64,000 nucleotides of DNA from Endozoicomonas sp. 4G (GTDB lineage Bacteria > Pseudomonadota > Gammaproteobacteria > Pseudomonadales > Endozoicomonadaceae): NCBI RefSeq assembly GCF_023822025.1, contig NZ_CP082909.1, forward strand, positions 1,540,001 to 1,604,000. Reading direction: 5' to 3'. Position 1 is the stretch's first letter, and the number at the start of each line of letters is the position of its first letter. A program made the translations under genes and the position numbers. Shown piece after piece: positions 1 through 64,000 of the stretch. Under the pieces are notes generated by a model. The model did no database searches and was not told the DNA's origin. It worked only from the letters and a program-made list of their open reading frames with translations.

Positions 1-1074
1 ATTGTTCAGGTCAACCAGATAAACCTCTGCGTAGGAGTAGTTTGCCGTTTTTCTGTCGGCTTTCTTGATGTAATTTTTTTCGATAATGAGAAACTGGTGG
101 TCATTGATGCCCTGGGCATCGCTGATGCTTTGGACAACGACATCCGTCTGGGGATCATAAAGGTCTGCAGGAACCGCAGTGGGTTGATAATGATACTGAA
201 TCTCTGGTTTTACCCTGGCTGAAACCAGATTTTTGGCCTCCGCCATGGAGAAACGTAATACCCGGCTGGGTACAGGGCCTTTATCATGATCCCAGTTTTT
301 TTCATCCTGTAAAATGCCCTGTTCAGTGATAGCCAGATAATCACTGGTTCCCGGAAGATGGGTGACTGTTTCAAAGCCCCGGTTTCGCTTGACCCCTTTT
401 CTATCGGGGTCTTCACTGTGCCAGTTGAATGCTGTGTCACCGATACCTGGCACCCAATGAGGAATTTTCCAGTCAAAGCGCCAGCCGATATTGGAGAATT
501 CGCTGGGGTAATGGTAAGCACCCAGAAGCGTTCCATCTCTGGCTACTTGCAGAAGTGCACTGTGAACATTCCACCCCGGGAAACGAATCCAGGGGGAAAC
601 CCGATTGAACAGATAGGTTGCGCTTTGTTCTGAAGCGATCAGAAAACTATTGTCGTCAAGAAAATCAAAGCCTTCCGTATCAATATGTCCATGAGTTGTC
701 CAGAAAATGCTGTCATTAGGCTCAATGACCACTTCCCTGACCTTTCTACCAGACGACCGAAGGAAAGTCCCTTTGCTCTTTACTATGCCTTTCCTGGTAA
801 TCAGGGTTTTTTCCGGAATGAGATAGTATCGGGACTGGCCGTTTTTGTTGTAATAGTTGGGTACGGCTCCGGTGTCGTCTGAAAGCAGAATGTATCTGCG
901 GTAGTTCTTATCATAACGGATGGAAGAAATCCCCAGGATGGGCAGATCTTCACTGTAGTCCAACTTTTTGCTGCCAAGCAGCATCACACCATTCTGGCCT
1001 GCGAAGATGACTTTCGGGGAAAACAAAGCAAAAAGCAAAAACAGGGAAAGAGGCCAAGGTCCTTTGCGTGACAT
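1..1074 (-). CDS. Phytase-like secreted protein, 3' end cut by window
   Basis: An open frame of 358 codons starts at the ATG at 1074 and runs off the left edge without a stop. It begins with a signal peptide (charged N-terminus, then a leucine/phenylalanine-rich stretch ending near FAGQNG). The body is beta-rich with motifs such as GFDFLDDNSFLIASE and RGFETVTHLPGTSDYLAITE, and a late SISDAQGINDHQFLIIEKN stretch. This pattern resembles the esterase-like domain of phytase family (PF13449), a secreted beta-propeller. Substrate cannot be told from sequence. The family call is from remembered motif patterns; the secreted nature is clear. Confidence 0.7.
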   Translation of the reverse strand, partial: MSRKGPWPLSLFLLFALFSPKVIFAGQNGVMLLGSKKLDYSEDLPILGISSIRYDKNYRRYILLSDDTGAVPNYYNKNGQSRYYLIPEKTLITRKGIVKSKGTFLRSSGRKVREVVIEPNDSIFWTTHGHIDTEGFDFLDDNSFLIASEQSATYLFNRVSPWIRFPGWNVHSALLQVARDGTLLGAYHYPSEFSNIGWRFDWKIPHWVPGIGDTAFNWHSEDPDRKGVKRNRGFETVTHLPGTSDYLAITEQGILQDEKNWDHDKGPVPSRVLRFSMAEAKNLVSARVKPEIQYHYQPTAVPADLYDPQTDVVVQSISDAQGINDHQFLIIEKNYIKKADRKTANYSYAEVYLVDLNN

Positions 1075-1228
1075 GAGGCTACCTTTTCTTATTAAGGGAT
1101 CAGGTTGATTGGCTTAATCCTAGCTTAAATTTGGCAAATAATGGAGAAACCGCAGGTCGCTTTCGGAGATGTTTCTAGTGCATCATTTCAATGAGTTTGA
1201 TGTGAACAATCTACGTTCATCCTGAGCG

Positions 1229-1373
1229 CCCTTCGACTCCGCTCAGGATGCACGGTCGAAGGATGTAGGCTCCGAACCAACAATAAAGACCGTGCCCGGC
1301 ACCCTTCGACTCCGCTCAGGGTGAACGGAGATACTACTACGCAGCAGAACCCCGTTCATCCTGAACGGAGATA
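1229..1373. repeat. Cluster of REP-like palindromic elements
   Basis: Three related copies of a short element built on CCCTTCGACTCCGCTCAGG sit between the phytase-like gene and the end of rapA: at 1229-1247, at 1302-1330 (with the extension GTGAACGGAG), and a degenerate inverted form near 1353-1370. A further full copy lies at 26589-26617 and a remnant near 37017-37035. All lie in non-coding gaps, as expected for REP-type extragenic repeats. Apart from these, 1075-1379 holds nothing I recognise. Confidence 0.75.
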
Positions 1374-1379
1374 CTGCTA

Positions 1380-4250
1380 TCAACCCGCAATCATCAACCG
1401 CAAACCATCCAGCCTGAGCATCGCTTTCTGAAGACATTGATGACCCAGGGCAGCACGTTGCTTGAGGTGTTCAATCTCCTCGTCACGTACGTTCGGGTTC
1501 ACTGCTTTCAGGGCGGCCAGTCGCTTGATCTCCTCGGTAACATGACCCAGCAGGTTTTTGCAGGCTTCTGTCACAATGGGGTTAACCTGTTCCTTCGCTG
1601 CTTGTTCCGCTTTGGCCAGCATGGTCAGAATCGGCTCCCGTTGCGCTTTTACCAGCTTTTTCGCCATGCCTTTTTTGATGGGCTGAAGTTGGGCATTCAA
1701 CGTATCGAAAGCGACTTTTTCCGAGAGGTTATTCATACTGGGGTCGATCAGGCAGCGAATCGGCGTCGCAGGCAGGTAGCGATCCAGTTGCAGTTTTTTC
1801 TCGCCAGTGGCAGCGACGACATAAATTGCTTCCAGCAGCATGGTGCCTGGCTTCAGCGCCTTGTTTTTCAGCAGGGCTACTGAGGTATTGCCCATTTCAC
1901 TGGTGAGCAGCATGTCCATGCTTTCACGAACCATGGGGTGTTCCCAGGTGAGAAAATGCATGTCTTCCCTTGAAAGCGCCATATCCCGGTCAAAGGTGAC
2001 GGTAATGCCATCAGCCGGAAGACCCGGAAAAGCGGTCACCATATGGCTGCCAGGGCGCACCACGAGACAATGTTTGGAATGGTCTTCTGACTCGACACCA
2101 AAGCCTTCGAACAGCTTTTCCATATAGCGTTTGAGCTGTTTGGGCTCTTCCTGTGCTTCGATGTCATTGATCAGCTCTTCACTGGCCAGGGTGCCACGGG
2201 AGTTGATTTCCAGCAGGCGATCCCGGCCATTGTGAAGATGCTCATTCAGTTTTGCATTGAGTCTGGCGGTTTCCTCGATCAGCGGCTGAATGTCGGCCAG
2301 TGTCGTTTTCTTTTCCGGTGCCAGTGCTTCGCTGAAGGCTTCGCCCAGCTGTTCATAGACCATGCTGCCAGACGGGCAGGTATCGGCAAAGGCGTTCAGG
2401 CCCTGATCGTACCAGTGGAACATTAATTCCTGTCCGGTGCCTTCCAGGTAAGGAACATGGATTTTGATGGTCTCGGTCTGGCCAATGCGGTCGAGTCGTC
2501 CAATACGCTGTTCCAGCAGGTCCGGGTGAGCGGGTAAATCAAACAGCACCAGATGGTGGGCAAACTGGAAATTTCGGCCTTCACTGCCAATCTCGGAGCA
2601 GACCAGCACCTGGGCACCGTATTCTTCCTCCGCAAAATAAGCCGCCGCACTATCCCGCTCCACGATCGTCATGTTTTCGTGGAACACTGCGGTGGGTATG
2701 CCCGACAGAATTCTGAGGGCGTCCCCAAGGTCCAGGGCGCTATTGGCATTGGCACAGATCACCAGCACTTTTTGCTTTTTAAGCAGTTTTAGCAGATTGA
2801 TCAGCCAGTCGATACGTGGGTCTACCTTCCACCAGGGGTCCATATCATCAACGCAGATATGGGACTGGTAAGCCAGTTCAGGATAGAGCGAACCACGGAC
2901 TTCCGTTTCTTCTTCCTGGGCAATCTGGTAAAGCTCGGGCAGTTTCTGGGCGTAACCCTGTACCACACGACCGGGGAATCCACCCACCGCTGCACGGGTA
3001 TTTCTGAACAACACCCGACCGGTACCGTGACGGTCCAGCAGGGTTCTCAGCAGCTGTTCACGGGCCGCTTGTTTTTGTTCATCCGAGCCATTATTGATAA
3101 GGCTGATCAGAGGCTGGCAGTCCTGGCCCAGGAAGCCGATCAGGTGCTGACAGGCGGCTTCCGGCAGGTGGTCATTTTCCAGCAGCTCCTGAACCGCCTC
3201 GGCCACAGGCTCATAGCTTTTCTCTTCTTGCTGGTAAGTGGCCAGATCGTGGAAACGGTCCGGGTCCAGCAGGCGGAGTCGAGCAAAATGACTTTCGGGA
3301 CCCATCTGTTCGGGGGTTGCGGTCAACAACAGCAGGCCGGGAATCCGTGACGACAGGGATTCCACAACCTGATACTCACGGCTGGGGTTTTCCTCTGACC
3401 AGATCAGGTGGTGAGCTTCATCGACGATCAACAGATCCCAGTCGACCTCAAGAGCCTGTTGGCAACGGTTTTCGTACTGGCTCAGGAAGTCCAGGCTACA
3501 GAGAATCAGCTGTCCGGTGTTGAACGGATTTTCATCTTCAATGGCGCGGCAACGCTCTTCATCAAACAGGCTGAAATGCAGGTTGAAGCGACGCAGCATT
3601 TCCACCAGCCATTGATGCTGAAGGGTTTCCGGCACCAGAATCAACACCCGCCCAGCACGTTCTGTGATGAGCTGCTGGTGAAGAATAAGACCGGCTTCAA
3701 TGGTTTTACCCATGCCCACTTCGTCAGCCAGCATCACCCTGGGAGCATGTCGTTCAGACACTTCACGGGCGATGTGCAGCTGGTGAGGGATCAGGCTGGT
3801 GCGAGCACCGAGAAGCCCTCTCACCGGCGAGCTGAGCAGTCGACAATTGTTTAACAATGTCTTGTAGCGCAGGGAATAATTGCTGTTTTGATCGATTTGA
3901 CCGGCCAGCATTCGATCCTGCGGTTTGTTGAAATGAATAAAGTTGCCCAGTTCCGATTCGGGAAGCTCTTTGGGCTTACCGTCAGAAAGAACGCCTTTAT
4001 AAAGCAGCAGGCCATTTTCTTCGATGACTTCTGTCACCGTCATGGCCCAGCCCTCGTGACTTTCTATCTCGTCACCAAGGTTAAATTGTACCCTTGAGAG
4101 CGGGCAGTTATTAATGGAGTACAGCCGGGTCTCACCGGTGGTAGGAAACAACAGGGTGACCATGCGACTGTCGAAAGTAAGAACGGTACCTAGCCCTTGT
4201 TCAGTTTCGGTGTCACTGATCCAGCGCTGTCCAGGAACGAAGCTCGTCAT
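1380..4250 (-). CDS. rapA: RNA polymerase-associated SWI2/SNF2 ATPase RapA
   Basis: About 956 residues, close to E. coli RapA (968). The N-terminus (FVPGQRWISDTETEQGLGT) matches the RapA Tudor-like domains. The SNF2 ATPase core shows Walker A in ADEVGMGKTIEAG, the DEAH box in LLIVDEAHHL and motif III in LLTATPEQM; helicase C motifs include SEIGSEGRNFQFAHHL and QRIGRLDRIGQ. RapA is a transcription recycling factor that helps RNA polymerase release from stalled complexes. The start is set at the ATG at 4250 because family homology begins there; an upstream TTG at 4277 is in frame but adds non-homologous residues. The gene is followed by the REP cluster. Confidence 0.96.
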   Translation of the reverse strand: MTSFVPGQRWISDTETEQGLGTVLTFDSRMVTLLFPTTGETRLYSINNCPLSRVQFNLGDEIESHEGWAMTVTEVIEENGLLLYKGVLSDGKPKELPESELGNFIHFNKPQDRMLAGQIDQNSNYSLRYKTLLNNCRLLSSPVRGLLGARTSLIPHQLHIAREVSERHAPRVMLADEVGMGKTIEAGLILHQQLITERAGRVLILVPETLQHQWLVEMLRRFNLHFSLFDEERCRAIEDENPFNTGQLILCSLDFLSQYENRCQQALEVDWDLLIVDEAHHLIWSEENPSREYQVVESLSSRIPGLLLLTATPEQMGPESHFARLRLLDPDRFHDLATYQQEEKSYEPVAEAVQELLENDHLPEAACQHLIGFLGQDCQPLISLINNGSDEQKQAAREQLLRTLLDRHGTGRVLFRNTRAAVGGFPGRVVQGYAQKLPELYQIAQEEETEVRGSLYPELAYQSHICVDDMDPWWKVDPRIDWLINLLKLLKKQKVLVICANANSALDLGDALRILSGIPTAVFHENMTIVERDSAAAYFAEEEYGAQVLVCSEIGSEGRNFQFAHHLVLFDLPAHPDLLEQRIGRLDRIGQTETIKIHVPYLEGTGQELMFHWYDQGLNAFADTCPSGSMVYEQLGEAFSEALAPEKKTTLADIQPLIEETARLNAKLNEHLHNGRDRLLEINSRGTLASEELINDIEAQEEPKQLKRYMEKLFEGFGVESEDHSKHCLVVRPGSHMVTAFPGLPADGITVTFDRDMALSREDMHFLTWEHPMVRESMDMLLTSEMGNTSVALLKNKALKPGTMLLEAIYVVAATGEKKLQLDRYLPATPIRCLIDPSMNNLSEKVAFDTLNAQLQPIKKGMAKKLVKAQREPILTMLAKAEQAAKEQVNPIVTEACKNLLGHVTEEIKRLAALKAVNPNVRDEEIEHLKQRAALGHQCLQKAMLRLDGLRLMIAG

Positions 4251-4505
4251 GTCGTGACTACATACCTTGCCAGACAAAAAGGCCGCTATATTAGCGGAAT
4301 TGATTGTATTAGCAACCAGTACAAGTGCTACTTGGCGGGTTGCTTTACCGGTGTGCTGGTCTGAAAATGGGAAAAACGACCGGCAGATTCACTGTTTTCG
4401 GTAAAAAAAGGTTTTTTTAATCAGCAATGGCAGAAAGACTTTTTTTCCTGTGGCAGAGCGGATCAGGGCATTCCGCTCTGGCCTGTTGAAGGCTGTGTGG
4501 GCGGA

Positions 4506-4802
4506 TCAGGCCGCTGCTTCATCCTCTGCTTCATCCTCGGCATTGTTCTCTGCTTCAGAAGCCTGACCAATCTCAAGCACCAGATCCGGTTTGCCTTTAA
4601 AGGCTTTGGCGAAGGTGTCTTTGTTTTTGGCGAACATCAGGCCGATCTCTTCAGCCAGCTCTTCATTGATTTCAAAGTTGTCTTCCAGCAGGCTGGAGAT
4701 ATTTCCGGCCAGCTCCAGCATACGATCGTATTCTTCAGCGGCTTTTTTGTCTGTAAACATGCTTCCGTCCCGGTCAACTCGCCACATGGGGGTAATAGAC
4801 AT
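4506..4802 (-). CDS. yebG: SOS-regulated protein YebG
   Basis: 98 residues, the usual YebG size (96 in E. coli). The N-terminal part has the family's basic beta strands followed by FTDKKAAEEYDRML, and the C-terminus is very acidic (repeated E/A/D). YebG is a small DNA-damage-induced protein whose molecular role is unclear. A good Shine-Dalgarno (GGAGAGG) precedes the ATG at 4802, and a near-consensus LexA operator lies about 30 bp upstream, so SOS control is well supported here. Confidence 0.93.
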   Translation of the reverse strand: MSITPMWRVDRDGSMFTDKKAAEEYDRMLELAGNISSLLEDNFEINEELAEEIGLMFAKNKDTFAKAFKGKPDLVLEIGQASEAENNAEDEAEDEAAA

Positions 4803-4832
4803 GGCCCTCTCCTGTCAGGTTTGGTTTAGAGT

Positions 4833-4852
4833 AACTGTATATAAGTACAGTA
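4833..4852 (-). promoter_or_regulatory. LexA-binding SOS box of yebG
   Basis: CTGTATATAAGTACAG (4835-4850) with flanking A/T matches the gammaproteobacterial SOS consensus CTGT-N8-ACAG almost perfectly. It sits just upstream of yebG, a known LexA regulon member. Confidence 0.93.
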
Positions 4853-4892
4853 GATCTGTCCAGTATCAGCCCTGACGGAAGCTCAAACCGCG

Positions 4893-5804
4893 CTAACGAT
4901 GTCTGTTCTTTTTGAAAGCACCGGGCTTTTTGTGAGGTGACGGGCGCTTCTTGTTAATAGCCGGTTTACCACGGGTGCCTTTGGTTTTCAGGCCGGTTTT
5001 GGTGTGTCGGGGATCGGCTCTGCGGGACGGTCCGTTGGCTGCGGGTGTCAGCTGAACCGCTGCCGCCAGTTCGTCGATATCCGCTTTCTCGACTTCTTCC
5101 CATTGACCCATGCGCAGGTGGTCAGGAATGATAACATTAGCAAAACGTACCCGTTTCAGACGGTTTACTTTCAAATCCTGGGATTCCCAGAGTCTGCGCA
5201 CTTCACGATTGCGGCCCTCCAGCAGGCAGACATGGAACCAGCGGTTGATGCCCGAACCGCCTGAGTCGACAATGTCGGTGAAGCGGGCAGGGCCATCTTC
5301 CAGCTCAACACCGTCGAACAGGTTTTTTACCTTCTGTTCTGTGGCATTCCCCATGACTCGAACCGCGTATTCACGTTCAATCTGGTAGGAAGGGTGCATC
5401 AGGCGACTGGCCAGCTCACCATCGGTGGTAAACAGCATCAGTCCGGAGGTGTTGATGTCCAGACGGCCAATGGCAATCCAGCGCTCTCCCTGAAGTTTGG
5501 GCAGTTTGTCGAAAACGGTGGGGCGACCTTCGGGGTCGTGACGGCTGCAAATCTCACCTTCAGGCTTGTTGTAGGCAATGACGCGGCGGATTCTGGAAGC
5601 ATAGGTTTCCAGTTTAACCAGGCGACCGTCGACGGCAATCCTGTCTTCGGCATTGGCGCGGTCGCCGAGGCTGGCCTGTTCACCGTTTACGGAGATTCGA
5701 CCTTCGCTGATCCAGCGTTCCATCTCACGGCGCGAGCCCAGGCCGGCGCCCGCCAGGATTTTTTGCAGTTTCTCACCCTGGGGAGGAGTGGTTTCAGTTG
5801 TCAT
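4893..5804 (-). CDS. rluB: 23S rRNA pseudouridine(2605) synthase RluB
   Basis: 303 residues. An S4 RNA-binding domain (LQKILAGAGLGSRREMERWI) is followed by the RsuA/RluB catalytic domain with the GRLDINTSGLMLFTTDGEL motif, whose Asp is the nucleophile, and the RxLxRVRF-type end motif. It isomerises U2605 in the peptidyl-transferase centre region of 23S rRNA. The C-terminal tail is rich in Lys/Arg/Pro, a low-complexity basic extension typical of RluB. It is transcribed in the same direction as scpB and scpA just upstream, an arrangement common in proteobacteria. Confidence 0.95.
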   Translation of the reverse strand: MTTETTPPQGEKLQKILAGAGLGSRREMERWISEGRISVNGEQASLGDRANAEDRIAVDGRLVKLETYASRIRRVIAYNKPEGEICSRHDPEGRPTVFDKLPKLQGERWIAIGRLDINTSGLMLFTTDGELASRLMHPSYQIEREYAVRVMGNATEQKVKNLFDGVELEDGPARFTDIVDSGGSGINRWFHVCLLEGRNREVRRLWESQDLKVNRLKRVRFANVIIPDHLRMGQWEEVEKADIDELAAAVQLTPAANGPSRRADPRHTKTGLKTKGTRGKPAINKKRPSPHKKPGAFKKNRHR

Positions 5805-5921
5805 GTTATTTACGGCTGTGCCGCTCTGTTACTCAATCAAAGGGGCCGGATTATAGCGATTCAGCACCGGTTAAGACAGCGTGGATTTCCGTCGCTGTTC
5901 CGTTGAGTGATCAGGCATCGC

Positions 5922-6782
5922 TCAGGGTGTACTGCTTTCGTCTGGTGTTTCCACGGGTGTTTCTGCTTCAGGCGCAGGCTCTTCACTGTGATGGAGATCC
6001 GTCTCAGGGTGTGCCGCTTCATCTTCTTGGGTAGATGGCTCTGCCCGTTCCATCTCTTCGACTTTCTTTTTACGGATCAGGTCGTCAAAGTTGTCTGGCA
6101 GATCGGCTTCCAGTTCATCCAGTTCGGCAAAGAGTTCCTCGGCGGATTGTTCTTCCGTTTCAGTGACCTCTTGAGTTTCATCATCCTCCGTGGTGAGTTC
6201 GCTCTGTTCATTGGCTTCAGCCAGCTCTCTGGCGGCTTCTTCCAAATTACGAATCTCGGATAAAGGAGGCAGCTCATTGAGGTTTTCCAGATTAAAATAA
6301 TCCAGAAACTGGCGGGTAGTGGCAAACATGGCCGGACGCCCTGGTACATCCCGGTGACCCACCACACGTACCCATTCGCGGTCCTGAAGGGTGCGAATAA
6401 TGTTGCTGCTGACCGCGACTCCCCGGATGTCTTCAATTTCGCCACGGGTGATCGGCTGTCGATAGGCGATCAGTGCCAGGGTTTCCAGCAGTGCCCTTGT
6501 GTAGCGCTGTGGCTTTTCTTCCCAGAGTCTGCCCACCCAGGGGGACAATTCCTGCCTGACCTGGAAGCGGTAACCCGATGCCACCTGCTTGAGTTCAAAA
6601 CCCCGTCCTTCACAGGCTTCAGAAATAGCCACCAGGGCTTCGCGAATCCGGTTGCCATCGGGGCGCTCTTCCTCAGGGTAGAGGTCTTCGGGGAACAGCG
6701 CGGCCAGCTTTTCTACGGTCAGGGGTTTCTGGCTGGCCAGCAGGGCTCCTTCCAGGATACGTTGCAGTTGTTCTGCTTCCAT
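5922..6782 (-). CDS. scpB: Segregation and condensation protein B
   Basis: 286 residues. The first about 180 residues contain the paired winged-helix domains of ScpB, with family motifs such as RYTRALLETLALIAYRQPIT and GRPAMFATTRQFLDYF. The remaining 100 residues form an acidic, Glu/Thr/Pro-rich tail, longer than in minimal ScpB proteins. ScpB dimers bind ScpA in the SMC-ScpAB condensin that organises newly replicated chromosome origins. The start overlaps the scpA stop by one base, so the two are translationally coupled. Confidence 0.95.
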   Translation of the reverse strand: MEAEQLQRILEGALLASQKPLTVEKLAALFPEDLYPEEERPDGNRIREALVAISEACEGRGFELKQVASGYRFQVRQELSPWVGRLWEEKPQRYTRALLETLALIAYRQPITRGEIEDIRGVAVSSNIIRTLQDREWVRVVGHRDVPGRPAMFATTRQFLDYFNLENLNELPPLSEIRNLEEAARELAEANEQSELTTEDDETQEVTETEEQSAEELFAELDELEADLPDNFDDLIRKKKVEEMERAEPSTQEDEAAHPETDLHHSEEPAPEAETPVETPDESSTP

Positions 6783-7606
6783 CAGTCAATCCGGGCTTTA
6801 ACGTGAATGGGGCCAAAAGGTTCGTTCTGGATCAATTCGATCAGGGATTCTTTGATCAGTTCCATCACCGCCATAAAGGTAACGACAACGCCGAGTTTGC
6901 CCTCTTCCAGCCGGAACAAGGCAACAAAAGGTGTGAAACGCTCAGAGGTCAGCATGGACAGCACTTCACTCATGCGCTCACGGGTGGACAACGCCTCCTG
7001 TTCAACCTGGTGGCTGACGTACATTTCTGAGCGGCGCAGTATCTCTCCCATGGCCAGCATGATTTCTTTAAGATCCACTTCCGGGTGCGGGCGTTCCTGC
7101 TCCAGATCGGGTGGAACCGCGCTGGCCTGGTGCAGGTCTCTGGTCATTCTGGGCAGCTGATCAATATCTTCTGCGGCTTTCTTGAAACGTTCATATTCCT
7201 GCAGTCGACGAATCAGCTCAGCACGGGGGTCTTCTTCCTCGTCTTCATCTTCAGAGACTCGTGGCAGCAACATGCGGGATTTGATTTCAGCCAGTGTCGC
7301 AGCCATAACCAGATATTCTGCTGCCAGCTCGAATTGTCCTGATTCCATCAATTCCACGTACTGCATGTATTGCTCTGTGATGACCGCCACTTGAACGTTC
7401 AGGATGTCCATGTTGTTGCGCTTGATCAGGTAGAGCAGCAGGTCAAGAGGGCCTTCAAAGGCTTCCAGAAAGACCTGCAGGGCATCCGGTGGGATATAAA
7501 GATCATCAGGCAGCTTGGCCATGGGCTGACCCATAACCAATATCTGGCGTTCTCCGGACTCAGCCACGGCTTCCGTGGGGGTCATTGATGCGTCACCCTG
7601 TTTCAA
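6782..7606 (-). CDS. scpA: Segregation and condensation protein A
   Basis: 274 residues with the kleisin-type ScpA signature FEGPLDLLLYLIKRNNMDI near residue 50 and a C-terminal winged-helix ending (FVALFRLEEGKLGVVVTFMAVMELIK). It is the kleisin bridging SMC heads. Two in-frame ATG codons exist (7606 and the ATG seven codons later, MTPTEA); the first is kept but the second is possible. The gene is preceded by an unusual leader with a strong terminator-like hairpin only about 15 nt upstream. Confidence 0.94.
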   Translation of the reverse strand: MKQGDASMTPTEAVAESGERQILVMGQPMAKLPDDLYIPPDALQVFLEAFEGPLDLLLYLIKRNNMDILNVQVAVITEQYMQYVELMESGQFELAAEYLVMAATLAEIKSRMLLPRVSEDEDEEEDPRAELIRRLQEYERFKKAAEDIDQLPRMTRDLHQASAVPPDLEQERPHPEVDLKEIMLAMGEILRRSEMYVSHQVEQEALSTRERMSEVLSMLTSERFTPFVALFRLEEGKLGVVVTFMAVMELIKESLIELIQNEPFGPIHVKARID

Positions 7607-7620
7607 ATCCTCTAACTGAA

Positions 7621-7659
7621 AAAAAGCAGTTTGACCGGCAAGCGGTAAAACTGCTTTTT
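7621..7659 (-). terminator. Strong hairpin with T-run between trpS and scpA
   Basis: A perfect 12-bp inverted repeat, AAAAAGCAGTTT (7621-7632) with AAACTGCTTTTT (7648-7659), has a 15-nt loop. On the minus strand it is followed by a run of seven T, giving a canonical intrinsic terminator. It ends about 15 nt before the scpA start, so it is either the trpS terminator or an attenuator in the scpBA leader. Confidence 0.75.
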
Positions 7660-7665
7660 GTGGTG

Positions 7666-7833
7666 ATCAGGCTAAAAGCCTGATGGTATTTTTTAATGGT
7701 TGATACTTCACTCTTGATTAAAACCGCAACGAGCGCAACACTCGCTGTTATGGCTAAGGTTCAAGCTACCTTGTCAAACACTTAAAGTTGAAACTCACAA
7801 GATAAATTCACTTTTATAATGATTTATCTTGTG
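7666..7833. other. Structured non-coding leader: two further inverted repeats
   Basis: This gap holds a compact 8-bp hairpin, ATCAGGCT-aaa-AGCCTGAT (7666-7684), which on the plus strand is followed by a T-run, and a perfect 12-bp inverted repeat CACAAGATAAAT / ATTTATCTTGTG (7796-7807 and 7822-7833) with a 14-nt AT-rich loop. No ORF of note lies here. The AT-rich palindrome could be an operator or an RNA stem; which one is not decidable from sequence. Confidence 0.5.
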
Positions 7834-7888
7834 TCTAGCGTAATTGATTTTGCGATTGTTGCAATTTTATTTAACTGAAACACAGTGT

Positions 7889-9103
7889 TCAGCGATAGTC
7901 CAGCCCTATGGCTTCCCGAACTTCCCTGAGGGTGTCCTGGGCTTCGTCCCGGGTTTTTTCTATCCCTTCGGCAATGATGCTTTTTACGACATCGGGATTG
8001 CTTTCCAGTTCCCTGGCTTCTGTGCGAATAGGTTCCAGTTCCGCCTGAACGGCTTCAATCAAGGGTTTTTTGCAGTCAAGGCAGCCGATACCTGCTGAAC
8101 GGCAGCCGTTTTGCACCCACTTTCTGCACTGATCATCGGAGTAGACTTGATGGAGTTGCCAGACCGGACATTTTTCCGGCTCGCCCGGATCGTTCCTGCG
8201 AATGCGGGCCGGGTCTGTGGGCATCTTTTTCAGTTTTGAGGCAACACTGTCCTGGTTTTCCCTGAGGCTGATGGTATTGCCGTAGGACTTGGACATTTTC
8301 TGGCCATCCAGACCCGGCATACGGGCCTGCTCAGTGAGCAGAGCCTGAGGTTCCGGCAGGATGACCTTGCCCGTGCCTTCCAGATAGCCAAACAATCGCT
8401 CCTGATCGCCCAGGGTGATATTGCCCTGTTCTTTCAGCAGGGCTTTGGCGGTGGCCAGGGCTTCATCATCTCCCTGCTCAAGGTAGGCACGACGGAGCTT
8501 GCGATAGAGGTTGGCGGCTTTGCGGCCCATTTTAGCGATCGCAGCCTCGGCATTCTCCTCAAAGCCTGGCTCCCGGCCATACAGGTGGTTGAAACGTCTG
8601 GCGATTTCACGGGTGATCTCTACGTGAGCTTCCTGGTCAGCACCGACGGGAACCAGACCAGCACGGTAGGCAAGGATGTCGGCACTTTGCAGCAAGGGGT
8701 AGCCGAGGAATCCGAAAGTGGAGAGATCCCTTTCCTTCAATTTTTCCTGCTGATCTTTGTAACTGGGTACCCGTTCCAGCCAGGAGAGCGGTGTAATCAT
8801 GGAGAGCAGCAGATTTAATTCGGCATGCTCCGGAACTTTGGACTGTATGAACAGGGTGGCTGCCCCTGGATTGACACCTGTTGCCAGCCAGTCAATGACC
8901 ATGTCCCAGACTGAGTCTTCCAGTTTTTCCGGCTCTTCGTAGTGAGTGGTCAAAGCGTGCCAGTCAGCTACGAAGAAAAAACATTCGTATTCGTGTTGCA
9001 GCCGGAGCCAGTTTTTTAATACCCCATGATAATGGCCAAGGTGCAGTCGGCCAGTGGGTCGCATGCCAGACAGGACACGCGACTGCGAGTCTACAGCGCT
9101 CAA
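7889..9103 (-). CDS. trpS: Tryptophan-tRNA ligase (long, cysteine-motif type)
   Basis: 404 residues, longer than E. coli TrpS (334). Class I signatures are present: a HIGH-type motif in GRLHLGHYHG near residue 20 and a perfect KMSKS. The extra length comes from a helical insert (about residues 185-270), as in other long proteobacterial TrpRS. The C-terminal part has cysteines at about 312, 326, 334, 341 and 344; the set C-x21-C-x6-C-x2-C is close to the C-x22-C-x6-C-x2-C motif that holds a [4Fe-4S] cluster in Thermotoga TrpRS. It charges tRNA-Trp. The cluster is inferred from spacing only. Confidence 0.95.
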   Translation of the reverse strand: MSAVDSQSRVLSGMRPTGRLHLGHYHGVLKNWLRLQHEYECFFFVADWHALTTHYEEPEKLEDSVWDMVIDWLATGVNPGAATLFIQSKVPEHAELNLLLSMITPLSWLERVPSYKDQQEKLKERDLSTFGFLGYPLLQSADILAYRAGLVPVGADQEAHVEITREIARRFNHLYGREPGFEENAEAAIAKMGRKAANLYRKLRRAYLEQGDDEALATAKALLKEQGNITLGDQERLFGYLEGTGKVILPEPQALLTEQARMPGLDGQKMSKSYGNTISLRENQDSVASKLKKMPTDPARIRRNDPGEPEKCPVWQLHQVYSDDQCRKWVQNGCRSAGIGCLDCKKPLIEAVQAELEPIRTEARELESNPDVVKSIIAEGIEKTRDEAQDTLREVREAIGLDYR

Positions 9104-9213
9104 GAGGCTCTCCCGTTAGAATCCTGAACCGACAGGGTACGACAGTTTGGGCGACGGTAAAAGCGTGTTTTGCCCGTCGTAAATAAAATCATCGTTTTAT
9201 GGGTGCCCAGGAT

Positions 9214-9849
9214 TTAATTAAAAAACGGTTCCGTATTACCTTTACCTTCCCGGAGTACTTCCGGTGTGTCTGCCAGTAAACTGATGACCGTGGTGGGTTC
9301 CATGCCTCGATAACCGCCATCAATAACCAGATCCAGCTGGCTTTCAAGTGTTTGGCGAATGTCGTATGGATCCAGCATGGGCTCGTTGTCACCGGGCAAC
9401 TGTAAGGTACTGCTCATGATGGGCGCATCCAGTTCATTGAGCAGGGCGCTGACAATGCTGCACTGGGGAACTCGTATGCCCAGGGTTTTTCGCTTGGGGT
9501 GCATCAGGCGGCGAGGGACTTCCCGGGTGCCTTTAAGAATAAACGTGTAAGGGCCGGGGGTGTGATTTTTCAGCAGACGGTATTGGACGTTGTCGACCTG
9601 GGCGTAGGTGGCCAGTTCAGAGAGGTCTCTGCACACCAGTGTGAAATTGTGCTTTTCATCCAGGCGGCGAATCTGGCGAATCCGCTCAACCGCCTGTTTG
9701 TCACCAATCAGGCAGCCCAGGGCATAGGCCGAGTCAGTGGGGTAGGCAATCACCCCACCGGCCCTTAGAATTTCTGCGGCCTGACGGATCAGACGAAGCT
9801 GCGGCGTCTCGGGGTGAATCTGGAAAAACTGGCTCATGGCTGTGTGCAT
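9214..9849 (-). CDS. yciO: Sua5/YciO/YrdC family protein YciO
   Basis: About 211 residues, collinear with E. coli YciO (SQFFQIHPETPQLRLI start, YPTDSAYALGC, GPYTFILKGT, REGKGNTEPFF end). The family binds ATP/threonylcarbamoyl-type substrates. YciO is a paralogue of the tRNA t6A enzyme TsaC but its physiological role is uncertain. A Shine-Dalgarno-like AGGT lies next to the ATG at 9849, whereas family homology starts at the second ATG (9837). In E. coli yciV is adjacent; here an accessory block of about 4.7 kb separates the two. Confidence 0.93.
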   Translation of the reverse strand: MHTAMSQFFQIHPETPQLRLIRQAAEILRAGGVIAYPTDSAYALGCLIGDKQAVERIRQIRRLDEKHNFTLVCRDLSELATYAQVDNVQYRLLKNHTPGPYTFILKGTREVPRRLMHPKRKTLGIRVPQCSIVSALLNELDAPIMSSTLQLPGDNEPMLDPYDIRQTLESQLDLVIDGGYRGMEPTTVISLLADTPEVLREGKGNTEPFFN

Positions 9850-9928
9850 GGTACCTGTACCTTTTGAACCGTCTTTTAGCGACTGTGTTCAAAGGGATGT
9901 CGACAGGTTGCCATTCTCTTGCAGTAAT

Positions 9929-10586
9929 AAATGGAGCGCGCATCATACCACTGAAGCAGGGCAGTGCAATGATTCTGTTTAATCGGGAGCTGTTAGTGTG
10001 GCTTTTGTTAAGAGGCAGGGGACGGTAGTGCTAGCTTCCGGCTGGCCGATTTATGATTTATGCATATACTTATCGGCATTTTTAAAACCCTGTGAGAGAA
10101 GAAAAAGTCATGAAGCTGATTGCGTATTTTTTGCCTCTCTATCTGATAAGTACGGTATTGTATTCAGACGAGCACTGTCTTATATGTAAAAAATATCTGG
10201 CTGACAAGGATAAAAAAGCTTTAGTTTGTCAGCATACTTTTCATCAAGTCTGTTATGATGTTTTAGCGGAACATGAACACTTCGCAGATTGCCCAAAATG
10301 CTCAGGCTTTATTGATCAACCCTGTAATGGTGCTCTTCATGCGGTTCGTATGTTTACTACTAATGAGGTGATACACTCCTTGATTGTCAGCAATCAGGAA
10401 ACTCGTTCAGAACTTCAACGTGTTAGAGATGAGTTGCAACGGCAACGGCAACGGCAAAACATTCAATTTGATAACGTAACGGCTACTCTCTTTTCAATTT
10501 TTGCTTTTGGGATTATTGTATTATATTGCGTTGGGAAATGAGGGGTAACGCCTTCAATTTGCAATCCGACAGGGCTTTATTGAATA
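9929..10586 (+). repeat. Duplicated segment, copy A (contains RING gene)
   Basis: Copy A of a direct duplication whose copy B is at 12913-13489. Both begin with AAATGGAGCGCGCATCATACC, carry the non-coding stretch GGACGGTAGTGCTAGC and a RING-H2 gene, and end with AGGGCTTTAT-GAATA. Copy A has about 54 extra bases between two GCAGG words (about 9957-10018), which copy B appears to have lost by recombination between those words. Differences are scattered substitutions and small indels. Confidence 0.85.
10110..10541 (+). CDS. Membrane-anchored RING-H2 finger protein (copy A)
   Basis: 143 residues from the ATG at 10110; an in-frame GTG at 10092 adds six residues. It has a hydrophobic N-terminus (signal peptide or anchor, residues 3-18), then Cys23, Cys26, Cys40, His42, His45, Cys48, Cys61, Cys64. 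This is an exact RING-H2 order, C-x2-C-x13-C-x-H-x2-H-x2-C-x12-C-x2-C, ending in CPKC. A Gln/Arg-rich coiled coil (about 95-118) and a C-terminal hydrophobic segment (about 122-140) follow. In eukaryotes RING-H2 domains recruit E2 enzymes for ubiquitin transfer; in a bacterium this would fit a host-directed protein. Function is inferred; the metal-ligand pattern is seen directly. Confidence 0.8.
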   Translation: MKLIAYFLPLYLISTVLYSDEHCLICKKYLADKDKKALVCQHTFHQVCYDVLAEHEHFADCPKCSGFIDQPCNGALHAVRMFTTNEVIHSLIVSNQETRSELQRVRDELQRQRQRQNIQFDNVTATLFSIFAFGIIVLYCVGK

Positions 10587-10721
10587 GTGAACTCCTGTGG
10601 ATTGTTGAAAGACGTTTTTAAATGACCGCTTTCGTTTCGAATACCTGAAATAAATAAAACATTTTCAAATATAACGTCTACTTTTATTGCTTGTCGATAA
10701 AACCTTTCGGTAAATTTAGGC

Positions 10722-12938
10722 ATGAAAATCACAAGGCTCCTGACTGTGGGTCACCTGTTTTCTTTATTTATGCTGTCTGTCACTTTGCCGCTTGCTGGTC
10801 ACTGTGCTGGTTATACCAGCCTGTTGAGCTGGGCGGATCGCAAAGCGGATGGGCAGAACGGTAAAACCGTTTCTGAACTGGAGAACAATCAGTTTTATGT
10901 CAACCTCAGTCATTTCAGCGGGTCTTTTGCGATACCCGGAACCTCGGGTACTGCGGATAACAGCAAACCATTCACAAGCTCTAATGGTGGCGGCTTTGGC
11001 AGTAGCGACGATTTAGGTGATTTGTTCAAGAGGAGGCCGGGCGGTAGGATGGGCTCCCTTTACTCCTTTGAATGGATGAGTGAGCTGTTCAGTATAGTAA
11101 TCCTGGTGCCTGGCACTGACGGCCAGACTGTAAAAAAACAGATTTGGGATACCCGGATTGTGCTCAACACCATTTTTCCGGGCCATGTCCCCACCGGGAT
11201 TGGTCATGCTGGCGGAACCGGAAATAATCAGTCTAGCGGGCAAGCCGACCTTAATAAGGCCTCTCCTGCCAATGCTCAATTTCAAAGCGACTATGGTCGT
11301 CAAAATGGTCGTCAAAATGGTCGTCAAAATCAAGGCAGCGGCGGTGGCAGAGAGAGTGGGGACGATGATGGCTCAGGTGGATCACCGAACAGTGGGTTAT
11401 GCCCGTTTTGTAATAAGCCTGTATTCGCCTTTAATAAATGCAAACACTGCCAGGGTCGTGAATCTGGTGTACTTGAGCAGGAATCAACAGAAGAACTGCC
11501 TTCTGCAGCAGAACGAGTCAGGGAGACATCTGAGTCATATCCAGAAGAGGCTGATACTTCTGCAGTCTATGTATTTGAATGGTTCAAAAATCTGGATTCA
11601 AATCAAAGCGCGAGAGAAGTTTGTTTTCACAGTAATAGTTACTATAATTTCCCGGCACTTTATAAGCTTTTAACTGAAAGTTTTGTGTCAGATAAAAATA
11701 CGCTAAGTGAATTTGTTCCGAAATGGCTTAAATTTTTAAATGGCAGTATGTCTATTTACCAGCTTGTTTCAGAAGTTGGTGAATTGGCAAAGTCTCAGGG
11801 AATTGAAGAACATATTGAGGTGGCAAGAATTGTTAAAGCACTTGCTATTCACAGGGATGATTTTAAGAGCGAAGCCGGTTTGAAACGGTTTGAAAACGAA
11901 TTGCAGAACCAGCTAGTTGATAGTTTTGTGTCAGGTAAAAATAATTTAGATGAATTTGATTCGAAATGGCTTGCATTTTTAAATGGCAGTCTGTCTATTT
12001 ACCGGCTTATTTCATATGTCGGTGAGTTGGAAAAGTCTCAGGGAGGTCGAGATAGTGTTGATTTGACACCAATTGCTAAAATACTTGCTATTCACAGGGA
12101 TAAGTTTGAGAGCGAAACCGGTTTGATACGATTCGGAAACGAATTGCTCAACCAGCTAAAGAGTAATGGTTTTGTGGCTTCTAATAAACCGGGTCAAGTT
12201 TTTTATTCAGGGTTAGATCGCCAACATAAAACAGTATTAATTAATTATATTTATCGGACATTTAAAGAAGTGAGTCGGTCGCTAAAAGCTGAAATATTCC
12301 CATCAAGTTTTATAGTAATAACAATGTTTCATAAGTTTGCCAGAGATGTTTATGATATGTATGGTTTTGGTGTGCCCGATCCGTACCATGATCGTGGGGA
12401 GTTAACAGAAATTATTAAGATTGGGGTTCGTGGTGAATATTCTTTTATTACTTTGCATAACAGAAAGTTTTTAGTTGGAACCGATATTCAATCATTTCAT
12501 GATCAGGCATTAAATATTAGTGCCAATCAATTTATAGGTGAGTATGAGATTGAAGCTCTATTGACTGCTTTTGTTCTTATAAGATCAATGTACGGAAAGC
12601 GTTTAGAAGATGTATTCAATGAAAATTTCTTTTTTGAGAAAGATGTACGCAGTGAGCAACTTGAACTTTTAGCAACCTTCACCTCAAAAGCCTGTGAACA
12701 GCTTGTTAAGCTTCTGGAACAGAAGGGAGAAAAAGACAAATTTATACATAGTATGTTTTTGATCTTTGGTATGGCTCCTAAGGAGCTATTTGGTGAGCTA
12801 TCAGATCAACTGTCTGATGAACTACCGGATCAACCGTCTTATGGACTATCCGATTCTGAACTTGTTCCGTTTAAGCAAGCCATTGTAGAGGCAGCCCCAG
12901 ATCCACAGTATCAAATGGAGCGCGCATCATACCGCTGA
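10722..12938 (+). CDS. Secreted 738-residue protein with zinc-ribbon-like motif and internal repeats
   Basis: Not a family I recognise. A signal peptide (residues 1-28, ending GHCAG) is followed by a Gly/Ser/Asn-rich region with a threefold GRQN repeat (about 192-203) and a knuckle pair CPFC...CKHC near residues 227-243, suggesting a zinc ribbon. Two 80-residue repeats follow, encoded at about 11677-11914 and 11917-12157; each starts like SFVS.KN.L.EF and contains KSQG and LAIHRD. The acidic C-terminus repeats SDQLSDELPDQ-like units. The last codons (MERASYR) lie inside duplication copy B. It is flanked by the two RING-H2 paralogues in the same orientation, so the three may act together. Confidence 0.75.
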   Translation: MKITRLLTVGHLFSLFMLSVTLPLAGHCAGYTSLLSWADRKADGQNGKTVSELENNQFYVNLSHFSGSFAIPGTSGTADNSKPFTSSNGGGFGSSDDLGDLFKRRPGGRMGSLYSFEWMSELFSIVILVPGTDGQTVKKQIWDTRIVLNTIFPGHVPTGIGHAGGTGNNQSSGQADLNKASPANAQFQSDYGRQNGRQNGRQNQGSGGGRESGDDDGSGGSPNSGLCPFCNKPVFAFNKCKHCQGRESGVLEQESTEELPSAAERVRETSESYPEEADTSAVYVFEWFKNLDSNQSAREVCFHSNSYYNFPALYKLLTESFVSDKNTLSEFVPKWLKFLNGSMSIYQLVSEVGELAKSQGIEEHIEVARIVKALAIHRDDFKSEAGLKRFENELQNQLVDSFVSGKNNLDEFDSKWLAFLNGSLSIYRLISYVGELEKSQGGRDSVDLTPIAKILAIHRDKFESETGLIRFGNELLNQLKSNGFVASNKPGQVFYSGLDRQHKTVLINYIYRTFKEVSRSLKAEIFPSSFIVITMFHKFARDVYDMYGFGVPDPYHDRGELTEIIKIGVRGEYSFITLHNRKFLVGTDIQSFHDQALNISANQFIGEYEIEALLTAFVLIRSMYGKRLEDVFNENFFFEKDVRSEQLELLATFTSKACEQLVKLLEQKGEKDKFIHSMFLIFGMAPKELFGELSDQLSDELPDQPSYGLSDSELVPFKQAIVEAAPDPQYQMERASYR
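11295..11330 (+). repeat. Three tandem 12-bp units in coding sequence
   Basis: GGTCGTCAAAAT occurs three times in a row (11295-11306, 11307-11318, 11319-11330), encoding GRQN repeats in the linker before the cysteine knuckles. In-frame expansion or contraction would change only linker length. Confidence 0.9.
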
Positions 12939-13489
12939 AGCAGGGGACGGTAGTGCTAGCCTCCGGCTGGCCGATTTATGCATATACTTAACGGCATTTT
13001 TAAAACCCTGTGAGAGAAAAAGTCATGAAGCTGATTGCGTATTTTTTGCCTCTCTATCTGATAAGTACGGTATTGTATCCAGACGAACACTGTCTTATAT
13101 GTAAAAGATGTCTGGCTAGCAAGGATAAAAAAGCTTTAGTTTGTCAGCATACTTTTCATGAAGGCTGTTATGATGTTTTAGCGGAACATGGACACTTCGC
13201 AGATTGCCCAAAATGCTCAGGCTTTCTTGATCAACCCTATAATAGTGGTCTTCATGCGATCCATATGTTTACTACTAATGATATGATACACTCCTTGGTT
13301 GCCAGCCATCAGGAAACTCGTTCAGAACTTCTACGTGTTAGACATGAGTTGCAACAGCAAAAAGCTCAACTTGATCAAATAACGACTGCTCTCTGTACAT
13401 TGTTTATTTTTGGGACTGTTGCATTATGTTGTGTTGGGAAATGAGGGGTACCGCCTTCAATTTGCAATCTGACAGGGCTTTATCGAATA
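12913..13489 (+). repeat. Duplicated segment, copy B (contains RING gene)
   Basis: Second copy of the segment at 9929-10586. Its left edge supplies the last codons of the 738-residue gene and its right edge overlaps the stop of the convergent CheD-like gene. The duplication therefore brackets the 738-residue gene and points to a tandem-duplication or recombination history. Confidence 0.85.
13025..13444 (+). CDS. Membrane-anchored RING-H2 finger protein (copy B)
   Basis: 139 residues, a paralogue of the protein at 10110 that is nearly identical over the first 90 residues. Ligands Cys23, Cys26, Cys40, His42, His45, Cys48, Cys61 and Cys64 are all kept, while neighbouring residues vary (for example HEGC for HQVC), as expected if the fold is under selection. 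A short coiled coil and a C-terminal hydrophobic helix follow. The ATG at 13025 is preferred over an in-frame GTG at 13010. Function as for copy A: a candidate ubiquitin-ligase-like, membrane-attached protein. Confidence 0.8.
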   Translation: MKLIAYFLPLYLISTVLYPDEHCLICKRCLASKDKKALVCQHTFHEGCYDVLAEHGHFADCPKCSGFLDQPYNSGLHAIHMFTTNDMIHSLVASHQETRSELLRVRHELQQQKAQLDQITTALCTLFIFGTVALCCVGK

Positions 13490-14490
13490 AACGTCAGATT
13501 TATGGGTATGAAATGAGTTTTATTTTCAGCGGAATAATAATACGTTTTCTCAAAATTAAAACACTTTTCATCAAAATCGGCATTTTTAAAAGAGAATGGT
13601 AAATCTTTTCTGCCGTCCATTGAGCCAAACGGGTAGGTACCCTTGTTTATGAATTTTAATTCGTAAAAAACACCTTCTTTACTATCAAACAGTAAATCAC
13701 TGGGTCTTTTTTCATCGCCCAGAAAAGTTTGTTTGAAGGTGATGTTTTTTTTATCAAGATATTGTTCAGCAAATTCAAAAAAATTACCGCTGTCTTTCAT
13801 CCGTTTAACAATGCCGCCAACAATAAATGCCTTGATATCTTTCATGGGAGCATACTGAGTTATTTTGGATAACATAAAGTCAAAAGATGCTTCGCACATG
13901 TCATTTTGCATAAAGTGACTCATTATGGCGGTTTGCGTATTTTGATCCCAGAACACTACCGCATGACAATCGCCAAGATATGTAATGGTTAAAAACCTGG
14001 GTTGCTCAGGCTTTGAAAGTGATGTTAGTGCAATTTGATTTTCTGCAATATGCATACAGGTATATTCGTGTTCTTTCGTTGATACTGACAGGTAGGCGGT
14101 GGGTAAGGAATGAGAGATTACACCATCAATAATGTTTTCATCAAACCGATGGCTTTCCAGTAAAATCGGGGTCATTCTATTGTCTTGTGAATACTTGAAA
14201 GACAGCAAACAATGACGAGGGATTATTTTTCTGATTTCTCTATCAGTGGTGATTTTATATTCTGTTGATTCATGCTCTCCATAAACAGAGGGTTCAACCA
14301 GTAGCTGATTACGCTGCAGTTGATATTTTATATTGCAACCTTCTAAAACCTTTATAACTCTTGCGTTAAAACTTACCGGCACCTCAATCTCTTTCAGTTT
14401 TAACTGCTCTGGAGTCAGCTTTACGCTTCCTTCACGTTCTGAGGAATGGGACCTTGTTGATAAGGTCCCGGTAAAAAAATGTGCATCCAT
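13480..14490 (-). CDS. Protein with CheD-like deamidase domain
   Basis: 336 residues. Residues 165-280 carry a CheD-like pattern: ITYLGDCHAVVFWD with Cys175, then MSHFM with His192, a Cys-to-His distance of 17 as in CheD (Cys27/His44 in Thermotoga), and Thr170 or Thr168 near the catalytic Thr position. AFIVGGIVKRM and FAEQYLDKKNITF echo CheD's FGGANM and VEFV..YL..EGI segments. CheD deamidates glutamines in chemoreceptors; related folds act in toxin deamidases (CNF type). There is no che gene nearby and the extra N-terminal 160 and C-terminal 55 residues are unlike CheD, so a toxin or effector role is plausible but inferred. No signal peptide is seen. Confidence 0.65.
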   Translation of the reverse strand: MDAHFFTGTLSTRSHSSEREGSVKLTPEQLKLKEIEVPVSFNARVIKVLEGCNIKYQLQRNQLLVEPSVYGEHESTEYKITTDREIRKIIPRHCLLSFKYSQDNRMTPILLESHRFDENIIDGVISHSLPTAYLSVSTKEHEYTCMHIAENQIALTSLSKPEQPRFLTITYLGDCHAVVFWDQNTQTAIMSHFMQNDMCEASFDFMLSKITQYAPMKDIKAFIVGGIVKRMKDSGNFFEFAEQYLDKKNITFKQTFLGDEKRPSDLLFDSKEGVFYELKFINKGTYPFGSMDGRKDLPFSFKNADFDEKCFNFEKTYYYSAENKTHFIPINLTFIR

Positions 14491-14571
14491 GCAATTAATC
14501 TCTTCCTGAGTTGATAGCTTTGATAGGCATCAATGGCAGAAGTTCATAACACAGGTGTTAGTGATTCTTAC

Positions 14572-15459
14572 CTACCAGTTCTCCCAGACGGGCAAGCTGT
14601 CATCGGGAAGTTCTGATGCTTTGCCCAGTTCTACCCATGGATTGGCCGGGGTGTGAAAATCACTGGCTCTTGAGGCTTTGAGTTGGAAGTCTTCGCAAAG
14701 GCTGGCCAGTGTTTCCCGTTGCCCGGGAGGTTGCTGACAGCCGCTGACTTCAAGGGCGTGGCCGCCAGCCTGTTTAAAGTCTTTCACCAGAGCCCTGAGT
14801 TTGGTGCGGGTCATTTTGTACTTTCCGGGGTGGGCTAACACAGCCGTACCATCCAGGGCTCTGATCCAGGCTATGGCCTGACTCATGGGAGGCCAGAACG
14901 CCTTCAGGTTGCCTATTTTCTGATGAGACAGGTGTTTATCAAAAGCCGCTTGCATCTCATTAACGTAGCCTCTTGCCATCAGCCAATAGGCGAAGTGAGG
15001 GCGACCGGTCTGGATATCGTTTCTGGATAACACAAAGCCGTCTGCGGATTGTTTCTGCCGGTTCAATGCCAGATCAATCACTTCATCCATCAAAGCGTCG
15101 GCACTGATATCCAGTTTCAGCTGTTTCACCAGGCGGTTGGCAATCAGCCGTGATCGCTGCTTTCTGGCAGAGTACTGGTGATCAATAATGCTCTCAAGGT
15201 CGGGATGGGACAGGGAAAAGTTCAGGCCGACAATATGGATTTCCATGCCAGACCAGGTGGTTGAAAGTTCCATCCCGGTAATCAGTCTGGGGCCTTCCAG
15301 CGTTTTGCTTTTGAGGAACTGGTGTGCGGCTACCGAGTCATGATCCGTAATAGCCAGTATATCGACCCCTTTATCATGTGCGCGTTCATAAACTTCCAGC
15401 GGTCCCATGGAGCCATCGGATGCAGTGGTGTGACAATGGAGGTCAACATTCAGGGTCAT
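14572..15459 (-). CDS. yciV: PHP-domain exonuclease YciV (RNase AM)
   Basis: 295 residues (E. coli 293). PHP metal-binding motifs are complete: DLHCHTTASDG at the N-terminus, AITDHDSV near residue 40, and SDFHTP near the C-terminus. E. coli YciV is a 5'-3' exonuclease acting on RNA, including rRNA 5' ends, and on 3',5'-bisphosphonucleotides. It lies upstream of and divergent from yciB. It is normally the direct neighbour of yciO, which here is 4.7 kb away. Confidence 0.94.
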   Translation of the reverse strand: MTLNVDLHCHTTASDGSMGPLEVYERAHDKGVDILAITDHDSVAAHQFLKSKTLEGPRLITGMELSTTWSGMEIHIVGLNFSLSHPDLESIIDHQYSARKQRSRLIANRLVKQLKLDISADALMDEVIDLALNRQKQSADGFVLSRNDIQTGRPHFAYWLMARGYVNEMQAAFDKHLSHQKIGNLKAFWPPMSQAIAWIRALDGTAVLAHPGKYKMTRTKLRALVKDFKQAGGHALEVSGCQQPPGQRETLASLCEDFQLKASRASDFHTPANPWVELGKASELPDDSLPVWENW

Positions 15460-15652
15460 TGCGATACAAATAAGTAGTAACTGTCAGTACACTCTACCAC
15501 TAATGGAACTGTAAAGGCTTTTAAAAAGTTGGCGTGATGGCTCCGGTCAGACATGGCAATAAACCGGTTCCATAGTAAACTACAGGTTGATTTAAAAAGC
15601 TCCTATCGCACCGGGCGAAGCAAGGCAACAGGGTAACCCAACTGGTTTAAGT

Positions 15653-16228
15653 ATGAAGCAACTGATTGATTTTATTCCACTGATCGTTTTCTTTACGGTC
15701 TACAAAATGGACCCCAGAATGGTGGATGTGGCTGGTCATTCCTTTGAGTTGGGAGGGCCAATCAGTGGTACTTTCTTCCTGATTGTGGCTTCTGCCATTG
15801 TTTACGGCGGCATCTTCATCAAGAATAAAACCCTGGAAAAGAGCCAGCTGATTACTCTGGTGGCGGTGGTGTTATTTGGTGGCATGACGCTGGCCTTCCA
15901 GAATGAGAGCTTCCTGAAATGGAAAGCACCCATTGTCAACTGGATCTTTGCTGCTGCCTTCCTGGGCAGTCAATTCATTGGCCAGAAAACGCTGGTTCAG
16001 AGAATGATGGAACACGCCGTCAGCCTGCCGGAAGAGGTCTGGGTTCGTATGAATCTGAGCTGGGTTGTATTCTTTATCTTTCTGGGTGTCGCTAACCTTT
16101 ATGTCGCCTTCACCTTCCATGAGTTCTGGGTCGACTTTAAGGTGTTTGGCAGCCTGATCCTGACGTTTGTCTTTGTCGTTTTGCAGTTCCTGGTGATTTC
16201 AAAACATATGCGGACTGAGGAAAAATAA
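15653..16228 (+). CDS. yciB: Inner-membrane septation protein YciB
   Basis: 191 residues with five hydrophobic segments and the family start MKQLIDFIPLIVFF. YciB/IspZ proteins are inner-membrane proteins affecting septation and envelope synthesis. The stop is immediately followed by the yciI start codon, so the two genes form an operon, as in E. coli. Confidence 0.95.
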   Translation: MKQLIDFIPLIVFFTVYKMDPRMVDVAGHSFELGGPISGTFFLIVASAIVYGGIFIKNKTLEKSQLITLVAVVLFGGMTLAFQNESFLKWKAPIVNWIFAAAFLGSQFIGQKTLVQRMMEHAVSLPEEVWVRMNLSWVVFFIFLGVANLYVAFTFHEFWVDFKVFGSLILTFVFVVLQFLVISKHMRTEEK

Positions 16229-16528
16229 ATGCTTTACGCGGTTATCAGTGAAGATGTTGAAAACAGTCTGCCCCTGCGCAAGACAGCCAGACCCGCTCAC
16301 CTGGCAAGACTTGAGGCGTTGAAATCCCGGGGGCGTCTGATCCTGGCAGGTCCCTGTCCTGCCATCGACGCTAACGATCCGGGTGCAGCCGGATTCAGTG
16401 GCAGTATTGTTATTGCTGAGTTTGATAGCCTCGAAGCGGCGCAATCATGGGCTGATGCAGATCCTTATGTGGAGGCTGGTGTGTATCGGTCCGTGAGTGT
16501 GAAGCCTTTTAAGAAAGTACTTCCCTGA
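16229..16528 (+). CDS. yciI: YciI family protein
   Basis: 99 residues, collinear with E. coli Yci[40 protein letters not shown] and [11 protein letters not shown], including the conserved His and Asp of this ferredoxin-like fold. YCII proteins are often dehydrochlorinase- or muconolactone isomerase-like, but the cellular role of YciI is unknown. It begins on the base after the yciB stop. Confidence 0.95.
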
Positions 16529-16584
16529 TTTTTCCGTGATAGAAGGTTCAGCAGGTTCCAAGAAGCCTGGTTAAGAGAGAAAAC

Positions 16585-17283
16585 GTGAAAAAAACCATAT
16601 ACAAATTGTTTTTGTTTCTCAGTGGTTTAGTACTGCTGGGTTCCATGGCTCAGGCTGAACCGGTTCAGCCTGAAACTCGCTATGTTACGGATGTCGTTTA
16701 TGTGCCGCTGCGGACAGGCCCGGGTAATCAATACCGGATTTTACACCGGGGTCTGAAAACAGGGCTGAGCATGAAGGTTCTGGAAGCGGATGCCGGAGAA
16801 GGATTCAGCAAGGTCAAAACCGCTGACGGGCTGGAGGGGTATATCCCTAGTCAGTACCTGGTAGCGGAACAGCCGGCCAGAGAGCGTCTGCCAAAAGTGC
16901 TGGGTGAGGTTTCCCAGCTGACGAAAGAGAATACGGCTCTGAAATCCGAACTATCTGCCGCTGAGAATGAACTGAGCGGTGTTCAAACCTCACTTAAAGA
17001 GACCACCGGGCTGCTGGATGATAAAACCTCTGAGTTTATCGCCCTGAGAGAAGCAACCGCTGAGCCCCTGGCACTGGATCGTCGAAACAAGCAGTTGATG
17101 GAAGAAAATCTGCAGCTGAAAAACCGGATCGAGGTGGTAGAGGCTGAAAACAATCAACTGGCTCGCAGCACCAGTATGCGCTGGTATCTCTATGGTGGCG
17201 GCACCATTATGATAGGCATTCTGCTGGGGCTTTTCCTGCCCATGATTCGGTTTCGCAGGAAGCCGTCGTCAGACTGGATTTGA
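16585..17283 (+). CDS. SH3-domain and membrane-anchor protein (YgiM-like)
   Basis: 232 residues from a GTG start preceded by AAGAGAG. A signal peptide (about 1-24) precedes a bacterial SH3 domain (VPLRTGPGNQYRILHRGL, YIPSQYL, residues 32-93), a long Leu/Glu coiled coil (about 95-195), and a C-terminal transmembrane helix with a basic tail (RFRRKPSS). This matches the TIGR04211 SH3-and-anchor architecture of E. coli YgiM: a periplasmic wall-binding head held to the inner membrane. It lies 57 bp after yciI. Confidence 0.88.
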   Translation: MKKTIYKLFLFLSGLVLLGSMAQAEPVQPETRYVTDVVYVPLRTGPGNQYRILHRGLKTGLSMKVLEADAGEGFSKVKTADGLEGYIPSQYLVAEQPARERLPKVLGEVSQLTKENTALKSELSAAENELSGVQTSLKETTGLLDDKTSEFIALREATAEPLALDRRNKQLMEENLQLKNRIEVVEAENNQLARSTSMRWYLYGGGTIMIGILLGLFLPMIRFRRKPSSDWI

Positions 17284-17293
17284 AGGAAAGGCG

Positions 17294-17929
17294 ATGACGG
17301 TCATTGTGAATCCCGATATCGAGGAATATTGCCATAACATTACTGGCGGTGAGTCACCACTTCTGAAAGAGCTGGCCCGGGCGACGGAAGACCGGACCCG
17401 CTACCCAGGTAACATGTCAGGAAGAATGGTGGGGCAAACCCTGAAAATGCTGGTGGCTCTGAGCAACAGCAAGAGAGTGCTGGAAATTGGCATGTTCACC
17501 GGCTACGCAGCTCTGTCCATGGCGGAAGCCCTGCCGGACGATGGCGAAATCTACTGTTGTGAAACGAATCCGCGAGCCATTGCCATTGCCGAAGAATTTT
17601 TTGCCCGGTCGTCCCATGCTCATAAGCTAAAGGTGTTGTTTGGCAGGGCATTGGAAACCATTCCTTCGATTGCGGGCGAGCTTGACTTTGTGTTCATTGA
17701 TGCCGACAAGAAAAAGTACTTTGAATACCTGGAGCTGATTCTGCCGATGTTGAAAAAGGGCGGCGTTATCGTTATTGACGATGCCCTTTGGAAAGGCGGT
17801 GTCTTGAATCCTCAGGATGAGCGGGATGAGGTCATTGCAGAGCTTAACCGTTATCTCTCTGCCAGGGCTGATCTCGATAATATTCTTTTACCCGTCAGAC
17901 ATGGTCTTCATGTGGTACGAAAGATCTAA
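17294..17929 (+). CDS. O-methyltransferase, SAM-dependent (PF01596 type)
   Basis: 211 residues. The SAM-binding glycine motif VLEIGMFTGYAALSMAEAL is near residue 57, the metal/substrate region is FVFIDADKKKYFEYLE, and VIVIDDALWKGGV follows, all typical of caffeoyl-CoA or catechol-type O-methyltransferases that use a divalent metal. The acceptor is unknown. It starts 11 bp after the SH3/TM protein, likely the same transcript. Confidence 0.9.
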   Translation: MTVIVNPDIEEYCHNITGGESPLLKELARATEDRTRYPGNMSGRMVGQTLKMLVALSNSKRVLEIGMFTGYAALSMAEALPDDGEIYCCETNPRAIAIAEEFFARSSHAHKLKVLFGRALETIPSIAGELDFVFIDADKKKYFEYLELILPMLKKGGVIVIDDALWKGGVLNPQDERDEVIAELNRYLSARADLDNILLPVRHGLHVVRKI

Positions 17930-18059
17930 ATTTGATTATCCCTTCTCAGGCAGCCGGGTTCACAATCTGGAAGCCAAAGAAATAAACACAGGGAACAAAA
18001 TGAATAGACGATGATCAAAGATTGAAATTATTTGAAGGACAGGGAAAGGAATAAGACAT

Positions 18060-18479
18060 ATGGACGGAATCGCACCACCCAGCAATCCAAACAGCAATCC
18101 AAACAGCAACCCAAATAATCAGCCACTTTATCAACTGCCGACAGACAACTGTCCTGTTTGTCTCGAAGCTTTTGCCGGAAAGGCAGTTAGGGTGATCGAA
18201 ACATGCGGCCATATGTTTCACGAAGGCTGTCTGAAGCCCTGGGTACCGGTAAGTTCAAGCTGTCCTTTATGCAGAACCAGTCTCAGTGACAGGGACGCGC
18301 AACCAGCGCCTGCCAGCGTTGGTAATCCTGACCGGCCAGGAAATGCTCCATTGGACCGGCGGAACATGATTCGAGACTGGTTATCATCGCGCATTTCAGC
18401 TGCGACGGGTGGTAGGGGATTAACCTCTGCCGATAGGATGGTAGACATTTTAAGTGGGCAGAGAGGCCGACGTCGTTAG
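18060..18479 (+). CDS. Eukaryote-like RING-H2 finger protein
   Basis: 139 residues with an Asn/Pro/Ser repeat N-terminus and a textbook RING-H2 finger: Cys31, Cys34, Cys49, His51, His54, Cys57, Cys68, Cys71. The signature CPVCLEAF...CGHMFHEGC...W...CPLC includes the Trp after the sixth ligand that contacts E2 enzymes in eukaryotic ligases. There is no signal peptide or membrane helix, unlike the two RING proteins at 10.1 and 13.0 kb. The C-terminal half is polar and basic (ending GQRGRRR). A role as a secreted E3 ubiquitin ligase acting in a host is inferred; the zinc-ligand pattern is unambiguous. AAAGGA precedes the ATG. Confidence 0.88.
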   Translation: MDGIAPPSNPNSNPNSNPNNQPLYQLPTDNCPVCLEAFAGKAVRVIETCGHMFHEGCLKPWVPVSSSCPLCRTSLSDRDAQPAPASVGNPDRPGNAPLDRRNMIRDWLSSRISAATGGRGLTSADRMVDILSGQRGRRR

Positions 18480-18486
18480 CTTTGCA

Positions 18487-18514
18487 GGCTGTCTGAGGTT
18501 TCTCGCAGACAGCC
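18487..18514. terminator. Hairpin between convergent genes
   Basis: A perfect 9-bp stem, GGCTGTCTG (18487-18495) with CAGACAGCC (18506-18514), lies in the 49-bp gap between the RING gene and the convergent DUF3313 gene. It is followed by a T/G-rich stretch rather than a pure T-run, so it is a probable bidirectional terminator. Confidence 0.6.
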
Positions 18515-18528
18515 GTGTTGTTGGTTGT

Positions 18529-19215
18529 CTACTGTTGTTTGCCGATCATACTGTCCAGACCAAGGTTGTAGGATTCCAGCCAGTCATCCAGAACCGCTTT
18601 CACATCTTCTTTGGTGACTTGGTCATTATCTGACTGTTTGTTGATGCCTTTGCGCAGCACTTCGCCTTTCAGTTCGCCTGTTTCACCGTCTCTCAATTGT
18701 ACTTCCAGATACAGCGCCACGATGTAATCCAGTTGGTCGGTGGCTGTCTTGAACAGGGTTCTGGCAACGGCGATGGGGAGTACAAACTGTCTGGCTTTGA
18801 GGTCTTGCATCTCTGATACAATGCCGGTGATGGCAGGTTGAATCACCAGCACACCCGGTCCCGGTTTTTCTGCCAGCATACCACGCTGCTTCAGGCTTTC
18901 TTTGAAACCATTATTCAGGTATTCAGCGACTTTAGTCGCCACTTCATGTCGGGCATCATTGGTTGCGTTGTAATTAGGGAACAGATTGACGGGCTCAACA
19001 TAGATTTTTTTATAGTTTTTCAGGTCGCCGCTGACCCAGCGCATGGCGGTGTCATCGTCAAACGATGTGAGTCTTTCATAGTTTTCCAGGTGACCGCTGA
19101 AGGGTTGTTCTTCCGTGTCAATCTTTTGCTGCGATGAGCAGGCTGTCAGCAACAGGGCGCTGATCAGTATCAAAGGCAGAGCGAGAAGTTGGCGTGTTTT
19201 TTTATAAACAGTCAT
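18529..19215 (-). CDS. DUF3313 family lipoprotein
   Basis: 228 residues with a lipoprotein signal peptide ending in the lipobox LLTAC (Cys26), followed by Ser-Ser. Family-like segments include KIYVEPVNLFPN, VLVIQPAITGI and VALYLEVQLRDGETGEL. DUF3313 proteins are periplasm-facing lipoproteins of unknown function. The leader contains three tandem 14-bp repeats just upstream of the start. Confidence 0.85.
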   Translation of the reverse strand: MTVYKKTRQLLALPLILISALLLTACSSQQKIDTEEQPFSGHLENYERLTSFDDDTAMRWVSGDLKNYKKIYVEPVNLFPNYNATNDARHEVATKVAEYLNNGFKESLKQRGMLAEKPGPGVLVIQPAITGIVSEMQDLKARQFVLPIAVARTLFKTATDQLDYIVALYLEVQLRDGETGELKGEVLRKGINKQSDNDQVTKEDVKAVLDDWLESYNLGLDSMIGKQQ

Positions 19216-19228
19216 AGTGTGAGTCGTT

Positions 19229-19270
19229 TTTTGATTAAGGTCTTTTGATTAAGGACTTTTGATTAAGGTC
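19229..19270 (-). repeat. Three tandem 14-bp repeats upstream of DUF3313 gene
   Basis: TTTTGATTAAGG(T/A)C is repeated at 19229-19242, 19243-19256 and 19257-19270, starting about 13 bp upstream of the DUF3313 start codon. Copy number could affect promoter or leader spacing. A different 14-bp triple repeat lies at 29912-29953. Confidence 0.9.
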
Positions 19271-19406
19271 TTTGTTTTAACTCAGTAGAGTGTCTACTAA
19301 TGCCTGTCGTTTGAACAGTACGATTTACCGAGATCATCTGTTAAAAGAATCCCCCGTGTCCCACCGCGCACGCTTGAGGGATTCCGTGGTTTTGATGGCC
19401 TGGCGG

Positions 19407-19724
19407 TTAATGTATTTTACTGCCGCCTTTGCAGTCAGGGCTGTCAGGAGCCTGCTCCTTACGCTTTTGCCACTCGTCGGGGGTATAGGTGTGAAGCGCC
19501 AGGGCATGAATGCCTCCCTGCATTTCGTCAGACAGGATTTTGTAAATCAACTGATGGCGTTTAACGGGCATGGTGTTCTCAAACGCCCGGCTGACCAGAA
19601 CAACTTTAAAGTGGGACTCAGAACCTGGTGGCACATTGTGCATATGGCTTTCATTGGCTATTTCAAAGTATTCAAGCTCCAGGGCTGTTGTCAGTTTGTC
19701 ACTGACTTGAGTTTGCAGAGTCAT
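19407..19724 (-). CDS. bolA: BolA family protein
   Basis: 105 residues, the length of E. coli BolA. It contains the BolA signature NESHMHNVPPGSESHFKVV and the helix MPVKRHQLIYKIL. BolA is a stress-linked regulator that pairs with monothiol glutaredoxins in iron-sulfur/iron handling and affects cell shape. The start is placed at the ATG at 19724, which has GGTGGGAAG directly upstream; the in-frame GTG three codons earlier lies within that ribosome-binding site. Confidence 0.93.
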   Translation of the reverse strand: MTLQTQVSDKLTTALELEYFEIANESHMHNVPPGSESHFKVVLVSRAFENTMPVKRHQLIYKILSDEMQGGIHALALHTYTPDEWQKRKEQAPDSPDCKGGSKIH

Positions 19725-19826
19725 GCTTCCCACCTTTTTAATCTTGCTTGGTTAATCTTGCTCGGATGATCAGATAGATGGTCTCAGATTAACAGGAAGG
19801 CTGATGGTTGCGAAGGGAAAACTGGA

Positions 19827-20750
19827 TCAGAAGGGTTCACTGTTCAGAGAGAGGCACTCAATACCCGGGCGAAGAGAGCAGGCGTTTTCAATAGCTGCGT
19901 TGAATGCCGTGTCACCGGCACAAATAACCCGGATTGACGGCGCTGTCGCTAACGCTGAATCCAGCCATTGTCCATAATCCTGTCGGCTTGTTGTCAGGGT
20001 ATAGCGGAATTGATCCATTTGTGAGAGTGTTTCCAGGGATTCAAGGCAATAGTGATCGTTGTTATTGGACGCTTCGTGAATGAGATGAATATTCAGTTGA
20101 GATGAGGGCTGATTGCTCATAGCTTCACGGGCATAAGCCAGTAACGGGACCAGTGCCATTTCCTGAGCGATAAGTATCTGGGCAGGCAGCAGATTTCCAC
20201 AAAGGTTTATTCCACGGGGGCTGCTGATGCGGATTCTCTGTCCTGCTTCGGTAGCATCATGCGCCCAGGTGCTGAAAGGGTCGGCCACCTTGCGCTGGAC
20301 ATGGATGACCATTGCCCGGTCCGGTGTTGGCGCTGAGGCCAGGTAGCATTCTTTTTTCAGCTTGGTTCCTGTGTCAATGCAGACGTGCTGACCGGGAAAG
20401 TAGGGCACAGGATGTCGGGGCGCGAGTGTCAGGGCCATGATAGTAGGCGTTAAGCATTGTTTCCCGGTAATGATGGCCTGCGTATGACTTCTGGTGGGCA
20501 GGGAGACGGTCATATCGTTTTCAGGCAGACACTGGCACGCCAGGAAATACCCCTGGCGCACTTTTTCACGGCTCAGGCAAGCCTGGCTCTGTTCCGTGGG
20601 CTGACCTGTATCAGCTTTCATTATGCAGGCATGACAAACACCTGAACGGCAGGAGAAGGGTATTTTTTCACCCTCTGCCAACAAAGAGTCCAGCAGGCAC
20701 CGGTTTTTATCAACCGGGTAAGTCCGGTTAAACAGTGTAATGTCAGGCAT
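19827..20750 (-). CDS. 2Fe-2S ferredoxin / NAD(P)H-flavin reductase fusion
   Basis: 307 residues. The N-terminal plant-type ferredoxin domain has the cluster motif Cys34-x4-Cys39-x2-Cys42-x29-Cys72 (CRSGVCHAC...LACQC). It is followed by a ferredoxin-NADP reductase-like FAD domain (PYFPGQHVCID, CYLASAPTPD) and a C-terminal nucleotide-binding domain (RVICAGDTAFNAAI). The order ferredoxin-FAD-NAD is that of oxygenase reductases and VanB/AscD-type enzymes. No oxygenase partner lies next to it, so the electron acceptor is unknown. The FAD domain's usual RxYSxx motif is replaced by CYLASAP, a mild oddity. Confidence 0.85.
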   Translation of the reverse strand: MPDITLFNRTYPVDKNRCLLDSLLAEGEKIPFSCRSGVCHACIMKADTGQPTEQSQACLSREKVRQGYFLACQCLPENDMTVSLPTRSHTQAIITGKQCLTPTIMALTLAPRHPVPYFPGQHVCIDTGTKLKKECYLASAPTPDRAMVIHVQRKVADPFSTWAHDATEAGQRIRISSPRGINLCGNLLPAQILIAQEMALVPLLAYAREAMSNQPSSQLNIHLIHEASNNNDHYCLESLETLSQMDQFRYTLTTSRQDYGQWLDSALATAPSIRVICAGDTAFNAAIENACSLRPGIECLSLNSEPF

Positions 20751-20768
20751 AGTGATATCTTACCTTGT

Positions 20769-21440
20769 CTAAGTGGACTCAAGAATAGTGTATTCGAATG
20801 AGTCAATGCCTGTTATTTCTATAGTGCCCTGACCCGATAACATTGGATAGGGAACCAGAAAGGTTACTTGATATCTGGTGGTTTGTTTCTTGTTCCTGCG
20901 AAAGCCAGAATCCTTGAGATTCTGATTGAAGGGTAATGAGGCCGTGGAAAACAGGCTAAAAGGCGCTAATGAGCCCTGTGAGATATCTCCGACATGTGCG
21001 CCATGACGGGCAACATGGGCGCAAAGTTTGAGCTGCGATAGAGCTTCATCATAGGTACTTGGAGCATGGTTTGTTGTGTATAAAAAATCCAAACTAAGGA
21101 GGGTTGTTCCATCATTTAAAACGATGATAAAACCAATATTTTCATTCTGGTCAACAAAACCTGTGGGGTCAGCTGAAAACTGTACAACGTGAACTGTACT
21201 TATTGCTCTTCCTGTGAGGTCTCTATCCGTGTTCAGAGTGGGAGAATGCCTTTCAATGGCCGACAGTAAATATTGCTCGACATTCTCAGGTCTGGTGTAG
21301 CCATTGATGTGTCGAATTGTTGTGCGTCCTGTTTTATCCGTATATTTAAAAGTCAGTGGATCAATGATTTCTACGGTTGCCCAAGTCCGGGGGCAGAAAG
21401 AAACTATAACAAATAGCAAAAGATGTAGTTTTTTAAGCAT
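20769..21440 (-). CDS. Secreted protein of unknown function
   Basis: About 223 residues from the ATG at 21440, chosen because it opens a clear signal peptide (LKKLHLLLFVIVSFCPRTWA); the longer frame adds 48 unlikely residues. The mature part has beta-rich segments (VEIIDPLTFKYTDKTGRT, GFIIVLNDGTTLL, RYQVTFLVPYPM, IEITGIDSFEYTIL). I do not recognise a family. It lies 18 bp upstream of the ferredoxin-reductase start on the same strand and is divergent from the secreted tandem paralogues. Confidence 0.7.
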   Translation of the reverse strand: MLKKLHLLLFVIVSFCPRTWATVEIIDPLTFKYTDKTGRTTIRHINGYTRPENVEQYLLSAIERHSPTLNTDRDLTGRAISTVHVVQFSADPTGFVDQNENIGFIIVLNDGTTLLSLDFLYTTNHAPSTYDEALSQLKLCAHVARHGAHVGDISQGSLAPFSLFSTASLPFNQNLKDSGFRRNKKQTTRYQVTFLVPYPMLSGQGTIEITGIDSFEYTILEST

Positions 21441-21680
21441 GAACTTACTCGTATTAAAAAAGCCGGTGGTATTTTTTAGTTTTAAAGTGCGATCTATAAA
21501 GCGTAATAGGGAGAACTGCATCAATATAGTCATAATTCGGTAAGCTAACAAATAATCCAAAGAGGCTGCTGCACTGACCAGCAAAATTTGAACCAGGCGT
21601 TATGTGCTATTATTGACTGCCATTGGTGATCACAGATGAGCAAGTGTGTGATGCTCTAGTAGTCAATCAGGTGGCAAACC

Positions 21681-22886
21681 ATGCTTTCCTTTGATCTTAT
21701 CGTAAGAATGTTTTTTGCCCTTGCTCTCGCACTTGGACATGCGGTAATGAATGCTAACGCAGATGATGATTTGGTTGATAGCATCACCGAGTACAGTGTT
21801 ATTGTCGATGGCGTATCCAATGAAATAGTCGTCACGCATCGGCAAGGGGGTGATTGCCACCTTATTATCTCACAAACTCCCGGTTCCCTGCCTGATGAAC
21901 AGTTACCACAGCCAAGCATTGCCATTATCTTTCCCGAAAGTTTTTATAGTCAAAACCCACTTGTTACTGTGGAGCTCTGGCCGCCTTCATACTCTTTAAC
22001 TCAAGATCGTTTGTCCCGTCCTTTTGCGGATGAAGGAGTACTTGGTCATGAGCCTCTTCACATGCTTTCACATGAGAGTTTAATTCAACTGGCAACCGGG
22101 GGCGACCAGCAATCTGTTTACCCACTCGCTCTCCCGATGGGGCCCATTGAAATTCAAAATAAGGATCGGTTATACGTCATTGACCCCATTCTTCAACATC
22201 CGGTAGTCACTGCCTGCGCAGGCAATCTTCCAGCCAAAACTGCTGCGTCTAAAACTGCTTTTTCCAGGACAGCTTTTTCCAGGACAGCTTTGTCCAAAAC
22301 TGCTTCATCCAGGAGTCAGAACAAACCGGCATCGCTAAAACCACCAGCTTCAGGCAAAAGCATCCGCACCTCACGAGCACAACCCTCAGAAGCAGGGTCC
22401 GCCACTGTGGCTTCTTCTGCAAGCGCCGCTTCAGGTGGGCAGGGCCGCTATCAATTCCATATCACAGGGCAGCTTTTATTAGGCATCGAATCCCCATGTA
22501 CGGCAAGAGCAGGAGAAAGAAGGATGAGAAAAAAAACAGTGACGGTTCCAGTCATCATGCTTGTCAGCACCGACCCTGCGCAAGGCGCAGCCTGGATAGA
22601 CTCGCTTTCATCCACTGGCCCGGACTATGCCGTTAATATATTTCGCCAACCGTCTCAGGCCAGCTCGCCCATCAATTCAGTGCCGGATGATAGCCTCCAG
22701 AAAACCTGGGAGAAAGTACGCCGTCGGGCAATGCGAAGGATCAGGGAAGAGCAAAGCCGCCGGAAAGTTCGTGGTGTCAGGTGGCTAACAGGGTTCCCGG
22801 CATCCTCAGAGGTTAGGGCAATGCCATTAATGCCAAAAATACAATTACGGGTAGTCGATCATACTGATTCCGTGAGACGAAGGTAG
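21681..22886 (+). CDS. Secreted protein, tandem paralogue 1
   Basis: 401 residues of unknown function. A signal peptide (to about residue 27, ALGHAVMNANA) precedes a conserved N-domain (ITEYSVIVDGVSNEIVVTHR, LWPPSYS, PMGPIEIQNK, YVIDPI). A low-complexity Ser/Thr/Ala/Lys linker of the type K-T-A-x-S-K/R-T-A (about residues 188-240) leads to a C-domain beginning QGRYQFHITGQLLLGIESPC with the basic run RRMRKKTV. The downstream gene at 23025 has the same domain plan and related 5' sequence (GTCAATcag-gt-gcaAacATG), so the pair arose by tandem duplication. Low-complexity linkers between domains suggest a surface or host-interaction protein, which is inference. Confidence 0.75.
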   Translation: MLSFDLIVRMFFALALALGHAVMNANADDDLVDSITEYSVIVDGVSNEIVVTHRQGGDCHLIISQTPGSLPDEQLPQPSIAIIFPESFYSQNPLVTVELWPPSYSLTQDRLSRPFADEGVLGHEPLHMLSHESLIQLATGGDQQSVYPLALPMGPIEIQNKDRLYVIDPILQHPVVTACAGNLPAKTAASKTAFSRTAFSRTALSKTASSRSQNKPASLKPPASGKSIRTSRAQPSEAGSATVASSASAASGGQGRYQFHITGQLLLGIESPCTARAGERRMRKKTVTVPVIMLVSTDPAQGAAWIDSLSSTGPDYAVNIFRQPSQASSPINSVPDDSLQKTWEKVRRRAMRRIREEQSRRKVRGVRWLTGFPASSEVRAMPLMPKIQLRVVDHTDSVRRR

Positions 22887-23024
22887 AATTTAGTCTTTAA
22901 ACTCGATTTCCTGCTAAGTTAAAGGCTGTTTGCGTTATTCTGGGCAGTGTTGTATTCGATAGTCACGGAGGAGTCAGATACAAGACTGTAGTTGTTTAGT
23001 GGTCAATAAGTCAGGTAACAAACT

Positions 23025-24275
23025 ATGCCTTTTTTTAATCTTTTTGCAAGAGCTTTGTTTATTCTGGCACTTGGATATACGGCAATAAATGCTAACGCAG
23101 AAGATGAAGATGATTCGGTTGATAACATCACCGAGTATACCGTTATTGTTAATGAGATATACGATGAAATTGTCGTTACACATCGGCAAGAGGATAATTG
23201 CCACCTTGTTGTTTCACAAACGCTCAGTCCTTTATCTGAAGAACAGCCTCGACAGCCTGAACAGCCAAGTGCCGCAATCATCTTGCCTGAAACTTTTTTT
23301 TATGGAAGTCGACTTTTTGATGCGGAACTCTGGCCTCCTTCTTACTCTTCAACTCTGGATTATTTGTACTCTCCATCTTCAGATGAAGGGGTAATAGCCC
23401 GTGACACTTTGCAAATGCTTATCCATAAAAATTTAATTGAAATGGCTACTGAGGATGACGATCAACATAGTTACCCAATTATTCTTCCAATGGGACCCAT
23501 TGAAATTCAGAACAAGAATCAGTTATACGTGATTGATCCCATTATTTACAACCCCGTAGTGACTATTTATGAAAGCACTGCTTCAGCCAGCGCAAATAAA
23601 CCATCAGCTTCGGGCACAGGCACCCATCAGGAGGCCTTGCCATCACCGCAGAAAAAGGGCAAGTCTCGTGCAAAAAAGCGGACAAGGGACGAGTCTCATA
23701 CAGATACATTAGCTGAACATCCCCCACGACCGGCACCGGCAGAAGAAGAGTCCTCTGCCGTGGCTTCTTCTGAAAGCACTGCTAGCGATGAGGATGAGGA
23801 TAAGGATAAGCAGGGTCACTATCAATTTCAGATCACAGGGGTGCTTCATTTAGGCATCGAAACCCCATGTACACCAAGAACAAAAAAAAACAGGAAGAGA
23901 AAAAAAACGGTTGAGATTCCAGTCACCATCCTTGTCAGCAGCAACCCTGCAGATGGCACAGTCGAGATGGACTCTCTTTCATCCAGTGACTCAAAATACG
24001 CCATTAATATAGTTCGCAAACCCTCTCAAGCCTGCTCGTCAGTAGTGGATAAAAGCTTTCAGGCAATTTGGGAGGTAGTAAAGAAACGGGCATTTCAAAA
24101 GATCATGTCAGAGCTTAAAGGCCCGCAAATTTATAGTATCAGGCGGGTGACGGAGTCCGCACCAACTTCAGAGACCCGCACCAGATTGTTGACTCCTCAG
24201 TTACAAATACAGGTCGTCGAGGATCGTGGTTCCATGCCCAATTTAGTGGATGTGCATGTAAAACCCGACCCTTAA
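23025..24275 (+). CDS. Secreted protein, tandem paralogue 2
   Basis: 416 residues, paralogue of the protein at 21681. It has a signal peptide (to about 26), a shared N-domain (ITEYTVIVNEIYDEIVVTHR, LWPPSYS, PMGPIEIQNKNQLYVIDPI) and a shared C-domain (GHYQFQITGVLHLGIETPCT, RKRKKTVEIPVTILVS). The linker (about 190-265) has diverged completely: it is charged, with KKGKSRAKKRTRDE resembling a nuclear-localisation-like basic cluster, followed by an acidic DEDEDKDK run. Conserved folded domains with a fast-changing linker are the main observation. Function unknown. Confidence 0.75.
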   Translation: MPFFNLFARALFILALGYTAINANAEDEDDSVDNITEYTVIVNEIYDEIVVTHRQEDNCHLVVSQTLSPLSEEQPRQPEQPSAAIILPETFFYGSRLFDAELWPPSYSSTLDYLYSPSSDEGVIARDTLQMLIHKNLIEMATEDDDQHSYPIILPMGPIEIQNKNQLYVIDPIIYNPVVTIYESTASASANKPSASGTGTHQEALPSPQKKGKSRAKKRTRDESHTDTLAEHPPRPAPAEEESSAVASSESTASDEDEDKDKQGHYQFQITGVLHLGIETPCTPRTKKNRKRKKTVEIPVTILVSSNPADGTVEMDSLSSSDSKYAINIVRKPSQACSSVVDKSFQAIWEVVKKRAFQKIMSELKGPQIYSIRRVTESAPTSETRTRLLTPQLQIQVVEDRGSMPNLVDVHVKPDP

Positions 24276-24453
24276 TTTCGACTTTCTGCCAGATCAACGA
24301 TTGCCTGCGTGACTGCGGGCATTCCTGCATTCGTGACGGGGCTGTGCCCATCATTCATTTTAAGTATTGTCTGTCGTTTTTTTCGGTGATCCGCGATAAA
24401 AAGTGAAAGATCCTGTTTTCGATCAATGTTTTCTGATGTGAAGCGTTGATATA

Positions 24454-24513
24454 CTGGCCGGACAAATGAGGAGGGGAAACCCTGCGAAAAAACAGAGCCG
24501 GGTAACCGGCCAG
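24454..24513 (+). other. Possible structured RNA leader of fumarase gene
   Basis: The 330-bp gap 24276-24605 contains CTGGCCGG (24454-24461), which can pair with CCGGCCAG (24506-24513). Inside are GGG-GAAA-CCC (24473-24482) and GCCGG-GTAA-CCGGC (24497-24510), both closing GNRA tetraloops. The second hairpin competes with the outer pairing for the same CCGGC. It ends about 90 nt upstream of the fumarase start. It matches no riboswitch class I can name. Nothing else is evident in the gap. Confidence 0.4.
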
Positions 24514-24605
24514 GGTCCGTTTAACGCTTGCAAATCTGAGATCTGTTGAAGCTGCGCTTTGAGTTCGACAGGTTCCCAGACTGATTATGGGAGTTGGGGA
24601 GCGCA

Positions 24606-26123
24606 ATGCCACTAATTCGTGAAGAGGATCTGATTGAGAGTGTTGCTGACGCTCTTCAATTTATCTCCTGTTATCATCCGCTGGATTTCATTCATGCGGT
24701 TCATGACGCCTGGAAGAAAGAGCCGTCCAAGGCGGCTAAAGACGCCATGGCCCAGATTCTGATTAATTCCAGAATGTGCGCCATGGGCAAGCGGCCTATT
24801 TGTCAGGATACGGGTATTGTTACTGTCTTCCTGAAGATTGGTATGAATGTCCGCTTCGAAGGGGATCAAAGTATCGAGGATATGGTGAATGAAGGGGTGC
24901 GCCGCGCCTACACGCACCCGGAAAATGTGCTCCGTGCCTCCGTTCTGGAAGATCCTGCCGGTGCCCGCAAAAATACCAAAGACAACACACCTGCCGTTAT
25001 CCATATGACCCTGGTGCCAGGGGATACCGTTGATGTTCAGGTGGCAGCCAAGGGTGGAGGCTCTGAGAACAAATCCAAGCTGGCGATGCTGAATCCCTCG
25101 GATGATATTGTTGAGTGGGTCAAGAAAACCGTACCGACGATGGGTGCAGGCTGGTGTCCTCCGGGTATGTTAGGCATCGGTATTGGTGGTACCGCTGAAA
25201 AAGCCATGGTGCTGGCCAAGGAATCCCTTATGGAACCTGTTGATATCCATGAACTCAGGGAGCGCGGACCCAGTAACCGGGTTGAGGAACTGCGTCTGGA
25301 GATTATGGATGCTGTCAACAGTCTGGGTATTGGTGCACAGGGTCTGGGTGGCCTCACCACGGTGCTGGATATCAAGATTAAGGACTACCCGACTCACGCC
25401 GCTTCTTTGCCTGTAGCGATGATTCCAAACTGTGCCGCCACACGACACGCGCATTTTGTACTGGATGGCAGTGGTCCCGTTATTCAGGAAGCTCCGAGTC
25501 TGGATGATTACCCTGAGGTCGCCCTGGATATGAGCGAAGGGGTACGTAAGGTCAATGTTGACGGCATCTCCAAAGAAGAAATCAAGAGCTGGAAGCCGGG
25601 TGACACAGTACTGCTGTCAGGAAAAATCCTGACCGGTCGTGATGCTGCCCACAAACGCATGGTTGACATGATGTCCCGTGGCGAAGCTTTGCCTGTTGAT
25701 CTGAAAGGTCGCTTTATTTACTACGTAGGACCGGTTGATCCGGTGCGTGATGAAGTAGTTGGCCCCGCAGGTCCAACCACTTCTACCCGTATGGACAAGT
25801 TTACCCGTACTATGCTGGAGCAGACAGGTCTGGCTGGAATGATTGGCAAGGCAGAACGGGGTGATGCTGCGATTGATGCCATCAGGGATAACGAGTCTGT
25901 TTATCTGATTGCCGTAGGTGGAGCCGCTTATCTGGTTTCCCAGGCGGTCAGGAAAGCCGAAGTGGTTGCCTTCCCTGAACTGGGTATGGAAGCTATCTAC
26001 GAGTTTGAAGTCAAGGATATGCCGGTGACCGTGGCAGTGGATCACACCGGTGATTCTGTCCACAAAACCGGACCGCAAATCTGGAAGCAGAAGATCGAAG
26101 AGCAGGTTCTGGATATCAAATAA
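24606..26123 (+). CDS. Class I (iron-sulfur) fumarate hydratase
   Basis: 505 residues, the one-chain class I form (FumA/FumB type, here close to the 500-residue variant). Candidate [4Fe-4S] cysteines occur in RPICQDTG, GAGWCPPG and IPNCAATRH. The C-terminal beta domain has LLSGKILTGRDAAHKRM and YVGPVDPVRDEVVGPAGPTTSTRMD. It hydrates fumarate to malate in the TCA cycle and is oxygen-sensitive. The ATG at 24606 is chosen over an in-frame TTG at 24594 because GGGGAGC lies at ribosome-binding distance and homology begins there. Confidence 0.96.
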   Translation: MPLIREEDLIESVADALQFISCYHPLDFIHAVHDAWKKEPSKAAKDAMAQILINSRMCAMGKRPICQDTGIVTVFLKIGMNVRFEGDQSIEDMVNEGVRRAYTHPENVLRASVLEDPAGARKNTKDNTPAVIHMTLVPGDTVDVQVAAKGGGSENKSKLAMLNPSDDIVEWVKKTVPTMGAGWCPPGMLGIGIGGTAEKAMVLAKESLMEPVDIHELRERGPSNRVEELRLEIMDAVNSLGIGAQGLGGLTTVLDIKIKDYPTHAASLPVAMIPNCAATRHAHFVLDGSGPVIQEAPSLDDYPEVALDMSEGVRKVNVDGISKEEIKSWKPGDTVLLSGKILTGRDAAHKRMVDMMSRGEALPVDLKGRFIYYVGPVDPVRDEVVGPAGPTTSTRMDKFTRTMLEQTGLAGMIGKAERGDAAIDAIRDNESVYLIAVGGAAYLVSQAVRKAEVVAFPELGMEAIYEFEVKDMPVTVAVDHTGDSVHKTGPQIWKQKIEEQVLDIK

Positions 26124-26216
26124 GTGCTTATCTGCCTGATTTTATTAGACTGTTTTAGAGCGCAGCGAAACAGGGTTCTATAATCAATTTATGAATTCAG
26201 GCAGTAAGGACGCATT

Positions 26217-26573
26217 ATGGTTGACGATTCTGATCAGGCTGAACCCGCCTCCGGTGGGGAAGATCCTGAAAAAGCGGAGTTTCTTTTTTTCTGGCAGAAC
26301 CTGTTTGCAAGGATTAAACGGTTCGCCTCTGACAGGCAGGACATTGTCAGAATGGATGATGCTTCCAGAATCGTCAGGGCCAATTTGTTGAGCCTTCAGA
26401 TTGAAGGTCGATTCGAGCATTTCTGGATTGAAGAGCAGACAGAAGGTCTTGAAGAAGACGGTGATTCTCAGTCAACCGTTGGCGATGAGCTGTTTTCAGA
26501 GCTGCTGGCTACTCAGGAAGAGTGGATACGGCTGCAACGGCTCAGGGATCAATTGCGGAAAAACAACGATTAA
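26217..26573 (+). CDS. Small acidic protein of unknown function
   Basis: 118 residues with no signal peptide and no recognised domain. The protein is acidic with a helical centre (FLFFWQNLFARIKRFASDRQDIVRMDDASRIVRANLLSLQ) and a C-terminal amphipathic helix. It lies 93 bp after fumarase on the same strand, with AAGGA just before the ATG. A REP-like element follows, then the convergent valS. Confidence 0.6.
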   Translation: MVDDSDQAEPASGGEDPEKAEFLFFWQNLFARIKRFASDRQDIVRMDDASRIVRANLLSLQIEGRFEHFWIEEQTEGLEEDGDSQSTVGDELFSELLATQEEWIRLQRLRDQLRKNND

Positions 26574-26588
26574 AGACCCTGCCAACCG

Positions 26589-26617
26589 CCCTTCGACTCC
26601 GCTCAGGGTGAACGGAG
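26589..26617. repeat. REP-like palindromic element
   Basis: Full copy of the same CCCTTCGACTCCGCTCAGG + GTGAACGGAG element found at 1302-1330, placed between the convergent gene ends at 26573 and 26642. Confidence 0.8.
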
Positions 26618-26641
26618 TCTCAGGTATCATCCTCAAACTCT

Positions 26642-29497
26642 TTACAAAGCCTGAATCGCTGTCAGCTGTTCATTCAAACGCTCCCTGGCAGCCAGGGCTT
26701 CTTTCAACTTGCCACGTTCTTTTTCAACCACCTCAGGCTTGGCGTTGTTAATGAACTTCTCATTAGCCAGTTTCCCTTCAAAACGCTGCACTTCTTTATT
26801 CAGTCGTTCCACTTCTTTGCTCAGGCGGGCGACTTCCTTTTCCTTGTCGATCAACCCAGCCATCGGTACCAGAACTTCCATCTTGCCCACCAGCTGAGTG
26901 GTTGACATAGGGGCTTGTTCGTCAGAACTGAGAACACGAATGTCTGACAATTTCGCCAGAGACTTCAGGAAAGCACTGTTTTCATCAAGGCGACGCTGGT
27001 CGTCAACAGAAAGGTTGCGCAGCAGTACATCCAGTTCGCGGCTGGGGCCAATATTCAGTTCAGCACGAATATTACGGATGCCGGTAATGAAGCCTTTCAG
27101 CCATTCGATGTCCTGCTCGGCAGTCTCGTCCAGTTTACTTTCATCCAGAGTCGGGTAGCTTTGCAGCATCAGGGTGTCGCCTGCAACGCCCGCTTCCTGC
27201 TTGATGTTCTGCCAGATCTCTTCAGTAATAAACGGCATGAACGGGTGAGCCAGGCGCATAATGGTTTCCAGAACCTGAACCAGTGTACGACGGGTGCCAC
27301 GTTTCAGGGCTTCAGAAGCCTCTTCACTCCAAAGAACAGGCTTGGACAGCTCCAGGTACCAGGCGCAGTATTCATTCCAGATAAAGTCGTACAGGTTCTG
27401 GGAGGCGTGATCCAGACGGAAGTCGGCCAGGTTCTTTTCAAGCTGGGCTTCCAGACGCTGAAGCCGGGAAATAATCCACTTATCCGCCAGGGTCAGTTCA
27501 ACGTCACCACCCTTCTGGCCGCAGTCTTCGTCTTTGGTGTTCATCTGAACGTAGTTGGCTGCGTTCCAGATCTTGTTGCAGAAGTTTCGGTAACCTTCCA
27601 GACGCTTCATATCCCAGTTGATATCACGACCGGTAGAAGCCAATGAGTAGAGGGTGTAACGCAGCGCGTCGGTACCGTGTGCCGCGATACCCTCAGAGAA
27701 GGTTTTACGGGTACGTTTTTCAATTTTTGCCGCCAGTTGTGGCTGCATCATATTGCCGGTGCGTTTTGCAACCAGATCTTCCAGGCTGATGCCGTCGATC
27801 ATATCCAGGGGGTCCAGTACGTTCCCTTTGGACTTGGACATTTTGTCGCCATTCTCATCACGAATCAGGCCGGTCATGTAGACGTATTTGAACGGTACCT
27901 GAGGGTTGCCGTTTTCATCTTTGATGAAATGCATGGTCATCATGATCATCCGGGCTACCCAGAAGAAAATGATGTCAAAGCCCGACACCAGAACATCGGT
28001 CGGGTGGAAGGTGTTCAGGCGCTCAGTGTTTTCAGGCCAGCCGAGGGTGCCAAAAGTCCAGAGCGCAGAAGAGAACCAGGTATCCAGTACATCGTCGTCT
28101 TGTTTCAGGCTGACTTCGGCAGGAATGTTGTTTTCCTGTCGTACGTCTTCTTCACTGCGACCAACATAAACATTGCCGTGTTCGTCGTACCAGGCAGGAA
28201 TGCGATGACCCCACCAGAGCTGGCGGGAGATGCACCAGTCCTGGATATCCTGCATCCAGGAGAAGTACATGTTTTCGTACTGTTTGGGGACAAATTGAAT
28301 GCGGCCGTCTGCAACGGCCTCAATGGCAGGTTTGGCCAGCGGTTCGGCACGGACAAACCACTGATCCGTCAACAGCGGTTCAATAACCACGTCAGAGCGG
28401 TCACCATAAGGCACCATCAGCTCGTGGTTCTTGATCTCTTCCAGCAGCCCGGCTGCTTCAAAGTCGGCGATGATGGCTTTACGTGCAGCAAACCGTTCCA
28501 TGCCGCGGTATTTTTCGGGGATGGGGGCGTCAATATCGTGATTGTCGGAACCATCGATGTTGAAAACCTGACCCTGTTGGCTGATATGGCCTTCCAGGGT
28601 CATGACATTGATCATGGGCAGACCGCAGCGCTTGCCGACCTCATTATCGTTAAAGTCATGGGCTGGTGTGATTTTTACACAGCCGGTGCCTTTTTCCATG
28701 TCCGCATGTTCATCGGCCACGATAGGAATACGACGGTTGACCAGTGGTAGGATGATGTCTTTTCCGATTAGGGCCTTGTAGCGTTCGTCTTTAGCATTAA
28801 CGGCAACACCGGTATCACCCAGCATGGTTTCCGGACGGGTGGTGGCGACGACAATGTAGTCTTTGCCTTCAGCGGTTTTTTCGCCGTCAGCCAGGGGGTA
28901 GCGCAGGTGCCACATGTGCCCCTTGATATCCTTGTTGACGACTTCCAGATCAGAGATAGCGGTATGAAGTTTGGGGTCCCAGTTGACCAGGCGTTTGCCG
29001 CGATAGATCAGATCGTCTTTATAGAGGCGAACGAAAACTTCCTGAACGGCTTTGTAGAAGCCTTTATCCATGGTGAAGCGTTCATTGTCCCAGTCCACAG
29101 AAGCACCGAGGCGACGCAGCTGGCGGGTGATGTTACCACCGGACTCTTCTTTCCATTCCCAGATTTTGTCGGTAAAGGCTGCACGGCCATAATCGTGGCG
29201 GGTCTTGCCTTCTTCGGCCTGAATTTTACGCTCTACCACCATTTGTGTGGCAATACCGGCATGGTCTGTACCCACCTGCCATAGGGTATTGCTGCCTTTC
29301 ATGCGCTGGTAACGAATCAGGGCGTCCATAATAGAGTCCTGGAAAGCGTGACCCATGTGCAGGCTGCCGGTGACGTTGGGCGGTGGAATCATAATGCTGT
29401 AGGGAGAGCCCTGGCCGGAGGGGGCAAAGTAGCCTTTCTCTTCCCAGGTTTGATACCAGCTGCGCTCAATCGCGTGAGGGTTAAAGGTTTTTTCCAT
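26642..29497 (-). CDS. valS: Valine-tRNA ligase
   Basis: 951 residues, the same length as E. coli ValS. Class I HIGH-type motif in [13 protein letters not shown] near residue 40, KMSKS in [14 protein letters not shown], the CP1 editing domain ([17 protein letters not shown]), and a C-terminal coiled-coil arm ([20 protein letters not shown]). It charges tRNA-Val and hydrolyses Thr-tRNA-Val. It is co-directional with the upstream holC cluster, the usual gammaproteobacterial order pepA-holC-valS. Confidence 0.98.
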
Positions 29498-29562
29498 AAC
29501 TAGAGGGTTCTGACAGGTTCTGATCGAAACCGTGCAGTATACACGGAACAGGAAGAGCAGTG

Positions 29563-29886
29563 TTAATCCGTTAGATTTTCCGGCACCTGCTCCAGCAGGC
29601 GATCCAGATAGCTGTTCAGTTCACGGTTCAGCTGGGCTTCAATCCTGACCAGCTCGTCATCGATGATGTCCTGAATCAGTTGCCGGGCCTGTTTGCGTAG
29701 CCGGGCTTTCAGTTCTGACTCTGTAACCGTTTCTGTAACCGTTTCCTGAGGAGTGCTCTGTTGATAATCTCTCTGGATATCCAGCACCGTGACGGTCTGT
29801 CGGTCTTCTTGCTGGTCGGCCAGATCGGTGAGAACAGGAATATGCTGATTGAGATGATCGTGACGATCCGCCTTTTTCTGACTCAT
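29563..29886 (-). CDS. Small protein between holC and valS
   Basis: 107 residues. The start is at the ATG at 29886, which has GTGAGGA directly upstream. It contains a short repeat ([11 protein letters not shown]) and a predicted helical, charged C-terminal half ([43 protein letters not shown]). Small uncharacterised genes occur at this position in some gammaproteobacteria. Function unknown; the conserved position between holC and valS is the only hint. Confidence 0.65.
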
Positions 29887-29911
29887 ATTCCTCACCGGTT
29901 GATGGTTTTCG

Positions 29912-29953
29912 TTGTGTACTTTAGATTGTGTACTTTAGATTGCGTACTTTAGA
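29912..29953 (-). repeat. Three tandem 14-bp repeats spanning the holC stop
   Basis: TTG(T/C)GTACTTTAGA is repeated at 29912-29925, 29926-29939 and 29940-29953. The last unit supplies the TAA stop of holC (29949-29951), so the repeat sits in the holC 3' end and the short gap before the next gene. Confidence 0.9.
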
Positions 29954-30374
29954 TCTTGTGGGTTTCTGGCTGGATGCCGTCTGCAACATAAGCTCTGAAT
30001 TTGTCACGGAGAATCTCAACCGGGCCCGGACTCCGGTCAACAATCTCACAGGTTCGGACAAAGTCTTTATAAAAGCCCGGAATCTGACCGGACAGATTAA
30101 TCAGAAGAGTGTTGTCGTGTAAGGCGTCGGGGGGCTCATACCCCAGAGTGATCGGTGCGCCCGGTGCCTTGCTGTTGATGATCTGATGGGGCAGAAAGCT
30201 GTCTTCACGCCACTCCCAGAGCAGTCGGTCGAGGGTTTCGCATTGAATGTCATTATCCGTGTGAATATGAACAGGCATACCACTACGCCACGCCTTGTCG
30301 GTCAGTCGACAGGCGAACTGTTTAACAGCCTGGGCAGACTGTTGTTGTAGCAAATAGAAGGTTACTCGAGACAT
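29949..30374 (-). CDS. holC: DNA polymerase III chi subunit
   Basis: 141 residues with the chi fold start (VTFYLLQQQSAQAVKQFACRLTDKAWRSG), the motif LLWEWREDSFLPHQI and the C-terminal YKDFVRTCEIVDRSPGP. Chi binds psi and SSB in the clamp-loader complex of the replicative polymerase. It lies downstream of pepA on the same strand (84-bp gap), the usual order. Its stop codon lies inside a 14-bp tandem repeat. Confidence 0.93.
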   Translation of the reverse strand: MSRVTFYLLQQQSAQAVKQFACRLTDKAWRSGMPVHIHTDNDIQCETLDRLLWEWREDSFLPHQIINSKAPGAPITLGYEPPDALHDNTLLINLSGQIPGFYKDFVRTCEIVDRSPGPVEILRDKFRAYVADGIQPETHKI

Positions 30375-30457
30375 GACGCTGAGTGTAATGGCAAATGGGG
30401 CTGGAGGAAAGGTTGTGAGTGTTTATGGACCCACAACCCCCACAACCCCGAAGTGAG

Positions 30458-31939
30458 TTACAGCTGGTTCAGCAGATATTGAATCAGCATCGGGACAGGG
30501 CGACCGGTAGCGCCTTTGGCTTTACCAGAGGTCCATGCCGTACCAGCGATGTCCAGGTGAGCCCATGGGTAGCTTTCTGTAAAGCGTGCCAGGAAGCAGG
30601 CAGCAGTAATGGTGCCAGCGGGGCGGCCACCGATATTAGCCATGTCAGCAAAGTTGGAGTCCAGCTGAGCCTGGTACTCTTCACCCATTGGCAGCTGCCA
30701 GGCTTGGTCGGAGGCGTCTTTAGAGGCTTTCAGCAGTGCTTCGCTGAGCTCATCATTGTTACTTAGAAGGCCCGTTGTATGATGGCCCAGGGCAATGACG
30801 CAGGCGCCTGTCAGGGTGGCAACATCGATGACGGCTTTTGGCTTGTAACGCTCGGCGTAGGTCAGGGCGTCGCAGAGCACCAGACGGCCTTCGGCATCGG
30901 TATTGAGGATCTCAATGGTCTGGCCCGACATAGAGGTGACGATGTCACCCGGACGGGTAGCGTTGCCGCTGGGCATATTCTCAGCAGCGGCTACCATGCC
31001 CACGACGTTGATGGGCAGGTCCAGTGCCAGAATGGTCTGCATGGCGCCAAAGATACTGGCCGCACCGCACATGTCGAATTTCATTTCGTCCATGGCTGCG
31101 CCAGGTTTCAGGGAGATACCGCCGGTATCAAAGGTGATGCCTTTACCCAGCAGAACAATGGGTTTTTCGTCGGGCTTGCCGCCTTTGTAATCCATCAGGA
31201 TCAGTTTCGATTCTTGATCAGAGCCCTGGCCTACGGACAGCAAAGAATGCATTCCCAGGCTGGACATCTGCTTTTCGCCCAGAATTTTGGTGGTCATGCT
31301 GGCATGGGATTTCGCCAGCGTTTTGGCCTGCTCGGCCAGGTAGGTCGGGTGGCAGACGTTACCCGGCAGATTGCCCAGGGTACGGGCCAGATTACGACCT
31401 TCGCCAATGGCCTGACCTTCAGCGATGGCTTGATTCAGAGCGTCTGCCTGCTTACGATCTGCCAGGAAGGAAACTTTCTTCAGTGCCGGTGCGTCGGCAT
31501 TTTTGCTCTTGAACTCGTCGAACTGGTAGAACGCGTAGACAATGGCTTCGACCAGCTGGCGTACTTTCCAGCTGTGGTCTTTGCCATCGACATCGACATC
31601 TTCCAGAGAAATCAGTGCGTCTTTGGCCGAGGCTGCTTTCAGTTCACCGGCAACGGCTTTAGCCAGCTTGATGAACTCACTTTCTTTCAGGGCGGTCTTG
31701 CCTTCGCCAGTGGCGCAGAGCAGAACCCGCTCAGCGGCCACTTCCGGAACATGCTGGAGCAACAGGGTCTGGCCTGCCTTGTACTTGAGGTCGCCGCGTT
31801 TGAGGATGCTGTTAATGGCACCTTTGCTGGCTTCGTTCACGGCTGACGCTGCGCTGGCAAGCACTTTTTTCTGTACAGCCAGTACCAGGCAGGCAGTTTT
31901 CTGCTTCTCTACCGCTCCGCTTTTTACGATAAATTGCAT
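30458..31939 (-). CDS. pepA: Leucyl aminopeptidase PepA (cytosol M17 family)
   Basis: 493 residues from the ATG at 31939, which is preceded by GGGAGC; an upstream in-frame codon at 31951 is rejected. M17 signatures are complete: GKGITFDTGGISLKPG (metal and catalytic Lys) and NTDAEGRLVLCDAL. PepA is a hexameric zinc/manganese aminopeptidase; in E. coli it also binds DNA in Xer recombination and car regulation. It is divergent from lptF across a 342-bp intergenic region, as in E. coli. Confidence 0.97.
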   Translation of the reverse strand: MQFIVKSGAVEKQKTACLVLAVQKKVLASAASAVNEASKGAINSILKRGDLKYKAGQTLLLQHVPEVAAERVLLCATGEGKTALKESEFIKLAKAVAGELKAASAKDALISLEDVDVDGKDHSWKVRQLVEAIVYAFYQFDEFKSKNADAPALKKVSFLADRKQADALNQAIAEGQAIGEGRNLARTLGNLPGNVCHPTYLAEQAKTLAKSHASMTTKILGEKQMSSLGMHSLLSVGQGSDQESKLILMDYKGGKPDEKPIVLLGKGITFDTGGISLKPGAAMDEMKFDMCGAASIFGAMQTILALDLPINVVGMVAAAENMPSGNATRPGDIVTSMSGQTIEILNTDAEGRLVLCDALTYAERYKPKAVIDVATLTGACVIALGHHTTGLLSNNDELSEALLKASKDASDQAWQLPMGEEYQAQLDSNFADMANIGGRPAGTITAACFLARFTESYPWAHLDIAGTAWTSGKAKGATGRPVPMLIQYLLNQL

Positions 31940-32281
31940 GGTTGCTCCCATAGGACACTTGTCCGGTTATCGCTCTCGGGGATGACCCGATCTCCTGTTA
32001 ATTTGTCTGACAAAGCCCTGATAAATACGTTTTGCCGCCACACCCGTTTTTTGCAAAAGGAATGTAAATGATGAGACTTCTCTCATACGGGCTATAAACT
32101 CGAACAGGTTTGTTGGATAATTGTCAGATCGGGTATTTGAACAGAGCTTGCGTCAGAAGTGAATTCCCGCAACTCTTTCAGAGACAGATTTTAAGCCTTT
32201 TGTTGTCATTTACGCTTATCAGAGCTTTGGGATAAGTGAATTTTAACGTTAATAAACAATCGGAAACCGTAACCCCAGATC
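31940..32281. promoter_or_regulatory. Divergent promoter region pepA / lptF
   Basis: 342 bp without a gene between the divergent pepA and lptFG starts; it must carry promoters for both. I see AT-rich candidate -10 elements but no clear -35/-10 pair and no operator I can name. Confidence 0.5.
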
Positions 32282-33415
32282 ATGCCTTCGATCCTTTTTC
32301 GATACCTGGCCAAAGAAATGCTCAAGGTCACATTTGCCGTCACTGGTATTGTGCTCCTGATTATCATGAGTGGCCGTTTTGTGAACTATCTCGCGCAGGC
32401 TGCCAGCGGCTCGCTGAATGCCGACTTCCTTTTTGCCATCATGGCTTACAGAGTGCCCGAGTTCCTGGTGATGATTATTCCCCTGGGCTTGTTTCTGGGC
32501 ATTATCATGGCTTATGGTCGGCTTTATGTAGAGAATGAAATGACGGTTATGGGGGCCTGTGGGGTCAGTCAGGGGCAGCTGCTGCGCATGACCATGATTC
32601 CGGCACTGGGCGTTATGATCGTGGTGGCGGTTCTGAGCACCCTGGTCGCCCCGTGGGGGATAAAGAAAGTAGAAATCATTCTTTCCCAACAGGATTCCAT
32701 GACCGAGTTCGATACCCTGGTGCCGGGCCGGTTCCAAAAGTTTGAGGGCGCAAACCGGGTTACTTACACTGAGTCTCTGACAGACGACAATCAACAGATG
32801 GATAAGGTATTTATTGCTCACCAGTCGTCAGGTCAGGACAGTTCAGAGATGACCCTGGTGTTGGCAGAGCGTGGTCGTATATCTACCGCAGAGCGGGACG
32901 GTCAGCGTTATCTGATCCTGAGTGATGGTTATCGTTACGATCTGACACCCGGTGGTAAAAAAGTCAGGGTGGCTCAGTATGGAACCTACGGCATCCGTAT
33001 GGAAGAGAGTGCTGTAGCGGATGAGATCAGCAAAGAGCAGGCGATGCCCACCGCTAGCTTGTTGGGCTCTGATAATCCTGCCTATATAGCGGAGTTGCAG
33101 TGGCGCATCTCGCTGCCGTTATTGATTCCAATTATTGTGTTACTGGCGGTCCCGCTCTCAAAAGTGAATCCCAGGCAGGGGCGCTACGTTAAACTCTTGC
33201 CCGGTGTCTTGCTTTATCTGCTTTATCTGGCGTTGCTGATTACTGCCCGTGGAATGGTGGATGATGGACGTCTTTCGCCACAGATCGGCATCTGGTGGGT
33301 GCATGGGGTTTACCTGTTGCTTGGATTGATTGTTTATTTTCAGGAGCCTGTGCAGGCTATGATGGCGAAAAGGGTGGCCAAAAGGATGGCTAAAAGGAAA
33401 GTTGCTCATGCGTAA
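32282..33415 (+). CDS. lptF: LPS export permease LptF
   Basis: 377 residues of the YjgP/YjgQ family: an N-terminal group of transmembrane helices (FRYLAKEMLKVTFAVTGIV start), a periplasmic beta-jellyroll (about 130-260) and C-terminal transmembrane helices. LptF and LptG form the membrane part of the LptB2FG transporter that extracts lipopolysaccharide from the inner membrane. The last 8 bases overlap lptG. Confidence 0.96.
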   Translation: MPSILFRYLAKEMLKVTFAVTGIVLLIIMSGRFVNYLAQAASGSLNADFLFAIMAYRVPEFLVMIIPLGLFLGIIMAYGRLYVENEMTVMGACGVSQGQLLRMTMIPALGVMIVVAVLSTLVAPWGIKKVEIILSQQDSMTEFDTLVPGRFQKFEGANRVTYTESLTDDNQQMDKVFIAHQSSGQDSSEMTLVLAERGRISTAERDGQRYLILSDGYRYDLTPGGKKVRVAQYGTYGIRMEESAVADEISKEQAMPTASLLGSDNPAYIAELQWRISLPLLIPIIVLLAVPLSKVNPRQGRYVKLLPGVLLYLLYLALLITARGMVDDGRLSPQIGIWWVHGVYLLLGLIVYFQEPVQAMMAKRVAKRMAKRKVAHA

Positions 33416-34466
33416 GCTGGATCGTTATATCGCATGGAACGTGCTGGCTTCCATGGTCATGGTGCTTTTGATTCTGGTCGTTCTGGAATCCATGTTCGCT
33501 TTCCTGGGCGAGCTGGATAATGTCCGTGGTAATTACCAGATGGCGGATGTCGTCGTCTATATTTTGCTGCTCATTCCCAAGAAGATTTATGAATTTATTC
33601 CTGTATCCGCTTTGATTGGCTGTCTGGCCGGTCTGGGCAGTATGGCTGCCAACAGTGAGCTGGTGGTTATGAGAGCGGCAGGCATTTCGTTATGGCGAAT
33701 GGTCTGGTCGGTGATGAAACCTGCGTTGCTGCTGACCTGTATAGGCATTGTTCTGGGTGAGTATGTGGCGCCAGCCACAGAGCAGATTGCCGAAACCCGC
33801 AAGAACATCGCCCGGTCACACAATGGCGAATATTCCGGAGAAGGCGTCTGGCACCGTGAAGGCAATGAATTTATGTACTTCAATGCGGTGGAGCCTAATG
33901 GCGTGCTCTATGGTGTCAGTCGCTATGTCTTTGATGATGATATGAGGCTCAAAGAAAGTTCGTTTGCAAAAAGGGCCATCTATCAGAAGGATCACTGGCT
34001 GCTGGAAGATGTCACCCTGAGCCGTATGGAAGGTGATAAGGTTGTCTCGGAAAAAGTGAACACTGCGCCCTGGGATACCAACCTGACCACGACGCTGTTG
34101 AAGGTGGTCGTGGTCAAGCCCGATGGCTTGTCTATCTCAGGTCTGAATACTTATACCAATTATCTGGAAGAGCAAGGGTTGGGTGCCGGTGAGTACGCGT
34201 TGGCGTTCTGGACCAAGGCACTGCAACCCCTGTCTATTTTCTCCCTGGTGCTGGTGGGGATCTCTTTTGTCTTTGGCCCCCTGCGCTCGGTCAGTATGGG
34301 GCTGAGAATTTTCTCGGGTGTGATTACCGGGGTCGTTTTTATGATTGTGCAGAACCTGCTGGGGCCATCCAGCCTGGTGTTTGGTTTCCCACCGGTGTTG
34401 TCTGTGCTGCTGCCCATTATGATCTGTATTGGTATAGGATCGTTGTTGCTGTACAGGGCAGCCTGA
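33408..34466 (+). CDS. lptG: LPS export permease LptG
   Basis: 352 residues starting at the ATG at 33408 (MRKLDRYIAWNVL), inside the end of lptF. It has the same layout as LptF: paired transmembrane helices around a periplasmic jellyroll, with family motifs FIPVSALIGCLAGLGSMAANSELVVMRAAG and PLRSVSMGLRIFSG. It is the partner of LptF in LPS transport. It converges on the RDD gene with 8 bp between stops. Confidence 0.96.
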   Translation: MRKLDRYIAWNVLASMVMVLLILVVLESMFAFLGELDNVRGNYQMADVVVYILLLIPKKIYEFIPVSALIGCLAGLGSMAANSELVVMRAAGISLWRMVWSVMKPALLLTCIGIVLGEYVAPATEQIAETRKNIARSHNGEYSGEGVWHREGNEFMYFNAVEPNGVLYGVSRYVFDDDMRLKESSFAKRAIYQKDHWLLEDVTLSRMEGDKVVSEKVNTAPWDTNLTTTLLKVVVVKPDGLSISGLNTYTNYLEEQGLGAGEYALAFWTKALQPLSIFSLVLVGISFVFGPLRSVSMGLRIFSGVITGVVFMIVQNLLGPSSLVFGFPPVLSVLLPIMICIGIGSLLLYRAA

Positions 34467-34474
34467 CTATCCGG

Positions 34475-34951
34475 TCAGGGCTTGGGAATATACAGAGTTC
34501 TGGATCGGGAGAATCGATCCTGCCAGCTGAGGTGTTCCCGATCCCAGAGACTCCAGAAGACACCCAGTCCGCAAAGTAGCAGGGCAGGGATAGCGGTCAG
34601 TGTCCGAATCAGGCATTGGCCGATGGAAATATAACCTCCTTCCCGATCCACAATTTTAATATGCCAGGCCTGCATGCCCAACGTCTGACCACGACGGGAC
34701 CAGAAAAAGGCGAAAAAGCTGAAAATGCTCAGGAAAAGCGCAGCATAAAAGAAAGGCCCGCCAATGGATTGCCCGCTCTCTGTGATGGCTTTGAGTTCTT
34801 CAGCGCCGTGCACTTTCATCTGGATGCCAAGATTGATAAAACCCACCAGAAACATAATGGCCAAAACCAGAAAACTGTCGTACATAATAGCGGCCAGCCG
34901 TCGCCAGACGGGTGCGGGTTGAGTGTGCTTCTTTTTTGATGTGTCTGACAT
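34475..34951 (-). CDS. RDD family membrane protein
   Basis: 158 residues. The RDD-type opening (WRRLAAIMYDSFLVLAIMFLVG), a second helix pair (FYAALFLSIFSFFAFFW) and the motif RRGQTLGMQAWHIKIV are typical of the RDD family. These small inner-membrane proteins are of mostly unknown role, some in ion transport. The tail carries SWQDRFSRSRTL, also common in the family. Confidence 0.9.
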   Translation of the reverse strand: MSDTSKKKHTQPAPVWRRLAAIMYDSFLVLAIMFLVGFINLGIQMKVHGAEELKAITESGQSIGGPFFYAALFLSIFSFFAFFWSRRGQTLGMQAWHIKIVDREGGYISIGQCLIRTLTAIPALLLCGLGVFWSLWDREHLSWQDRFSRSRTLYIPKP

Positions 34952-34981
34952 AAAAACTCCTGTAACAGGCCGCGGAGTTTA

Positions 34982-35539
34982 TCAGTTTCTGTGGTGTTGG
35001 GCAGGATTGATTTTGGCGGTCAGAATATGATCCTGCCACTTCCCGGCAATCTTGAGGTAAGACCGGGCTTTGCCTTCTTCTTCAAAGTTCAGTTTTTTGA
35101 GTAATGTGGCACTTCGATGGTTGTCAGGAATGTAGTTGGCCATAATGCGATGCAGTTTCACTTCCTGAAAAATATAGTCAATGCCCGCGGATACAATTTC
35201 GTGCATTAAGCCCTGGCCCTGGTATTTTTTCGAGATAGAGTAACCCAGGTGACAGGCTTGAAAAACGCCATGGACGACATTGCTAAAGTTACATAACCCT
35301 ATGATTTCTCTTCGGTCCGGTGTCAGTGCTGTGAAGTAGAAGCCTGTGCCTTCCTCGAACATTTTCCGCTGTTTGGTTAGCTCGTGCTTACACTGTTCCA
35401 GTGTATAAAAATTCTCGTGCCGCAGGGGTTCCCAAGGACAAAGGTGATCCCGGTTAGTCAGTCTGTACTCTAAAAGCAGTCGGGCATCTTCAGGTTTAAG
35501 CAGAGTCAATTCAGTTCTGGTTGTTTTTATATTGATCAT
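34982..35539 (-). CDS. GNAT acetyltransferase, RimJ/RimL-like
   Basis: 185 residues. The N-terminus (TTRTELTLLKPEDARLLLEYRLTNRDHLCPWEP), the acetyl-CoA motif region (LGYSISKKYQGQGLMHEIVSAGIDYIF) and the end helix (NHRSATLLKKLNFEEEGKARSYLKI) follow the RimJ/YjcK type of N-acetyltransferases that modify protein N-termini or small molecules. Substrate unknown. It is transcribed with the RDD gene downstream (30-bp gap). Confidence 0.88.
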   Translation of the reverse strand: MINIKTTRTELTLLKPEDARLLLEYRLTNRDHLCPWEPLRHENFYTLEQCKHELTKQRKMFEEGTGFYFTALTPDRREIIGLCNFSNVVHGVFQACHLGYSISKKYQGQGLMHEIVSAGIDYIFQEVKLHRIMANYIPDNHRSATLLKKLNFEEEGKARSYLKIAGKWQDHILTAKINPAQHHRN

Positions 35540-35557
35540 GTTGGTTTCTATGGCGTG

Positions 35558-36091
35558 TTAATCAAACAGCGAACCCTGTTGCTGGGGCAGGGCACCTTCC
35601 AGATTCAGTAGTTTTTCTTTAGTCGGTTTACCACCGGCATAACCCTGTAACTCACCATTGCTGGCAATAACCCGGTGGCAGGGAACCAGTATGGAAATGC
35701 CGTTTGCACCGTTGGCATTGGCGACGGCTCTGAGGGCGTTTCTGTCCCCTATGGATTCTGCCAGTCCGGCATAGCTGGTGGTTTCTCCGTAGGGAATATG
35801 CAATAAAGCTTGCCAAACCTGCTTTTGGAAGGCGGTGCCTACCAAAAGCAGGGGGACTGAAAAGCTATTTCGTTCTTTACGAAAGTACTCTTCTAACTGT
35901 TGTCGGGTAAGCTCCATAACTTCGTCGTCTTGCTCAACGTACTCCGCTTTGAGCCCATTTTTAACCCGTGCATCAACCCGCAATCTTTTCTTGCGGTAAC
36001 GCCAGTCACACAGGCAGAGTTGCTGGTCGTAGGTGCCCAGGATCAGCTCACCTACGGGTGAGGTATAGTATTGGATGTTGATGGTGTTCAT
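35558..36091 (-). CDS. ogt: Methylated-DNA-protein-cysteine methyltransferase
   Basis: 177 residues. The active-site motif VPCHRVIA, with the acceptor Cys, and the helix-turn-helix region (TSYAGLAESIGDRNALRAVANANGANG) are intact. It removes O6-alkyl groups from guanine directly and irreversibly. Length and domain plan fit Ogt/AGT rather than Ada. It lies 18 bp after the GNAT start on the same strand. Confidence 0.94.
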   Translation of the reverse strand: MNTINIQYYTSPVGELILGTYDQQLCLCDWRYRKKRLRVDARVKNGLKAEYVEQDDEVMELTRQQLEEYFRKERNSFSVPLLLVGTAFQKQVWQALLHIPYGETTSYAGLAESIGDRNALRAVANANGANGISILVPCHRVIASNGELQGYAGGKPTKEKLLNLEGALPQQQGSLFD

Positions 36092-36108
36092 TGCCAGATC
36101 GCTCTCAA

Positions 36109-36948
36109 TTATCCAAAGTCAGACTTATGATGACGTTCTGGCAATTGTTCACCGGGTTCTCCCCAGGTTCTATTGACCCTCTTGCCACGTTTTACCGCTG
36201 GCTGTGAGGCAATCTGTTCTGCCCAGCGTTTCACGTTCTTATAAGAGTCCACACTTAAAAACTCTGCTGCGTCGTACATCTGACCTAAGACCAGAGCGCC
36301 GTACCAGGGCCAGATTGCGATATCGGCAATGGAGTATTCACTGCCTGCTATATAAGTATTGTTTGCTAATTGCTTATCCAGCACATCCAACTGGCGTTTT
36401 GCTTCCATAGCGTAACGATTAATCGGGTATTCAAACTTCTCCGGTGCATAGGCATAAAAATGACCAAACCCTCCACCTAAAAAGGGTGCGCTGCCCATTT
36501 GCCAGAACAACCAGGACATGACCTCTGAACGGCCTTCTTTCTGCGGTAAAAATTCGCCAAACTTTTCCGCCAGGTGAACCAGAATGGCACCGGATTCAAA
36601 AATACGAACCGGCTTCCTGCCACTATTATCGATCAATGCCGGAATCTTGGAATTGGGGTTGATATCGACAAAGCCACTACCGAACTGCTCTCCATCCTTG
36701 ATGCTGATGGGATAGGCATCATATTCAGCTTTCTCAATGCCCTTTTCTAATAGCTCTTCCAGCATGATGGTGACTTTCACGCCATTGGGAGTAGCCAGTG
36801 AATACAGCTGGAAGGGGTGTTGTCCTTTGGGCAGTTCCTTATCGTGTGTTTTGCCTGACACCGGTCGATTGATACTGGCAAACTGGCCACCGGATTCGTT
36901 GTCCCAGGTCCAGACCGCTGGTGGAGTGTATTTGTTTTGTTCGCTCAT
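36109..36948 (-). CDS. yghU: Glutathione transferase-like disulfide-bond oxidoreductase YghU
   Basis: 279 residues with the YghU-type N-terminal extension (YTPPAVWTWDNESGGQFASINRP) and a thioredoxin fold whose glutathione site includes PNGVKVTIMLEEL and NPNSKIPALID, then the all-helical GST domain (MSWLFWQMGSAPFLGGGFGHF). E. coli YghU reduces disulfides using two bound glutathiones. It lies 17 bp upstream of ogt and divergent from the large gene at 37123. Confidence 0.93.
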   Translation of the reverse strand: MSEQNKYTPPAVWTWDNESGGQFASINRPVSGKTHDKELPKGQHPFQLYSLATPNGVKVTIMLEELLEKGIEKAEYDAYPISIKDGEQFGSGFVDINPNSKIPALIDNSGRKPVRIFESGAILVHLAEKFGEFLPQKEGRSEVMSWLFWQMGSAPFLGGGFGHFYAYAPEKFEYPINRYAMEAKRQLDVLDKQLANNTYIAGSEYSIADIAIWPWYGALVLGQMYDAAEFLSVDSYKNVKRWAEQIASQPAVKRGKRVNRTWGEPGEQLPERHHKSDFG

Positions 36949-37122
36949 GCTGTAAGTCCTCAGGTCAGTGGAACCATACTAATGCAGCTAAGCCTTGATA
37001 TCCACACAGCCCCCTCGTTGATCCTGAACGGAGTTTCGGTGCCTTGCGGCCCGGGAATTGGAATTTTTTTTCCTTATCATTGTCAAAGGGCGGAAGGGAC
37101 ATTTTGATCAGGGTAGAAAAAT

Positions 37123-40100
37123 ATGGATGTAACAGGCAAAAATACCGATCCGATGACCGGGTCAGGCCTAACTTCGGAAGTGAGTAGTCGCAGAGGGACA
37201 GGGAGTTATAAATCGCTGACGGTACGGCCTGCTGAAGAAACAGAGGGATGCTTCAATCCTGCTAATTTTGTATCTAACAACACCGGAGCAACCGGGGTCA
37301 CATCCGCACACCCTGTCAGCTCGTTTACACTAGCCGACTGCGAAGTCAGTCATGCCAGACCGAAAACCGAAAAAGTAGCTCTAAGCCTTGGCCATGGTTT
37401 CAAGGCAGGGCAGATGAATTTGCTGGAGTTATTGACTTCAGAACCTGTTGATGCACAGTGCGTGAAAGAAGAGTTACAGAAACTTTCTCAACAGTTTGAC
37501 AGGTTGCACGTCGATGTTAGTTTAATGGATAAAGTTAATGAGTTGAAAAGTGAGATTAGCAAATACATTGGTGCTGATACTGACACTTTTGCTTGGAGAA
37601 AAATTGGAGCTATAAGCGATATTCAATCAAGAAAAATAATAGCAAGTCATATTGAAAAAATAGCGCCGGATATTGCTATTTGGTCGGAAGTCGAAACAAG
37701 CAATCTGGAAGTGCTCACCTATATTATTGAACAAGGGTTTCCCATTAGATCAAACTCTCTCTGTTTCGATCCTTATCCTGAACATCTCGTATACCTTCCT
37801 TTTGATACGATGAGAAAGTTGCTAGAGAACTGTAATCCTCATTGCCCGGATCTATTATTTGTCAAAGCTATTTTTGCAGATGCTGATCCTCGCTTTGATA
37901 GTCTTTCCGAAATGATTTTAACGTCCATTACAATGGATGATGGGGTGTTTCAGGAAGTAATCGCGCAATCAATACCAAAAGTTTCGTATAGAAGGCTGAA
38001 AGTTTTCTTTAATTATCTCCGTCGTGAATTTACTACGAGCAACATAATTGAAGACTTGGTTAGCCATAGCTTTAATAGTCGCCGAATTTTTAATTATATG
38101 CATGTTAATCGATATAAAAACAGCATAATAATGGTATTTGTTCTTGAGGCTATTGCGCAACAATCAAAAAAAGAGGGGCGGGAAGAAGCCCTTAAACTTA
38201 TTGCATCATTTTGTAAGGATCAGCAGCAACTGATTGCAATGATAGCTATTTTAGGAGGACTGCACCAATGCACTGAGCTATTGACTGAAATGGGTATTAG
38301 CGTCACCAGGCAGGCGTTTATAGAAGCATCGGTCAATCTGAATAATTCTCCTTTTCTTATAGCCAAAGAGGCTGGTCTGACCAAGGATCGATTGTTTGTC
38401 AATACAGTGAATCGAGCAGCACCGTTTTTATGGTCTTTGCCCAACAAATTCGGTGAACAATTACATCGGGTATTTTGGTATCCAGATAAACAAGCTATGT
38501 CGTTTATTCATCTTGTCATGGAGCAGTTGCCTATTTGTAAGGGTGAGAGTTATGAAGCTGAAAGTCGGTTAACACGGAATCATGGAAAAGCTTTACATTT
38601 GGGTGATGTAAGCCTGTGGGTGGCTAACATTTTTGCGGGAATGAATGGTACGGCTTCGACGGACAGTGCAGGTTTTTTACAGGAAGATACCCGGTACAGT
38701 GAGGCGTGGAATATACTGATCAACCAGGTTAAATGCTGCAATGGCCTCACCCATCCCAATGATTTTATGAAATTCATGGACTGGCTTTTGATGGAAGGGC
38801 TTTCATGGGTTCGATCGGAATCGGAATACCGTGAGCAGGAGGAGACCTTCACAAGCAGGCTGAAAAGTTATCGGCCCGACTTGTGGCCTGATCCAGGTAA
38901 AGAGGGTTCGAGAAAAACTTTAGCAACCCAGGGTCAACTTGCATCCTATAGCAAAGATGTGACTAATTTACATTTTGACATTATTCAATCATTTCTACGA
39001 CTTGCACCTCCAGCTCATCGAACTTATGTAATAAATAATTGGTTAAATCATCCTGATTGTGCGAAACAGCGGGAAACGCTGTTTTGCAGACCTGTTCACC
39101 CCCTCAATACTATGGAAAGTCCCAATACTTGGCAGTTATTGTTATCACTGGATCAAGATTATCAGCCACAGGATAATCAGTTTGATAATGATTGGAAAAA
39201 ACTCGACAATCCGCAGCAGTGGACAGCACCTCCCCCGATAGCATCATTAATGGGTAAATCTATCGAGGTGAACGGGCGTACGTTGGTTATCCAGCGAGCA
39301 GATGGCGGCTGGGATTATCTGAAATTTCTCAGTGATACGGAAAAGCCGGAAGAACTGGCAAAAGAGGGTAATAAAATCAGCCTGATGGCCGCTATAGCCA
39401 GCCAGCATGGCTTGAAAAGTTCGATTCCCGAAGTGGTTGGCCAATATCGCTGGGAGGATGTGCAGGCTGATCTGATGACATTAATGCCTCCAGCCAAAAA
39501 GGCCAAACTGGAGGAGAAGTGTCGCTACCCTGATGGCAAAGCAGGTTATTGCCTTCATTTGAAATCAACAAAGGATGCACCTTATCATTTATACCCTTAC
39601 GTTCTTGATCCAGAGACAAAGGCGGATCAGATTTTCGAGGGGCTTTATAAGTACGCCCATGATTGTGGTGTTTTATTCAGCTGCGGATTATACGCTCCGC
39701 CGGTAATGGCAGCTGACCATGATTTAGCGACTCACCGAAAACACCATATCCTTTCGTCTTATGTGAATGCCCCTTGCGAGGGGAGGATGCTTAAGTGGAA
39801 AAAGGCTTCACAACACCCTAATGTGGGTCCTGTTGGCATGAGAGACTCCGGTGATACGAAAAGCATGAATGAGCTGGGTGAAGATTATTTTTTTTCTACC
39901 CGATGTCAGAAATATCTTGATTTTGACAAGTCAGAGGATCGGGCCAAAGTGGCCTTTTCGGAACTGGCAAAAAATGCCCAGGGGCTGGTATTGCAATATG
40001 CTCTCTGTTTTCAAAAACAGTTCGATTCTGGCGATAGGGAGTCCACGCGCAATCATGAGCATAAAATAAAGGTCATTCTGGCTACTCTGTTTCACAAGGC

Positions 40101-40443
40101 GTTTCCCCGGTTCACAGAAGAGTGTGCGGTTCAGGCTATGGATGAAGGCGAGCTGCTGTCACAGGCTGTTAGAGAGATTGTCTACTGGTGTAGTCATGAC
40201 GCCAGATTCATTAACGACATAAAACAGAAGGTTATACCGAAATCGACCTACCCGGACTGTCCAGAAACTACTCATACCTTTAATTTGTCCATAACTGTAC
40301 CTCACGAGCTGGTGCCCGGCGTTGGCTTTGTTAAATGGGGTAATGAGCCAGACCTTGGTATTTTTAACGGTGTGAATCCATTGGTTACCCTCAATGCAGT
40401 GATTGTAAAGTTACTGGCCAAGGGAGTCCTGACCTCTCTGTGA
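37123..40443 (+). CDS. Large protein of unknown function, effector-like
   Basis: 1106 residues, no signal peptide or clear membrane segment. The N-terminal 100 residues are Ser/Thr/Gly-rich and disordered. Residues 110-500 are helical with weakly repeating hairpins that recall degenerate ankyrin-like repeats (for example SNLEVLTYIIEQGFPI). Residues 690-1090 form a compact domain opening with IEVNGRTLVIQRADGGWDYLKFL and containing GVLFSCGLYAPPV, RKHHILSS and NVGPVGMRDSGDTKSMNELG; a kinase-like lobe is conceivable but I cannot confirm it. It stands alone between yghU and a convergent lipoprotein operon (33-bp overlap of 3' ends). Size and layout fit a secreted effector, by inference. Confidence 0.7.
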   Translation: MDVTGKNTDPMTGSGLTSEVSSRRGTGSYKSLTVRPAEETEGCFNPANFVSNNTGATGVTSAHPVSSFTLADCEVSHARPKTEKVALSLGHGFKAGQMNLLELLTSEPVDAQCVKEELQKLSQQFDRLHVDVSLMDKVNELKSEISKYIGADTDTFAWRKIGAISDIQSRKIIASHIEKIAPDIAIWSEVETSNLEVLTYIIEQGFPIRSNSLCFDPYPEHLVYLPFDTMRKLLENCNPHCPDLLFVKAIFADADPRFDSLSEMILTSITMDDGVFQEVIAQSIPKVSYRRLKVFFNYLRREFTTSNIIEDLVSHSFNSRRIFNYMHVNRYKNSIIMVFVLEAIAQQSKKEGREEALKLIASFCKDQQQLIAMIAILGGLHQCTELLTEMGISVTRQAFIEASVNLNNSPFLIAKEAGLTKDRLFVNTVNRAAPFLWSLPNKFGEQLHRVFWYPDKQAMSFIHLVMEQLPICKGESYEAESRLTRNHGKALHLGDVSLWVANIFAGMNGTASTDSAGFLQEDTRYSEAWNILINQVKCCNGLTHPNDFMKFMDWLLMEGLSWVRSESEYREQEETFTSRLKSYRPDLWPDPGKEGSRKTLATQGQLASYSKDVTNLHFDIIQSFLRLAPPAHRTYVINNWLNHPDCAKQRETLFCRPVHPLNTMESPNTWQLLLSLDQDYQPQDNQFDNDWKKLDNPQQWTAPPPIASLMGKSIEVNGRTLVIQRADGGWDYLKFLSDTEKPEELAKEGNKISLMAAIASQHGLKSSIPEVVGQYRWEDVQADLMTLMPPAKKAKLEEKCRYPDGKAGYCLHLKSTKDAPYHLYPYVLDPETKADQIFEGLYKYAHDCGVLFSCGLYAPPVMAADHDLATHRKHHILSSYVNAPCEGRMLKWKKASQHPNVGPVGMRDSGDTKSMNELGEDYFFSTRCQKYLDFDKSEDRAKVAFSELAKNAQGLVLQYALCFQKQFDSGDRESTRNHEHKIKVILATLFHKAFPRFTEECAVQAMDEGELLSQAVREIVYWCSHDARFINDIKQKVIPKSTYPDCPETTHTFNLSITVPHELVPGVGFVKWGNEPDLGIFNGVNPLVTLNAVIVKLLAKGVLTSL

Positions 40444-40992
40444 GTTATCTGGATACTCCGGAGTGTTCCCGGCTTTGATGATAGTCAGGGTGAGGTAGCC
40501 CACGTTGAAACCGAACTTGGACATGACGGATTCATTGATGATGACGTGATCGCTGACCAGATACATTTTGTCGTCTATCGACACTTCTATAGGCTCACCT
40601 TTGTAGAGGATGTTCAGGACATAGGTCATAAAGAGAGCATTGCCGGCTGTTTTCACCGGGACTGCTTCCTTTACGTCTCCTGCACTGGCCAGGTAACTGC
40701 CTTTGCCATCCGGTGTGAATGTCCAGATACGCTTTTGTTTTTCACCGTCGTTAAAAATAAAATCCTCATCGAGAGTGCCGACACCCTGTTCGTCCCAGCT
40801 CCCTGTTAGAGTGGCATTAAAGTAGCGTATGACCTCACCGCTTCGATTCTTCAGAATCCCGTGGGCTGTCAGAGGACCATTGAAAAAGTCCGGTAATGAG
40901 AGTTTGGGTTGGTTATTTTGATATTGGCTGATATCCACAGAGCTGCAGCCAAACAAAAACAGAACCATTAGTAGAGCACTCATTCGTAACAT
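40411..40992 (-). CDS. DUF3833 family lipoprotein
   Basis: 193 residues from the ATG at 40992, which follows AAGAGATC. A lipoprotein signal with lipobox LFGC (Cys19) is followed by SSVD. Segments FFNGPLTAHGILKNRSGEVIRYF and LDEDFIFNDGEKQKRIW and the end FGFNVGYLTLTI match DUF3833, a lipocalin-like family often encoded near cyclopropane-fatty-acid genes. It is the last gene of a three-gene unit with DUF2878, and its 3' end overlaps the convergent 1106-codon gene. Confidence 0.88.
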   Translation of the reverse strand: MLRMSALLMVLFLFGCSSVDISQYQNNQPKLSLPDFFNGPLTAHGILKNRSGEVIRYFNATLTGSWDEQGVGTLDEDFIFNDGEKQKRIWTFTPDGKGSYLASAGDVKEAVPVKTAGNALFMTYVLNILYKGEPIEVSIDDKMYLVSDHVIINESVMSKFGFNVGYLTLTIIKAGNTPEYPDNSQRGQDSLGQ

Positions 40993-41728
40993 AACTGATC
41001 TCTTGATTTTTGGCAGGTTGATGGGGTTGATAATGAATGGTGACATCCTGATAATCACCCTTTTTATCGCTGATATTAGAGCGGCCAGAAAACGTCATCA
41101 GCCTTTGACTTTGCTTATCATAGCTGAGTGTCAGTGGCGACGAGAGCAGGCGGTATAACCAACTGTCTGCGGCAATATTAAAGCAAATATTAGTATCTTT
41201 TGGGTCTTTCTTGCATTCAACGGGTTTTATACGAAGATCGATGGCTCTTTGGTGGCTTGGTATCAGGTATTGAATCACTGTTTCTTTTTCTGCGACGAGA
41301 GAGTCCCAATTTGAACGAATGTAATGATCGAAGCCAGCATCAATCACCAGGTCAGGAGATAAGGTGACGTCTGAGTGTTGGGTGTCTTTCCCGAAGCTTG
41401 CTCTGTAAGAAACCTTGAATACATCGCCCATCAACTCAGTCTTAATCCGTTCACCATTGCGGTGATTTTCCTGAATGATATCAGGTGCAATATAGCTATC
41501 GCTGTAGTCGATGGTTTTACTGGCGAAAACGGTTCCATCAGCTTCTTTGTAAATAACATGATGAGATAAGGTGTCTGGGAAAGTGTGCTCTTCAGTGTAC
41601 GCAAGCTGTCGTGTTCCCACGTGATAGGCATACCCGATGAGTGCCGATTGACCTGCCTGAGTGAGTCCTGAGGGCAGTAAAGCCAGGCTGAACATTATGA
41701 TTGTTTTTGGGGGCAGGGACGCTGGCAT
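40913..41728 (-). CDS. Periplasmic protein between DUF2878 and DUF3833
   Basis: 271 residues starting at the ATG at 41728 (AGGAGCAACC upstream). A signal peptide (SLPPKTIIMFSLALLPSGLTQAG) is followed by a beta-rich body (ALIGYAYHVGTRQLAYTEEH, VIYKEADGTVFASKTIDY, WDSLVAEKETVIQYLIPSHQRAIDLRIKP). No Pfam family is recalled with confidence; the beta pattern recalls DUF3108-like periplasmic proteins. Its 3' end overlaps the next gene by 80 bp and its start overlaps the DUF2878 stop (TAATG), so the three genes are one operon, probably for an envelope-lipid function. Confidence 0.75.
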   Translation of the reverse strand: MPASLPPKTIIMFSLALLPSGLTQAGQSALIGYAYHVGTRQLAYTEEHTFPDTLSHHVIYKEADGTVFASKTIDYSDSYIAPDIIQENHRNGERIKTELMGDVFKVSYRASFGKDTQHSDVTLSPDLVIDAGFDHYIRSNWDSLVAEKETVIQYLIPSHQRAIDLRIKPVECKKDPKDTNICFNIAADSWLYRLLSSPLTLSYDKQSQRLMTFSGRSNISDKKGDYQDVTIHYQPHQPAKNQEISYVTNECSTNGSVFVWLQLCGYQPISK

Positions 41729-42240
41729 TAAGGTTGCTCCTGTTTTCTTTCTATATGGCCAATCAAAGTCAATAAAACCGCCCAGAACAAACCTTCCAGC
41801 AGCAATAGCCTTTCCATCGGGATCAAAGGCTGAGACCCTGATAGCCTGATGCCTGCCCAATAACTGAATGGCACAACCAGCAGGCCCATTAACGGAGGTA
41901 GCCAGAAGGTCTTGAATAGCCAGTTTAATGAATGTTTCAGAGTTGTCGCGAAGGCAACCCATAAAACGCATAGCCAGATTGGAATGATAAAATGATGAGT
42001 GCCATGATATTCAATCCATCCTGCATTCATAATCAGGGTGTCAGCAACAATACCGACGACTGGCACGGCAACGATCAGTCGTAGCTCTTGTCTGTCTGGT
42101 TTCATCAGCATGAAGTGGACAACGAGCAGGAAGAGTAATGCCAATAGTGCATACCGGTTATTGCCTTGTACAGCAATAAACCAAACCAGCTGGAACAGCA
42201 CAGCGTTAAGGGCTAGTAAGCTCTTGCTTCCTTTGGCCAT
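41728..42240 (-). CDS. DUF2878 family membrane protein
   Basis: 170 residues with five or six hydrophobic helices. Motifs LFQLVWFIAVQGNNRY, GIVADTLIMNAGWIEYHG, HHFIIPIWLCVLWVAFATTL and the ending with a charged tail fit DUF2878, small inner-membrane proteins that accompany DUF3833 and fatty-acid-cyclopropanation genes in other gammaproteobacteria. It is first in the operon; the region upstream to about 42443 holds only its promoter and nothing else recognisable. Confidence 0.88.
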   Translation of the reverse strand: MAKGSKSLLALNAVLFQLVWFIAVQGNNRYALLALLFLLVVHFMLMKPDRQELRLIVAVPVVGIVADTLIMNAGWIEYHGTHHFIIPIWLCVLWVAFATTLKHSLNWLFKTFWLPPLMGLLVVPFSYWAGIRLSGSQPLIPMERLLLLEGLFWAVLLTLIGHIERKQEQP

Positions 42241-42443
42241 GATGTACGAACCCCGTCTTCTGAGAGCTGGTTGATTGATTGAGGTACGGCTTTTGTTGTT
42301 TTAGGTGGCTCTGGTTTTAGCTATATCATTTGTTGTTCTGGTAATCCATATACTTTGGTGTTTATCGTGCCTGCCTGACGATGAGTTTTTTTCTCTGCTT
42401 ACGTATGGGCGTGATGAATGGATCATTGGTAAGCTACCGGGCT

Positions 42444-42588
42444 AAAAACACGCATTAATACCTATCCTTCGAAAGAGAATGCTGGCACAATCTTGCTAGT
42501 TTTAGACGAGCAGGAAATGATTGAGGTGAGGGATAAGTTCTGTTCAGCTGTGTGGCAGTTGAGCGGTAGCGTGCCTGTCATATTTTGC
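42444..42588 (+). repeat. Left copy of 145-bp direct repeat bracketing the integron
   Basis: This 145-bp stretch is repeated at 63344-63488, exactly 20,900 bp downstream in the same orientation, without indels and with about 90% identity; the last roughly 50 bp are identical. In the right copy it follows a transposase fragment, so the pair are probably remnants of one insertion-sequence type. This copy abuts the truncated integrase. Confidence 0.85.
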
Positions 42589-42831
42589 TTCATGCCGACC
42601 GTTCAAACGCCACTTCAATTTTTGTGGCCTTCTTGGGCCTGACCAGGTGGCGGACATCTTCCGAAGGTCTATCTGAAACTGTCTGACATGATCAGGCCCC
42701 AAGTCTCGAGGGTGTCTCATGTGTTGATAGCGAATGAAATACTTGATCCAATAGCAATACGACTGTTCAGTTTTATAGCTATAGCGCTTTACTTTCAGGG
42801 TATTGCATACTTTGGTCATAGCTAATATCAC
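42544..42831 (-). pseudogene. intI: Integron integrase IntI, N-terminal stub
   Basis: The first about 55 codons (from about 42831 down to about 42660) encode the SAM-like N-terminal domain of an integron tyrosine recombinase: RYSYKTEQSYCYWIKYFIRY, then HMRHPRDLG, equivalent to the ...YSxxTExxYxxWIxxFIxFHxxxHPxxMG pattern of IntI. Downstream the frame loses similarity and runs into the 145-bp repeat, so the catalytic domain (Arg-His-Arg-Tyr) is gone. Position and orientation, just upstream of and divergent from the first cassette, are exactly those of intI. It cannot catalyse cassette insertion or excision. Confidence 0.85.
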
Positions 42832-42851
42832 TCGTTTGAGGTCTAATAGCT

Positions 42852-42858
42852 GTTAAGC
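42852..42858 (+). other. Candidate attI core site
   Basis: GTTAAGC matches the core-site consensus GTTRRRY in the expected orientation, between the intI stub and the first cassette gene. It is a short motif, so the call rests mainly on position. Confidence 0.4.
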
Positions 42859-42938
42859 GCAAATGTACATTATCGCATATCCGGTATATAATCAGCCGTT
42901 TCTCTAAGTCAAACAGAAATGATGCGTGAGTAGGATGA

Positions 42939-43517
42939 ATGTTCAAGGATAACATCGTAAGAATTCTATACATTGTTGTATCTATAATTCTGGTGGTAGT
43001 TGCATACAAGTACGAAAAGACTATCATCAGCGATGAAAATAACTTTGCAAGATTTTCATATTTTGGAACTGTTATAACAGCCATTGGTTTTATTGTTGCA
43101 GTATGTGAAGTAATGCATTCTGTTCATATTTCAAAGTCTATTCAAGCAACAGCTATGAGTTTACTTGAAAAGGTTAAACTTGTTGAAAGTGCTTCGACAA
43201 TAAGTGATTGCCTGGCTGCTATTGATGAAACAAACAATAATGTAAGCCACGAAGACTATAGAACCGCTTTATGCAGCTTTCAATATTTCCGAAAGTTGTG
43301 TGTGAAAGTATTACCAAATCAGGCAAACGATATAAAAGACTCAGAAAACAGAATTTCAGAATTAATTAATGAGGTCGAAATGGGGTTGTTGAAAGCAAAG
43401 AAAACAACACCAGATGCACCTCTGACAAAGAGACAAAAAACAGATCTTATGAAAAAGATTCTTGACATTAAAGTAGAAGTTGAAAATTTAAATCCAGCGA
43501 TAAGGGTTAAATTATGA
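42939..43517 (+). CDS. First-cassette protein with two membrane helices
   Basis: 192 residues. Two hydrophobic segments near the N-terminus (IVRILYIVVSIILVVVAY and about 45-62, VITAIGFIVAVC) are followed by a helical, probably coiled-coil cytosolic part. No family recognised. The stop overlaps the start of the next gene by four bases (ATGA), so the two are co-translated. It lies first after attI, the position most strongly read from an integron promoter. The small membrane-plus-soluble layout occurs in some defence pairs, but nothing here proves that. Confidence 0.65.
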   Translation: MFKDNIVRILYIVVSIILVVVAYKYEKTIISDENNFARFSYFGTVITAIGFIVAVCEVMHSVHISKSIQATAMSLLEKVKLVESASTISDCLAAIDETNNNVSHEDYRTALCSFQYFRKLCVKVLPNQANDIKDSENRISELINEVEMGLLKAKKTTPDAPLTKRQKTDLMKKILDIKVEVENLNPAIRVKL

Positions 43518-43816
43518 TTCCGACTAAAACCGCTGATTTCCTTAGAAAGCTAAGACAAAAAACGGAGTCAGGTGACATTTCGTGGAGTTACGACGATGAA
43601 AATGCTACTGTGAAAACTGAACTAGCAAAACTTGCTGTCATCATTTCGTACACTTTTGACTCAATCGAAGAAGTTGGTGTTTTTCGTGTACAGATAATAG
43701 ATAAGCCAACAAACCGTGAAGCCCAATTTTCCACTTCGCAAGAGTACGATGACTTTAAGCTCGTAAAAAGCGTCTATGACAGTGCTCAGTCTTCAGATTT
43801 CAACTTCGATTTTTAA
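43514..43816 (+). CDS. Second protein of first cassette, unknown
   Basis: 100 residues, overlapping the upstream gene by ATGA. It has an N-terminal helix (FLRKLRQKTESG), then alternating beta segments (VKTELAKLAVIISYTF, VFRVQIIDKP) and an acidic end. No family recognised. The ISAs1 element begins 4 bp after the stop, so this cassette's own attC has been lost. Confidence 0.6.
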   Translation: MIPTKTADFLRKLRQKTESGDISWSYDDENATVKTELAKLAVIISYTFDSIEEVGVFRVQIIDKPTNREAQFSTSQEYDDFKLVKSVYDSAQSSDFNFDF

Positions 43817-43820
43817 ATGG

Positions 43821-45141
43821 AGGGCTTACGCATGAGAATAATCATTCTCATTTAGATGCGCAAAGCAATAGCTCTGCCGCATCATGAGTTGATCATGGCT
43901 AACACATCTGTGCTTAAAAGCTGTAAAATACCCCGATTTTACGTCTGATGCCTATTAATCCTGAACCGCTAATCATGTTTCTCAACGAGTTGACCGACCC
44001 ACGTAAGCGAGCTTCTTCCTGCGAGCATAACTTTGACGATGTTCTTGTGATTGCTGTGTGTGCCATCATCTGTGGGGCTGATACATGGCAAGATATGCAA
44101 GAGTTCGGTGAAGAAAAAGAAGACTGGTTTCGTTTATTTCTTGAGCTTCCCAATGGTATTCCGTCGCACGACACCTTCTACCGGATTTTTTGCATGCTCA
44201 GACCGGATGAATTTCAGGAATGCTTCACCCGGTGGGTAAAATCTGCTTATCCTGAAGCCCTTGATATACCTGATGGTGATGCTGAAATCATTCCAATTGA
44301 CGGCAAGGTTATCAAGGGTTCCAAGGGAAAAGGCAAGGGTAAAAAAGCAGTCCTCATGGTTAGCGCCTGGAGCACCAGACTGAGTCTGGTCTTAGGGCAA
44401 AAAAAGGTTGATAAAAAGTCGAATGAGATAACCGCTGTCCCTCAACTTCTTGAAGCTATCGACTTGAAAGGCTGCATGATTACAGCCGATGCAATCAGCT
44501 GCCAAAAAAGTATTGCAGAAACCTGCGTAAACCAGGAGGCAGATTATCTTCTTGCTGTTAAAGGAAACCAAAAAACACTGCACAACGATATTCAAACAGC
44601 AGTCGAAGAGCGATGGAATAGCAACCCGGAAGAGCCAGTATCAGATGCATTTTTTGAGCGCAAAAATAAAGGTCATGGTCGTCATGAATATCGCTGCTGC
44701 TGGGTTTTTGATGACGTTTCGGCTCTTTCAACAGCTGATGAATGGACAGGAATAAAGCAGTTTGGTGTCGTTCAGTCTGATCGAACAATTGATGGCAAAG
44801 CCACGATAGCTCTAAGGTACTACATTTCCAGCAAAACCATGACAGCCGAGGGAATGCTCAATGCAACACGCCAGCACTGGGAAGTGGAAAATAGTCTGCA
44901 CTGGATGCTGGACGTTGCCTTTGATGAAGATGCTTGTCAAACCAAAGATGAATGCGCTGCTGAAAATCTGTCTACCTTGCGTTGTATTGCCCTAAATATT
45001 CTGAAGGCCGACGTTACCAGTAAGAGGAGCATCAAGACAAAGCGTAAAAAGGCTGGGTGGAGCAATAGATACCTGTCTCAGCTATTGAAATCATTCATTG
45101 TTGAGGCTAAATGAGAATGATTGTCTTCGTGCGTAAGCCCT
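43821..45141 (+). mobile_element. ISAs1-family insertion sequence, complete
   Basis: About 1321 bp bounded by inverted repeats starting AGGGCTTACGCA on both sides; similarity continues about 34 bp inward (left ...AATCATTCTCATTTAG; right, reversed, the same words). One transposase ORF fills it. The expected 8-10-bp target duplication is absent, and the right flank enters a gene fragment missing its 5' half, so a deletion accompanied or followed insertion. Confidence 0.88.
43948..45114 (+). CDS. ISAs1-family transposase
   Basis: 388 residues, full length. The N-terminal domain of unknown function (LNELTDPRKRASSCEHNFDDVLVIAVCAIICGADTW) and the DDE core with IPIDGKVIKGS (first Asp), MITADAISCQKSIAE (second Asp) and the HWEVENSLHWMLDVAFDEDAC glutamate region are typical of ISAs1/H-repeat transposases. 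No frameshift is visible, so the enzyme may be active. Confidence 0.93.
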   Translation: MPINPEPLIMFLNELTDPRKRASSCEHNFDDVLVIAVCAIICGADTWQDMQEFGEEKEDWFRLFLELPNGIPSHDTFYRIFCMLRPDEFQECFTRWVKSAYPEALDIPDGDAEIIPIDGKVIKGSKGKGKGKKAVLMVSAWSTRLSLVLGQKKVDKKSNEITAVPQLLEAIDLKGCMITADAISCQKSIAETCVNQEADYLLAVKGNQKTLHNDIQTAVEERWNSNPEEPVSDAFFERKNKGHGRHEYRCCWVFDDVSALSTADEWTGIKQFGVVQSDRTIDGKATIALRYYISSKTMTAEGMLNATRQHWEVENSLHWMLDVAFDEDACQTKDECAAENLSTLRCIALNILKADVTSKRSIKTKRKKAGWSNRYLSQLLKSFIVEAK

Positions 45142-45142
45142 G

Positions 45143-45367
45143 GTCACACTGGAGCCTTGTTCGTTTCATGGTCGCACTCCGTCGTGTGCAAAAGCATTGA
45201 TAAAGTCAGGCATCAAATCAGTATATGTTGGCATTATTGGTCCTCACCCAAAGAATAATGGTGCAGGAATCAAAATACTTGAAAACGCAGGAATAAAGGT
45301 ACAATTAGGAGTTCTATCAAACCTTGTGTCTCAAGACCTCAGTAAATATTTAGCATCAGGCACATAA
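45143..45367 (+). pseudogene. Deaminase (RibD-like) fragment cut by ISAs1
   Basis: An open frame directly after the IS right end reads VTLEPCSFHGRTPSCAKAL, the second half of the zinc site (PC-x-x-x-G-x-T-x-x-C) of RibD/dCMP-type deaminases, then VYVGIIGPHPKNNGAGI and ILENAGIKVQLGVL, and stops at 45367. The 5' part with the first zinc motif (HAE) is missing, removed with the IS insertion. The attC that closes the cassette follows immediately. Confidence 0.8.
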
Positions 45368-45434
45368 CAAGTATATGGTGTCGCCCCTAAAGAAGCTGGA
45401 CACCTACGGTGCCGCACATGTAGGCGTTAGGTGC
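45362..45434 (+). other. attC site 1
   Basis: From ACATAACAAG to GCGTTAGGTGC with internal complementarity; it closes the truncated deaminase cassette. Confidence 0.85.
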
Positions 45435-45483
45435 TTAAAATCTTTCACAGTTAATCAGTAATCAAGTTTGAAGTAAGTGGTAA

Positions 45484-45699
45484 ATGAGAGAAAGTCTAAA
45501 AGAAAAGATCATTGAAGTATTTGACAAGAAAATTGCTAGCAAAAGCGAAAATGTAGGGGTATCTTTCTATGCGTTTTTTGCAAATAAAAATGATAACCCT
45601 GAACTGCTCATGGAGGCAGCGGAATGGTGGATAATGACACATAAGCTTGATCACTTTGAAAAAGCAGTAAAAATAAAAGAGATAGTTCAATCCATTTAG
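45484..45699 (+). CDS. Small cassette protein of unknown function
   Basis: 71 residues, mostly helical: REKIIEV-like amphipathic start, then NPELLMEAAEWWIMTHKLDHFEKAVKIKEIVQSI. No recognised family. Lone gene of its cassette, between attC 1 and attC 2. Confidence 0.6.
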   Translation: MRESLKEKIIEVFDKKIASKSENVGVSFYAFFANKNDNPELLMEAAEWWIMTHKLDHFEKAVKIKEIVQSI

Positions 45700-45722
45700 A
45701 AAATAGAGTTTCGTATTAATCA

Positions 45723-45812
45723 GCGCATAACAAGTCGTTCAAATTCATTCCGCAGCTTTGCTACTCCATCGGACGCTCACTGCGTTCGCGCCGTTTAACT
45801 CTGCGTTATGTG
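45723..45812 (+). other. attC site 2
   Basis: From GCGCATAACAAG to GCGTTATGTG; contains a long imperfect palindrome. The GTG at its end is an alternative but unlikely start of the next gene. Confidence 0.85.
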
Positions 45813-45830
45813 AAAAAGAGGGTTCAAACA

Positions 45831-46862
45831 GTGATCCGTATTAAAGAAGAAATTAAAGCTCTTGATAAAAAGGATAAAGAAAAGGTCTTAGTCTATTTTG
45901 CATACCTAATGGATCAATTTATGCCATCTTCTGGTTTTACTGAGCCGCACTACCTGTTTATCGACAATAGCATTCTTCAAGATATAAAGAATAAAAGCAG
46001 TAGCCAGATTAGTTATCTAAGATATTTGTCTACTCTGATTTTTTCAGACTTTTTGTCGAGAAAAAGCAAGCTTGATATAAAGCTAGCAATAACGCCTGCG
46101 ATTTTTTATGAATTTTCCGGAAGAAAATCTCTTGAGAATGAATATAAATACCAAGAGATTTTAGAGAAAGTTCAAGACAGTGTAGATATATTAAACATAG
46201 AAACATATACCATTGGATTTAGTTCATTTAGCGAAATTAATAAGCTTATTGACAAAGTTAAAATCGATGAAGAAATCATAATCTCTAAGATAAGAGATAT
46301 CAAAAATACAGACTGGTCTGTTAGATTACGTTTTGATAATGGCATTAAATTTCCACATGCAGTAGCTAATAAATATTTATCATCTGATCTTCAGCTAAAA
46401 TATTTTGATGATGGATATGTTAGGTGGGTATTATCTACTCTTATCGAGAGGGAAATTATAACAAATAAACATAATGATGAATATGTAAGGAGAAATTTTC
46501 GTCATGATATGATTTTCTTAATAGCAGCCCTAAACAAAATAAAAAAAGGAATTATACAAGGTTTGGGAGACATTGAGTTATTACAATTTTGTGATATTAC
46601 TGGGCAACAATACAGAGAAAATAATAGAACTTGTACTGGAATTACATTCGATGAAAATCTAAGAAATACATTAGCTTTTCGTACAGGAACATTTGCTACT
46701 CATGAGCCATTTAAAGGTGGTGAATCACAAGAAGAAAGAGACAAAAAGATCTTAGAACTTCAGAAAAATATTGAGAAGCAAAACCAAATTCATCAGAAAG
46801 AAGATATGGTCATGCAAAGAGCTTTAGAATATTACAGAGAGTTAAGTGCAATTTTCACATAA
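45831..46862 (+). CDS. Cassette protein of unknown function, 343 residues
   Basis: Begins at a GTG with AAAGAGGG eight bases upstream; the frame stays open to a GTG inside the attC at 45810. The sequence is Lys/Ile-rich and helical. A short motif HYLFIDNSILQDI near residue 40, with an Asp after a beta strand, and a later NTLAFRTGTF recall PIN-like nucleases, but the full acidic set is not evident. The C-terminus is a coiled coil (KKILELQKNIEKQNQIHQKE). Function unknown; the AT-rich composition differs from the core genes. Confidence 0.6.
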   Translation: MIRIKEEIKALDKKDKEKVLVYFAYLMDQFMPSSGFTEPHYLFIDNSILQDIKNKSSSQISYLRYLSTLIFSDFLSRKSKLDIKLAITPAIFYEFSGRKSLENEYKYQEILEKVQDSVDILNIETYTIGFSSFSEINKLIDKVKIDEEIIISKIRDIKNTDWSVRLRFDNGIKFPHAVANKYLSSDLQLKYFDDGYVRWVLSTLIEREIITNKHNDEYVRRNFRHDMIFLIAALNKIKKGIIQGLGDIELLQFCDITGQQYRENNRTCTGITFDENLRNTLAFRTGTFATHEPFKGGESQEERDKKILELQKNIEKQNQIHQKEDMVMQRALEYYRELSAIFT

Positions 46863-46944
46863 CAAATGCTTCCAGTTCGTTCCGGGGCTTCGCCCCTCTA
46901 CCCGACGCCGCTGTCGGCGGCGCGGCTGAAGCAGGCGTTATGTG
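46856..46944 (+). other. attC site 3
   Basis: From CACATAACAAATGC to GCGTTATGTGG with a GGGGCTTCGCCCC stem-loop and a CCGACGCCGC arm. Same type as the sites at 56521 and 63060. Confidence 0.9.
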
Positions 46945-46977
46945 GCACAAATCAACAATTGAGTAAAACGAGAAAAT

Positions 46978-47682
46978 ATGAAAACTATTGGTCTGCTTGG
47001 AGGAATGAGTTGGGAATCTACCGTAAGCTATTACAAAGCAATAAATGAAGGTGTCAAAGAAGTACTTGGTGGCTTGCATTCAGCCAAAATCTGCCTCTAT
47101 AGTGTTGACTTTGATGAAATAGAAAAGCTGCAACATTCCGGTTGCTGGGAAGAGACAGGAAAAATTCTTTCTCAAGCCGCGCAATCAGTTGAAGCGGGTG
47201 GGGCTGATTTTATTCTCATCTGTACAAATACAATGCACAAGGTCTCAGAGGAAGTTCAATCTTCTATTTCAGTACCACTTGTTCATATTGCAGACGCAAC
47301 CGCAGAAAAACTTGTTACTGATGGAATAAAGCGGGTTGGTTTGCTTGGTACAAAGTTCACAATGGAGCAAGGATTTTACAAAAATCGGGTTTCAGAAAAA
47401 TATGGTATAGAGGTTATTGTTCCAAACGATCAGGATCAAGATATTATTCATAAAGTAATTTACAATGAGCTGTGCCTTGGTGAAATAAATGATGAATCGA
47501 GAGAAAAGTATCTGGAAATCATCAGCAACTTATATTCGAAAGGTGCTGATGCGGTAATTCTAGGTTGTACAGAAATCGCATTGCTTGTTGAGCAGCAGCA
47601 TACAAGTATCCCGCTATACGACACAACAAAAATTCATGCAGCACAAGCTGTGAAGTTGGCAATCAGTCAAAGCGCCACATAA
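46978..47682 (+). CDS. Aspartate/glutamate racemase family protein
   Basis: 234 residues, full length. Start KTIGLLGGMSWESTVSYY and the two catalytic-cysteine regions ICTNTMHKV and VILGCTEIALL are those of the YgeA/aspartate racemase family, PLP-independent enzymes that interconvert L- and D-amino acids. A cassette gene with ATG right after AAAACGAGAAAAT. Preferred substrate (Asp or Glu) is not decided by the sequence. Confidence 0.92.
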   Translation: MKTIGLLGGMSWESTVSYYKAINEGVKEVLGGLHSAKICLYSVDFDEIEKLQHSGCWEETGKILSQAAQSVEAGGADFILICTNTMHKVSEEVQSSISVPLVHIADATAEKLVTDGIKRVGLLGTKFTMEQGFYKNRVSEKYGIEVIVPNDQDQDIIHKVIYNELCLGEINDESREKYLEIISNLYSKGADAVILGCTEIALLVEQQHTSIPLYDTTKIHAAQAVKLAISQSAT

Positions 47683-47757
47683 CAAGTGCGTGGTGTCGGC
47701 AGCAAGCTGCCTGGGACGCCGCCTGCGGCGGCGCCCCACACGCAGGCGTTAGGCGCT
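47674..47757 (+). other. attC site 4
   Basis: From GCCACATAACAAGTGCGTGG to GCAGGCGTTAGGCGC, with GCAGCAAGCTGC and CGCCGCCTGCGGCGG stems. Confidence 0.9.
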
Positions 47758-48048
47758 AAAGTGAATATCAACATCCATGCTCTTGTGTAGGAGTCTGATG
47801 ATATTTATCTGATTTTTATCGTTCTGCTTGTAGAAAATAATGTGACTTCCCTGAGGGAATTTCCGATAGCCTTTTCTGATTTCGTCACATGACTTTCCAA
47901 TGGAAGGGCGTTCAGCCAAAAAAAAGAAAGCTTGATCAAACTCCTTGAGATAAAGATTTCGTTTTTCTCTACCCCAGCGTTTCATAGTAAATTTTGCAAT
48001 CTCTTTTAAATCAGCCTTAGCTTTCTGGGTTAGAATAAAAGGCTTCAT
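47749..48048 (-). CDS. ParE-family toxin
   Basis: 99 residues with the RelE/ParE fold pattern: ILTQKAKADLKEIAKFTMKRWG at the start, LAERPSIGKSCDEIRKGYRKFPQGSHIIFYK in the middle and IIRLLHKSMDVDIHF at the end. ParE toxins poison DNA gyrase. The gene overlaps the upstream antitoxin by four bases and is oriented against the array, so the pair needs its own promoter, the usual state of integron toxin-antitoxin cassettes. Confidence 0.92.
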   Translation of the reverse strand: MKPFILTQKAKADLKEIAKFTMKRWGREKRNLYLKEFDQAFFFLAERPSIGKSCDEIRKGYRKFPQGSHIIFYKQNDKNQINIIRLLHKSMDVDIHFSA

Positions 48049-48287
48049 TTGTTAGTTTCATCGTCAAGTTCATTAATGAAAGTGTCATAGTCATATTCAG
48101 CCATGCCGCTTTCTTCGCCTTCAATGAGCAGGTTACGCAGAGTATTAATTTTGGTTTCCTTGCTTTCCAAAAGTCGCAGAGCAGCACGAATAACTTCGCT
48201 AGCAGATCCGTAGCGGCCACTTTTAACCTGGTTGGAAATGAACCAATCAAAGTGTTCGCCTAAGGTAATGCTTGTATTTTTACCCAT
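48045..48287 (-). CDS. ParD-family antitoxin
   Basis: 80 residues from the ATG at 48287, preceded by AGGTGA. The ribbon-helix-helix start (KNTSITLGEHFDWFISNQVKSGRYGSASEVIRAALRLLE) is typical ParD; the acidic tail binds the toxin. It neutralises ParE and represses its own operon. It is first in the minus-strand pair. Confidence 0.92.
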   Translation of the reverse strand: MGKNTSITLGEHFDWFISNQVKSGRYGSASEVIRAALRLLESKETKINTLRNLLIEGEESGMAEYDYDTFINELDDETNK

Positions 48288-48366
48288 GTCAGTCACCTAT
48301 TTTTTATCCTGTACCAATATATACCTGATTATGGTATAAATGGTTTATAAGTCAAGCTTTGAGTAT

Positions 48367-48450
48367 GCGCCTAACAAGTGCGTGGTGTCGCCAGCAAGCT
48401 GGCTGGGACTGCCGCTTGCAGCGTCAGCCCCACACGCAGGCGTTATAACA
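48367..48450 (+). other. attC site 5
   Basis: From GCGCCTAACAAGTGCG to CAGGCGTTATAACA; close relative of site 4 (AGCAAGCTGGCT stem). Confidence 0.9.
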
Positions 48451-48484
48451 CTCAATCAAGTTATGGAGTAAACGGAGTTTTGAG

Positions 48485-48907
48485 ATGAGTGATTACTGGA
48501 ACGTAATGGTTCCTTAACTCACAGTTACCAATTTTCAGAAGTCTCTGGATTTCTATACCAAGATAATTGGATTCAAAGTTCGTAACAAAAGAGAGAATCC
48601 AGATTTTGCTTATCTGGAATTAGAGAAAGTTCAAATAATGATCGAACAGTTCCATGAGAGTGATTGGCATGTTGGGGAGCTTTCTCGTCCACTTGGTCGA
48701 GGTGTAAATTTCCAAATGGAGCTTTCAGATATTCAGCCAATTCTTGAGCGTCTACAAAATCTCCAAATACAACTATATCGTGACCTCAAGGAATCATGGT
48801 ATGACGTTGGTTCATCGTTATCTGGCCAAAAAGAATTCTTAGTTCAAGACCCTGATGGCTATATGCTTCGATTTACACAGTATCTTGGTGAAAAGTCTAA
48901 AAAGTAA
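48485..48907 (+). pseudogene. Glyoxalase/bleomycin-resistance-like protein, early TAA stop
   Basis: From the ATG at 48485 the frame reads MSDYWNVMVP-stop-LTVTNFQKSLDFYTKIIGF and then stays open to 48907. The single TAA sits at codon 11, where relatives have a sense codon. The rest is a full glyoxalase/VOC domain (FAYLELEKVQIMIEQ, EFLVQDPDGYMLRF). Translation from an internal start (ATG at 48638) would lose the first third. Probably inactivated by one nonsense change, since no frameshift is needed. Confidence 0.85.
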
Positions 48908-48929
48908 ACGTCAGGTTCAGTGCAAACCG

Positions 48930-48988
48930 TGTTATAACAAGTAAATCCAGGTGACGCCTACGGCGCACCTGATTTATGCGTTAGGGGC
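48930..48988 (+). other. attC site 6
   Basis: Short type: TATAACAAGTAAATCCAGGTG to CACCTGATTTATGCGTTAGGGG; the two arms are near-perfect complements around GACGCCTACGGCG. Confidence 0.85.
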
Positions 48989-49036
48989 TACATCAACATC
49001 AAGCCCATTTCAAACAATCGGAAGTGAGTATATAAA

Positions 49037-49456
49037 ATGTCTGAAACTACACATGGAACAGGAAAATTCCTTTGTGGAAGCGTAAAGCTTTCATGTGAAG
49101 AAATGAGTTTGAATGTGGGTGCCTGTCATTGCAGCACATGTCAAAGCTGGGTTGGTGGTCCACTTCTCTCTGTAGATTGTGGTAGCAATGTAAAAATTGA
49201 AGGTAAAGAAAAGATTTCAATCTATAACTCTTCAGAATGGGCTGAAAGAGCTTTCTGCTCAAACTGTGGAAGTCATCTTTTTTACCGTTTAAAGCATAAC
49301 TACCAGCATATTGTTCCTGTTGGCTTGTTTGGCAAAGAGTACAAGTTCAACTTCGATCATCAAATATTCATTGATGAAAAGCCAGAGTATTATTGTTTTT
49401 CCAACCAAACCAAAAATATGACTGGGGCAGAGTTGTTTGCACAATCTCCGTCATAG
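49037..49456 (+). CDS. GFA family protein (glutathione-dependent formaldehyde-activating type)
   Basis: 139 residues. The zinc-binding pattern of the Mss4-like GFA fold is complete: FLCGSVKLSC, GACHCSTCQSW (Cys30, Cys32, Cys35) and AFCSNCGSHLFYR. Proteins of this fold bind glutathione adducts or act as zinc proteins; the substrate is unknown. Intact cassette gene. Confidence 0.9.
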   Translation: MSETTHGTGKFLCGSVKLSCEEMSLNVGACHCSTCQSWVGGPLLSVDCGSNVKIEGKEKISIYNSSEWAERAFCSNCGSHLFYRLKHNYQHIVPVGLFGKEYKFNFDHQIFIDEKPEYYCFSNQTKNMTGAELFAQSPS

Positions 49457-49468
49457 AATCAAGTAAAC

Positions 49469-49527
49469 GCACCTAACAAAAAAATCCAGATGACGCCTTC
49501 GGAGCACCTGATTTAGTCGTTATGTAC
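49469..49527 (+). other. attC site 7
   Basis: Short type like site 6: CACCTAACAAAAAAATCCAGATG to CACCTGATTTAGTCGTTATG. Confidence 0.85.
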
Positions 49528-49544
49528 TCAGCTCAGAGTAAAAA

Positions 49545-50087
49545 ATGAAACTATCATCAAATTTTAGAATGCTCGCACTGTATAATCAGCGAATGAATAA
49601 ACAACTGTTGAGTGTTTGTGGGAGGCTCACAAAAGAGCAATTGCATAAAGAAACACATTCATTTTTTTCAAGCGTAATGAGTTATTGGAATCATATTCTT
49701 TTCGGTGATCTAATCATGTTAAGGCGATTGGCAGAAAATCGTCTTGTGGATATTGAAGAAGAAGTATTATCTTCATTGCCAGTTGCAAAATCTGTAAATG
49801 ACACATTCGCTAACAGTCTCAAAGAGCTGATCCCACTCAGAGAACGAGTTGATGAGATCTATGTGCAATTTGCCAATTCTCTGGATGAGGATAAATGCTG
49901 TAAAACAGTAAGGTATACAACTACAGAAGGCAGCACGCTTGAAAAAAATGTAGGTGAGTTTTGCCAGCATATTTTCAACCATCAAACACATCACCGAGGG
50001 CAGTTGACCTGTGTGTTAAGTCAGTTTGGCTTAGACTTTGGTTGTACTGATCTGCCAATGATTGTCCCCGAAGGAAACCGTATATAA
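49545..50087 (+). CDS. DinB family protein
   Basis: 180 residues. A four-helix DinB bundle with metal-binding histidines: YWNHILFGD in the second helix and the end motif HIFNHQTHHRGQL. DinB/YfiT-like proteins are metal-dependent thiol transferases or hydrolases of varied role and share only the name with DNA polymerase IV. Intact cassette gene. Confidence 0.92.
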   Translation: MKLSSNFRMLALYNQRMNKQLLSVCGRLTKEQLHKETHSFFSSVMSYWNHILFGDLIMLRRLAENRLVDIEEEVLSSLPVAKSVNDTFANSLKELIPLRERVDEIYVQFANSLDEDKCCKTVRYTTTEGSTLEKNVGEFCQHIFNHQTHHRGQLTCVLSQFGLDFGCTDLPMIVPEGNRI

Positions 50088-50168
50088 CAAGTGCGTGGAA
50101 TACGTTCTGCCCTTTCAGGGCTCCACCCGACGCGCCTTCGGCGCGCGGTTCACGCAAGCGTTATGTGC
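50080..50168 (+). other. attC site 8
   Basis: From TATATAACAAGTGCGTGGA to CAAGCGTTATGTGC with CGCGCCTTCGGCGCG stem-loop. Confidence 0.9.
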
Positions 50169-50187
50169 CAAATCAAATTAAGTTAAT

Positions 50188-50565
50188 ATGAATGAGACCC
50201 ACTTTCTTAACATAGATCTAGATATCGAATCGTCGATTGATATATCTCCCATCATCGAGGAATGGGGGGAGCGTATTTGCGTGTTTCGTAATGAAGAGGT
50301 TGATGGTATTTATTATGGATCCTTTGAAACAACCTGTAGCGGGATCGATGAGATAATTGCTGAGTATGTTTCTTTAATTGATGGTTTGTCCAAATCATCA
50401 AGAGATATCTGGGACAAAGCACTAAGGAGAGATTTTGACTTTGGCTATGAAAGTGGGACTACAGCAAATAACTTTCATTCAAGAATAGAGTCAGATGCAA
50501 TAAAAAAATTGGCTGGGGTCGGCGGTAGTGTTGTTGTTACTATTTATCCAGTGCCCAGCACATAA
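50188..50565 (+). CDS. Cassette protein of unknown function, 125 residues
   Basis: Acidic protein with an N-terminal strand (FLNIDLDIESS), the segment WGERICVFRNEEVDGIYYGSF, a helix (GIDEIIAEYVSLIDGLSK) and a C-terminal strand VGGSVVVTIYPV. The alpha/beta pattern recalls DUF4279-type proteins but I cannot confirm it. Complete gene in its cassette. Confidence 0.6.
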   Translation: MNETHFLNIDLDIESSIDISPIIEEWGERICVFRNEEVDGIYYGSFETTCSGIDEIIAEYVSLIDGLSKSSRDIWDKALRRDFDFGYESGTTANNFHSRIESDAIKKLAGVGGSVVVTIYPVPST

Positions 50566-50618
50566 CAAGTGCAGGCAACCGCCAATTTTGGCTGCCGCTG
50601 CTGCAGGCGTTAAGCACC
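50557..50618 (+). other. attC site 9
   Basis: Short type: GCACATAACAAGTGCAGGCA to CTGCAGGCGTTAAGCACC around CGCCAATTTTGGCTG. Confidence 0.88.
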
Positions 50619-50681
50619 CAACTAGAAATTCACTTATAAAAAGTATAAAATGTTTAAATTTTTATATCACGGAAATAAAAT

Positions 50682-51449
50682 ATGATAACTTCATTTAGTG
50701 TTGAAAACTTAAAGAAGTTTCAACACCTTGAATTAAAAGATTTAAAACGAATCAATATAATATCAGGCCAAAACAATACAGGTAAAACTTCTATATTAGA
50801 AGCTTTATTTATGTTTTATGACCGTAGTTCACCAGAGCTCACTCTCAAGCAATATGCTTGGAGAGGGGTAAATACAATTAATTTTCAGCCAAGCTCACTG
50901 TGGCAGCCCCTTTTTAATGATTTTAATTTAGAAAATAAGATTAAAATCAAGGTTAAAGATAATCAAGCTTCTGAAGAAGCTGTCTATGAGCATGTGAACA
51001 ACTTCAATGCAACTATATCTAGAACAAACCAGCAGTTTGATCCAAGTCAGATATTTTCTTCAAATAATGCATTGACTGAATCCTTGAAAATAACTTATAA
51101 ATCAGGGAAAAGAAATGCAGGTGAAGCAAATCTATTTATTCAAAGTGGTCAATTATCACTGAATGTTAAAAATCTTAATGAAACTCCAAAACAAGCTGTA
51201 TTTGTTGGTTCTTCCTCAAAAGGAAATACATTAGAAGATGCAGAACGACTGGGTAGAATTGACATTGAGGTTGGCCTTGACGAAATTACCAATTATCTTA
51301 GAGTATTGGAACCAAAGTTAAAATCACTTTCAATAGTTCCCCATGCACAACAACCATTAATATATGGAGATATTGGGTTAAGCCGAAAAATCCCAATTTC
51401 ATATATGGGAGAAGGCCCACTGTGTCAGGATAGTTGTCCCGGTTACTGA
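50682..51449 (+). pseudogene. OLD/RecF-type AAA ATPase, truncated by IS end
   Basis: The N-terminal part of an ATP-binding protein of OLD type: FSVENLKKFQHLELKDLKRINIISGQNNTGKTSILEAL with Walker A GQNNTGKTS near residue 32, and IPISYMGEG, the segment just before the signature motif. Homology then stops and the frame continues into PLCQDSCPGY, encoded by an IS end that carries TGTGTCAGGATAGTTGTC. Walker B and any TOPRIM nuclease are lost. Intact relatives include phage-defence ATPases; this one is dead. Confidence 0.85.
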
Positions 51450-51489
51450 TTAACCAATAATGTTAGACAGTGGGCGGTGGATGTTTAAT

Positions 51490-51564
51490 ATGCCTCGCTA
51501 TTCAAAGGAACGTAAATCTGTTGTTTTACGGAAGCTTCTGTCACCACAAAATCAACAACGATGA
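51490..51564 (+). pseudogene. Transposase orfA remnant
   Basis: A 24-codon frame starting PRYSKERKSVVLRKLLSP after its ATG resembles the beginning of IS3-like small transposase subunits with a helix-turn-helix, and stops right after. It follows the IS end that truncates the OLD ATPase. The rest of the element is gone. Confidence 0.6.
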
Positions 51565-51756
51565 TAAACATGTTTATTGCTGTATATGAGCTCAACATAA
51601 AACCTGGTAAAGAAGAACAATTCAGACAACTCTGGTTAAAAACTACACAGGCTTTTTTTAAAGAGTTAGGTAGCTTGGTTTCAAGACTGCACAGCAGATG
51701 ACCCATTAAAATTTGTTGCGTTTTCAATGGCCAAACATGGATTTATGGGCAAATAA
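51561..51756 (+). pseudogene. Antibiotic-biosynthesis-monooxygenase-like fragment, frameshifted
   Basis: FIAVYELNIKPGKEEQFRQLW and GSLVSRLHS fit the ABM ferredoxin-like fold; the frame hits TGA at 51701, but the neighbouring frame continues DDPLKFVAFSMAKHGF. A one-base shift separates the two parts. The 3' end is missing. It is a broken gene inside the IS-rich stretch. Confidence 0.7.
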
Positions 51757-51992
51757 TAATGGCCTTGGAGAGCATGAATCGTAACTGCTCATATTTTATT
51801 GGCAAAAAAATAGCAGATAGCCACTTCGAGCTTTAGGTAAAAACCAGACTGGGTTTAAAAAAGTTATAAATGTCTAAGGATACAAGAAACTCCTCTGGTA
51901 GTAGGTGCCTCTTTGTTAAGGCTTTCCTTGATCAGCCAGAAAAGTTCGGTTATCTTTTCTACTCCTATCTGAAGCTCAAAGGAATGAGACGA

Positions 51993-52532
51993 ATGAAACT
52001 GCTTAATCACAATTTTTTTGCTTTGTTGACTCTTATTTTCTCTTCTCTGATTTTCTCCAGCACTTCTGCTACTGAAAAATCCGTCCCTATGAGTGAGCAT
52101 AAGTTTGAATTATTGGGGAATGCAGACTCTCACCCTGGATTAGGACTTCTGGCGAGTACCTAAGCGGCAGCGACATCAAGTGGAGGCTGGTCAAATTGGG
52201 CTGTAGGTCCAACTGTGTATACTAAAGGTAATTGGTATATTGGTTCAAATATATCCTCACCTACAGCATTGCCATCAAATGCGCTGATAACATACGTTTC
52301 ATGGACTTGGGACTCATCGGAACGACCAGAGGGCTTGTTGGTCTACGTTTGTGTTGCAAAAGATACATGTCTTGATGTGAGTCGTTATCAGTCCTTTGGG
52401 ACAACAGCTTTTAATGGCTTATCAGCGTCTACTCCATTCTTCTTTGCCTTTGCTGTTCCCGGTAGTGGATCAATTCATCCAACTCCACATGGGAAAACAA
52501 ATACAGTTAATGTAAGCTGGGCAGCGAACTAA
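51993..52532 (+). pseudogene. FlhE-like secreted protein, in-frame TAA
   Basis: From the ATG at 51993 (AAAGGA upstream): signal peptide (LLTLIFSSLIFSSTSA), then the frame meets TAA at 52161-52163 and continues open in the same frame to 52532. The second part (WSNWAVGPTVYTKGNWYIG, YVCVAKDTCLDVSR, FAFAVPGSGSI) resembles FlhE, a small periplasmic protein linked to flagella, in its Cys pair and PGxGxI end. One nonsense codon splits an otherwise complete gene. No flagellar genes are nearby. Confidence 0.7.
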
Positions 52533-52558
52533 GGCAGAGAGTATAAGGCGGGCTTTTC

Positions 52559-53065
52559 TCACCTGCCTTCCTGTACATACCCAATCTTCAAGTGATAGCT
52601 TTCAGGTAAATTTTTATAAAAATCAGACAATTTTTCTATAATTTGTCCTACTGGTGTTCCTTTTGATTTTTCAGCTTCATAAAGTGCAATTCTCTGTTTA
52701 CGGTAGGCACCTGCTTCCGACTCAAAACGACTTTTGTAGCCTTGATCAGTCACAGGCGTACCATCCAGATAATATGTATCCTTCAGCAAGCCGCTCTCTG
52801 GGAGCTTCACAAATAGGAGATCCTGCCCATACGCCAAGTTTTTTGCGGTTGTTTCTGCTAGTCCTGAGTCACTCATATACAGGTTTAGCATTCTGTCATT
52901 GAATGCTTGTTTGGTGCCTATCTGAGACAAATTCTTTGCTGTTTCACTGATCTGAACTTGAACTTCCTCTTTGCTTGTAGAGGTCTTAGGTACTGTAAGA
53001 GGGTTCTTTACTATACCGGCAGCGGCTGCATTGTACCGGTTAGTTAAGATTGAACCAATTTCCAT
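52559..53065 (-). CDS. Protein of unknown function, 168 residues
   Basis: No signal peptide. A start like EIGSILTNRYNAAAAGIVKN is followed by VQVQISETAKNLSQIG and a helical C-terminus ending SYHLKIGYVQ. The N-terminal style resembles surface or flagellar-associated hypothetical proteins, but there is no firm match. It is reversed relative to the cassettes and lies between the FlhE-like pseudogene and a transposase, with no attC next to it. Confidence 0.55.
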   Translation of the reverse strand: MEIGSILTNRYNAAAAGIVKNPLTVPKTSTSKEEVQVQISETAKNLSQIGTKQAFNDRMLNLYMSDSGLAETTAKNLAYGQDLLFVKLPESGLLKDTYYLDGTPVTDQGYKSRFESEAGAYRKQRIALYEAEKSKGTPVGQIIEKLSDFYKNLPESYHLKIGYVQEGR

Positions 53066-53179
53066 GAAGGTATCCTCTAAATGTTCTGATGTTGTTTTTA
53101 TCGTTCAGCATTTCTTTTGTTTTAGTAAGGTGTTTGATTTAATGGGTGCCCATCCGAAAGCAGCAGCTGCTCACAGGCC

Positions 53180-54804
53180 TTAGACATGGCTGCCCATCGG
53201 TTGAGTTGACTTGTTGCGAATCATGTCTGACAGTCGGGGAATCATTCTGCCCCCGGAAATTCGATCCTTCAGATATCTGGAGAATGACACGCCATGTAAT
53301 CTGCACGTCTTTTTCAGACTGGCAAATGTATCCCGACACTTTCGACCGAGAGCGTTTCGAGTACCACCGCTGATCTTGCGCCGTTTTACATACTCCCTGA
53401 TCTGCCGCTCACAAGAGGCAACCATGGATGCTTCAGTATCAGCAACAGTTCCTCCCGTGCCCTGTGAAGCTTGACCAGAACATGACGAAGATCAGAGTAG
53501 TCAACCTGCGTTGTCACCCAATAGTCAAAGTCTTGCTCAATCTGATTTTTTTTGGCTTCTGTCGGAGCCTGACAATAAGCCTCAACATCATCGTACAAAT
53601 ACCAGAATTGCTTTTCCATCCAGTCACGGGCTGCCCGCTCTTGTTTGTTGGCAGGAATCAGCTTTGCCAGGGGGCGGCTGGCGTGGAACCAACACAGAGA
53701 GTGCGGAAATGCGGTGTCGAACTGCCGGGCACCATCACTATGAATGACCATAGTTTCCGGAAAGCCGTTGTTCAACAAGCCTGCTTTAAGCACAGCTTCT
53801 GTTGCCTTGCGGCGTTGCTCTTTGGCGAACAGCTTGTGATCATTCAGAAAGGCTTCCCAGGCAGAGGCATCCAGGAAGTGGGTCTCACCATAAGCAGACA
53901 GGATATCAACCCACTTGCCGGTCATCTCCACCTGCTTCATGTAGTCAAGTGCAACGGAGTTGAGTACGTGAGATCGACGCTTCCCCTGAAGCAAAGTCAG
54001 GAAATTAATGCGACTCTTGCTGGCAGTTGAAGCGAACACGGTAAAGGTCTCATTGCCGATCACTGTACAATAGCCGTTTTTGCCATCATGCCTGGCTCCA
54101 GTGTCGTCTACGAGCAGCGCACGGGAGCAGGCAATACCTGTTTCGAGAATTTCTTCCCGTTCTTGGTGAAATGGCTCGTGTCCATGTATCAGCAAGTCAT
54201 TGAGTTTTCCCTCGGAGATTGGACAACCATGGCTATGTAACCAATCGAGCAGCAAAGGCTGGGTGACACTGCAAGAGTGATAAAGATCAAGCACCATGGC
54301 GGTAAGGTTGTCTCCAAAGCGACCTTTAACATGAGCGGGCAAAGGAGCAATGACTGTTTGGCCTTCGGTTGTGGTCCAGACCTCGCGACGGTAGCGTTTT
54401 GTCGTGAACTCCAGGTTTACATCAACATGGGTAAAGTTTTGATAGCCCTTGCGTTTCCAACTATCTTGCACACCTTCTGCCGAGCAAATTTCGTCCCTGA
54501 CGCTAGAGGGAGAAGGCTTGGCGGTTTGGCCACGCTCTTGCGAACGGGGCCGCTTACTCTTTGGTGGCGATGTGTTGTCAGAAGCTGAGGCTGGCTTGCC
54601 GTCTTGGTTGTTTTTACCATCTTTCGGGGCTTTTTTATTCGGGCGAATTTTGGGTTGCCCCTTGAGTTTTTTCAGGTGCCTGACTTCCTCACGCAGGGAG
54701 GTGTTTTCGATGGTCAGCTTGTTGACCTTGTTGAGCAGGTTGCCGACAAGGGTTTTGAGTTCGCTGACTTCAGTTTCAAGCGCTGAGGTTTTCGACGGAG
54801 CCAT
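53180..54804 (-). pseudogene. IS66-like transposase with internal deletion/frameshift
   Basis: 472 codons encode an N-terminal leucine-zipper coil (LKTLVGNLLNKVNKLTIENTSLREEV), a basic linker and a DDE domain (ALLVDDTGARHDGKNGYCTVIG, IHSDGARQFD, HSLCWFHASRPL). At about 53410 the frame leaves family homology (LKHPWLPL then VSGRSGS). The true continuation, ERQIREYVKRRKISGGTRNA and DTFASLKKTCRLHGVSF, follows in another frame down to 53180. The expected NN-x-x-ER motif is missing, so a short deletion has removed it and shifted the frame. The element ends are not resolved. Confidence 0.8.
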
Positions 54805-54884
54805 GGGGTGGGTTTATGCCTGATCAGAATGGTCAAAGTATTGATATCAGTGGGTTGACATGCCTACAAATTTTGAGCAGTTAC

Positions 54885-54913
54885 GGCACTCCACATGCAG
54901 GCGTTACACGGCT
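54885..54913 (+). other. attC site 10, 3' half only
   Basis: GCACTCCACATGCAGGCGTTACACGGC is the right arm of an attC; its left half is separated by the IS-rich insert that starts in the OLD ATPase gene. Confidence 0.65.
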
Positions 54914-54985
54914 AAATCAAGCAATAGACCCACATCATGTTGATGTAGAGATAAAACAACGATTACGTGAAGATAGGAGGAGCAA

Positions 54986-55582
54986 ATGAAGATCTACGGG
55001 GATATTCAATCTGGAAACTGCTACAAAATTAAATTGTTAGCATCGTTACTGAATATCGAACACGATTGGATTCATTTAGACATTCTCAAAGACGAAACTC
55101 ATACAATAGAATTTCTCGTTAAAAACCCAAATGCAAAAATTCCGGTTCTGGAATTAGATGATGGACGTTGTATATCTGAATCAAATGCAATTTTAAACTA
55201 TTTGGCATCAGGAACAGAGTTTCTATCAAGTGATCCATTTGAATATTCGAAAATTCAACAGTGGCAGTTTTTTGAACAGTACAGCCATGAGCCATTCATT
55301 GCAGTAGCTAGATTTATCGCAAAATATCTCCATTTGCCCGATGATCGTAAAGCAGAGTATGAGTCAAAGCAAGAAGGTGGGCACAAAGCACTTCAAGTAA
55401 TGGAGCAGCAACTGCGAAAAACACCTTACCTTACAGGAAATAAATTTACCACAGCCGATATTTCATTGTATGGTTATACTCATGTTGCCGATGAGGGCGG
55501 ATTTGATTTAAATGAATATCCAGCAATTATGTTATGGATAGGCCGCATACAATCACAGCCAAAATACATAGGTATGGAGTAA
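54986..55582 (+). CDS. Glutathione S-transferase family protein
   Basis: 198 residues. Thioredoxin-fold N-domain (KIYGDIQSGNCYKIKLLASLL, NPNAKIPVLELDDGRCISESNAIL, with the cis-Pro and the E-S glutathione motif) and helical C-domain (PYLTGNKFTTADISLYGYTHVADEGG). Intact, with a strong ribosome-binding site (AGGAGGAGC). Likely a detoxification enzyme; substrate unknown. A cassette gene whose downstream attC has been split by IS remnants. Confidence 0.92.
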   Translation: MKIYGDIQSGNCYKIKLLASLLNIEHDWIHLDILKDETHTIEFLVKNPNAKIPVLELDDGRCISESNAILNYLASGTEFLSSDPFEYSKIQQWQFFEQYSHEPFIAVARFIAKYLHLPDDRKAEYESKQEGGHKALQVMEQQLRKTPYLTGNKFTTADISLYGYTHVADEGGFDLNEYPAIMLWIGRIQSQPKYIGME

Positions 55583-55730
55583 TCGCCGTGTAACGAATAA
55601 GGATAGATTGCGCTTAGCCGCAATATTATCCTGTTGTTGCACGAGCCTGGGTTGAATTCTGGTAAGGAAGGTCTTGGGACTCACCCGGTTCATGCTTCGA
55701 GGATGGCCTAAGGTCAATGCTCAGTAAAAC

Positions 55731-55985
55731 GTCATCATTACCGGTCCTACTGGCGTGGGTAAAACCTGGCTGGCCTATGCTCTTGCGCAAAAAGCCTGTC
55801 GTGACGGTTACACTGATGATCACCAGCCAAATGCCAGTCGAGCACTGACATGAACTGATCGGTGGTCCGAGCCTTGCGGATGCCATTCTGGATAGGCTGA
55901 TTCACAACGCTCACAGGGTTCCCCTGGAGGGTGAGTCACTCCGCAAGAAAGGGGGAAAACTGGCAAAGTACGAACATAAGTCCTA
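55731..55985 (+). pseudogene. istB: IS21-family IstB ATPase fragments
   Basis: [18 protein letters not shown] (Walker A) is followed, after an internal deletion, by [27 protein letters not shown], the C-terminus of IstB, and a stop. A repeated GGTGGCCGAATGCACCGGAAT just downstream (56025-56090) is the terminal repeat type of IS21 elements. Only debris remains. Confidence 0.8.
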
Positions 55986-56092
55986 AGCTCCATTCCGATG
56001 CGTCGCTGCGCTCCGAAAGAGGGGGTGGCCGAATGCACCGGAATTAGTGGCCGGGTACTAACGGAATGGGTGGCCGAATGCACCGGAATAGC

Positions 56093-56368
56093 CACAGCGG
56101 TCTGATAAGTTTCCGAGCATCGCAGTGCCCGATGGTAACAGATGCCGTTTATCTTAACGGCAGGAAGATTAATATCAAGCCCAGACAAGTCTTCTGCCAG
56201 GACGTCTTGCTCCGCTTGGGCAAAAAGCCTGTGAAGTTCATTTTCATAATCTTCAAGACGCTGGATTGGGTTGTTCTGCTGGCGAAGAGCGGCCAACTTG
56301 TGCTCAAGCTGCTGGATTGCGTGACAAGAAAAATTGGCGGCTTGGGTCAGTGACTGACATACTTCCAT
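56093..56368 (-). pseudogene. ISKra4-like transposase N-terminal fragment
   Basis: About 92 codons starting EVCQSLTQAANFSCHAIQQL and reaching LPAVKINGICYHRALRCSETYQTA, which fits the N-terminus of ISKra4-family transposases (the ...VDGxxYRRxLRxxxTYxT pattern). It is cut at the IS21 end, showing that IS21 inserted into this element. Confidence 0.65.
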
Positions 56369-56666
56369 CGGGGCGGCCTCTCACTGGAATGTTGTGGTAT
56401 CAATAAACATCATACCGGTGTTTGGCCGTCCCCAGTTGTCATGTCAGATAGAATTTGTTGATGCCCTTCATCCCTTGGCCTGCAAGCACTGAAAAAATGG
56501 TCAATATGAGACTTTCACCCAAATGCTTCCAGTTCGTTCCGGGGCTTCGCCCCCTCCACCCGACGCCGCCTGCGGCGGCGCGGCTGAAGCAGGCGTTAGG
56601 TTTCTCTATACCATCTCTTATTGTCTGATATGCTCAACGCACAAGAAATAATCATAGGGTGTACGC

Positions 56667-56933
56667 ATGAACCACGATAGAGACACAGACGATTTCTGGA
56701 ATGCCATCAGTCGCATAGAGGTCAGTGTCAAAAACTCACAGGACGATATTAGGAAGCTGTACCTGCATAGCGCACGGCAGGAAATAGCTATTGAGTCACC
56801 CAATGAAAAGATTGACGCTAACCAGCAAGAGAGTCGGCTCATGTTCGCTCGGATAGAAAAACGTTTTGACGAACACGACAAACGGTTTGATAAAATAGAA
56901 GACTCTCTCACCATTATCGTAAACCACCTTTAG
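56667..56933 (+). CDS. Small coiled-coil cassette protein
   Basis: 88 residues with heptad-like repeats: SRIEVSVKNSQDDIRKLY, IEKRFDEHDKRFDKIEDSLTI. Polar and predicted to be a single coiled coil, as in many cassette-encoded small proteins. No family recognised. Confidence 0.6.
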   Translation: MNHDRDTDDFWNAISRIEVSVKNSQDDIRKLYLHSARQEIAIESPNEKIDANQQESRLMFARIEKRFDEHDKRFDKIEDSLTIIVNHL

Positions 56934-56942
56934 AAATAACCA

Positions 56943-57009
56943 CGCCACCTAACAACACGCTCAACTAGGGCGCACATACTGTGCGTCCGTCAGCTTTGCG
57001 TTATGCGGT
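56943..57009 (+). other. attC site 12
   Basis: From CGCCACCTAACAACACGC to GCTTTGCGTTATGCGG around CGCACATACTGTGCG. Confidence 0.85.
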
Positions 57010-57045
57010 TTCACTCAAAGATCAAAATACAAGAGAGGATGCAGT

Positions 57046-57948
57046 TTGAATATTTTTCTATATGTAACCACAGTTCTAATTTGGGGTAGCACTTGGGTTG
57101 CAATATATTTTCAACTTGGCGACGTTCCAGTTAATGTTTCTGTCTTTTATAGATTTGCTTTAGCGGGAATTCTATTTTTACCAACACTCATTTTTTTGAG
57201 AAAGCTTCAAACAACAAGAATACAAGATCATAAGTTAATGCTATTACAAGGCTGCTGTCTTTTCTCGCTTAATTTTATCTGCTTCTATAATTCAACAATT
57301 TATATTTCAAGTGGGCTGTCTGCTGTTGTTTTCTCACTTGCTACGATTTTCAATGCAATAAATAATAAAATATTTTATAAAGAAGAAGTGCCAGCAAAGG
57401 TAATGATAGCAGCATTTTTAGGTAGTTCAGGGCTACTAATATTATTTTTACCTGAATTGTATAATGAAGAAATTTCGATAGACACGATAAAAGGAATTAT
57501 ATTCGCTATTCTGGGTACATATTTATTTTCACTCGGCAATATGCTTTCAAAGAAAACAACAAGTCTTGGATTGTCACCTATTACAACAAATGCATACGGT
57601 ATGTTTTATGGTGCAATTATCTTATTCATAATTCTGTTAGTAATGAAGCAACCATTAGTTTTCAGTTCAGAGCCAGAGTACATTGCTTCATTAATGTATT
57701 TAAGTATATTTGGTTCAATTGTTGCCTTTACTACTTATTTATCATTAGTAGCTCGCATAGGTGCAAATAATGCTGCATATAGCACAGTTATGTTCCCGGT
57801 TATTGCATTGTTTTTATCAAGCATTTTTGAGGGTTATGAGTGGCACTTAGCCAGCATTATGGGTATTGCTCTTACTGTTTTAGGTAATTTGGTCCTTCAC
57901 ATGAATAAGTCAACATTTTTGCGTGCAAAGCCTGAAAGTACCGCATGA
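57046..57948 (+). CDS. EamA family (DMT) transporter
   Basis: 300 residues with ten hydrophobic helices and EamA repeats (FLYVTTVLIWGSTWVAIYF; GIIFAILGTYLFSLGNML). Likely exports metabolites across the inner membrane; substrate unknown. Translation starts at a TTG with GAGAGGA upstream, an uncommon start for the window. Intact cassette gene, strongly AT-rich. Confidence 0.9.
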   Translation: MNIFLYVTTVLIWGSTWVAIYFQLGDVPVNVSVFYRFALAGILFLPTLIFLRKLQTTRIQDHKLMLLQGCCLFSLNFICFYNSTIYISSGLSAVVFSLATIFNAINNKIFYKEEVPAKVMIAAFLGSSGLLILFLPELYNEEISIDTIKGIIFAILGTYLFSLGNMLSKKTTSLGLSPITTNAYGMFYGAIILFIILLVMKQPLVFSSEPEYIASLMYLSIFGSIVAFTTYLSLVARIGANNAAYSTVMFPVIALFLSSIFEGYEWHLASIMGIALTVLGNLVLHMNKSTFLRAKPESTA

Positions 57949-58028
57949 CAAAAAAATCAAGTTCGTTCCGTTGCTGCGCAGCTCCATCGGACGCGCCTGG
58001 CAGCGCGGCTGAAGCTGGCATTAGGTGC
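57940..58028 (+). other. attC site 13
   Basis: From CCGCATGACAAAAAAATCAAG to GCTGGCATTAGGTGC; the core TAAC is altered to TGAC, so this site may be degenerate. Confidence 0.7.
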
Positions 58029-58071
58029 TTTACCAAATAAATAAAGTAATCAAGAATGGGGGTAATATTTT

Positions 58072-58479
58072 TTGAGCATTTAAGAAGAACTGTACGAAGC
58101 TGCAAAAGACCTAATTGAGAAAAGGTATCCTCAAGGTTGGGGAGGTGCTGCAGCCATTCGAACAATATCAGGAAAAATTATTACAAGTGTTGCTCCTGAC
58201 ACAAAAAATGCCGCTCTTGGACTGTGTATGGAAGTAGGAGCTTTTTTGGAAGATCATAAAATCAATGAAGCGGTAACACATTCTTTATGTATCTTCAGAG
58301 AGAATGAGACTTCGGATTTTATGGTTCTTAGTCCCTGCGGTATTTGTCAGGAGCGCTTGGTCCACTGGGGTGGTAGTGTTCAAGTCGCAATTACCAATAA
58401 AGAAAATAAGTTAATCTTTAAGTCCATTAGAGAGCTTCAACCATTTCATTGGTCTGCAGTAAATGGAGAAGAGCTTTAG
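58072..58479 (+). pseudogene. Cytidine deaminase-like gene, in-frame TAA at codon 4
   Basis: The frame from the TTG at 58072 reads a three-codon start, a TAA (58081-58083), then EELYEAAKDLIEKRYPQGWGGAAAI and on to the end at 58479 without interruption. The zinc site has LCMEVGA in place of the usual CAE, and SPCGICQERL is intact. No good start codon lies between the TAA and the ATG at 58210, which is inside the zinc motif. It is probably inactivated by a single nonsense change. Confidence 0.8.
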
Positions 58480-58491
58480 TCAAAAATCAGC

Positions 58492-58557
58492 AGCGCCCCT
58501 AACAAGTGCGTGGTGTCGGTAGCAAGCTGGCCGGGGCGCCACTTGCAGTCAGGTGCC
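58492..58557 (+). other. attC site 14 (degenerate)
   Basis: GCGCCCCTAACAAGTGCGTGG with AGCAAGCTGGCC stem; the right arm ends CAGTCAGGTGCC, lacking the GTTA core. Confidence 0.7.
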
Positions 58558-58595
58558 AGGATATATCCGACTTTCAAAAATATCTGGTTTTGTAA

Positions 58596-58979
58596 ATGAA
58601 AAATATATCTGATTTTGAGCCACTTATTAAATTAGCTGTATCAAAATTACAAGATGCTGTGCCTTCAAACTATATTTCATATGGTCAAGTCGCTGCTGTT
58701 ATTGAATCAATGAATGGCAATTATTACTCTGGTGTTTGCATTGATACAGCCTGTTCTATGGGCATGTGTGCAGAGAGAAATGCTATTGGGACCATGCTTA
58801 CCGAAGGTGAGTATCAAATAAGAAGGTTAGTCTGCATCAAATCAGATGAAATCATTTTGCCTTGTGGTGGTATGTGTCGTGAATTTCTTATGCAGCTACA
58901 CCATAGCCACAACAAAATTGAAATATTGATAAATCGATCAGGTAACATAGTAACGCTGTCTGAGCTGTTGCCAGCCTGA
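58596..58979 (+). CDS. Cytidine deaminase-like protein
   Basis: 127 residues, the usual length of the homotetrameric CDA type. Zinc motifs are intact: MCAERNA and LPCGGMCREFL. It hydrolyses cytidine-type substrates or related drugs. It follows directly after a second, broken deaminase cassette; the two share a fold but are not close copies. Confidence 0.88.
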   Translation: MKNISDFEPLIKLAVSKLQDAVPSNYISYGQVAAVIESMNGNYYSGVCIDTACSMGMCAERNAIGTMLTEGEYQIRRLVCIKSDEIILPCGGMCREFLMQLHHSHNKIEILINRSGNIVTLSELLPA

Positions 58980-59003
58980 TGGGGGGAACATCAACACACA
59001 GCA

Positions 59004-59072
59004 AGCAAATAACAAGTGCAGTCAAAAAGATGGCGCACTGCGTTCGCCACCCTTTTGTAAGCGTTATACAGC
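59004..59072 (+). other. attC site 15
   Basis: From GCAAATAACAAGTGCAGTC to GTAAGCGTTATACAGC around GCGCACTGCGTTCGC. Confidence 0.85.
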
Positions 59073-59088
59073 TAAACATGGCACAAAG

Positions 59089-59619
59089 ATGATTTCCAAA
59101 TTAATCAAATCAGATAAATTCAGAATACAGGCGTTGCAGTGTGTTCAAAGGTTGGAGTTACCTCAATGCTATATTGCAGCAGGTTTTGTCCGAAACTTAG
59201 TCTGGGATTATCTCCATGGGTTTGATAGTGCAACTGAATTGAATGATATTGATGTTATCTATTTTGATAGCAATGAGCGTGATCAAAATAAGTACATCGA
59301 GTATGAGTCAGCCCTGAAAAAAAATATGCCCAATTTAAACTGGCAAGTTCGCAACCAAGCTATAATGCACATCCGAAATAATGACAAACCATATAAAAAC
59401 TCATTGGACGCAATGTCATTCTGGCCTGAAAAGGAAACAGCTGTAGCAGTTCGACTACTTAAAAATGGGGAGCTAGAATGCATTTCAGCTTTTGGTACCG
59501 ATTCTTTATTCAGTTTAAAGGTCACTCATAACCCAAAACGTGCAAGGTCGGTCTTTAACCAAAGAGTTACAAGTAAAGGCTGGTTAGGGCAATGGCCAAA
59601 ACTGAGAATCGCGGCATAA
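59089..59619 (+). CDS. Nucleotidyltransferase family protein (NTP_transf_6 type)
   Basis: 176 residues. YIAAGFVRNLVWDYLHGF and ELNDIDVIYFD give the active-site helix and D-x-D motif of the YitH/DUF925 nucleotidyltransferases; FNQRVTSKGWLGQWPKL ends the protein. Substrate unknown. Complete cassette gene. Confidence 0.88.
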   Translation: MISKLIKSDKFRIQALQCVQRLELPQCYIAAGFVRNLVWDYLHGFDSATELNDIDVIYFDSNERDQNKYIEYESALKKNMPNLNWQVRNQAIMHIRNNDKPYKNSLDAMSFWPEKETAVAVRLLKNGELECISAFGTDSLFSLKVTHNPKRARSVFNQRVTSKGWLGQWPKLRIAA

Positions 59620-59678
59620 CAAGTGTGTGGTGTCGCCAGCAAGGCTGGCTGGGACTCCGCCTGCACATGCGTTATGTA
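59611..59678 (+). other. attC site 16
   Basis: From GCGGCATAACAAGTGTGTGG to CACATGCGTTATGTATT with AGCAAGGCTGGCT stem. Confidence 0.88.
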
Positions 59679-59699
59679 TTTTAAACATTCGAGGAACAT

Positions 59700-60201
59700 A
59701 TGGAAATTAAAGTTAGACGCTCTGAAGCCTCTGATGCAAAAAAGATTAAAGAAATTTATGAGTGTACCAATGCTTATAGCAATACGCTTCAGTTACCTGA
59801 CCCATCATTAGAACTATGGGAAAAACGAATTTCAACTATACCGGATAATATTTACTCATATGTAGCAATTCTTAATGGTGAAATAGTTGGTAATATTGGG
59901 TTTGAGGTTTGTGTTAACCCCCGAAGAAGGCATGTTGCTTCTTTCGGTATGGGAGTAAAAGATGAGTATTTAGGGTTAGGTGTTGGTAGTAAACTACTTT
60001 CAACTGTTATAGATCATAGATCTTGCTGATAATTGGTTAAACTTATCGCGTTTGGAGTTAACTGTTTATATTGATAATCAAGCGGCAATTGGTTTATATA
60101 AAAAATTTGGCTTTGTCATTGAAGGGGAGTCAGTAATGTACGCATTTCGTAATGGAGAGTATGTTTCTGCTTACCATATGGCACGACTAAAAAATACATA
60201 G
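59700..60201 (+). pseudogene. GNAT acetyltransferase broken by a 7-bp tandem duplication
   Basis: Frame 1 (59700-60029) carries the GNAT N-half with the acetyl-CoA loop GMGVKDEYLGLGVGSKLL and stops at TGA. Just before the stop the sequence ATAGATC is duplicated in tandem. Without one copy the frame continues DLADNWLNLSRLELTVYIDNQ and AIGLYKKFGFVIEGES to the stop at 60201, a complete GNAT. The lesion is therefore a recent slippage event and reversible in principle. Confidence 0.88.
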
Positions 60202-60258
60202 CAAGAGCATTTGGCGGACGGCGCTAGACGCGCCGCTGCTTATGCAAACGTTAGCTGC
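60193..60258 (+). other. attC site 17
   Basis: From ATACATAGCAAGAGC to CAAACGTTAGCTGC around GGACGGCGCTAGACGCGCCG; left core altered (TAGCAA). Confidence 0.75.
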
Positions 60259-60280
60259 TACATATATTTGAGAGTTCAGT

Positions 60281-60434
60281 ATGTTTATATTTCCAGATTC
60301 AGAAAAGAAACTAAAAGCGAGAATTAGTCGTTATAAATCTTCATTCATTATCAATCAAAGATCTGGAGCCAAGAACAAAGCTTCTCAGTGAGGCTTATTC
60401 TTTATTAAGTACACTACCAGGGCAACGCAGCTAA
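60281..60434 (+). pseudogene. Degenerate cassette ORF
   Basis: Starts FIFPDSEKKLKARISRYKSS after its ATG and ends at TGA after 36 codons; a second frame reads EPRTKLLSEAYSLLSTLPGQ to the end of the cassette. The two look like parts of one small gene joined by a frameshift or deletion. Family unknown. Confidence 0.5.
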
Positions 60435-60490
60435 CAAGTACAGTCAAAGGGACGCTCACTGCATTCGCACCCTTGCTGCAGGCGTTAGCC
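60426..60490 (+). other. attC site 18
   Basis: From GCAGCTAACAAGTACAGTC to GCAGGCGTTAGCCG around GACGCTCACTGCATTCGC. Confidence 0.85.
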
Positions 60491-60492
60491 GT

Positions 60493-61356
60493 CTACTCAG
60501 CTGATGGATCACGCTTTGGAGCTAATGTTATAGTCCAGAAAACTGTAAGTGCTATTGATGCAGTCCAGTTTTGGATGAGTTTGAGGAGCGAGTCATAGCC
60601 TGTGCTTGTGGCACTTTGCTGTGGTAGGTTTGGTGTGTTTAATAAGTCAGGCCAATTTAGTTTGCCATAGGGTGCATATTTTTTTCCAGGTCCGAATATC
60701 AAAAAATTTTCTAATGCTGTAACACAGTTCTCGGCACCAGGCTTATACTCAGCCATCGCCACATGCATTCCCATGTTGAGATAATCTTGTTTTTCTTGAT
60801 CGTTTTCGGAAATAGCTAACATTTCAACAGAATTATCCAGGTCATGTTCGGCAGCATATTCTCTCAGTGCAAATCCTGCAGAGCGAAGCGTATTGCCTGT
60901 TTCTGCAACATCAATAACTAACCATTTTTTTTGGAACCCTGAGTTTATTCGAAGATAGCTATCAAAATGTCTAAACAACTTTGCCCGACTATCATCGGAA
61001 GGAAATTCAGGAATTCCTATATTATCAAAACCAATAGGCTTGCAAAGCTTAAAGTTTGAAAGCGGAATCTGAACAGTGTCCTTTGCTTGTGTTTTCACTT
61101 GTAACCAGGCAATTACGGGTGCAGGGCTTCGACCAATCCCTATATATAAGTACTGATCAGGAGGGAATAAATAAATAATTTCTTGGGCAATCTGTTTAAG
61201 TTCTGCAAAGGTACAGTCATCTGGAGTTTCCTCTAAATCAAGTGCAGCAGCGTTTTGTTTGAAGGGAGGATCCATTGCAAAACATAACAAGTGAAGTTCA
61301 GATAGAATGCATTGAAGCAGAATCGTTAATATCACTAAAGTTTTGGTTTTCATCAT
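60493..61356 (-). CDS. Secreted or membrane PRTase-like protein in reverse cassette
   Basis: 287 residues. N-terminal hydrophobic signal or anchor (about 5-27, LVILTILLQCILSELHLLCF) and a C-terminal hydrophobic stretch (about 262-278). In between, YLYIGIGRSPAPVIAWL (about 70-85) and WLVIDVAETGNTLRSAG (about 145-161) match the two main loops of type I phosphoribosyltransferase folds, including the V-x-D-x-x-x-T-G-x-T PRPP-loop pattern with Asp replaced partly by Glu. Function unknown; an extracytoplasmic location would be odd for a PRPP enzyme. It opposes the array direction, so it needs its own promoter. Confidence 0.65.
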   Translation of the reverse strand: MMKTKTLVILTILLQCILSELHLLCFAMDPPFKQNAAALDLEETPDDCTFAELKQIAQEIIYLFPPDQYLYIGIGRSPAPVIAWLQVKTQAKDTVQIPLSNFKLCKPIGFDNIGIPEFPSDDSRAKLFRHFDSYLRINSGFQKKWLVIDVAETGNTLRSAGFALREYAAEHDLDNSVEMLAISENDQEKQDYLNMGMHVAMAEYKPGAENCVTALENFLIFGPGKKYAPYGKLNWPDLLNTPNLPQQSATSTGYDSLLKLIQNWTASIALTVFWTITLAPKRDPSAE

Positions 61357-61407
61357 ATTCCCAATATGTTACATAGCCGAGAGAACGTACTCACAAGATA
61401 GTCCAAA

Positions 61408-61465
61408 TGGCTAACAAGTGGTTCCAGCAGACGGATCCGGCTGCTGGAACCACAGGGTTATGTTG
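61408..61465 (+). other. attC site 19
   Basis: Short type with perfect arms: GTGGTTCCAGCAG ... CTGCTGGAACCAC, opening GGCTAACAAG and closing GGGTTATGTTGC. Confidence 0.88.
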
Positions 61466-61579
61466 CAGCGGGCAAGTTCATCACAAATCTAAGGGAACTA
61501 TTTCTTGCAAGAGTTATCAATTATGAGAAGGCATGGGTCGTTCACTGTTTTGTCAGGTCAAGGGGCAATAGTTCAAAAA

Positions 61580-61726
61580 ATGACAAGACCAACATTTTCT
61601 GATTTCAAGAAAAAAGCTCTCAAAAACCCAAAAGTGAGAGCAGAGTACGAGGAGCTTGAGCTTGCGTATGAATTACGTGAGCAGCTTTTCGCCCCTCCAC
61701 CCTCATACAAACCAATAAGTATGTAA
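61580..61726 (+). pseudogene. HigA-like antitoxin, N-terminal fragment
   Basis: TRPTFSDFKKKALKNPKVRAE and YEELELAYELREQL match the N-terminus of XRE/HigA-type antitoxins that precedes the helix-turn-helix; after 48 codons the sequence diverges and stops, so the DNA-binding domain is missing. A short in-frame stretch before it (from 61505) may be a toxin 3' end. Remnant of a toxin-antitoxin cassette. Confidence 0.65.
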
Positions 61727-61743
61727 AATAGGGAATTATAAGA

Positions 61744-62358
61744 ATGGAGTTTGCTTTAGCTGTTTTACTGTTTGCAGTCTCAACAACTGTGACCCCAGGA
61801 CCAAATAACGTAATGATAATGACATCTGGAATGAATCATGGAATTAAAAAGAGTTTACCTCATTTTATGGGGATTTGTTTTGGATTCCCTGCAATGGTTG
61901 TTGCAGTTGGTTTAGGGTTTGGAGTTATCTTTGAAAAATATCCAGTGCTACATGAAATTATAAAAGTCATTGGTGTTCTCTATCTTTTATATTTGGCTTA
62001 TCTCATTGCGATCTCCTCACAAAGCTCACTTGAAAGCAATAAATCAAAGCCTTTAACTTTTTTGCAAGCCGCTATTTTTCAGTGGGCTAATCCTAAGGCA
62101 TGGATAATGGCAACAGGTGCAATAGCCGCATATACAACATTAAATTCCAATGTTTATGTTCAGATTTTATTTATTGCACTATCATTTTTCGTTGTTGCAT
62201 TCCCAGCAGTAGGTGTTTGGCTTGTCTTCGGTGCAAACTTAAAAAAGATACTCAAAAAAGCAGAACATCAACATAAATTTAATGTCTCAATGGCTTTGTT
62301 GCTTGTAATATCAGTAGTACCAATAATATACGAGTTGGTAACAGGCATCGTAACCTGA
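61744..62358 (+). CDS. LysE family translocator
   Basis: 204 residues with five to six membrane helices and the family start TPGPNNVMIMTSGMNHG. Middle segments FQWANPKAWIMATG are typical of RhtB/LysE exporters of amino acids or their derivatives. Intact cassette gene; substrate unknown. Confidence 0.92.
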   Translation: MEFALAVLLFAVSTTVTPGPNNVMIMTSGMNHGIKKSLPHFMGICFGFPAMVVAVGLGFGVIFEKYPVLHEIIKVIGVLYLLYLAYLIAISSQSSLESNKSKPLTFLQAAIFQWANPKAWIMATGAIAAYTTLNSNVYVQILFIALSFFVVAFPAVGVWLVFGANLKKILKKAEHQHKFNVSMALLLVISVVPIIYELVTGIVT

Positions 62359-62430
62359 CAAGTGGTTCCAGTACGTTCGCTATGCTCAACCGACCACCTC
62401 CGGCGGCGGCTGAACCAGGCGTTATGTGGC
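62349..62430 (+). other. attC site 20
   Basis: From GTAACCTGACAAGTGGTTCCAG to CTGAACCAGGCGTTATGTGG; arms complementary (GGTTCCAG/CTGAACC). Confidence 0.85.
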
Positions 62431-62474
62431 TAATACAAACCCCATGCAAAGGAGCCATAGATTGTATCAATATC

Positions 62475-62642
62475 ATGAAAGTGATTTTCAGACAAAAAGA
62501 AATTACCATTGTCTACAGCAATGAATTTCTTGGCGATGAGAAGCATGTCTGGAATATGATAATAGAGCGCACAGCAAGAGAGTCAGACCTTGAAGAAAAT
62601 CACTACCTTGAACAAATATACAATCTGGCAAACTGCCTCTGA
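62475..62642 (+). CDS. Small cassette protein of unknown function
   Basis: 55 residues: VIFRQKEITIVYSNEFLG, then an acidic helix EENHYLEQIYNLANCL. Shortly follows attC 20. No family recognised; small, so moderate confidence that it is real. Confidence 0.45.
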   Translation: MKVIFRQKEITIVYSNEFLGDEKHVWNMIIERTARESDLEENHYLEQIYNLANCL

Positions 62643-62753
62643 AATAAACTGCTGTGCTTTTTGTGGTGAATCCTTATCAAGTTCCAAAGAGCAGGCTAAC
62701 TTAGCAAATATGGTTCACTATGACAATTGTCATAGCAGGTGTGGTGGCAAATT

Positions 62754-63038
62754 ATGAAAGCTCAAAAAAAGCCTCTTTCTAAAAAAATCAAGAAACTGCG
62801 ACGTGAGAGAAAGATTGAGCAGAGAAAAAAATACGAATTTATTTTCATTAATGGAAAGCAGGTTAAAGTAAAGAAGGATCCAGAAATTGATGGAATACCG
62901 GTTGATGATTTCATTAAAAGAAATGCTGATCCTATATGGCTGCACCAGAATGAGTTATGGCACTTGATTGAGACAAAACAAGATGTCACAGCAGAAACTC
63001 AAAAATATGATGAAGATGAATCCGAAATCCCATTTTAA
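62754..63038 (+). CDS. Small basic-N-terminus cassette protein
   Basis: 94 residues from the ATG at 62754 (GGTGG upstream). Highly basic start (KKPLSKKIKKLRRERKIEQRKK), then a beta segment (FIFINGKQVKVKKDPEIDG) and an acidic tail ending ESEIPF. The basic half suggests nucleic-acid binding, by inference. Last gene before the truncated final attC. Confidence 0.55.
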   Translation: MKAQKKPLSKKIKKLRRERKIEQRKKYEFIFINGKQVKVKKDPEIDGIPVDDFIKRNADPIWLHQNELWHLIETKQDVTAETQKYDEDESEIPF

Positions 63039-63059
63039 ATAATGGTTTCACATCGAGAG

Positions 63060-63120
63060 CGCCATATAACAAATGCTTCCAGTTCGTTCCGTGGCTTTGC
63101 CTCTACACCCGATGCCGCAT
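63060..63120 (+). other. attC site 21, left part only
   Basis: GCCATATAACAAATGCTTCC with the stem start GTGGCTTTGCCTC; similarity to sites 3 and 11 is lost after about 63120, where an IS remnant begins. It marks the right edge of the array in this window. Confidence 0.75.
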
Positions 63121-63140
63121 GCAGCGCGCGGCGTACGCAC

Positions 63141-63290
63141 TTGTCCGCCAGTCACCTGATTAAAGAAGTCGCTGACTGTCTGGGTGAAATCCCCGATCAC
63201 CGGCCTAACCACTGTCAGAATGGCATTCCTTTTGGCAACTTCGCCAAGTCCACTTTTGCCATGATGCAGATGAAAATGTCGTCGATGCTC
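63141..63290 (+). pseudogene. Transposase N-terminal fragment
   Basis: SASHLIKEVADCLGEIPDHRPN and FGNFAKSTFAMMQMKMSSML fit the start of a family of IS transposases that open ...SHLIxEV...xIPDHR. After this the frame loses similarity. It probably belongs with the 145-bp repeat copy that follows. Confidence 0.55.
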
Positions 63291-63343
63291 CGCTTCTGCA
63301 TCACTTACACGTCTTTATGCGTATATTCAGTGGGAGTCGCTGG

Positions 63344-63488
63344 AAAAACAAGCACTAATACCTATCCTTCAGAAGAGAATGCTGGCAGAATCTTGCTAGT
63401 TTTAGGCAAACAGGAAACGATTAGCGTTAGCGATAAGTGCTGTTCAGCTGTGTGGCAGTTGAGCGGTAGCGTGCCTGTCATATTTTGC
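63344..63488 (+). repeat. Right copy of 145-bp direct repeat bracketing the integron
   Basis: Pairs with 42444-42588, offset exactly 20,900 bp and no indels. It lies between a transposase fragment and the IS66 element, supporting an IS origin of the repeat. Confidence 0.85.
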
Positions 63489-63640
63489 GAAAAGGGTTTT
63501 TTACGGAGTGATCCCCCCCCTGTGTCAGGATAGTTGTCGCCTTTTTTGATTTTTCGTAACTATTCAGCCCCCCTGTAATCGACTGGTATTTTCGTGATTA
63601 TGTGCCACTCTGAAGTACAGTTTCCTGGTCGTATGCCGCT

Positions 63641-64000
63641 ATGAGTCAGCTTACTCCCGAATTTCAGATGATTGTCGCCCTCCTTGCCGTTGTGAATGAA
63701 CTGCAAGAGCAGGTGACCGTGCTGAGCCAGCAAGGGGCAAAGCTGGAGACGGAGAACAAAGAACTCTCAGCTAGACTCAATACCAACAGCCGCAACAGCA
63801 GCAAGCCTCCATCCTCGGATGGATATGCAAAACCCAACGCCAAAGCAAAGGACTCTTTAGAGGCGACGGAGAGCGACCCAAAAGACGAAAAACCCAACCC
63901 AAAAAGCTTACGAAAGAAGTCAGGTCGTAAGCCCGGCGGCCAGAAAGGTCACAAGGGTTCTACGCTTCGACAAGCTGCTAAAGCAGAGCATACCCACTAC
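63641..64000 (+). CDS. IS66-family transposase, 3' end cut by window
   Basis: 120 codons open to the right edge. After a Leu-zipper coil (MIVALLAVVNELQEQVTVLS; ENKELSARLNTNSRNSSKPPSSDG) comes the IS66 hallmark NSRNSSKPPSSDG and the basic KKSGRKPGGQKGHKGSTLRQ. Upstream lies CTATTCAGCCCCCCTG, possibly its terminal repeat, inserted beside an unrelated IS end (TGTGTCAGGATAGTTGTC, 63522-63539). Confidence 0.9.
   Translation, partial: MSQLTPEFQMIVALLAVVNELQEQVTVLSQQGAKLETENKELSARLNTNSRNSSKPPSSDGYAKPNAKAKDSLEATESDPKDEKPNPKSLRKKSGRKPGGQKGHKGSTLRQAAKAEHTHY

Follow-up and report, generated by a model that had tools for sequence, protein, structure and literature searches.

A probable inactivated sedentary chromosomal integron in Endozoicomonas sp. 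4G

The 64,000-nucleotide stretch of Endozoicomonas sp. 4G DNA analyzed here (the window, whose positions are used throughout unless stated) very probably holds, at the ancestral locus, a sedentary chromosomal integron that was recently inactivated (probability about 0.88). The integrase gene, intI, is reduced to a remnant, an array of attC sites follows it, the host genome contains no IntI match over the family cut-off, and an intact ortholog is present in the relative Endozoicomonas sp. ISHI1 (G008). Cassette movement is probably absent today, and the loss appears to be recent.

The intI remnant

The first-pass annotation described an N-terminal IntI stub. Its identity as IntI stands: the frame at 42544-42831 (-) matched the integron integrase family TIGR02249 (E 7.9e-9; residues 5-56, profile positions 2-53 of 315) and Phage_int_SAM_4 (E 1.5e-13), and when the stub was compared with IntI proteins, as had been proposed, both NCBIfam matches were integron integrases and a syntenic intact IntI was found in G008. 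It is not a single stub, but a set of joined pieces left by three deletions that removed reference positions 95-314, 460-542, and 632-1249, corresponding to ~220 bp upstream of the gene, the place of a LexA-type box in close relatives, ~83 bp within the gene, and ~618 bp with the catalytic residues. What is left of the gene is codons ~5-53 and ~81-110 plus the final two or three. None of the catalytic residues falls within these (by our own count, the first catalytic arginine is codon 135), bearing out the claim that the catalytic half is missing. The attI remnant adjoins that of intI, and cassette 1 stands at the attI core site, as in a sedentary chromosomal integron; homology between platform copies stops at the GTT core.

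Features of the locus in order (coordinates, strand; R1, matched by the attC covariance model described below):

40411-42240 (-): left flank genes, function unknown
42438-42588 (-): native intI 3' flank, joined straight to truncated intI
42588-42680 (-): intI remnant piece 2, ~codons 81-110 of the intact G008 gene, 77% DNA identity
42676-42820 (-): intI remnant piece 1, SAM-like core-binding domain, ~codons 5-53, 86% DNA identity
42815-42858 (+): attI remnant, core GTTAAGC at 42852-42858 by eye; ~220 bp between attI and intI deleted
42939-43816 (+): cassette 1; neither of its two ORFs matches Pfam
43821-45141 (+): ISAs1-family insertion sequence within cassette 1; transposase 43948-45114, 35-nt inverted repeats, 89% complementary
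45362-45433 (+): attC 1, seed, R1; hairpin at shuffle level
45484-45699 (+): DUF6500 cassette gene
45725-45812 (+): attC 2, R1
46857-46944 (+): attC 3, R1; strong bottom-strand hairpin, z -4.1
46978-47682 (+): Asp/Glu racemase cassette gene
47677-47755 (+): attC 4, R1, 82 bits
47749-48287 (-): ParE/ParD toxin-antitoxin cassette, opposite to array direction
48369-48449 (+): attC 5, R1
48638-48907 (+): cassette gene, premature in-frame stop relative to an open copy in the G001 array
48932-48987 (+): attC 6, R1
49037-49456 (+): GFA-family cassette gene
49471-49526 (+): attC 7, R1
49545-50087 (+): DinB-family cassette gene
50082-50167 (+): attC 8, R1; hairpin z -4.95
50188-50565 (+): cassette gene, no Pfam family
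50560-50616 (+): attC 9, R1
50682-51449 (+): AAA ATPase cassette gene; best PADLOC match AbiLi, N-terminal two thirds
51780-54885 (no strand): segment with 25-nt inverted repeats at its ends; IS66-like transposase 53386-54804 (-), FlhE-like ORF 52215-52532; right end adjoins the half attC
54880-54909 (+): half attC, R' side only
54986-55582 (+): glutathione S-transferase-like cassette gene
56517-56602 (+): attC, non-seed, R1; R'' side altered
56947-57007 (+): attC, R1
57046-57948 (+): EamA-family transporter cassette gene
57943-58027 (+): attC, R1
58497-58555 (+): degraded attC, R1, E 0.07; R' side lost
58596-58979 (+): cytidine deaminase-like cassette gene
59007-59070 (+): attC, R1
59089-59619 (+): NTP_transf_6 nucleotidyltransferase cassette gene
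59614-59678 (+): attC, R1
59700-60190 (+): GNAT acetyltransferase cassette gene, apparent frameshift
60196-60257 (+): attC, non-seed, R1; R'' side degraded
60429-60491 (+): attC, R1
61409-61464 (+): weak attC candidate, R1; long near-perfect hairpin, z -5.9
61744-62358 (+): LysE-type translocator cassette gene
62353-62428 (+): attC, R1
63064-63147 (+): degraded attC, R1, E 1.2; last in window
63338-63492 (-): intI 3' flank, second copy, including no more than a few terminal intI codons; 90% identical to 42444-42588

Two further readings of the scar were rejected. The 145-bp repeat (42444-42588 and 63344-63488) was considered as a mobile element (insertion sequence) truncating intI, but it is the native intI 3' flank in relatives. 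A 3' deletion end point common to several remnants suggested a recombination hotspot, but other end points also occur (remnant 3184k and G008 C53). The junctions in the window and in remnant 4309k could reflect one common older deletion followed by a second.

The attC array

An attC covariance model, R1, built from 15 hand-picked window sites (seeds), gave 21 window matches at E ≤ 10: one solo site at 21543-21606 and 20 sites at 45362-63147, all on the + strand. Seventeen of the 20 reached E ≤ 0.01, namely the 15 seeds and the non-seeds 56517-56602 and 60196-60257; the candidates at 58497, 61409, and 63064 are weak. The model-free pattern TAACAA, 30-75 bases, GCGTTA occurred 12 times on + and never on - in 42844-63200. 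Bases 1-42000 had one occurrence on each strand, and 200 Markov-1 controls averaged 0.085 (maximum 2).

Pair statistics were calculated over 21 alignment rows and, because the alignment was fitted to the model, are biased toward it. Of the cells, 89.2% were paired (71.2% shuffled), double-change cells numbered 42 (14.9 shuffled), and the covariation score was 0.476 (0.169 shuffled), none of which was reached in 500 shuffles; pairing dropped to 25.5-40.6% when partners were slid. All eight inner-stem pairs had double changes in this fitted alignment, and the count of double-change pairs (8, compared with 6.3 shuffled) was unexceptional (59 of 500 shuffles). Eleven of the 20 array candidates did not reach a hairpin z below -1.5. 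The sites are thus tandem, in one orientation, and conserved in structure over sequence, in agreement with the first-pass description of about 20 palindromic attC-type sites with TAACAA and GCGTTA ends; its suggested covariance test, performed here with our own model, came out in their favor. The orientation, the IntI identity, and the array together match the layout of sedentary chromosomal integrons, as had been stated.

The integron had been placed at 42544..63110. The locus stands but its right end does not: the model finds 29 attC candidates over ~43 kb, with nine (two of them weak) past the window end and the last at genome position 1,628,318. No drug-resistance family names were found among the ORFs scanned with Pfam, no Rfam family reached its gathering score in the window, and no tRNA was found there. 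The terminal bases of the AAA ATPase gene are the sequence repeated at 63516.

Probable loss of cassette mobility

IntI-family integrases capture cassettes at attI and excise them by recombination of single-stranded attC hairpins. By this mechanism the ancestral IntI would have captured and excised cassettes here until three deletions in this lineage took out the region upstream of intI along with every catalytic residue; capture, shuffling, and excision would then have ceased. The leftover, 29 attC candidates in all, would be a passive array that changes today only as insertion sequences enter it, DNA is deleted, or single bases mutate. Breakage has already affected some cassettes and attC sites; others are open.

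The host genome is a single 6.0 Mb contig, and none of its 13 TIGR02249 matches at E ≤ 1 exceeded the family cut-off (best, 81 bits; cut-off, 265); the two best undamaged-frame matches are XerC and XerD. A search for an intact intI elsewhere in the genome, as had been suggested, found instead seven further platform remnants on the chromosome, none with the catalytic half. Because the catalytic half is deleted and no genomic IntI exceeds the cut-off, we file the locus as an inactivated integron. The earlier view that its cassettes can no longer be shuffled unless another integrase acts fits these results, and the array appears to be frozen, judging from one genome of the species.

Such an integrase might act in trans, brought by a visiting plasmid or phage or supplied by a XerC/XerD-type tyrosine recombinase, leaving the array mobile. 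Donors exist, since seven of ten genus genomes have an IntI match over the cut-off (with fragments in G006 and G009), and conserved ends and stem pairing persist in most of the array candidates. We nevertheless consider this improbable: the host itself lacks an IntI over the cut-off, the candidates at 58497, 60196, and 63064 are degraded, and one further site is only half. XerC/XerD are not known to use attC.

Synteny and age of the loss

In G008, an intact intI (448.5 bits; TIGR02249 cut-off, 265) lies beside the same flank gene and the same 3' flank as in the window; the product of this flank gene, at 41728-42240 (-), is 81% identical to that of G008 and 83% identical to that of G009, where both this gene and the 3' flank likewise adjoin intI. 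The intI-family gene is thus a remnant in the window and intact in a syntenic relative, and the locus is chromosomal and vertically inherited. A mobile (class 1-type) integron does not fit the syntenic flank and the single 6.0 Mb contig. The syntenic G009 integron is split by an insertion, so its integrase was lost independently. Across relatives, R1 found one-strand attC arrays beside intI; at E ≤ 0.1 it gave 121 non-seed matches, spread over 14 of the 18 loci, with a site cut between L105 and L106 entering the count twice.

Over 48 codons, 15 of the 20 differences between the window remnant and G008 are at third positions, with 5 nonsynonymous and 13 synonymous codons. This ratio does not differ from the 25:89 found between the intact G008 and G001 genes over their whole length (Fisher p 0.56). 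Remnants 89k (14:12, p 0.003) and 2488k (10:10, p 0.013), by contrast, look relaxed. The window gave 7:10 against G001 and 8:11 against G009, and intact pairs over the same codons gave 2:8, 4:8, and 4:6; the window and the pooled older remnants did not differ significantly (p 0.099). The start of the LysE cassette is 92.6% identical over 457 bases of DNA to the first cassette of an intact G003 integron, whereas host and G003 xerC and xerD are 70% and 67% identical. With the third-position bias, this makes the freeze look recent in these small samples.

The same bias could mean that the remnant has a retained role, such as that of a promoter region for the first cassettes, where a sigma-70-like site lies at 42864-42892 (+), or of a short DNA-binding peptide. 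Intact intI has this bias as well, so recent loss explains it; furthermore, the promoter scan found one site compared with 1.1 in shuffles, and the likely cassette-promoter site, in the ~220 bp upstream of the gene, is deleted. Retention is therefore very unlikely. That chance palindromes merely lie beside an unrelated recombinase fragment, which a remnant match of only ~50 residues below the family cut-off might suggest, is already refuted by the NCBIfam identities, the syntenic intact IntI, and the covariance-model, pairing, and chance controls.

A LexA-type box, CTGT-N8-ACAG, lies upstream of intI in G008, G001, G009, and remnants 89k and 2488k and not in the window, but the pattern is missing from five of 13 scanned upstream regions (the window, 3608k, G003 613k, G004, and G007), so its loss alone proves little.

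Other platform remnants

Smaller attC clusters lie at ~3.60 Mb and ~1.88 Mb of the host genome. In the host genome, 150 of 883 attC candidates and 150 of 1,647 candidates from a 3'-flank model search were scored. In a tree of platform 5' ends, the five included host copies grouped with 85/86 support, with no starred branch and with fewer than half of the columns filled in two of the five, so lineage-specific multiplication is tentative. It is conceivable, if somewhat less probable than the converse, that the Endozoicomonas platform (attI, intI, and ~145-510 bp of 3' flank) is not sedentary but multiplied within chromosomes, with at least eight platform ends arising in one burst in this lineage, after which every integrase was lost; the chromosome would then be integron-dead, and its several relict arrays would have no cassette gene in common.

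Comparison with known integrons

Xanthomonas integrons were reportedly surveyed earlier by Gillings and colleagues. According to a later study, intI is truncated or absent in most Xanthomonas strains, and the arrays, on a platform at a conserved locus, were dynamic before integrase loss (PMC12444791). The integron described here shares the conserved-locus platform and the defective intI but differs in its genus, the three deletions in one gene, the seven more dead platform ends on the chromosome, and the intact ortholog in a relative. Dead integrons are thus a known kind; new here are Endozoicomonas as the host genus, how many dead platforms there are, and the presence of an intact ortholog.

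In the survey by Nemergut et al. (2008; PMC2426708), pseudogenes make up about a third of intI genes, more than one intI occurs in a fifth of integron-bearing lineages, and intragenomic duplication is proposed for many; by comparison, no copy found in the host genome is intact. Clusters of attC without a neighboring integrase are termed CALIN, a label that the smaller host clusters approach, whereas the window array retains attI and an intI remnant, though no functional integrase. Vibrio superintegrons have long arrays with toxin-antitoxin cassettes. The window array is also long and has such a cassette, but its sites are fewer, its attC more diverse, and its integrase dead, and it contains insertion sequences.

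Our literature search found no paper joining Endozoicomonas and attC and four joining Endozoicomonas and integrons; in those of the four that were checked, integrons appear only in the reference lists, in line with the first-pass remark that they are little described in this genus. The locus documents chromosomal integrons in a genus of marine symbionts and offers a one-locus natural series, intact (ISHI1), insertion-split (G009), and deleted (host genome), that makes testable why lineages lose the integrase and what later becomes of the cassettes. It also shows that all the integrase copies found in a genome can be dead.

A dispersed sequence after intI

The motif CACGCTACCGC directly follows intI in 11 of 11 aligned copies (nine exact and two near-identical G003 copies with one difference) and was considered integron-specific. 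This was rejected: there are 6-22 copies per genome in nine of ten genomes and three in the tenth (reversed control, 0-3), and 20 of 30 inspected loci have no IntI match within ~1.5 kb, so CACGCTACCGC is a dispersed sequence of the genus.

Loss of the integrase gene

The genome is a single contig of 6,004,453 bases, in which the window spans 1,540,001–1,604,000; it was searched together with nine further genomes of the same genus, Endozoicomonas. The open reading frame at 42544–42831 (−) matches the integron integrase family TIGR02249 over residues 5–56 in a profile search (E = 7.9e-9), below the family cut-off because just one piece of the gene survives. It also matches the Pfam domain Phage_int_SAM_4 (E = 1.5e-13) and aligns to the intact intI of Endozoicomonas sp. 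ISHI1 (G008), so its first-pass identification as an integron integrase stub stands. The anatomy of the remnant was read from an alignment to the G008 intI and flanks, in which intI occupies reference positions 301–1257. Four pieces survive:

Reference 54–94: attI side
Reference 315–459: piece of intI
Reference 543–631: piece of intI
Reference 1250–1529: 3' flank

Against this reference, ~220 bp are gone between attI and intI, ~83 bp within intI and a further ~618 bp that include every catalytic residue; the catalytic half of IntI is missing, as first proposed. IntI recombines double-stranded attI with folded bottom-strand attC. With IntI gone, attI × attC recombination would have stopped, and the upstream deletion would probably have removed the usual cassette promoter too; cassettes with their own promoter, e.g., toxin-antitoxin pairs, may remain expressed. 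The motif CTGT-N8-ACAG, which is the LexA consensus, lies in the region matching the upstream deletion in G008 (both loci), two other relatives (G001 and G009) and the remnants at 89 and 2488 kb of the window's own genome. It was found in 8 of 13 intI upstream regions scanned and was absent from five (the window, the 3608-kb remnant, G003 at 613 kb, G004 and G007). Regulation of intI by the SOS response has been described before (PMC3108266). Loss may have been favored by the fitness cost of integrase activity (PMC3510236) or by fixing a useful cassette set, as argued for Xanthomonas (PMC12444791).

Platform remnants elsewhere in the genome

The suggested check for an intact intI elsewhere gave 13 TIGR02249 matches at E ≤ 1 across the whole genome, none reaching the family cut-off; among those whose frame is undamaged, XerC and XerD score best. 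Remnants of the platform (attI, intI and 3' flank) occupy eight places, the window's own included, and none extends beyond ~codon 110, the last few codons excepted.

Other platform remnants, with nearby attC candidates (E ≤ 2)
89 kb: intI piece
2488 kb: intI piece; 6 candidates to the right (+)
3184 kb: intI piece
3608 kb: intI piece; 7 candidates to the left (−)
4309 kb: intI piece; 1 candidate to the left (−)
1875.6 kb: 3'-flank piece; 2 candidates beside it (+)
Window 63344–63488: 3'-flank piece

The 1875.6-kb locus (L089:4185–9733) is a second integron locus, collinear with a G008 contig (C53; L095:10021–15726) at 83–88% DNA identity over most of 6 kb, and intI is dead in both. The main array shares with other loci of its genome attC sites, its ISAs1 element (97.5%) and brief matches of ≤239 bases, one falling within a 67-aa ORF ahead of the LysE gene; sequence comparison found no named cassette gene in common.

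Dead chromosomal integrons are documented in Xanthomonas (PMC12444791), and intI pseudogenes are common (PMC2426708). Literature joining Endozoicomonas and integrons mentioned integrons, where inspected, only in reference lists, and no paper in the collection searched combined Endozoicomonas with attC, in line with the remark that integrons are little described in this genus. On these precedents and this search outcome, the window integron belongs to a known kind, and the loss in this genome is unusually complete.

The attC array

A covariance model (R1) seeded with 15 hand-picked window sites returned 20 candidates within 45362–63147, all 20 on the + strand, bearing out about 20 attC-type sites in one orientation; E was ≤0.01 for 17, of which 15 are the seeds. 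The array is supported independently of the seeds by 121 R1 matches in relatives, none a seed (14 of 18 loci, one strand per locus in a table read by eye), by a model-free scan and by pair counts. Several points count against it: DNA-energy folding gave z below −1.5 in 9 of the 20 candidates and not in 11, the tally of double-change pairs was not exceptional (59 of 500 shuffles), and the candidate at 61409–61464 may be a plain hairpin rather than an attC. The first-pass extent, 42544..63110, is too short on the right: nine more + candidates in the adjoining segments L078 and L079, two of them weak (E = 0.63 and 0.67), take the array to genome position 1,628,318. The R1 scan found no candidate in the remainder of L079 or in L080. 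Solo attC-like sites also occur at window 21543–21606 (+; 24.7 bits, E = 0.0019), ~21 kb left of the integron, and at genome positions 3385305 and 3286643.

Cassette genes and decay

Within the window, the array genes that Pfam or NCBIfam could name are Asp/Glu racemase, DUF6500, ParE/ParD (antisense to the array), GFA, DinB, AAA ATPase, GST, EamA, cytidine deaminase-like, NTP_transf_6, GNAT and LysE. The GNAT gene has an apparent frameshift; other signs of decay are:

43821–45141: ISAs1 element inside cassette 1
48638: gene with a premature stop relative to the open G001 copy
51780–54885: inverted-repeat-bounded segment, IS66-like transposase, half attC at its edge
58497, 60196 and 63064: degraded attC

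No obvious target duplication was seen by eye at the ends of the two stretches bounded by inverted repeats, 43821–45141 and 51780–54885, which hints at rearrangement. The latter segment contains an FlhE-like ORF (52215–52532). A 287-aa ORF with no Pfam match lies antisense to the array within a cassette (60493–61356, −). Two extension attC candidates flank L078:5387–13811 (genome 1,609,387–1,617,811), which encodes a kinase-NERD protein, a helicase and a third ORF. The helicase matches MkoA of the Mokosh defense system (E = 1e-103), and the region is a possible defense system within the array. The cassette gene at L078:16714–17121 encodes a 135-aa protein in which a SAM-like N-terminal domain of integrases stands alone, with no catalytic domain; its matches are all weak (E = 4e-5 and 1e-4).

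Relatives and the date of the loss

In G008, the same 3' flank and neighbor gene (81% aa) follow an intact intI. In a comparison of xer genes that took in every relative but G006, eight in all, G009 came out closest (84% and 86.5% DNA). At the same locus, its intI is split into N- and C-parts by ~1.5 kb encoding serine-recombinase-like and TnpB-like proteins, recognized by eye, an IS607-like insert. Because these lesions differ, the integrase was lost independently in the two lineages.

Over 48 codons, the window remnant and G008 differ at 2, 3 and 15 sites in codon positions 1, 2 and 3. Nonsynonymous:synonymous codons number 5:13 against G008, 7:10 against G001 and 8:11 against G009, with 2:8, 4:8 and 4:6 for intact or once-intact pairs on these same codons; 5:13 is no different from the full-gene 25:89 of the intact G008–G001 pair (Fisher p = 0.56). 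Remnants 89k (14:12, p = 0.003) and 2488k (10:10, p = 0.013) look to have been relaxed for longer; when they are pooled, their difference from the window does not reach significance (p = 0.099). Over 457 bases, the LysE cassette shows 92.6% identity to the cassette that comes first in an intact integron of G003, and the remainder of the gene matches at 88% past an interruption in G003; between these genomes, identity is 70% for xerC and 67% for xerD. Weaker matches join the racemase to G004 (70%) and the gene at 48465–48940 to G001 (73%). In the 40 kb compared from the array at the syntenic locus of G009, shared stretches reach only ~118 bases and no named cassette gene is common to both. From these cassette matches and codon counts, both small samples, we infer that the array has turned over since the species separated and that the integrase probably died late.

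Apparent copying of the platform

G003 carries two intact platforms 1.1 Mb apart (L103 and L104). They share 98.3% identity across 1,740 bp, a stretch that runs from the attI core until 509 bp beyond intI; their first cassettes differ, as does the sequence past the outer end. The platform itself thus seems to have been copied. Because of these twins and the eight platform ends in the window's genome, the Endozoicomonas platform might not be sedentary. We hold this reading as tentative, and rather doubtful, because the platform tree is weakly supported (85/86, no starred branch) and there is a chance that old horizontal transfers account for the copies. The motif CACGCTACCGC lies just behind the intI stop in each of the three IntI lineages that were compared. 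Its locations include:

Window 42563–42573: motif
Window 63463–63473: motif
L183–L212: motif at loci across the genus

It is scattered through Endozoicomonas genomes at 3–22 copies per genome, versus 0–3 for the reversed pattern.
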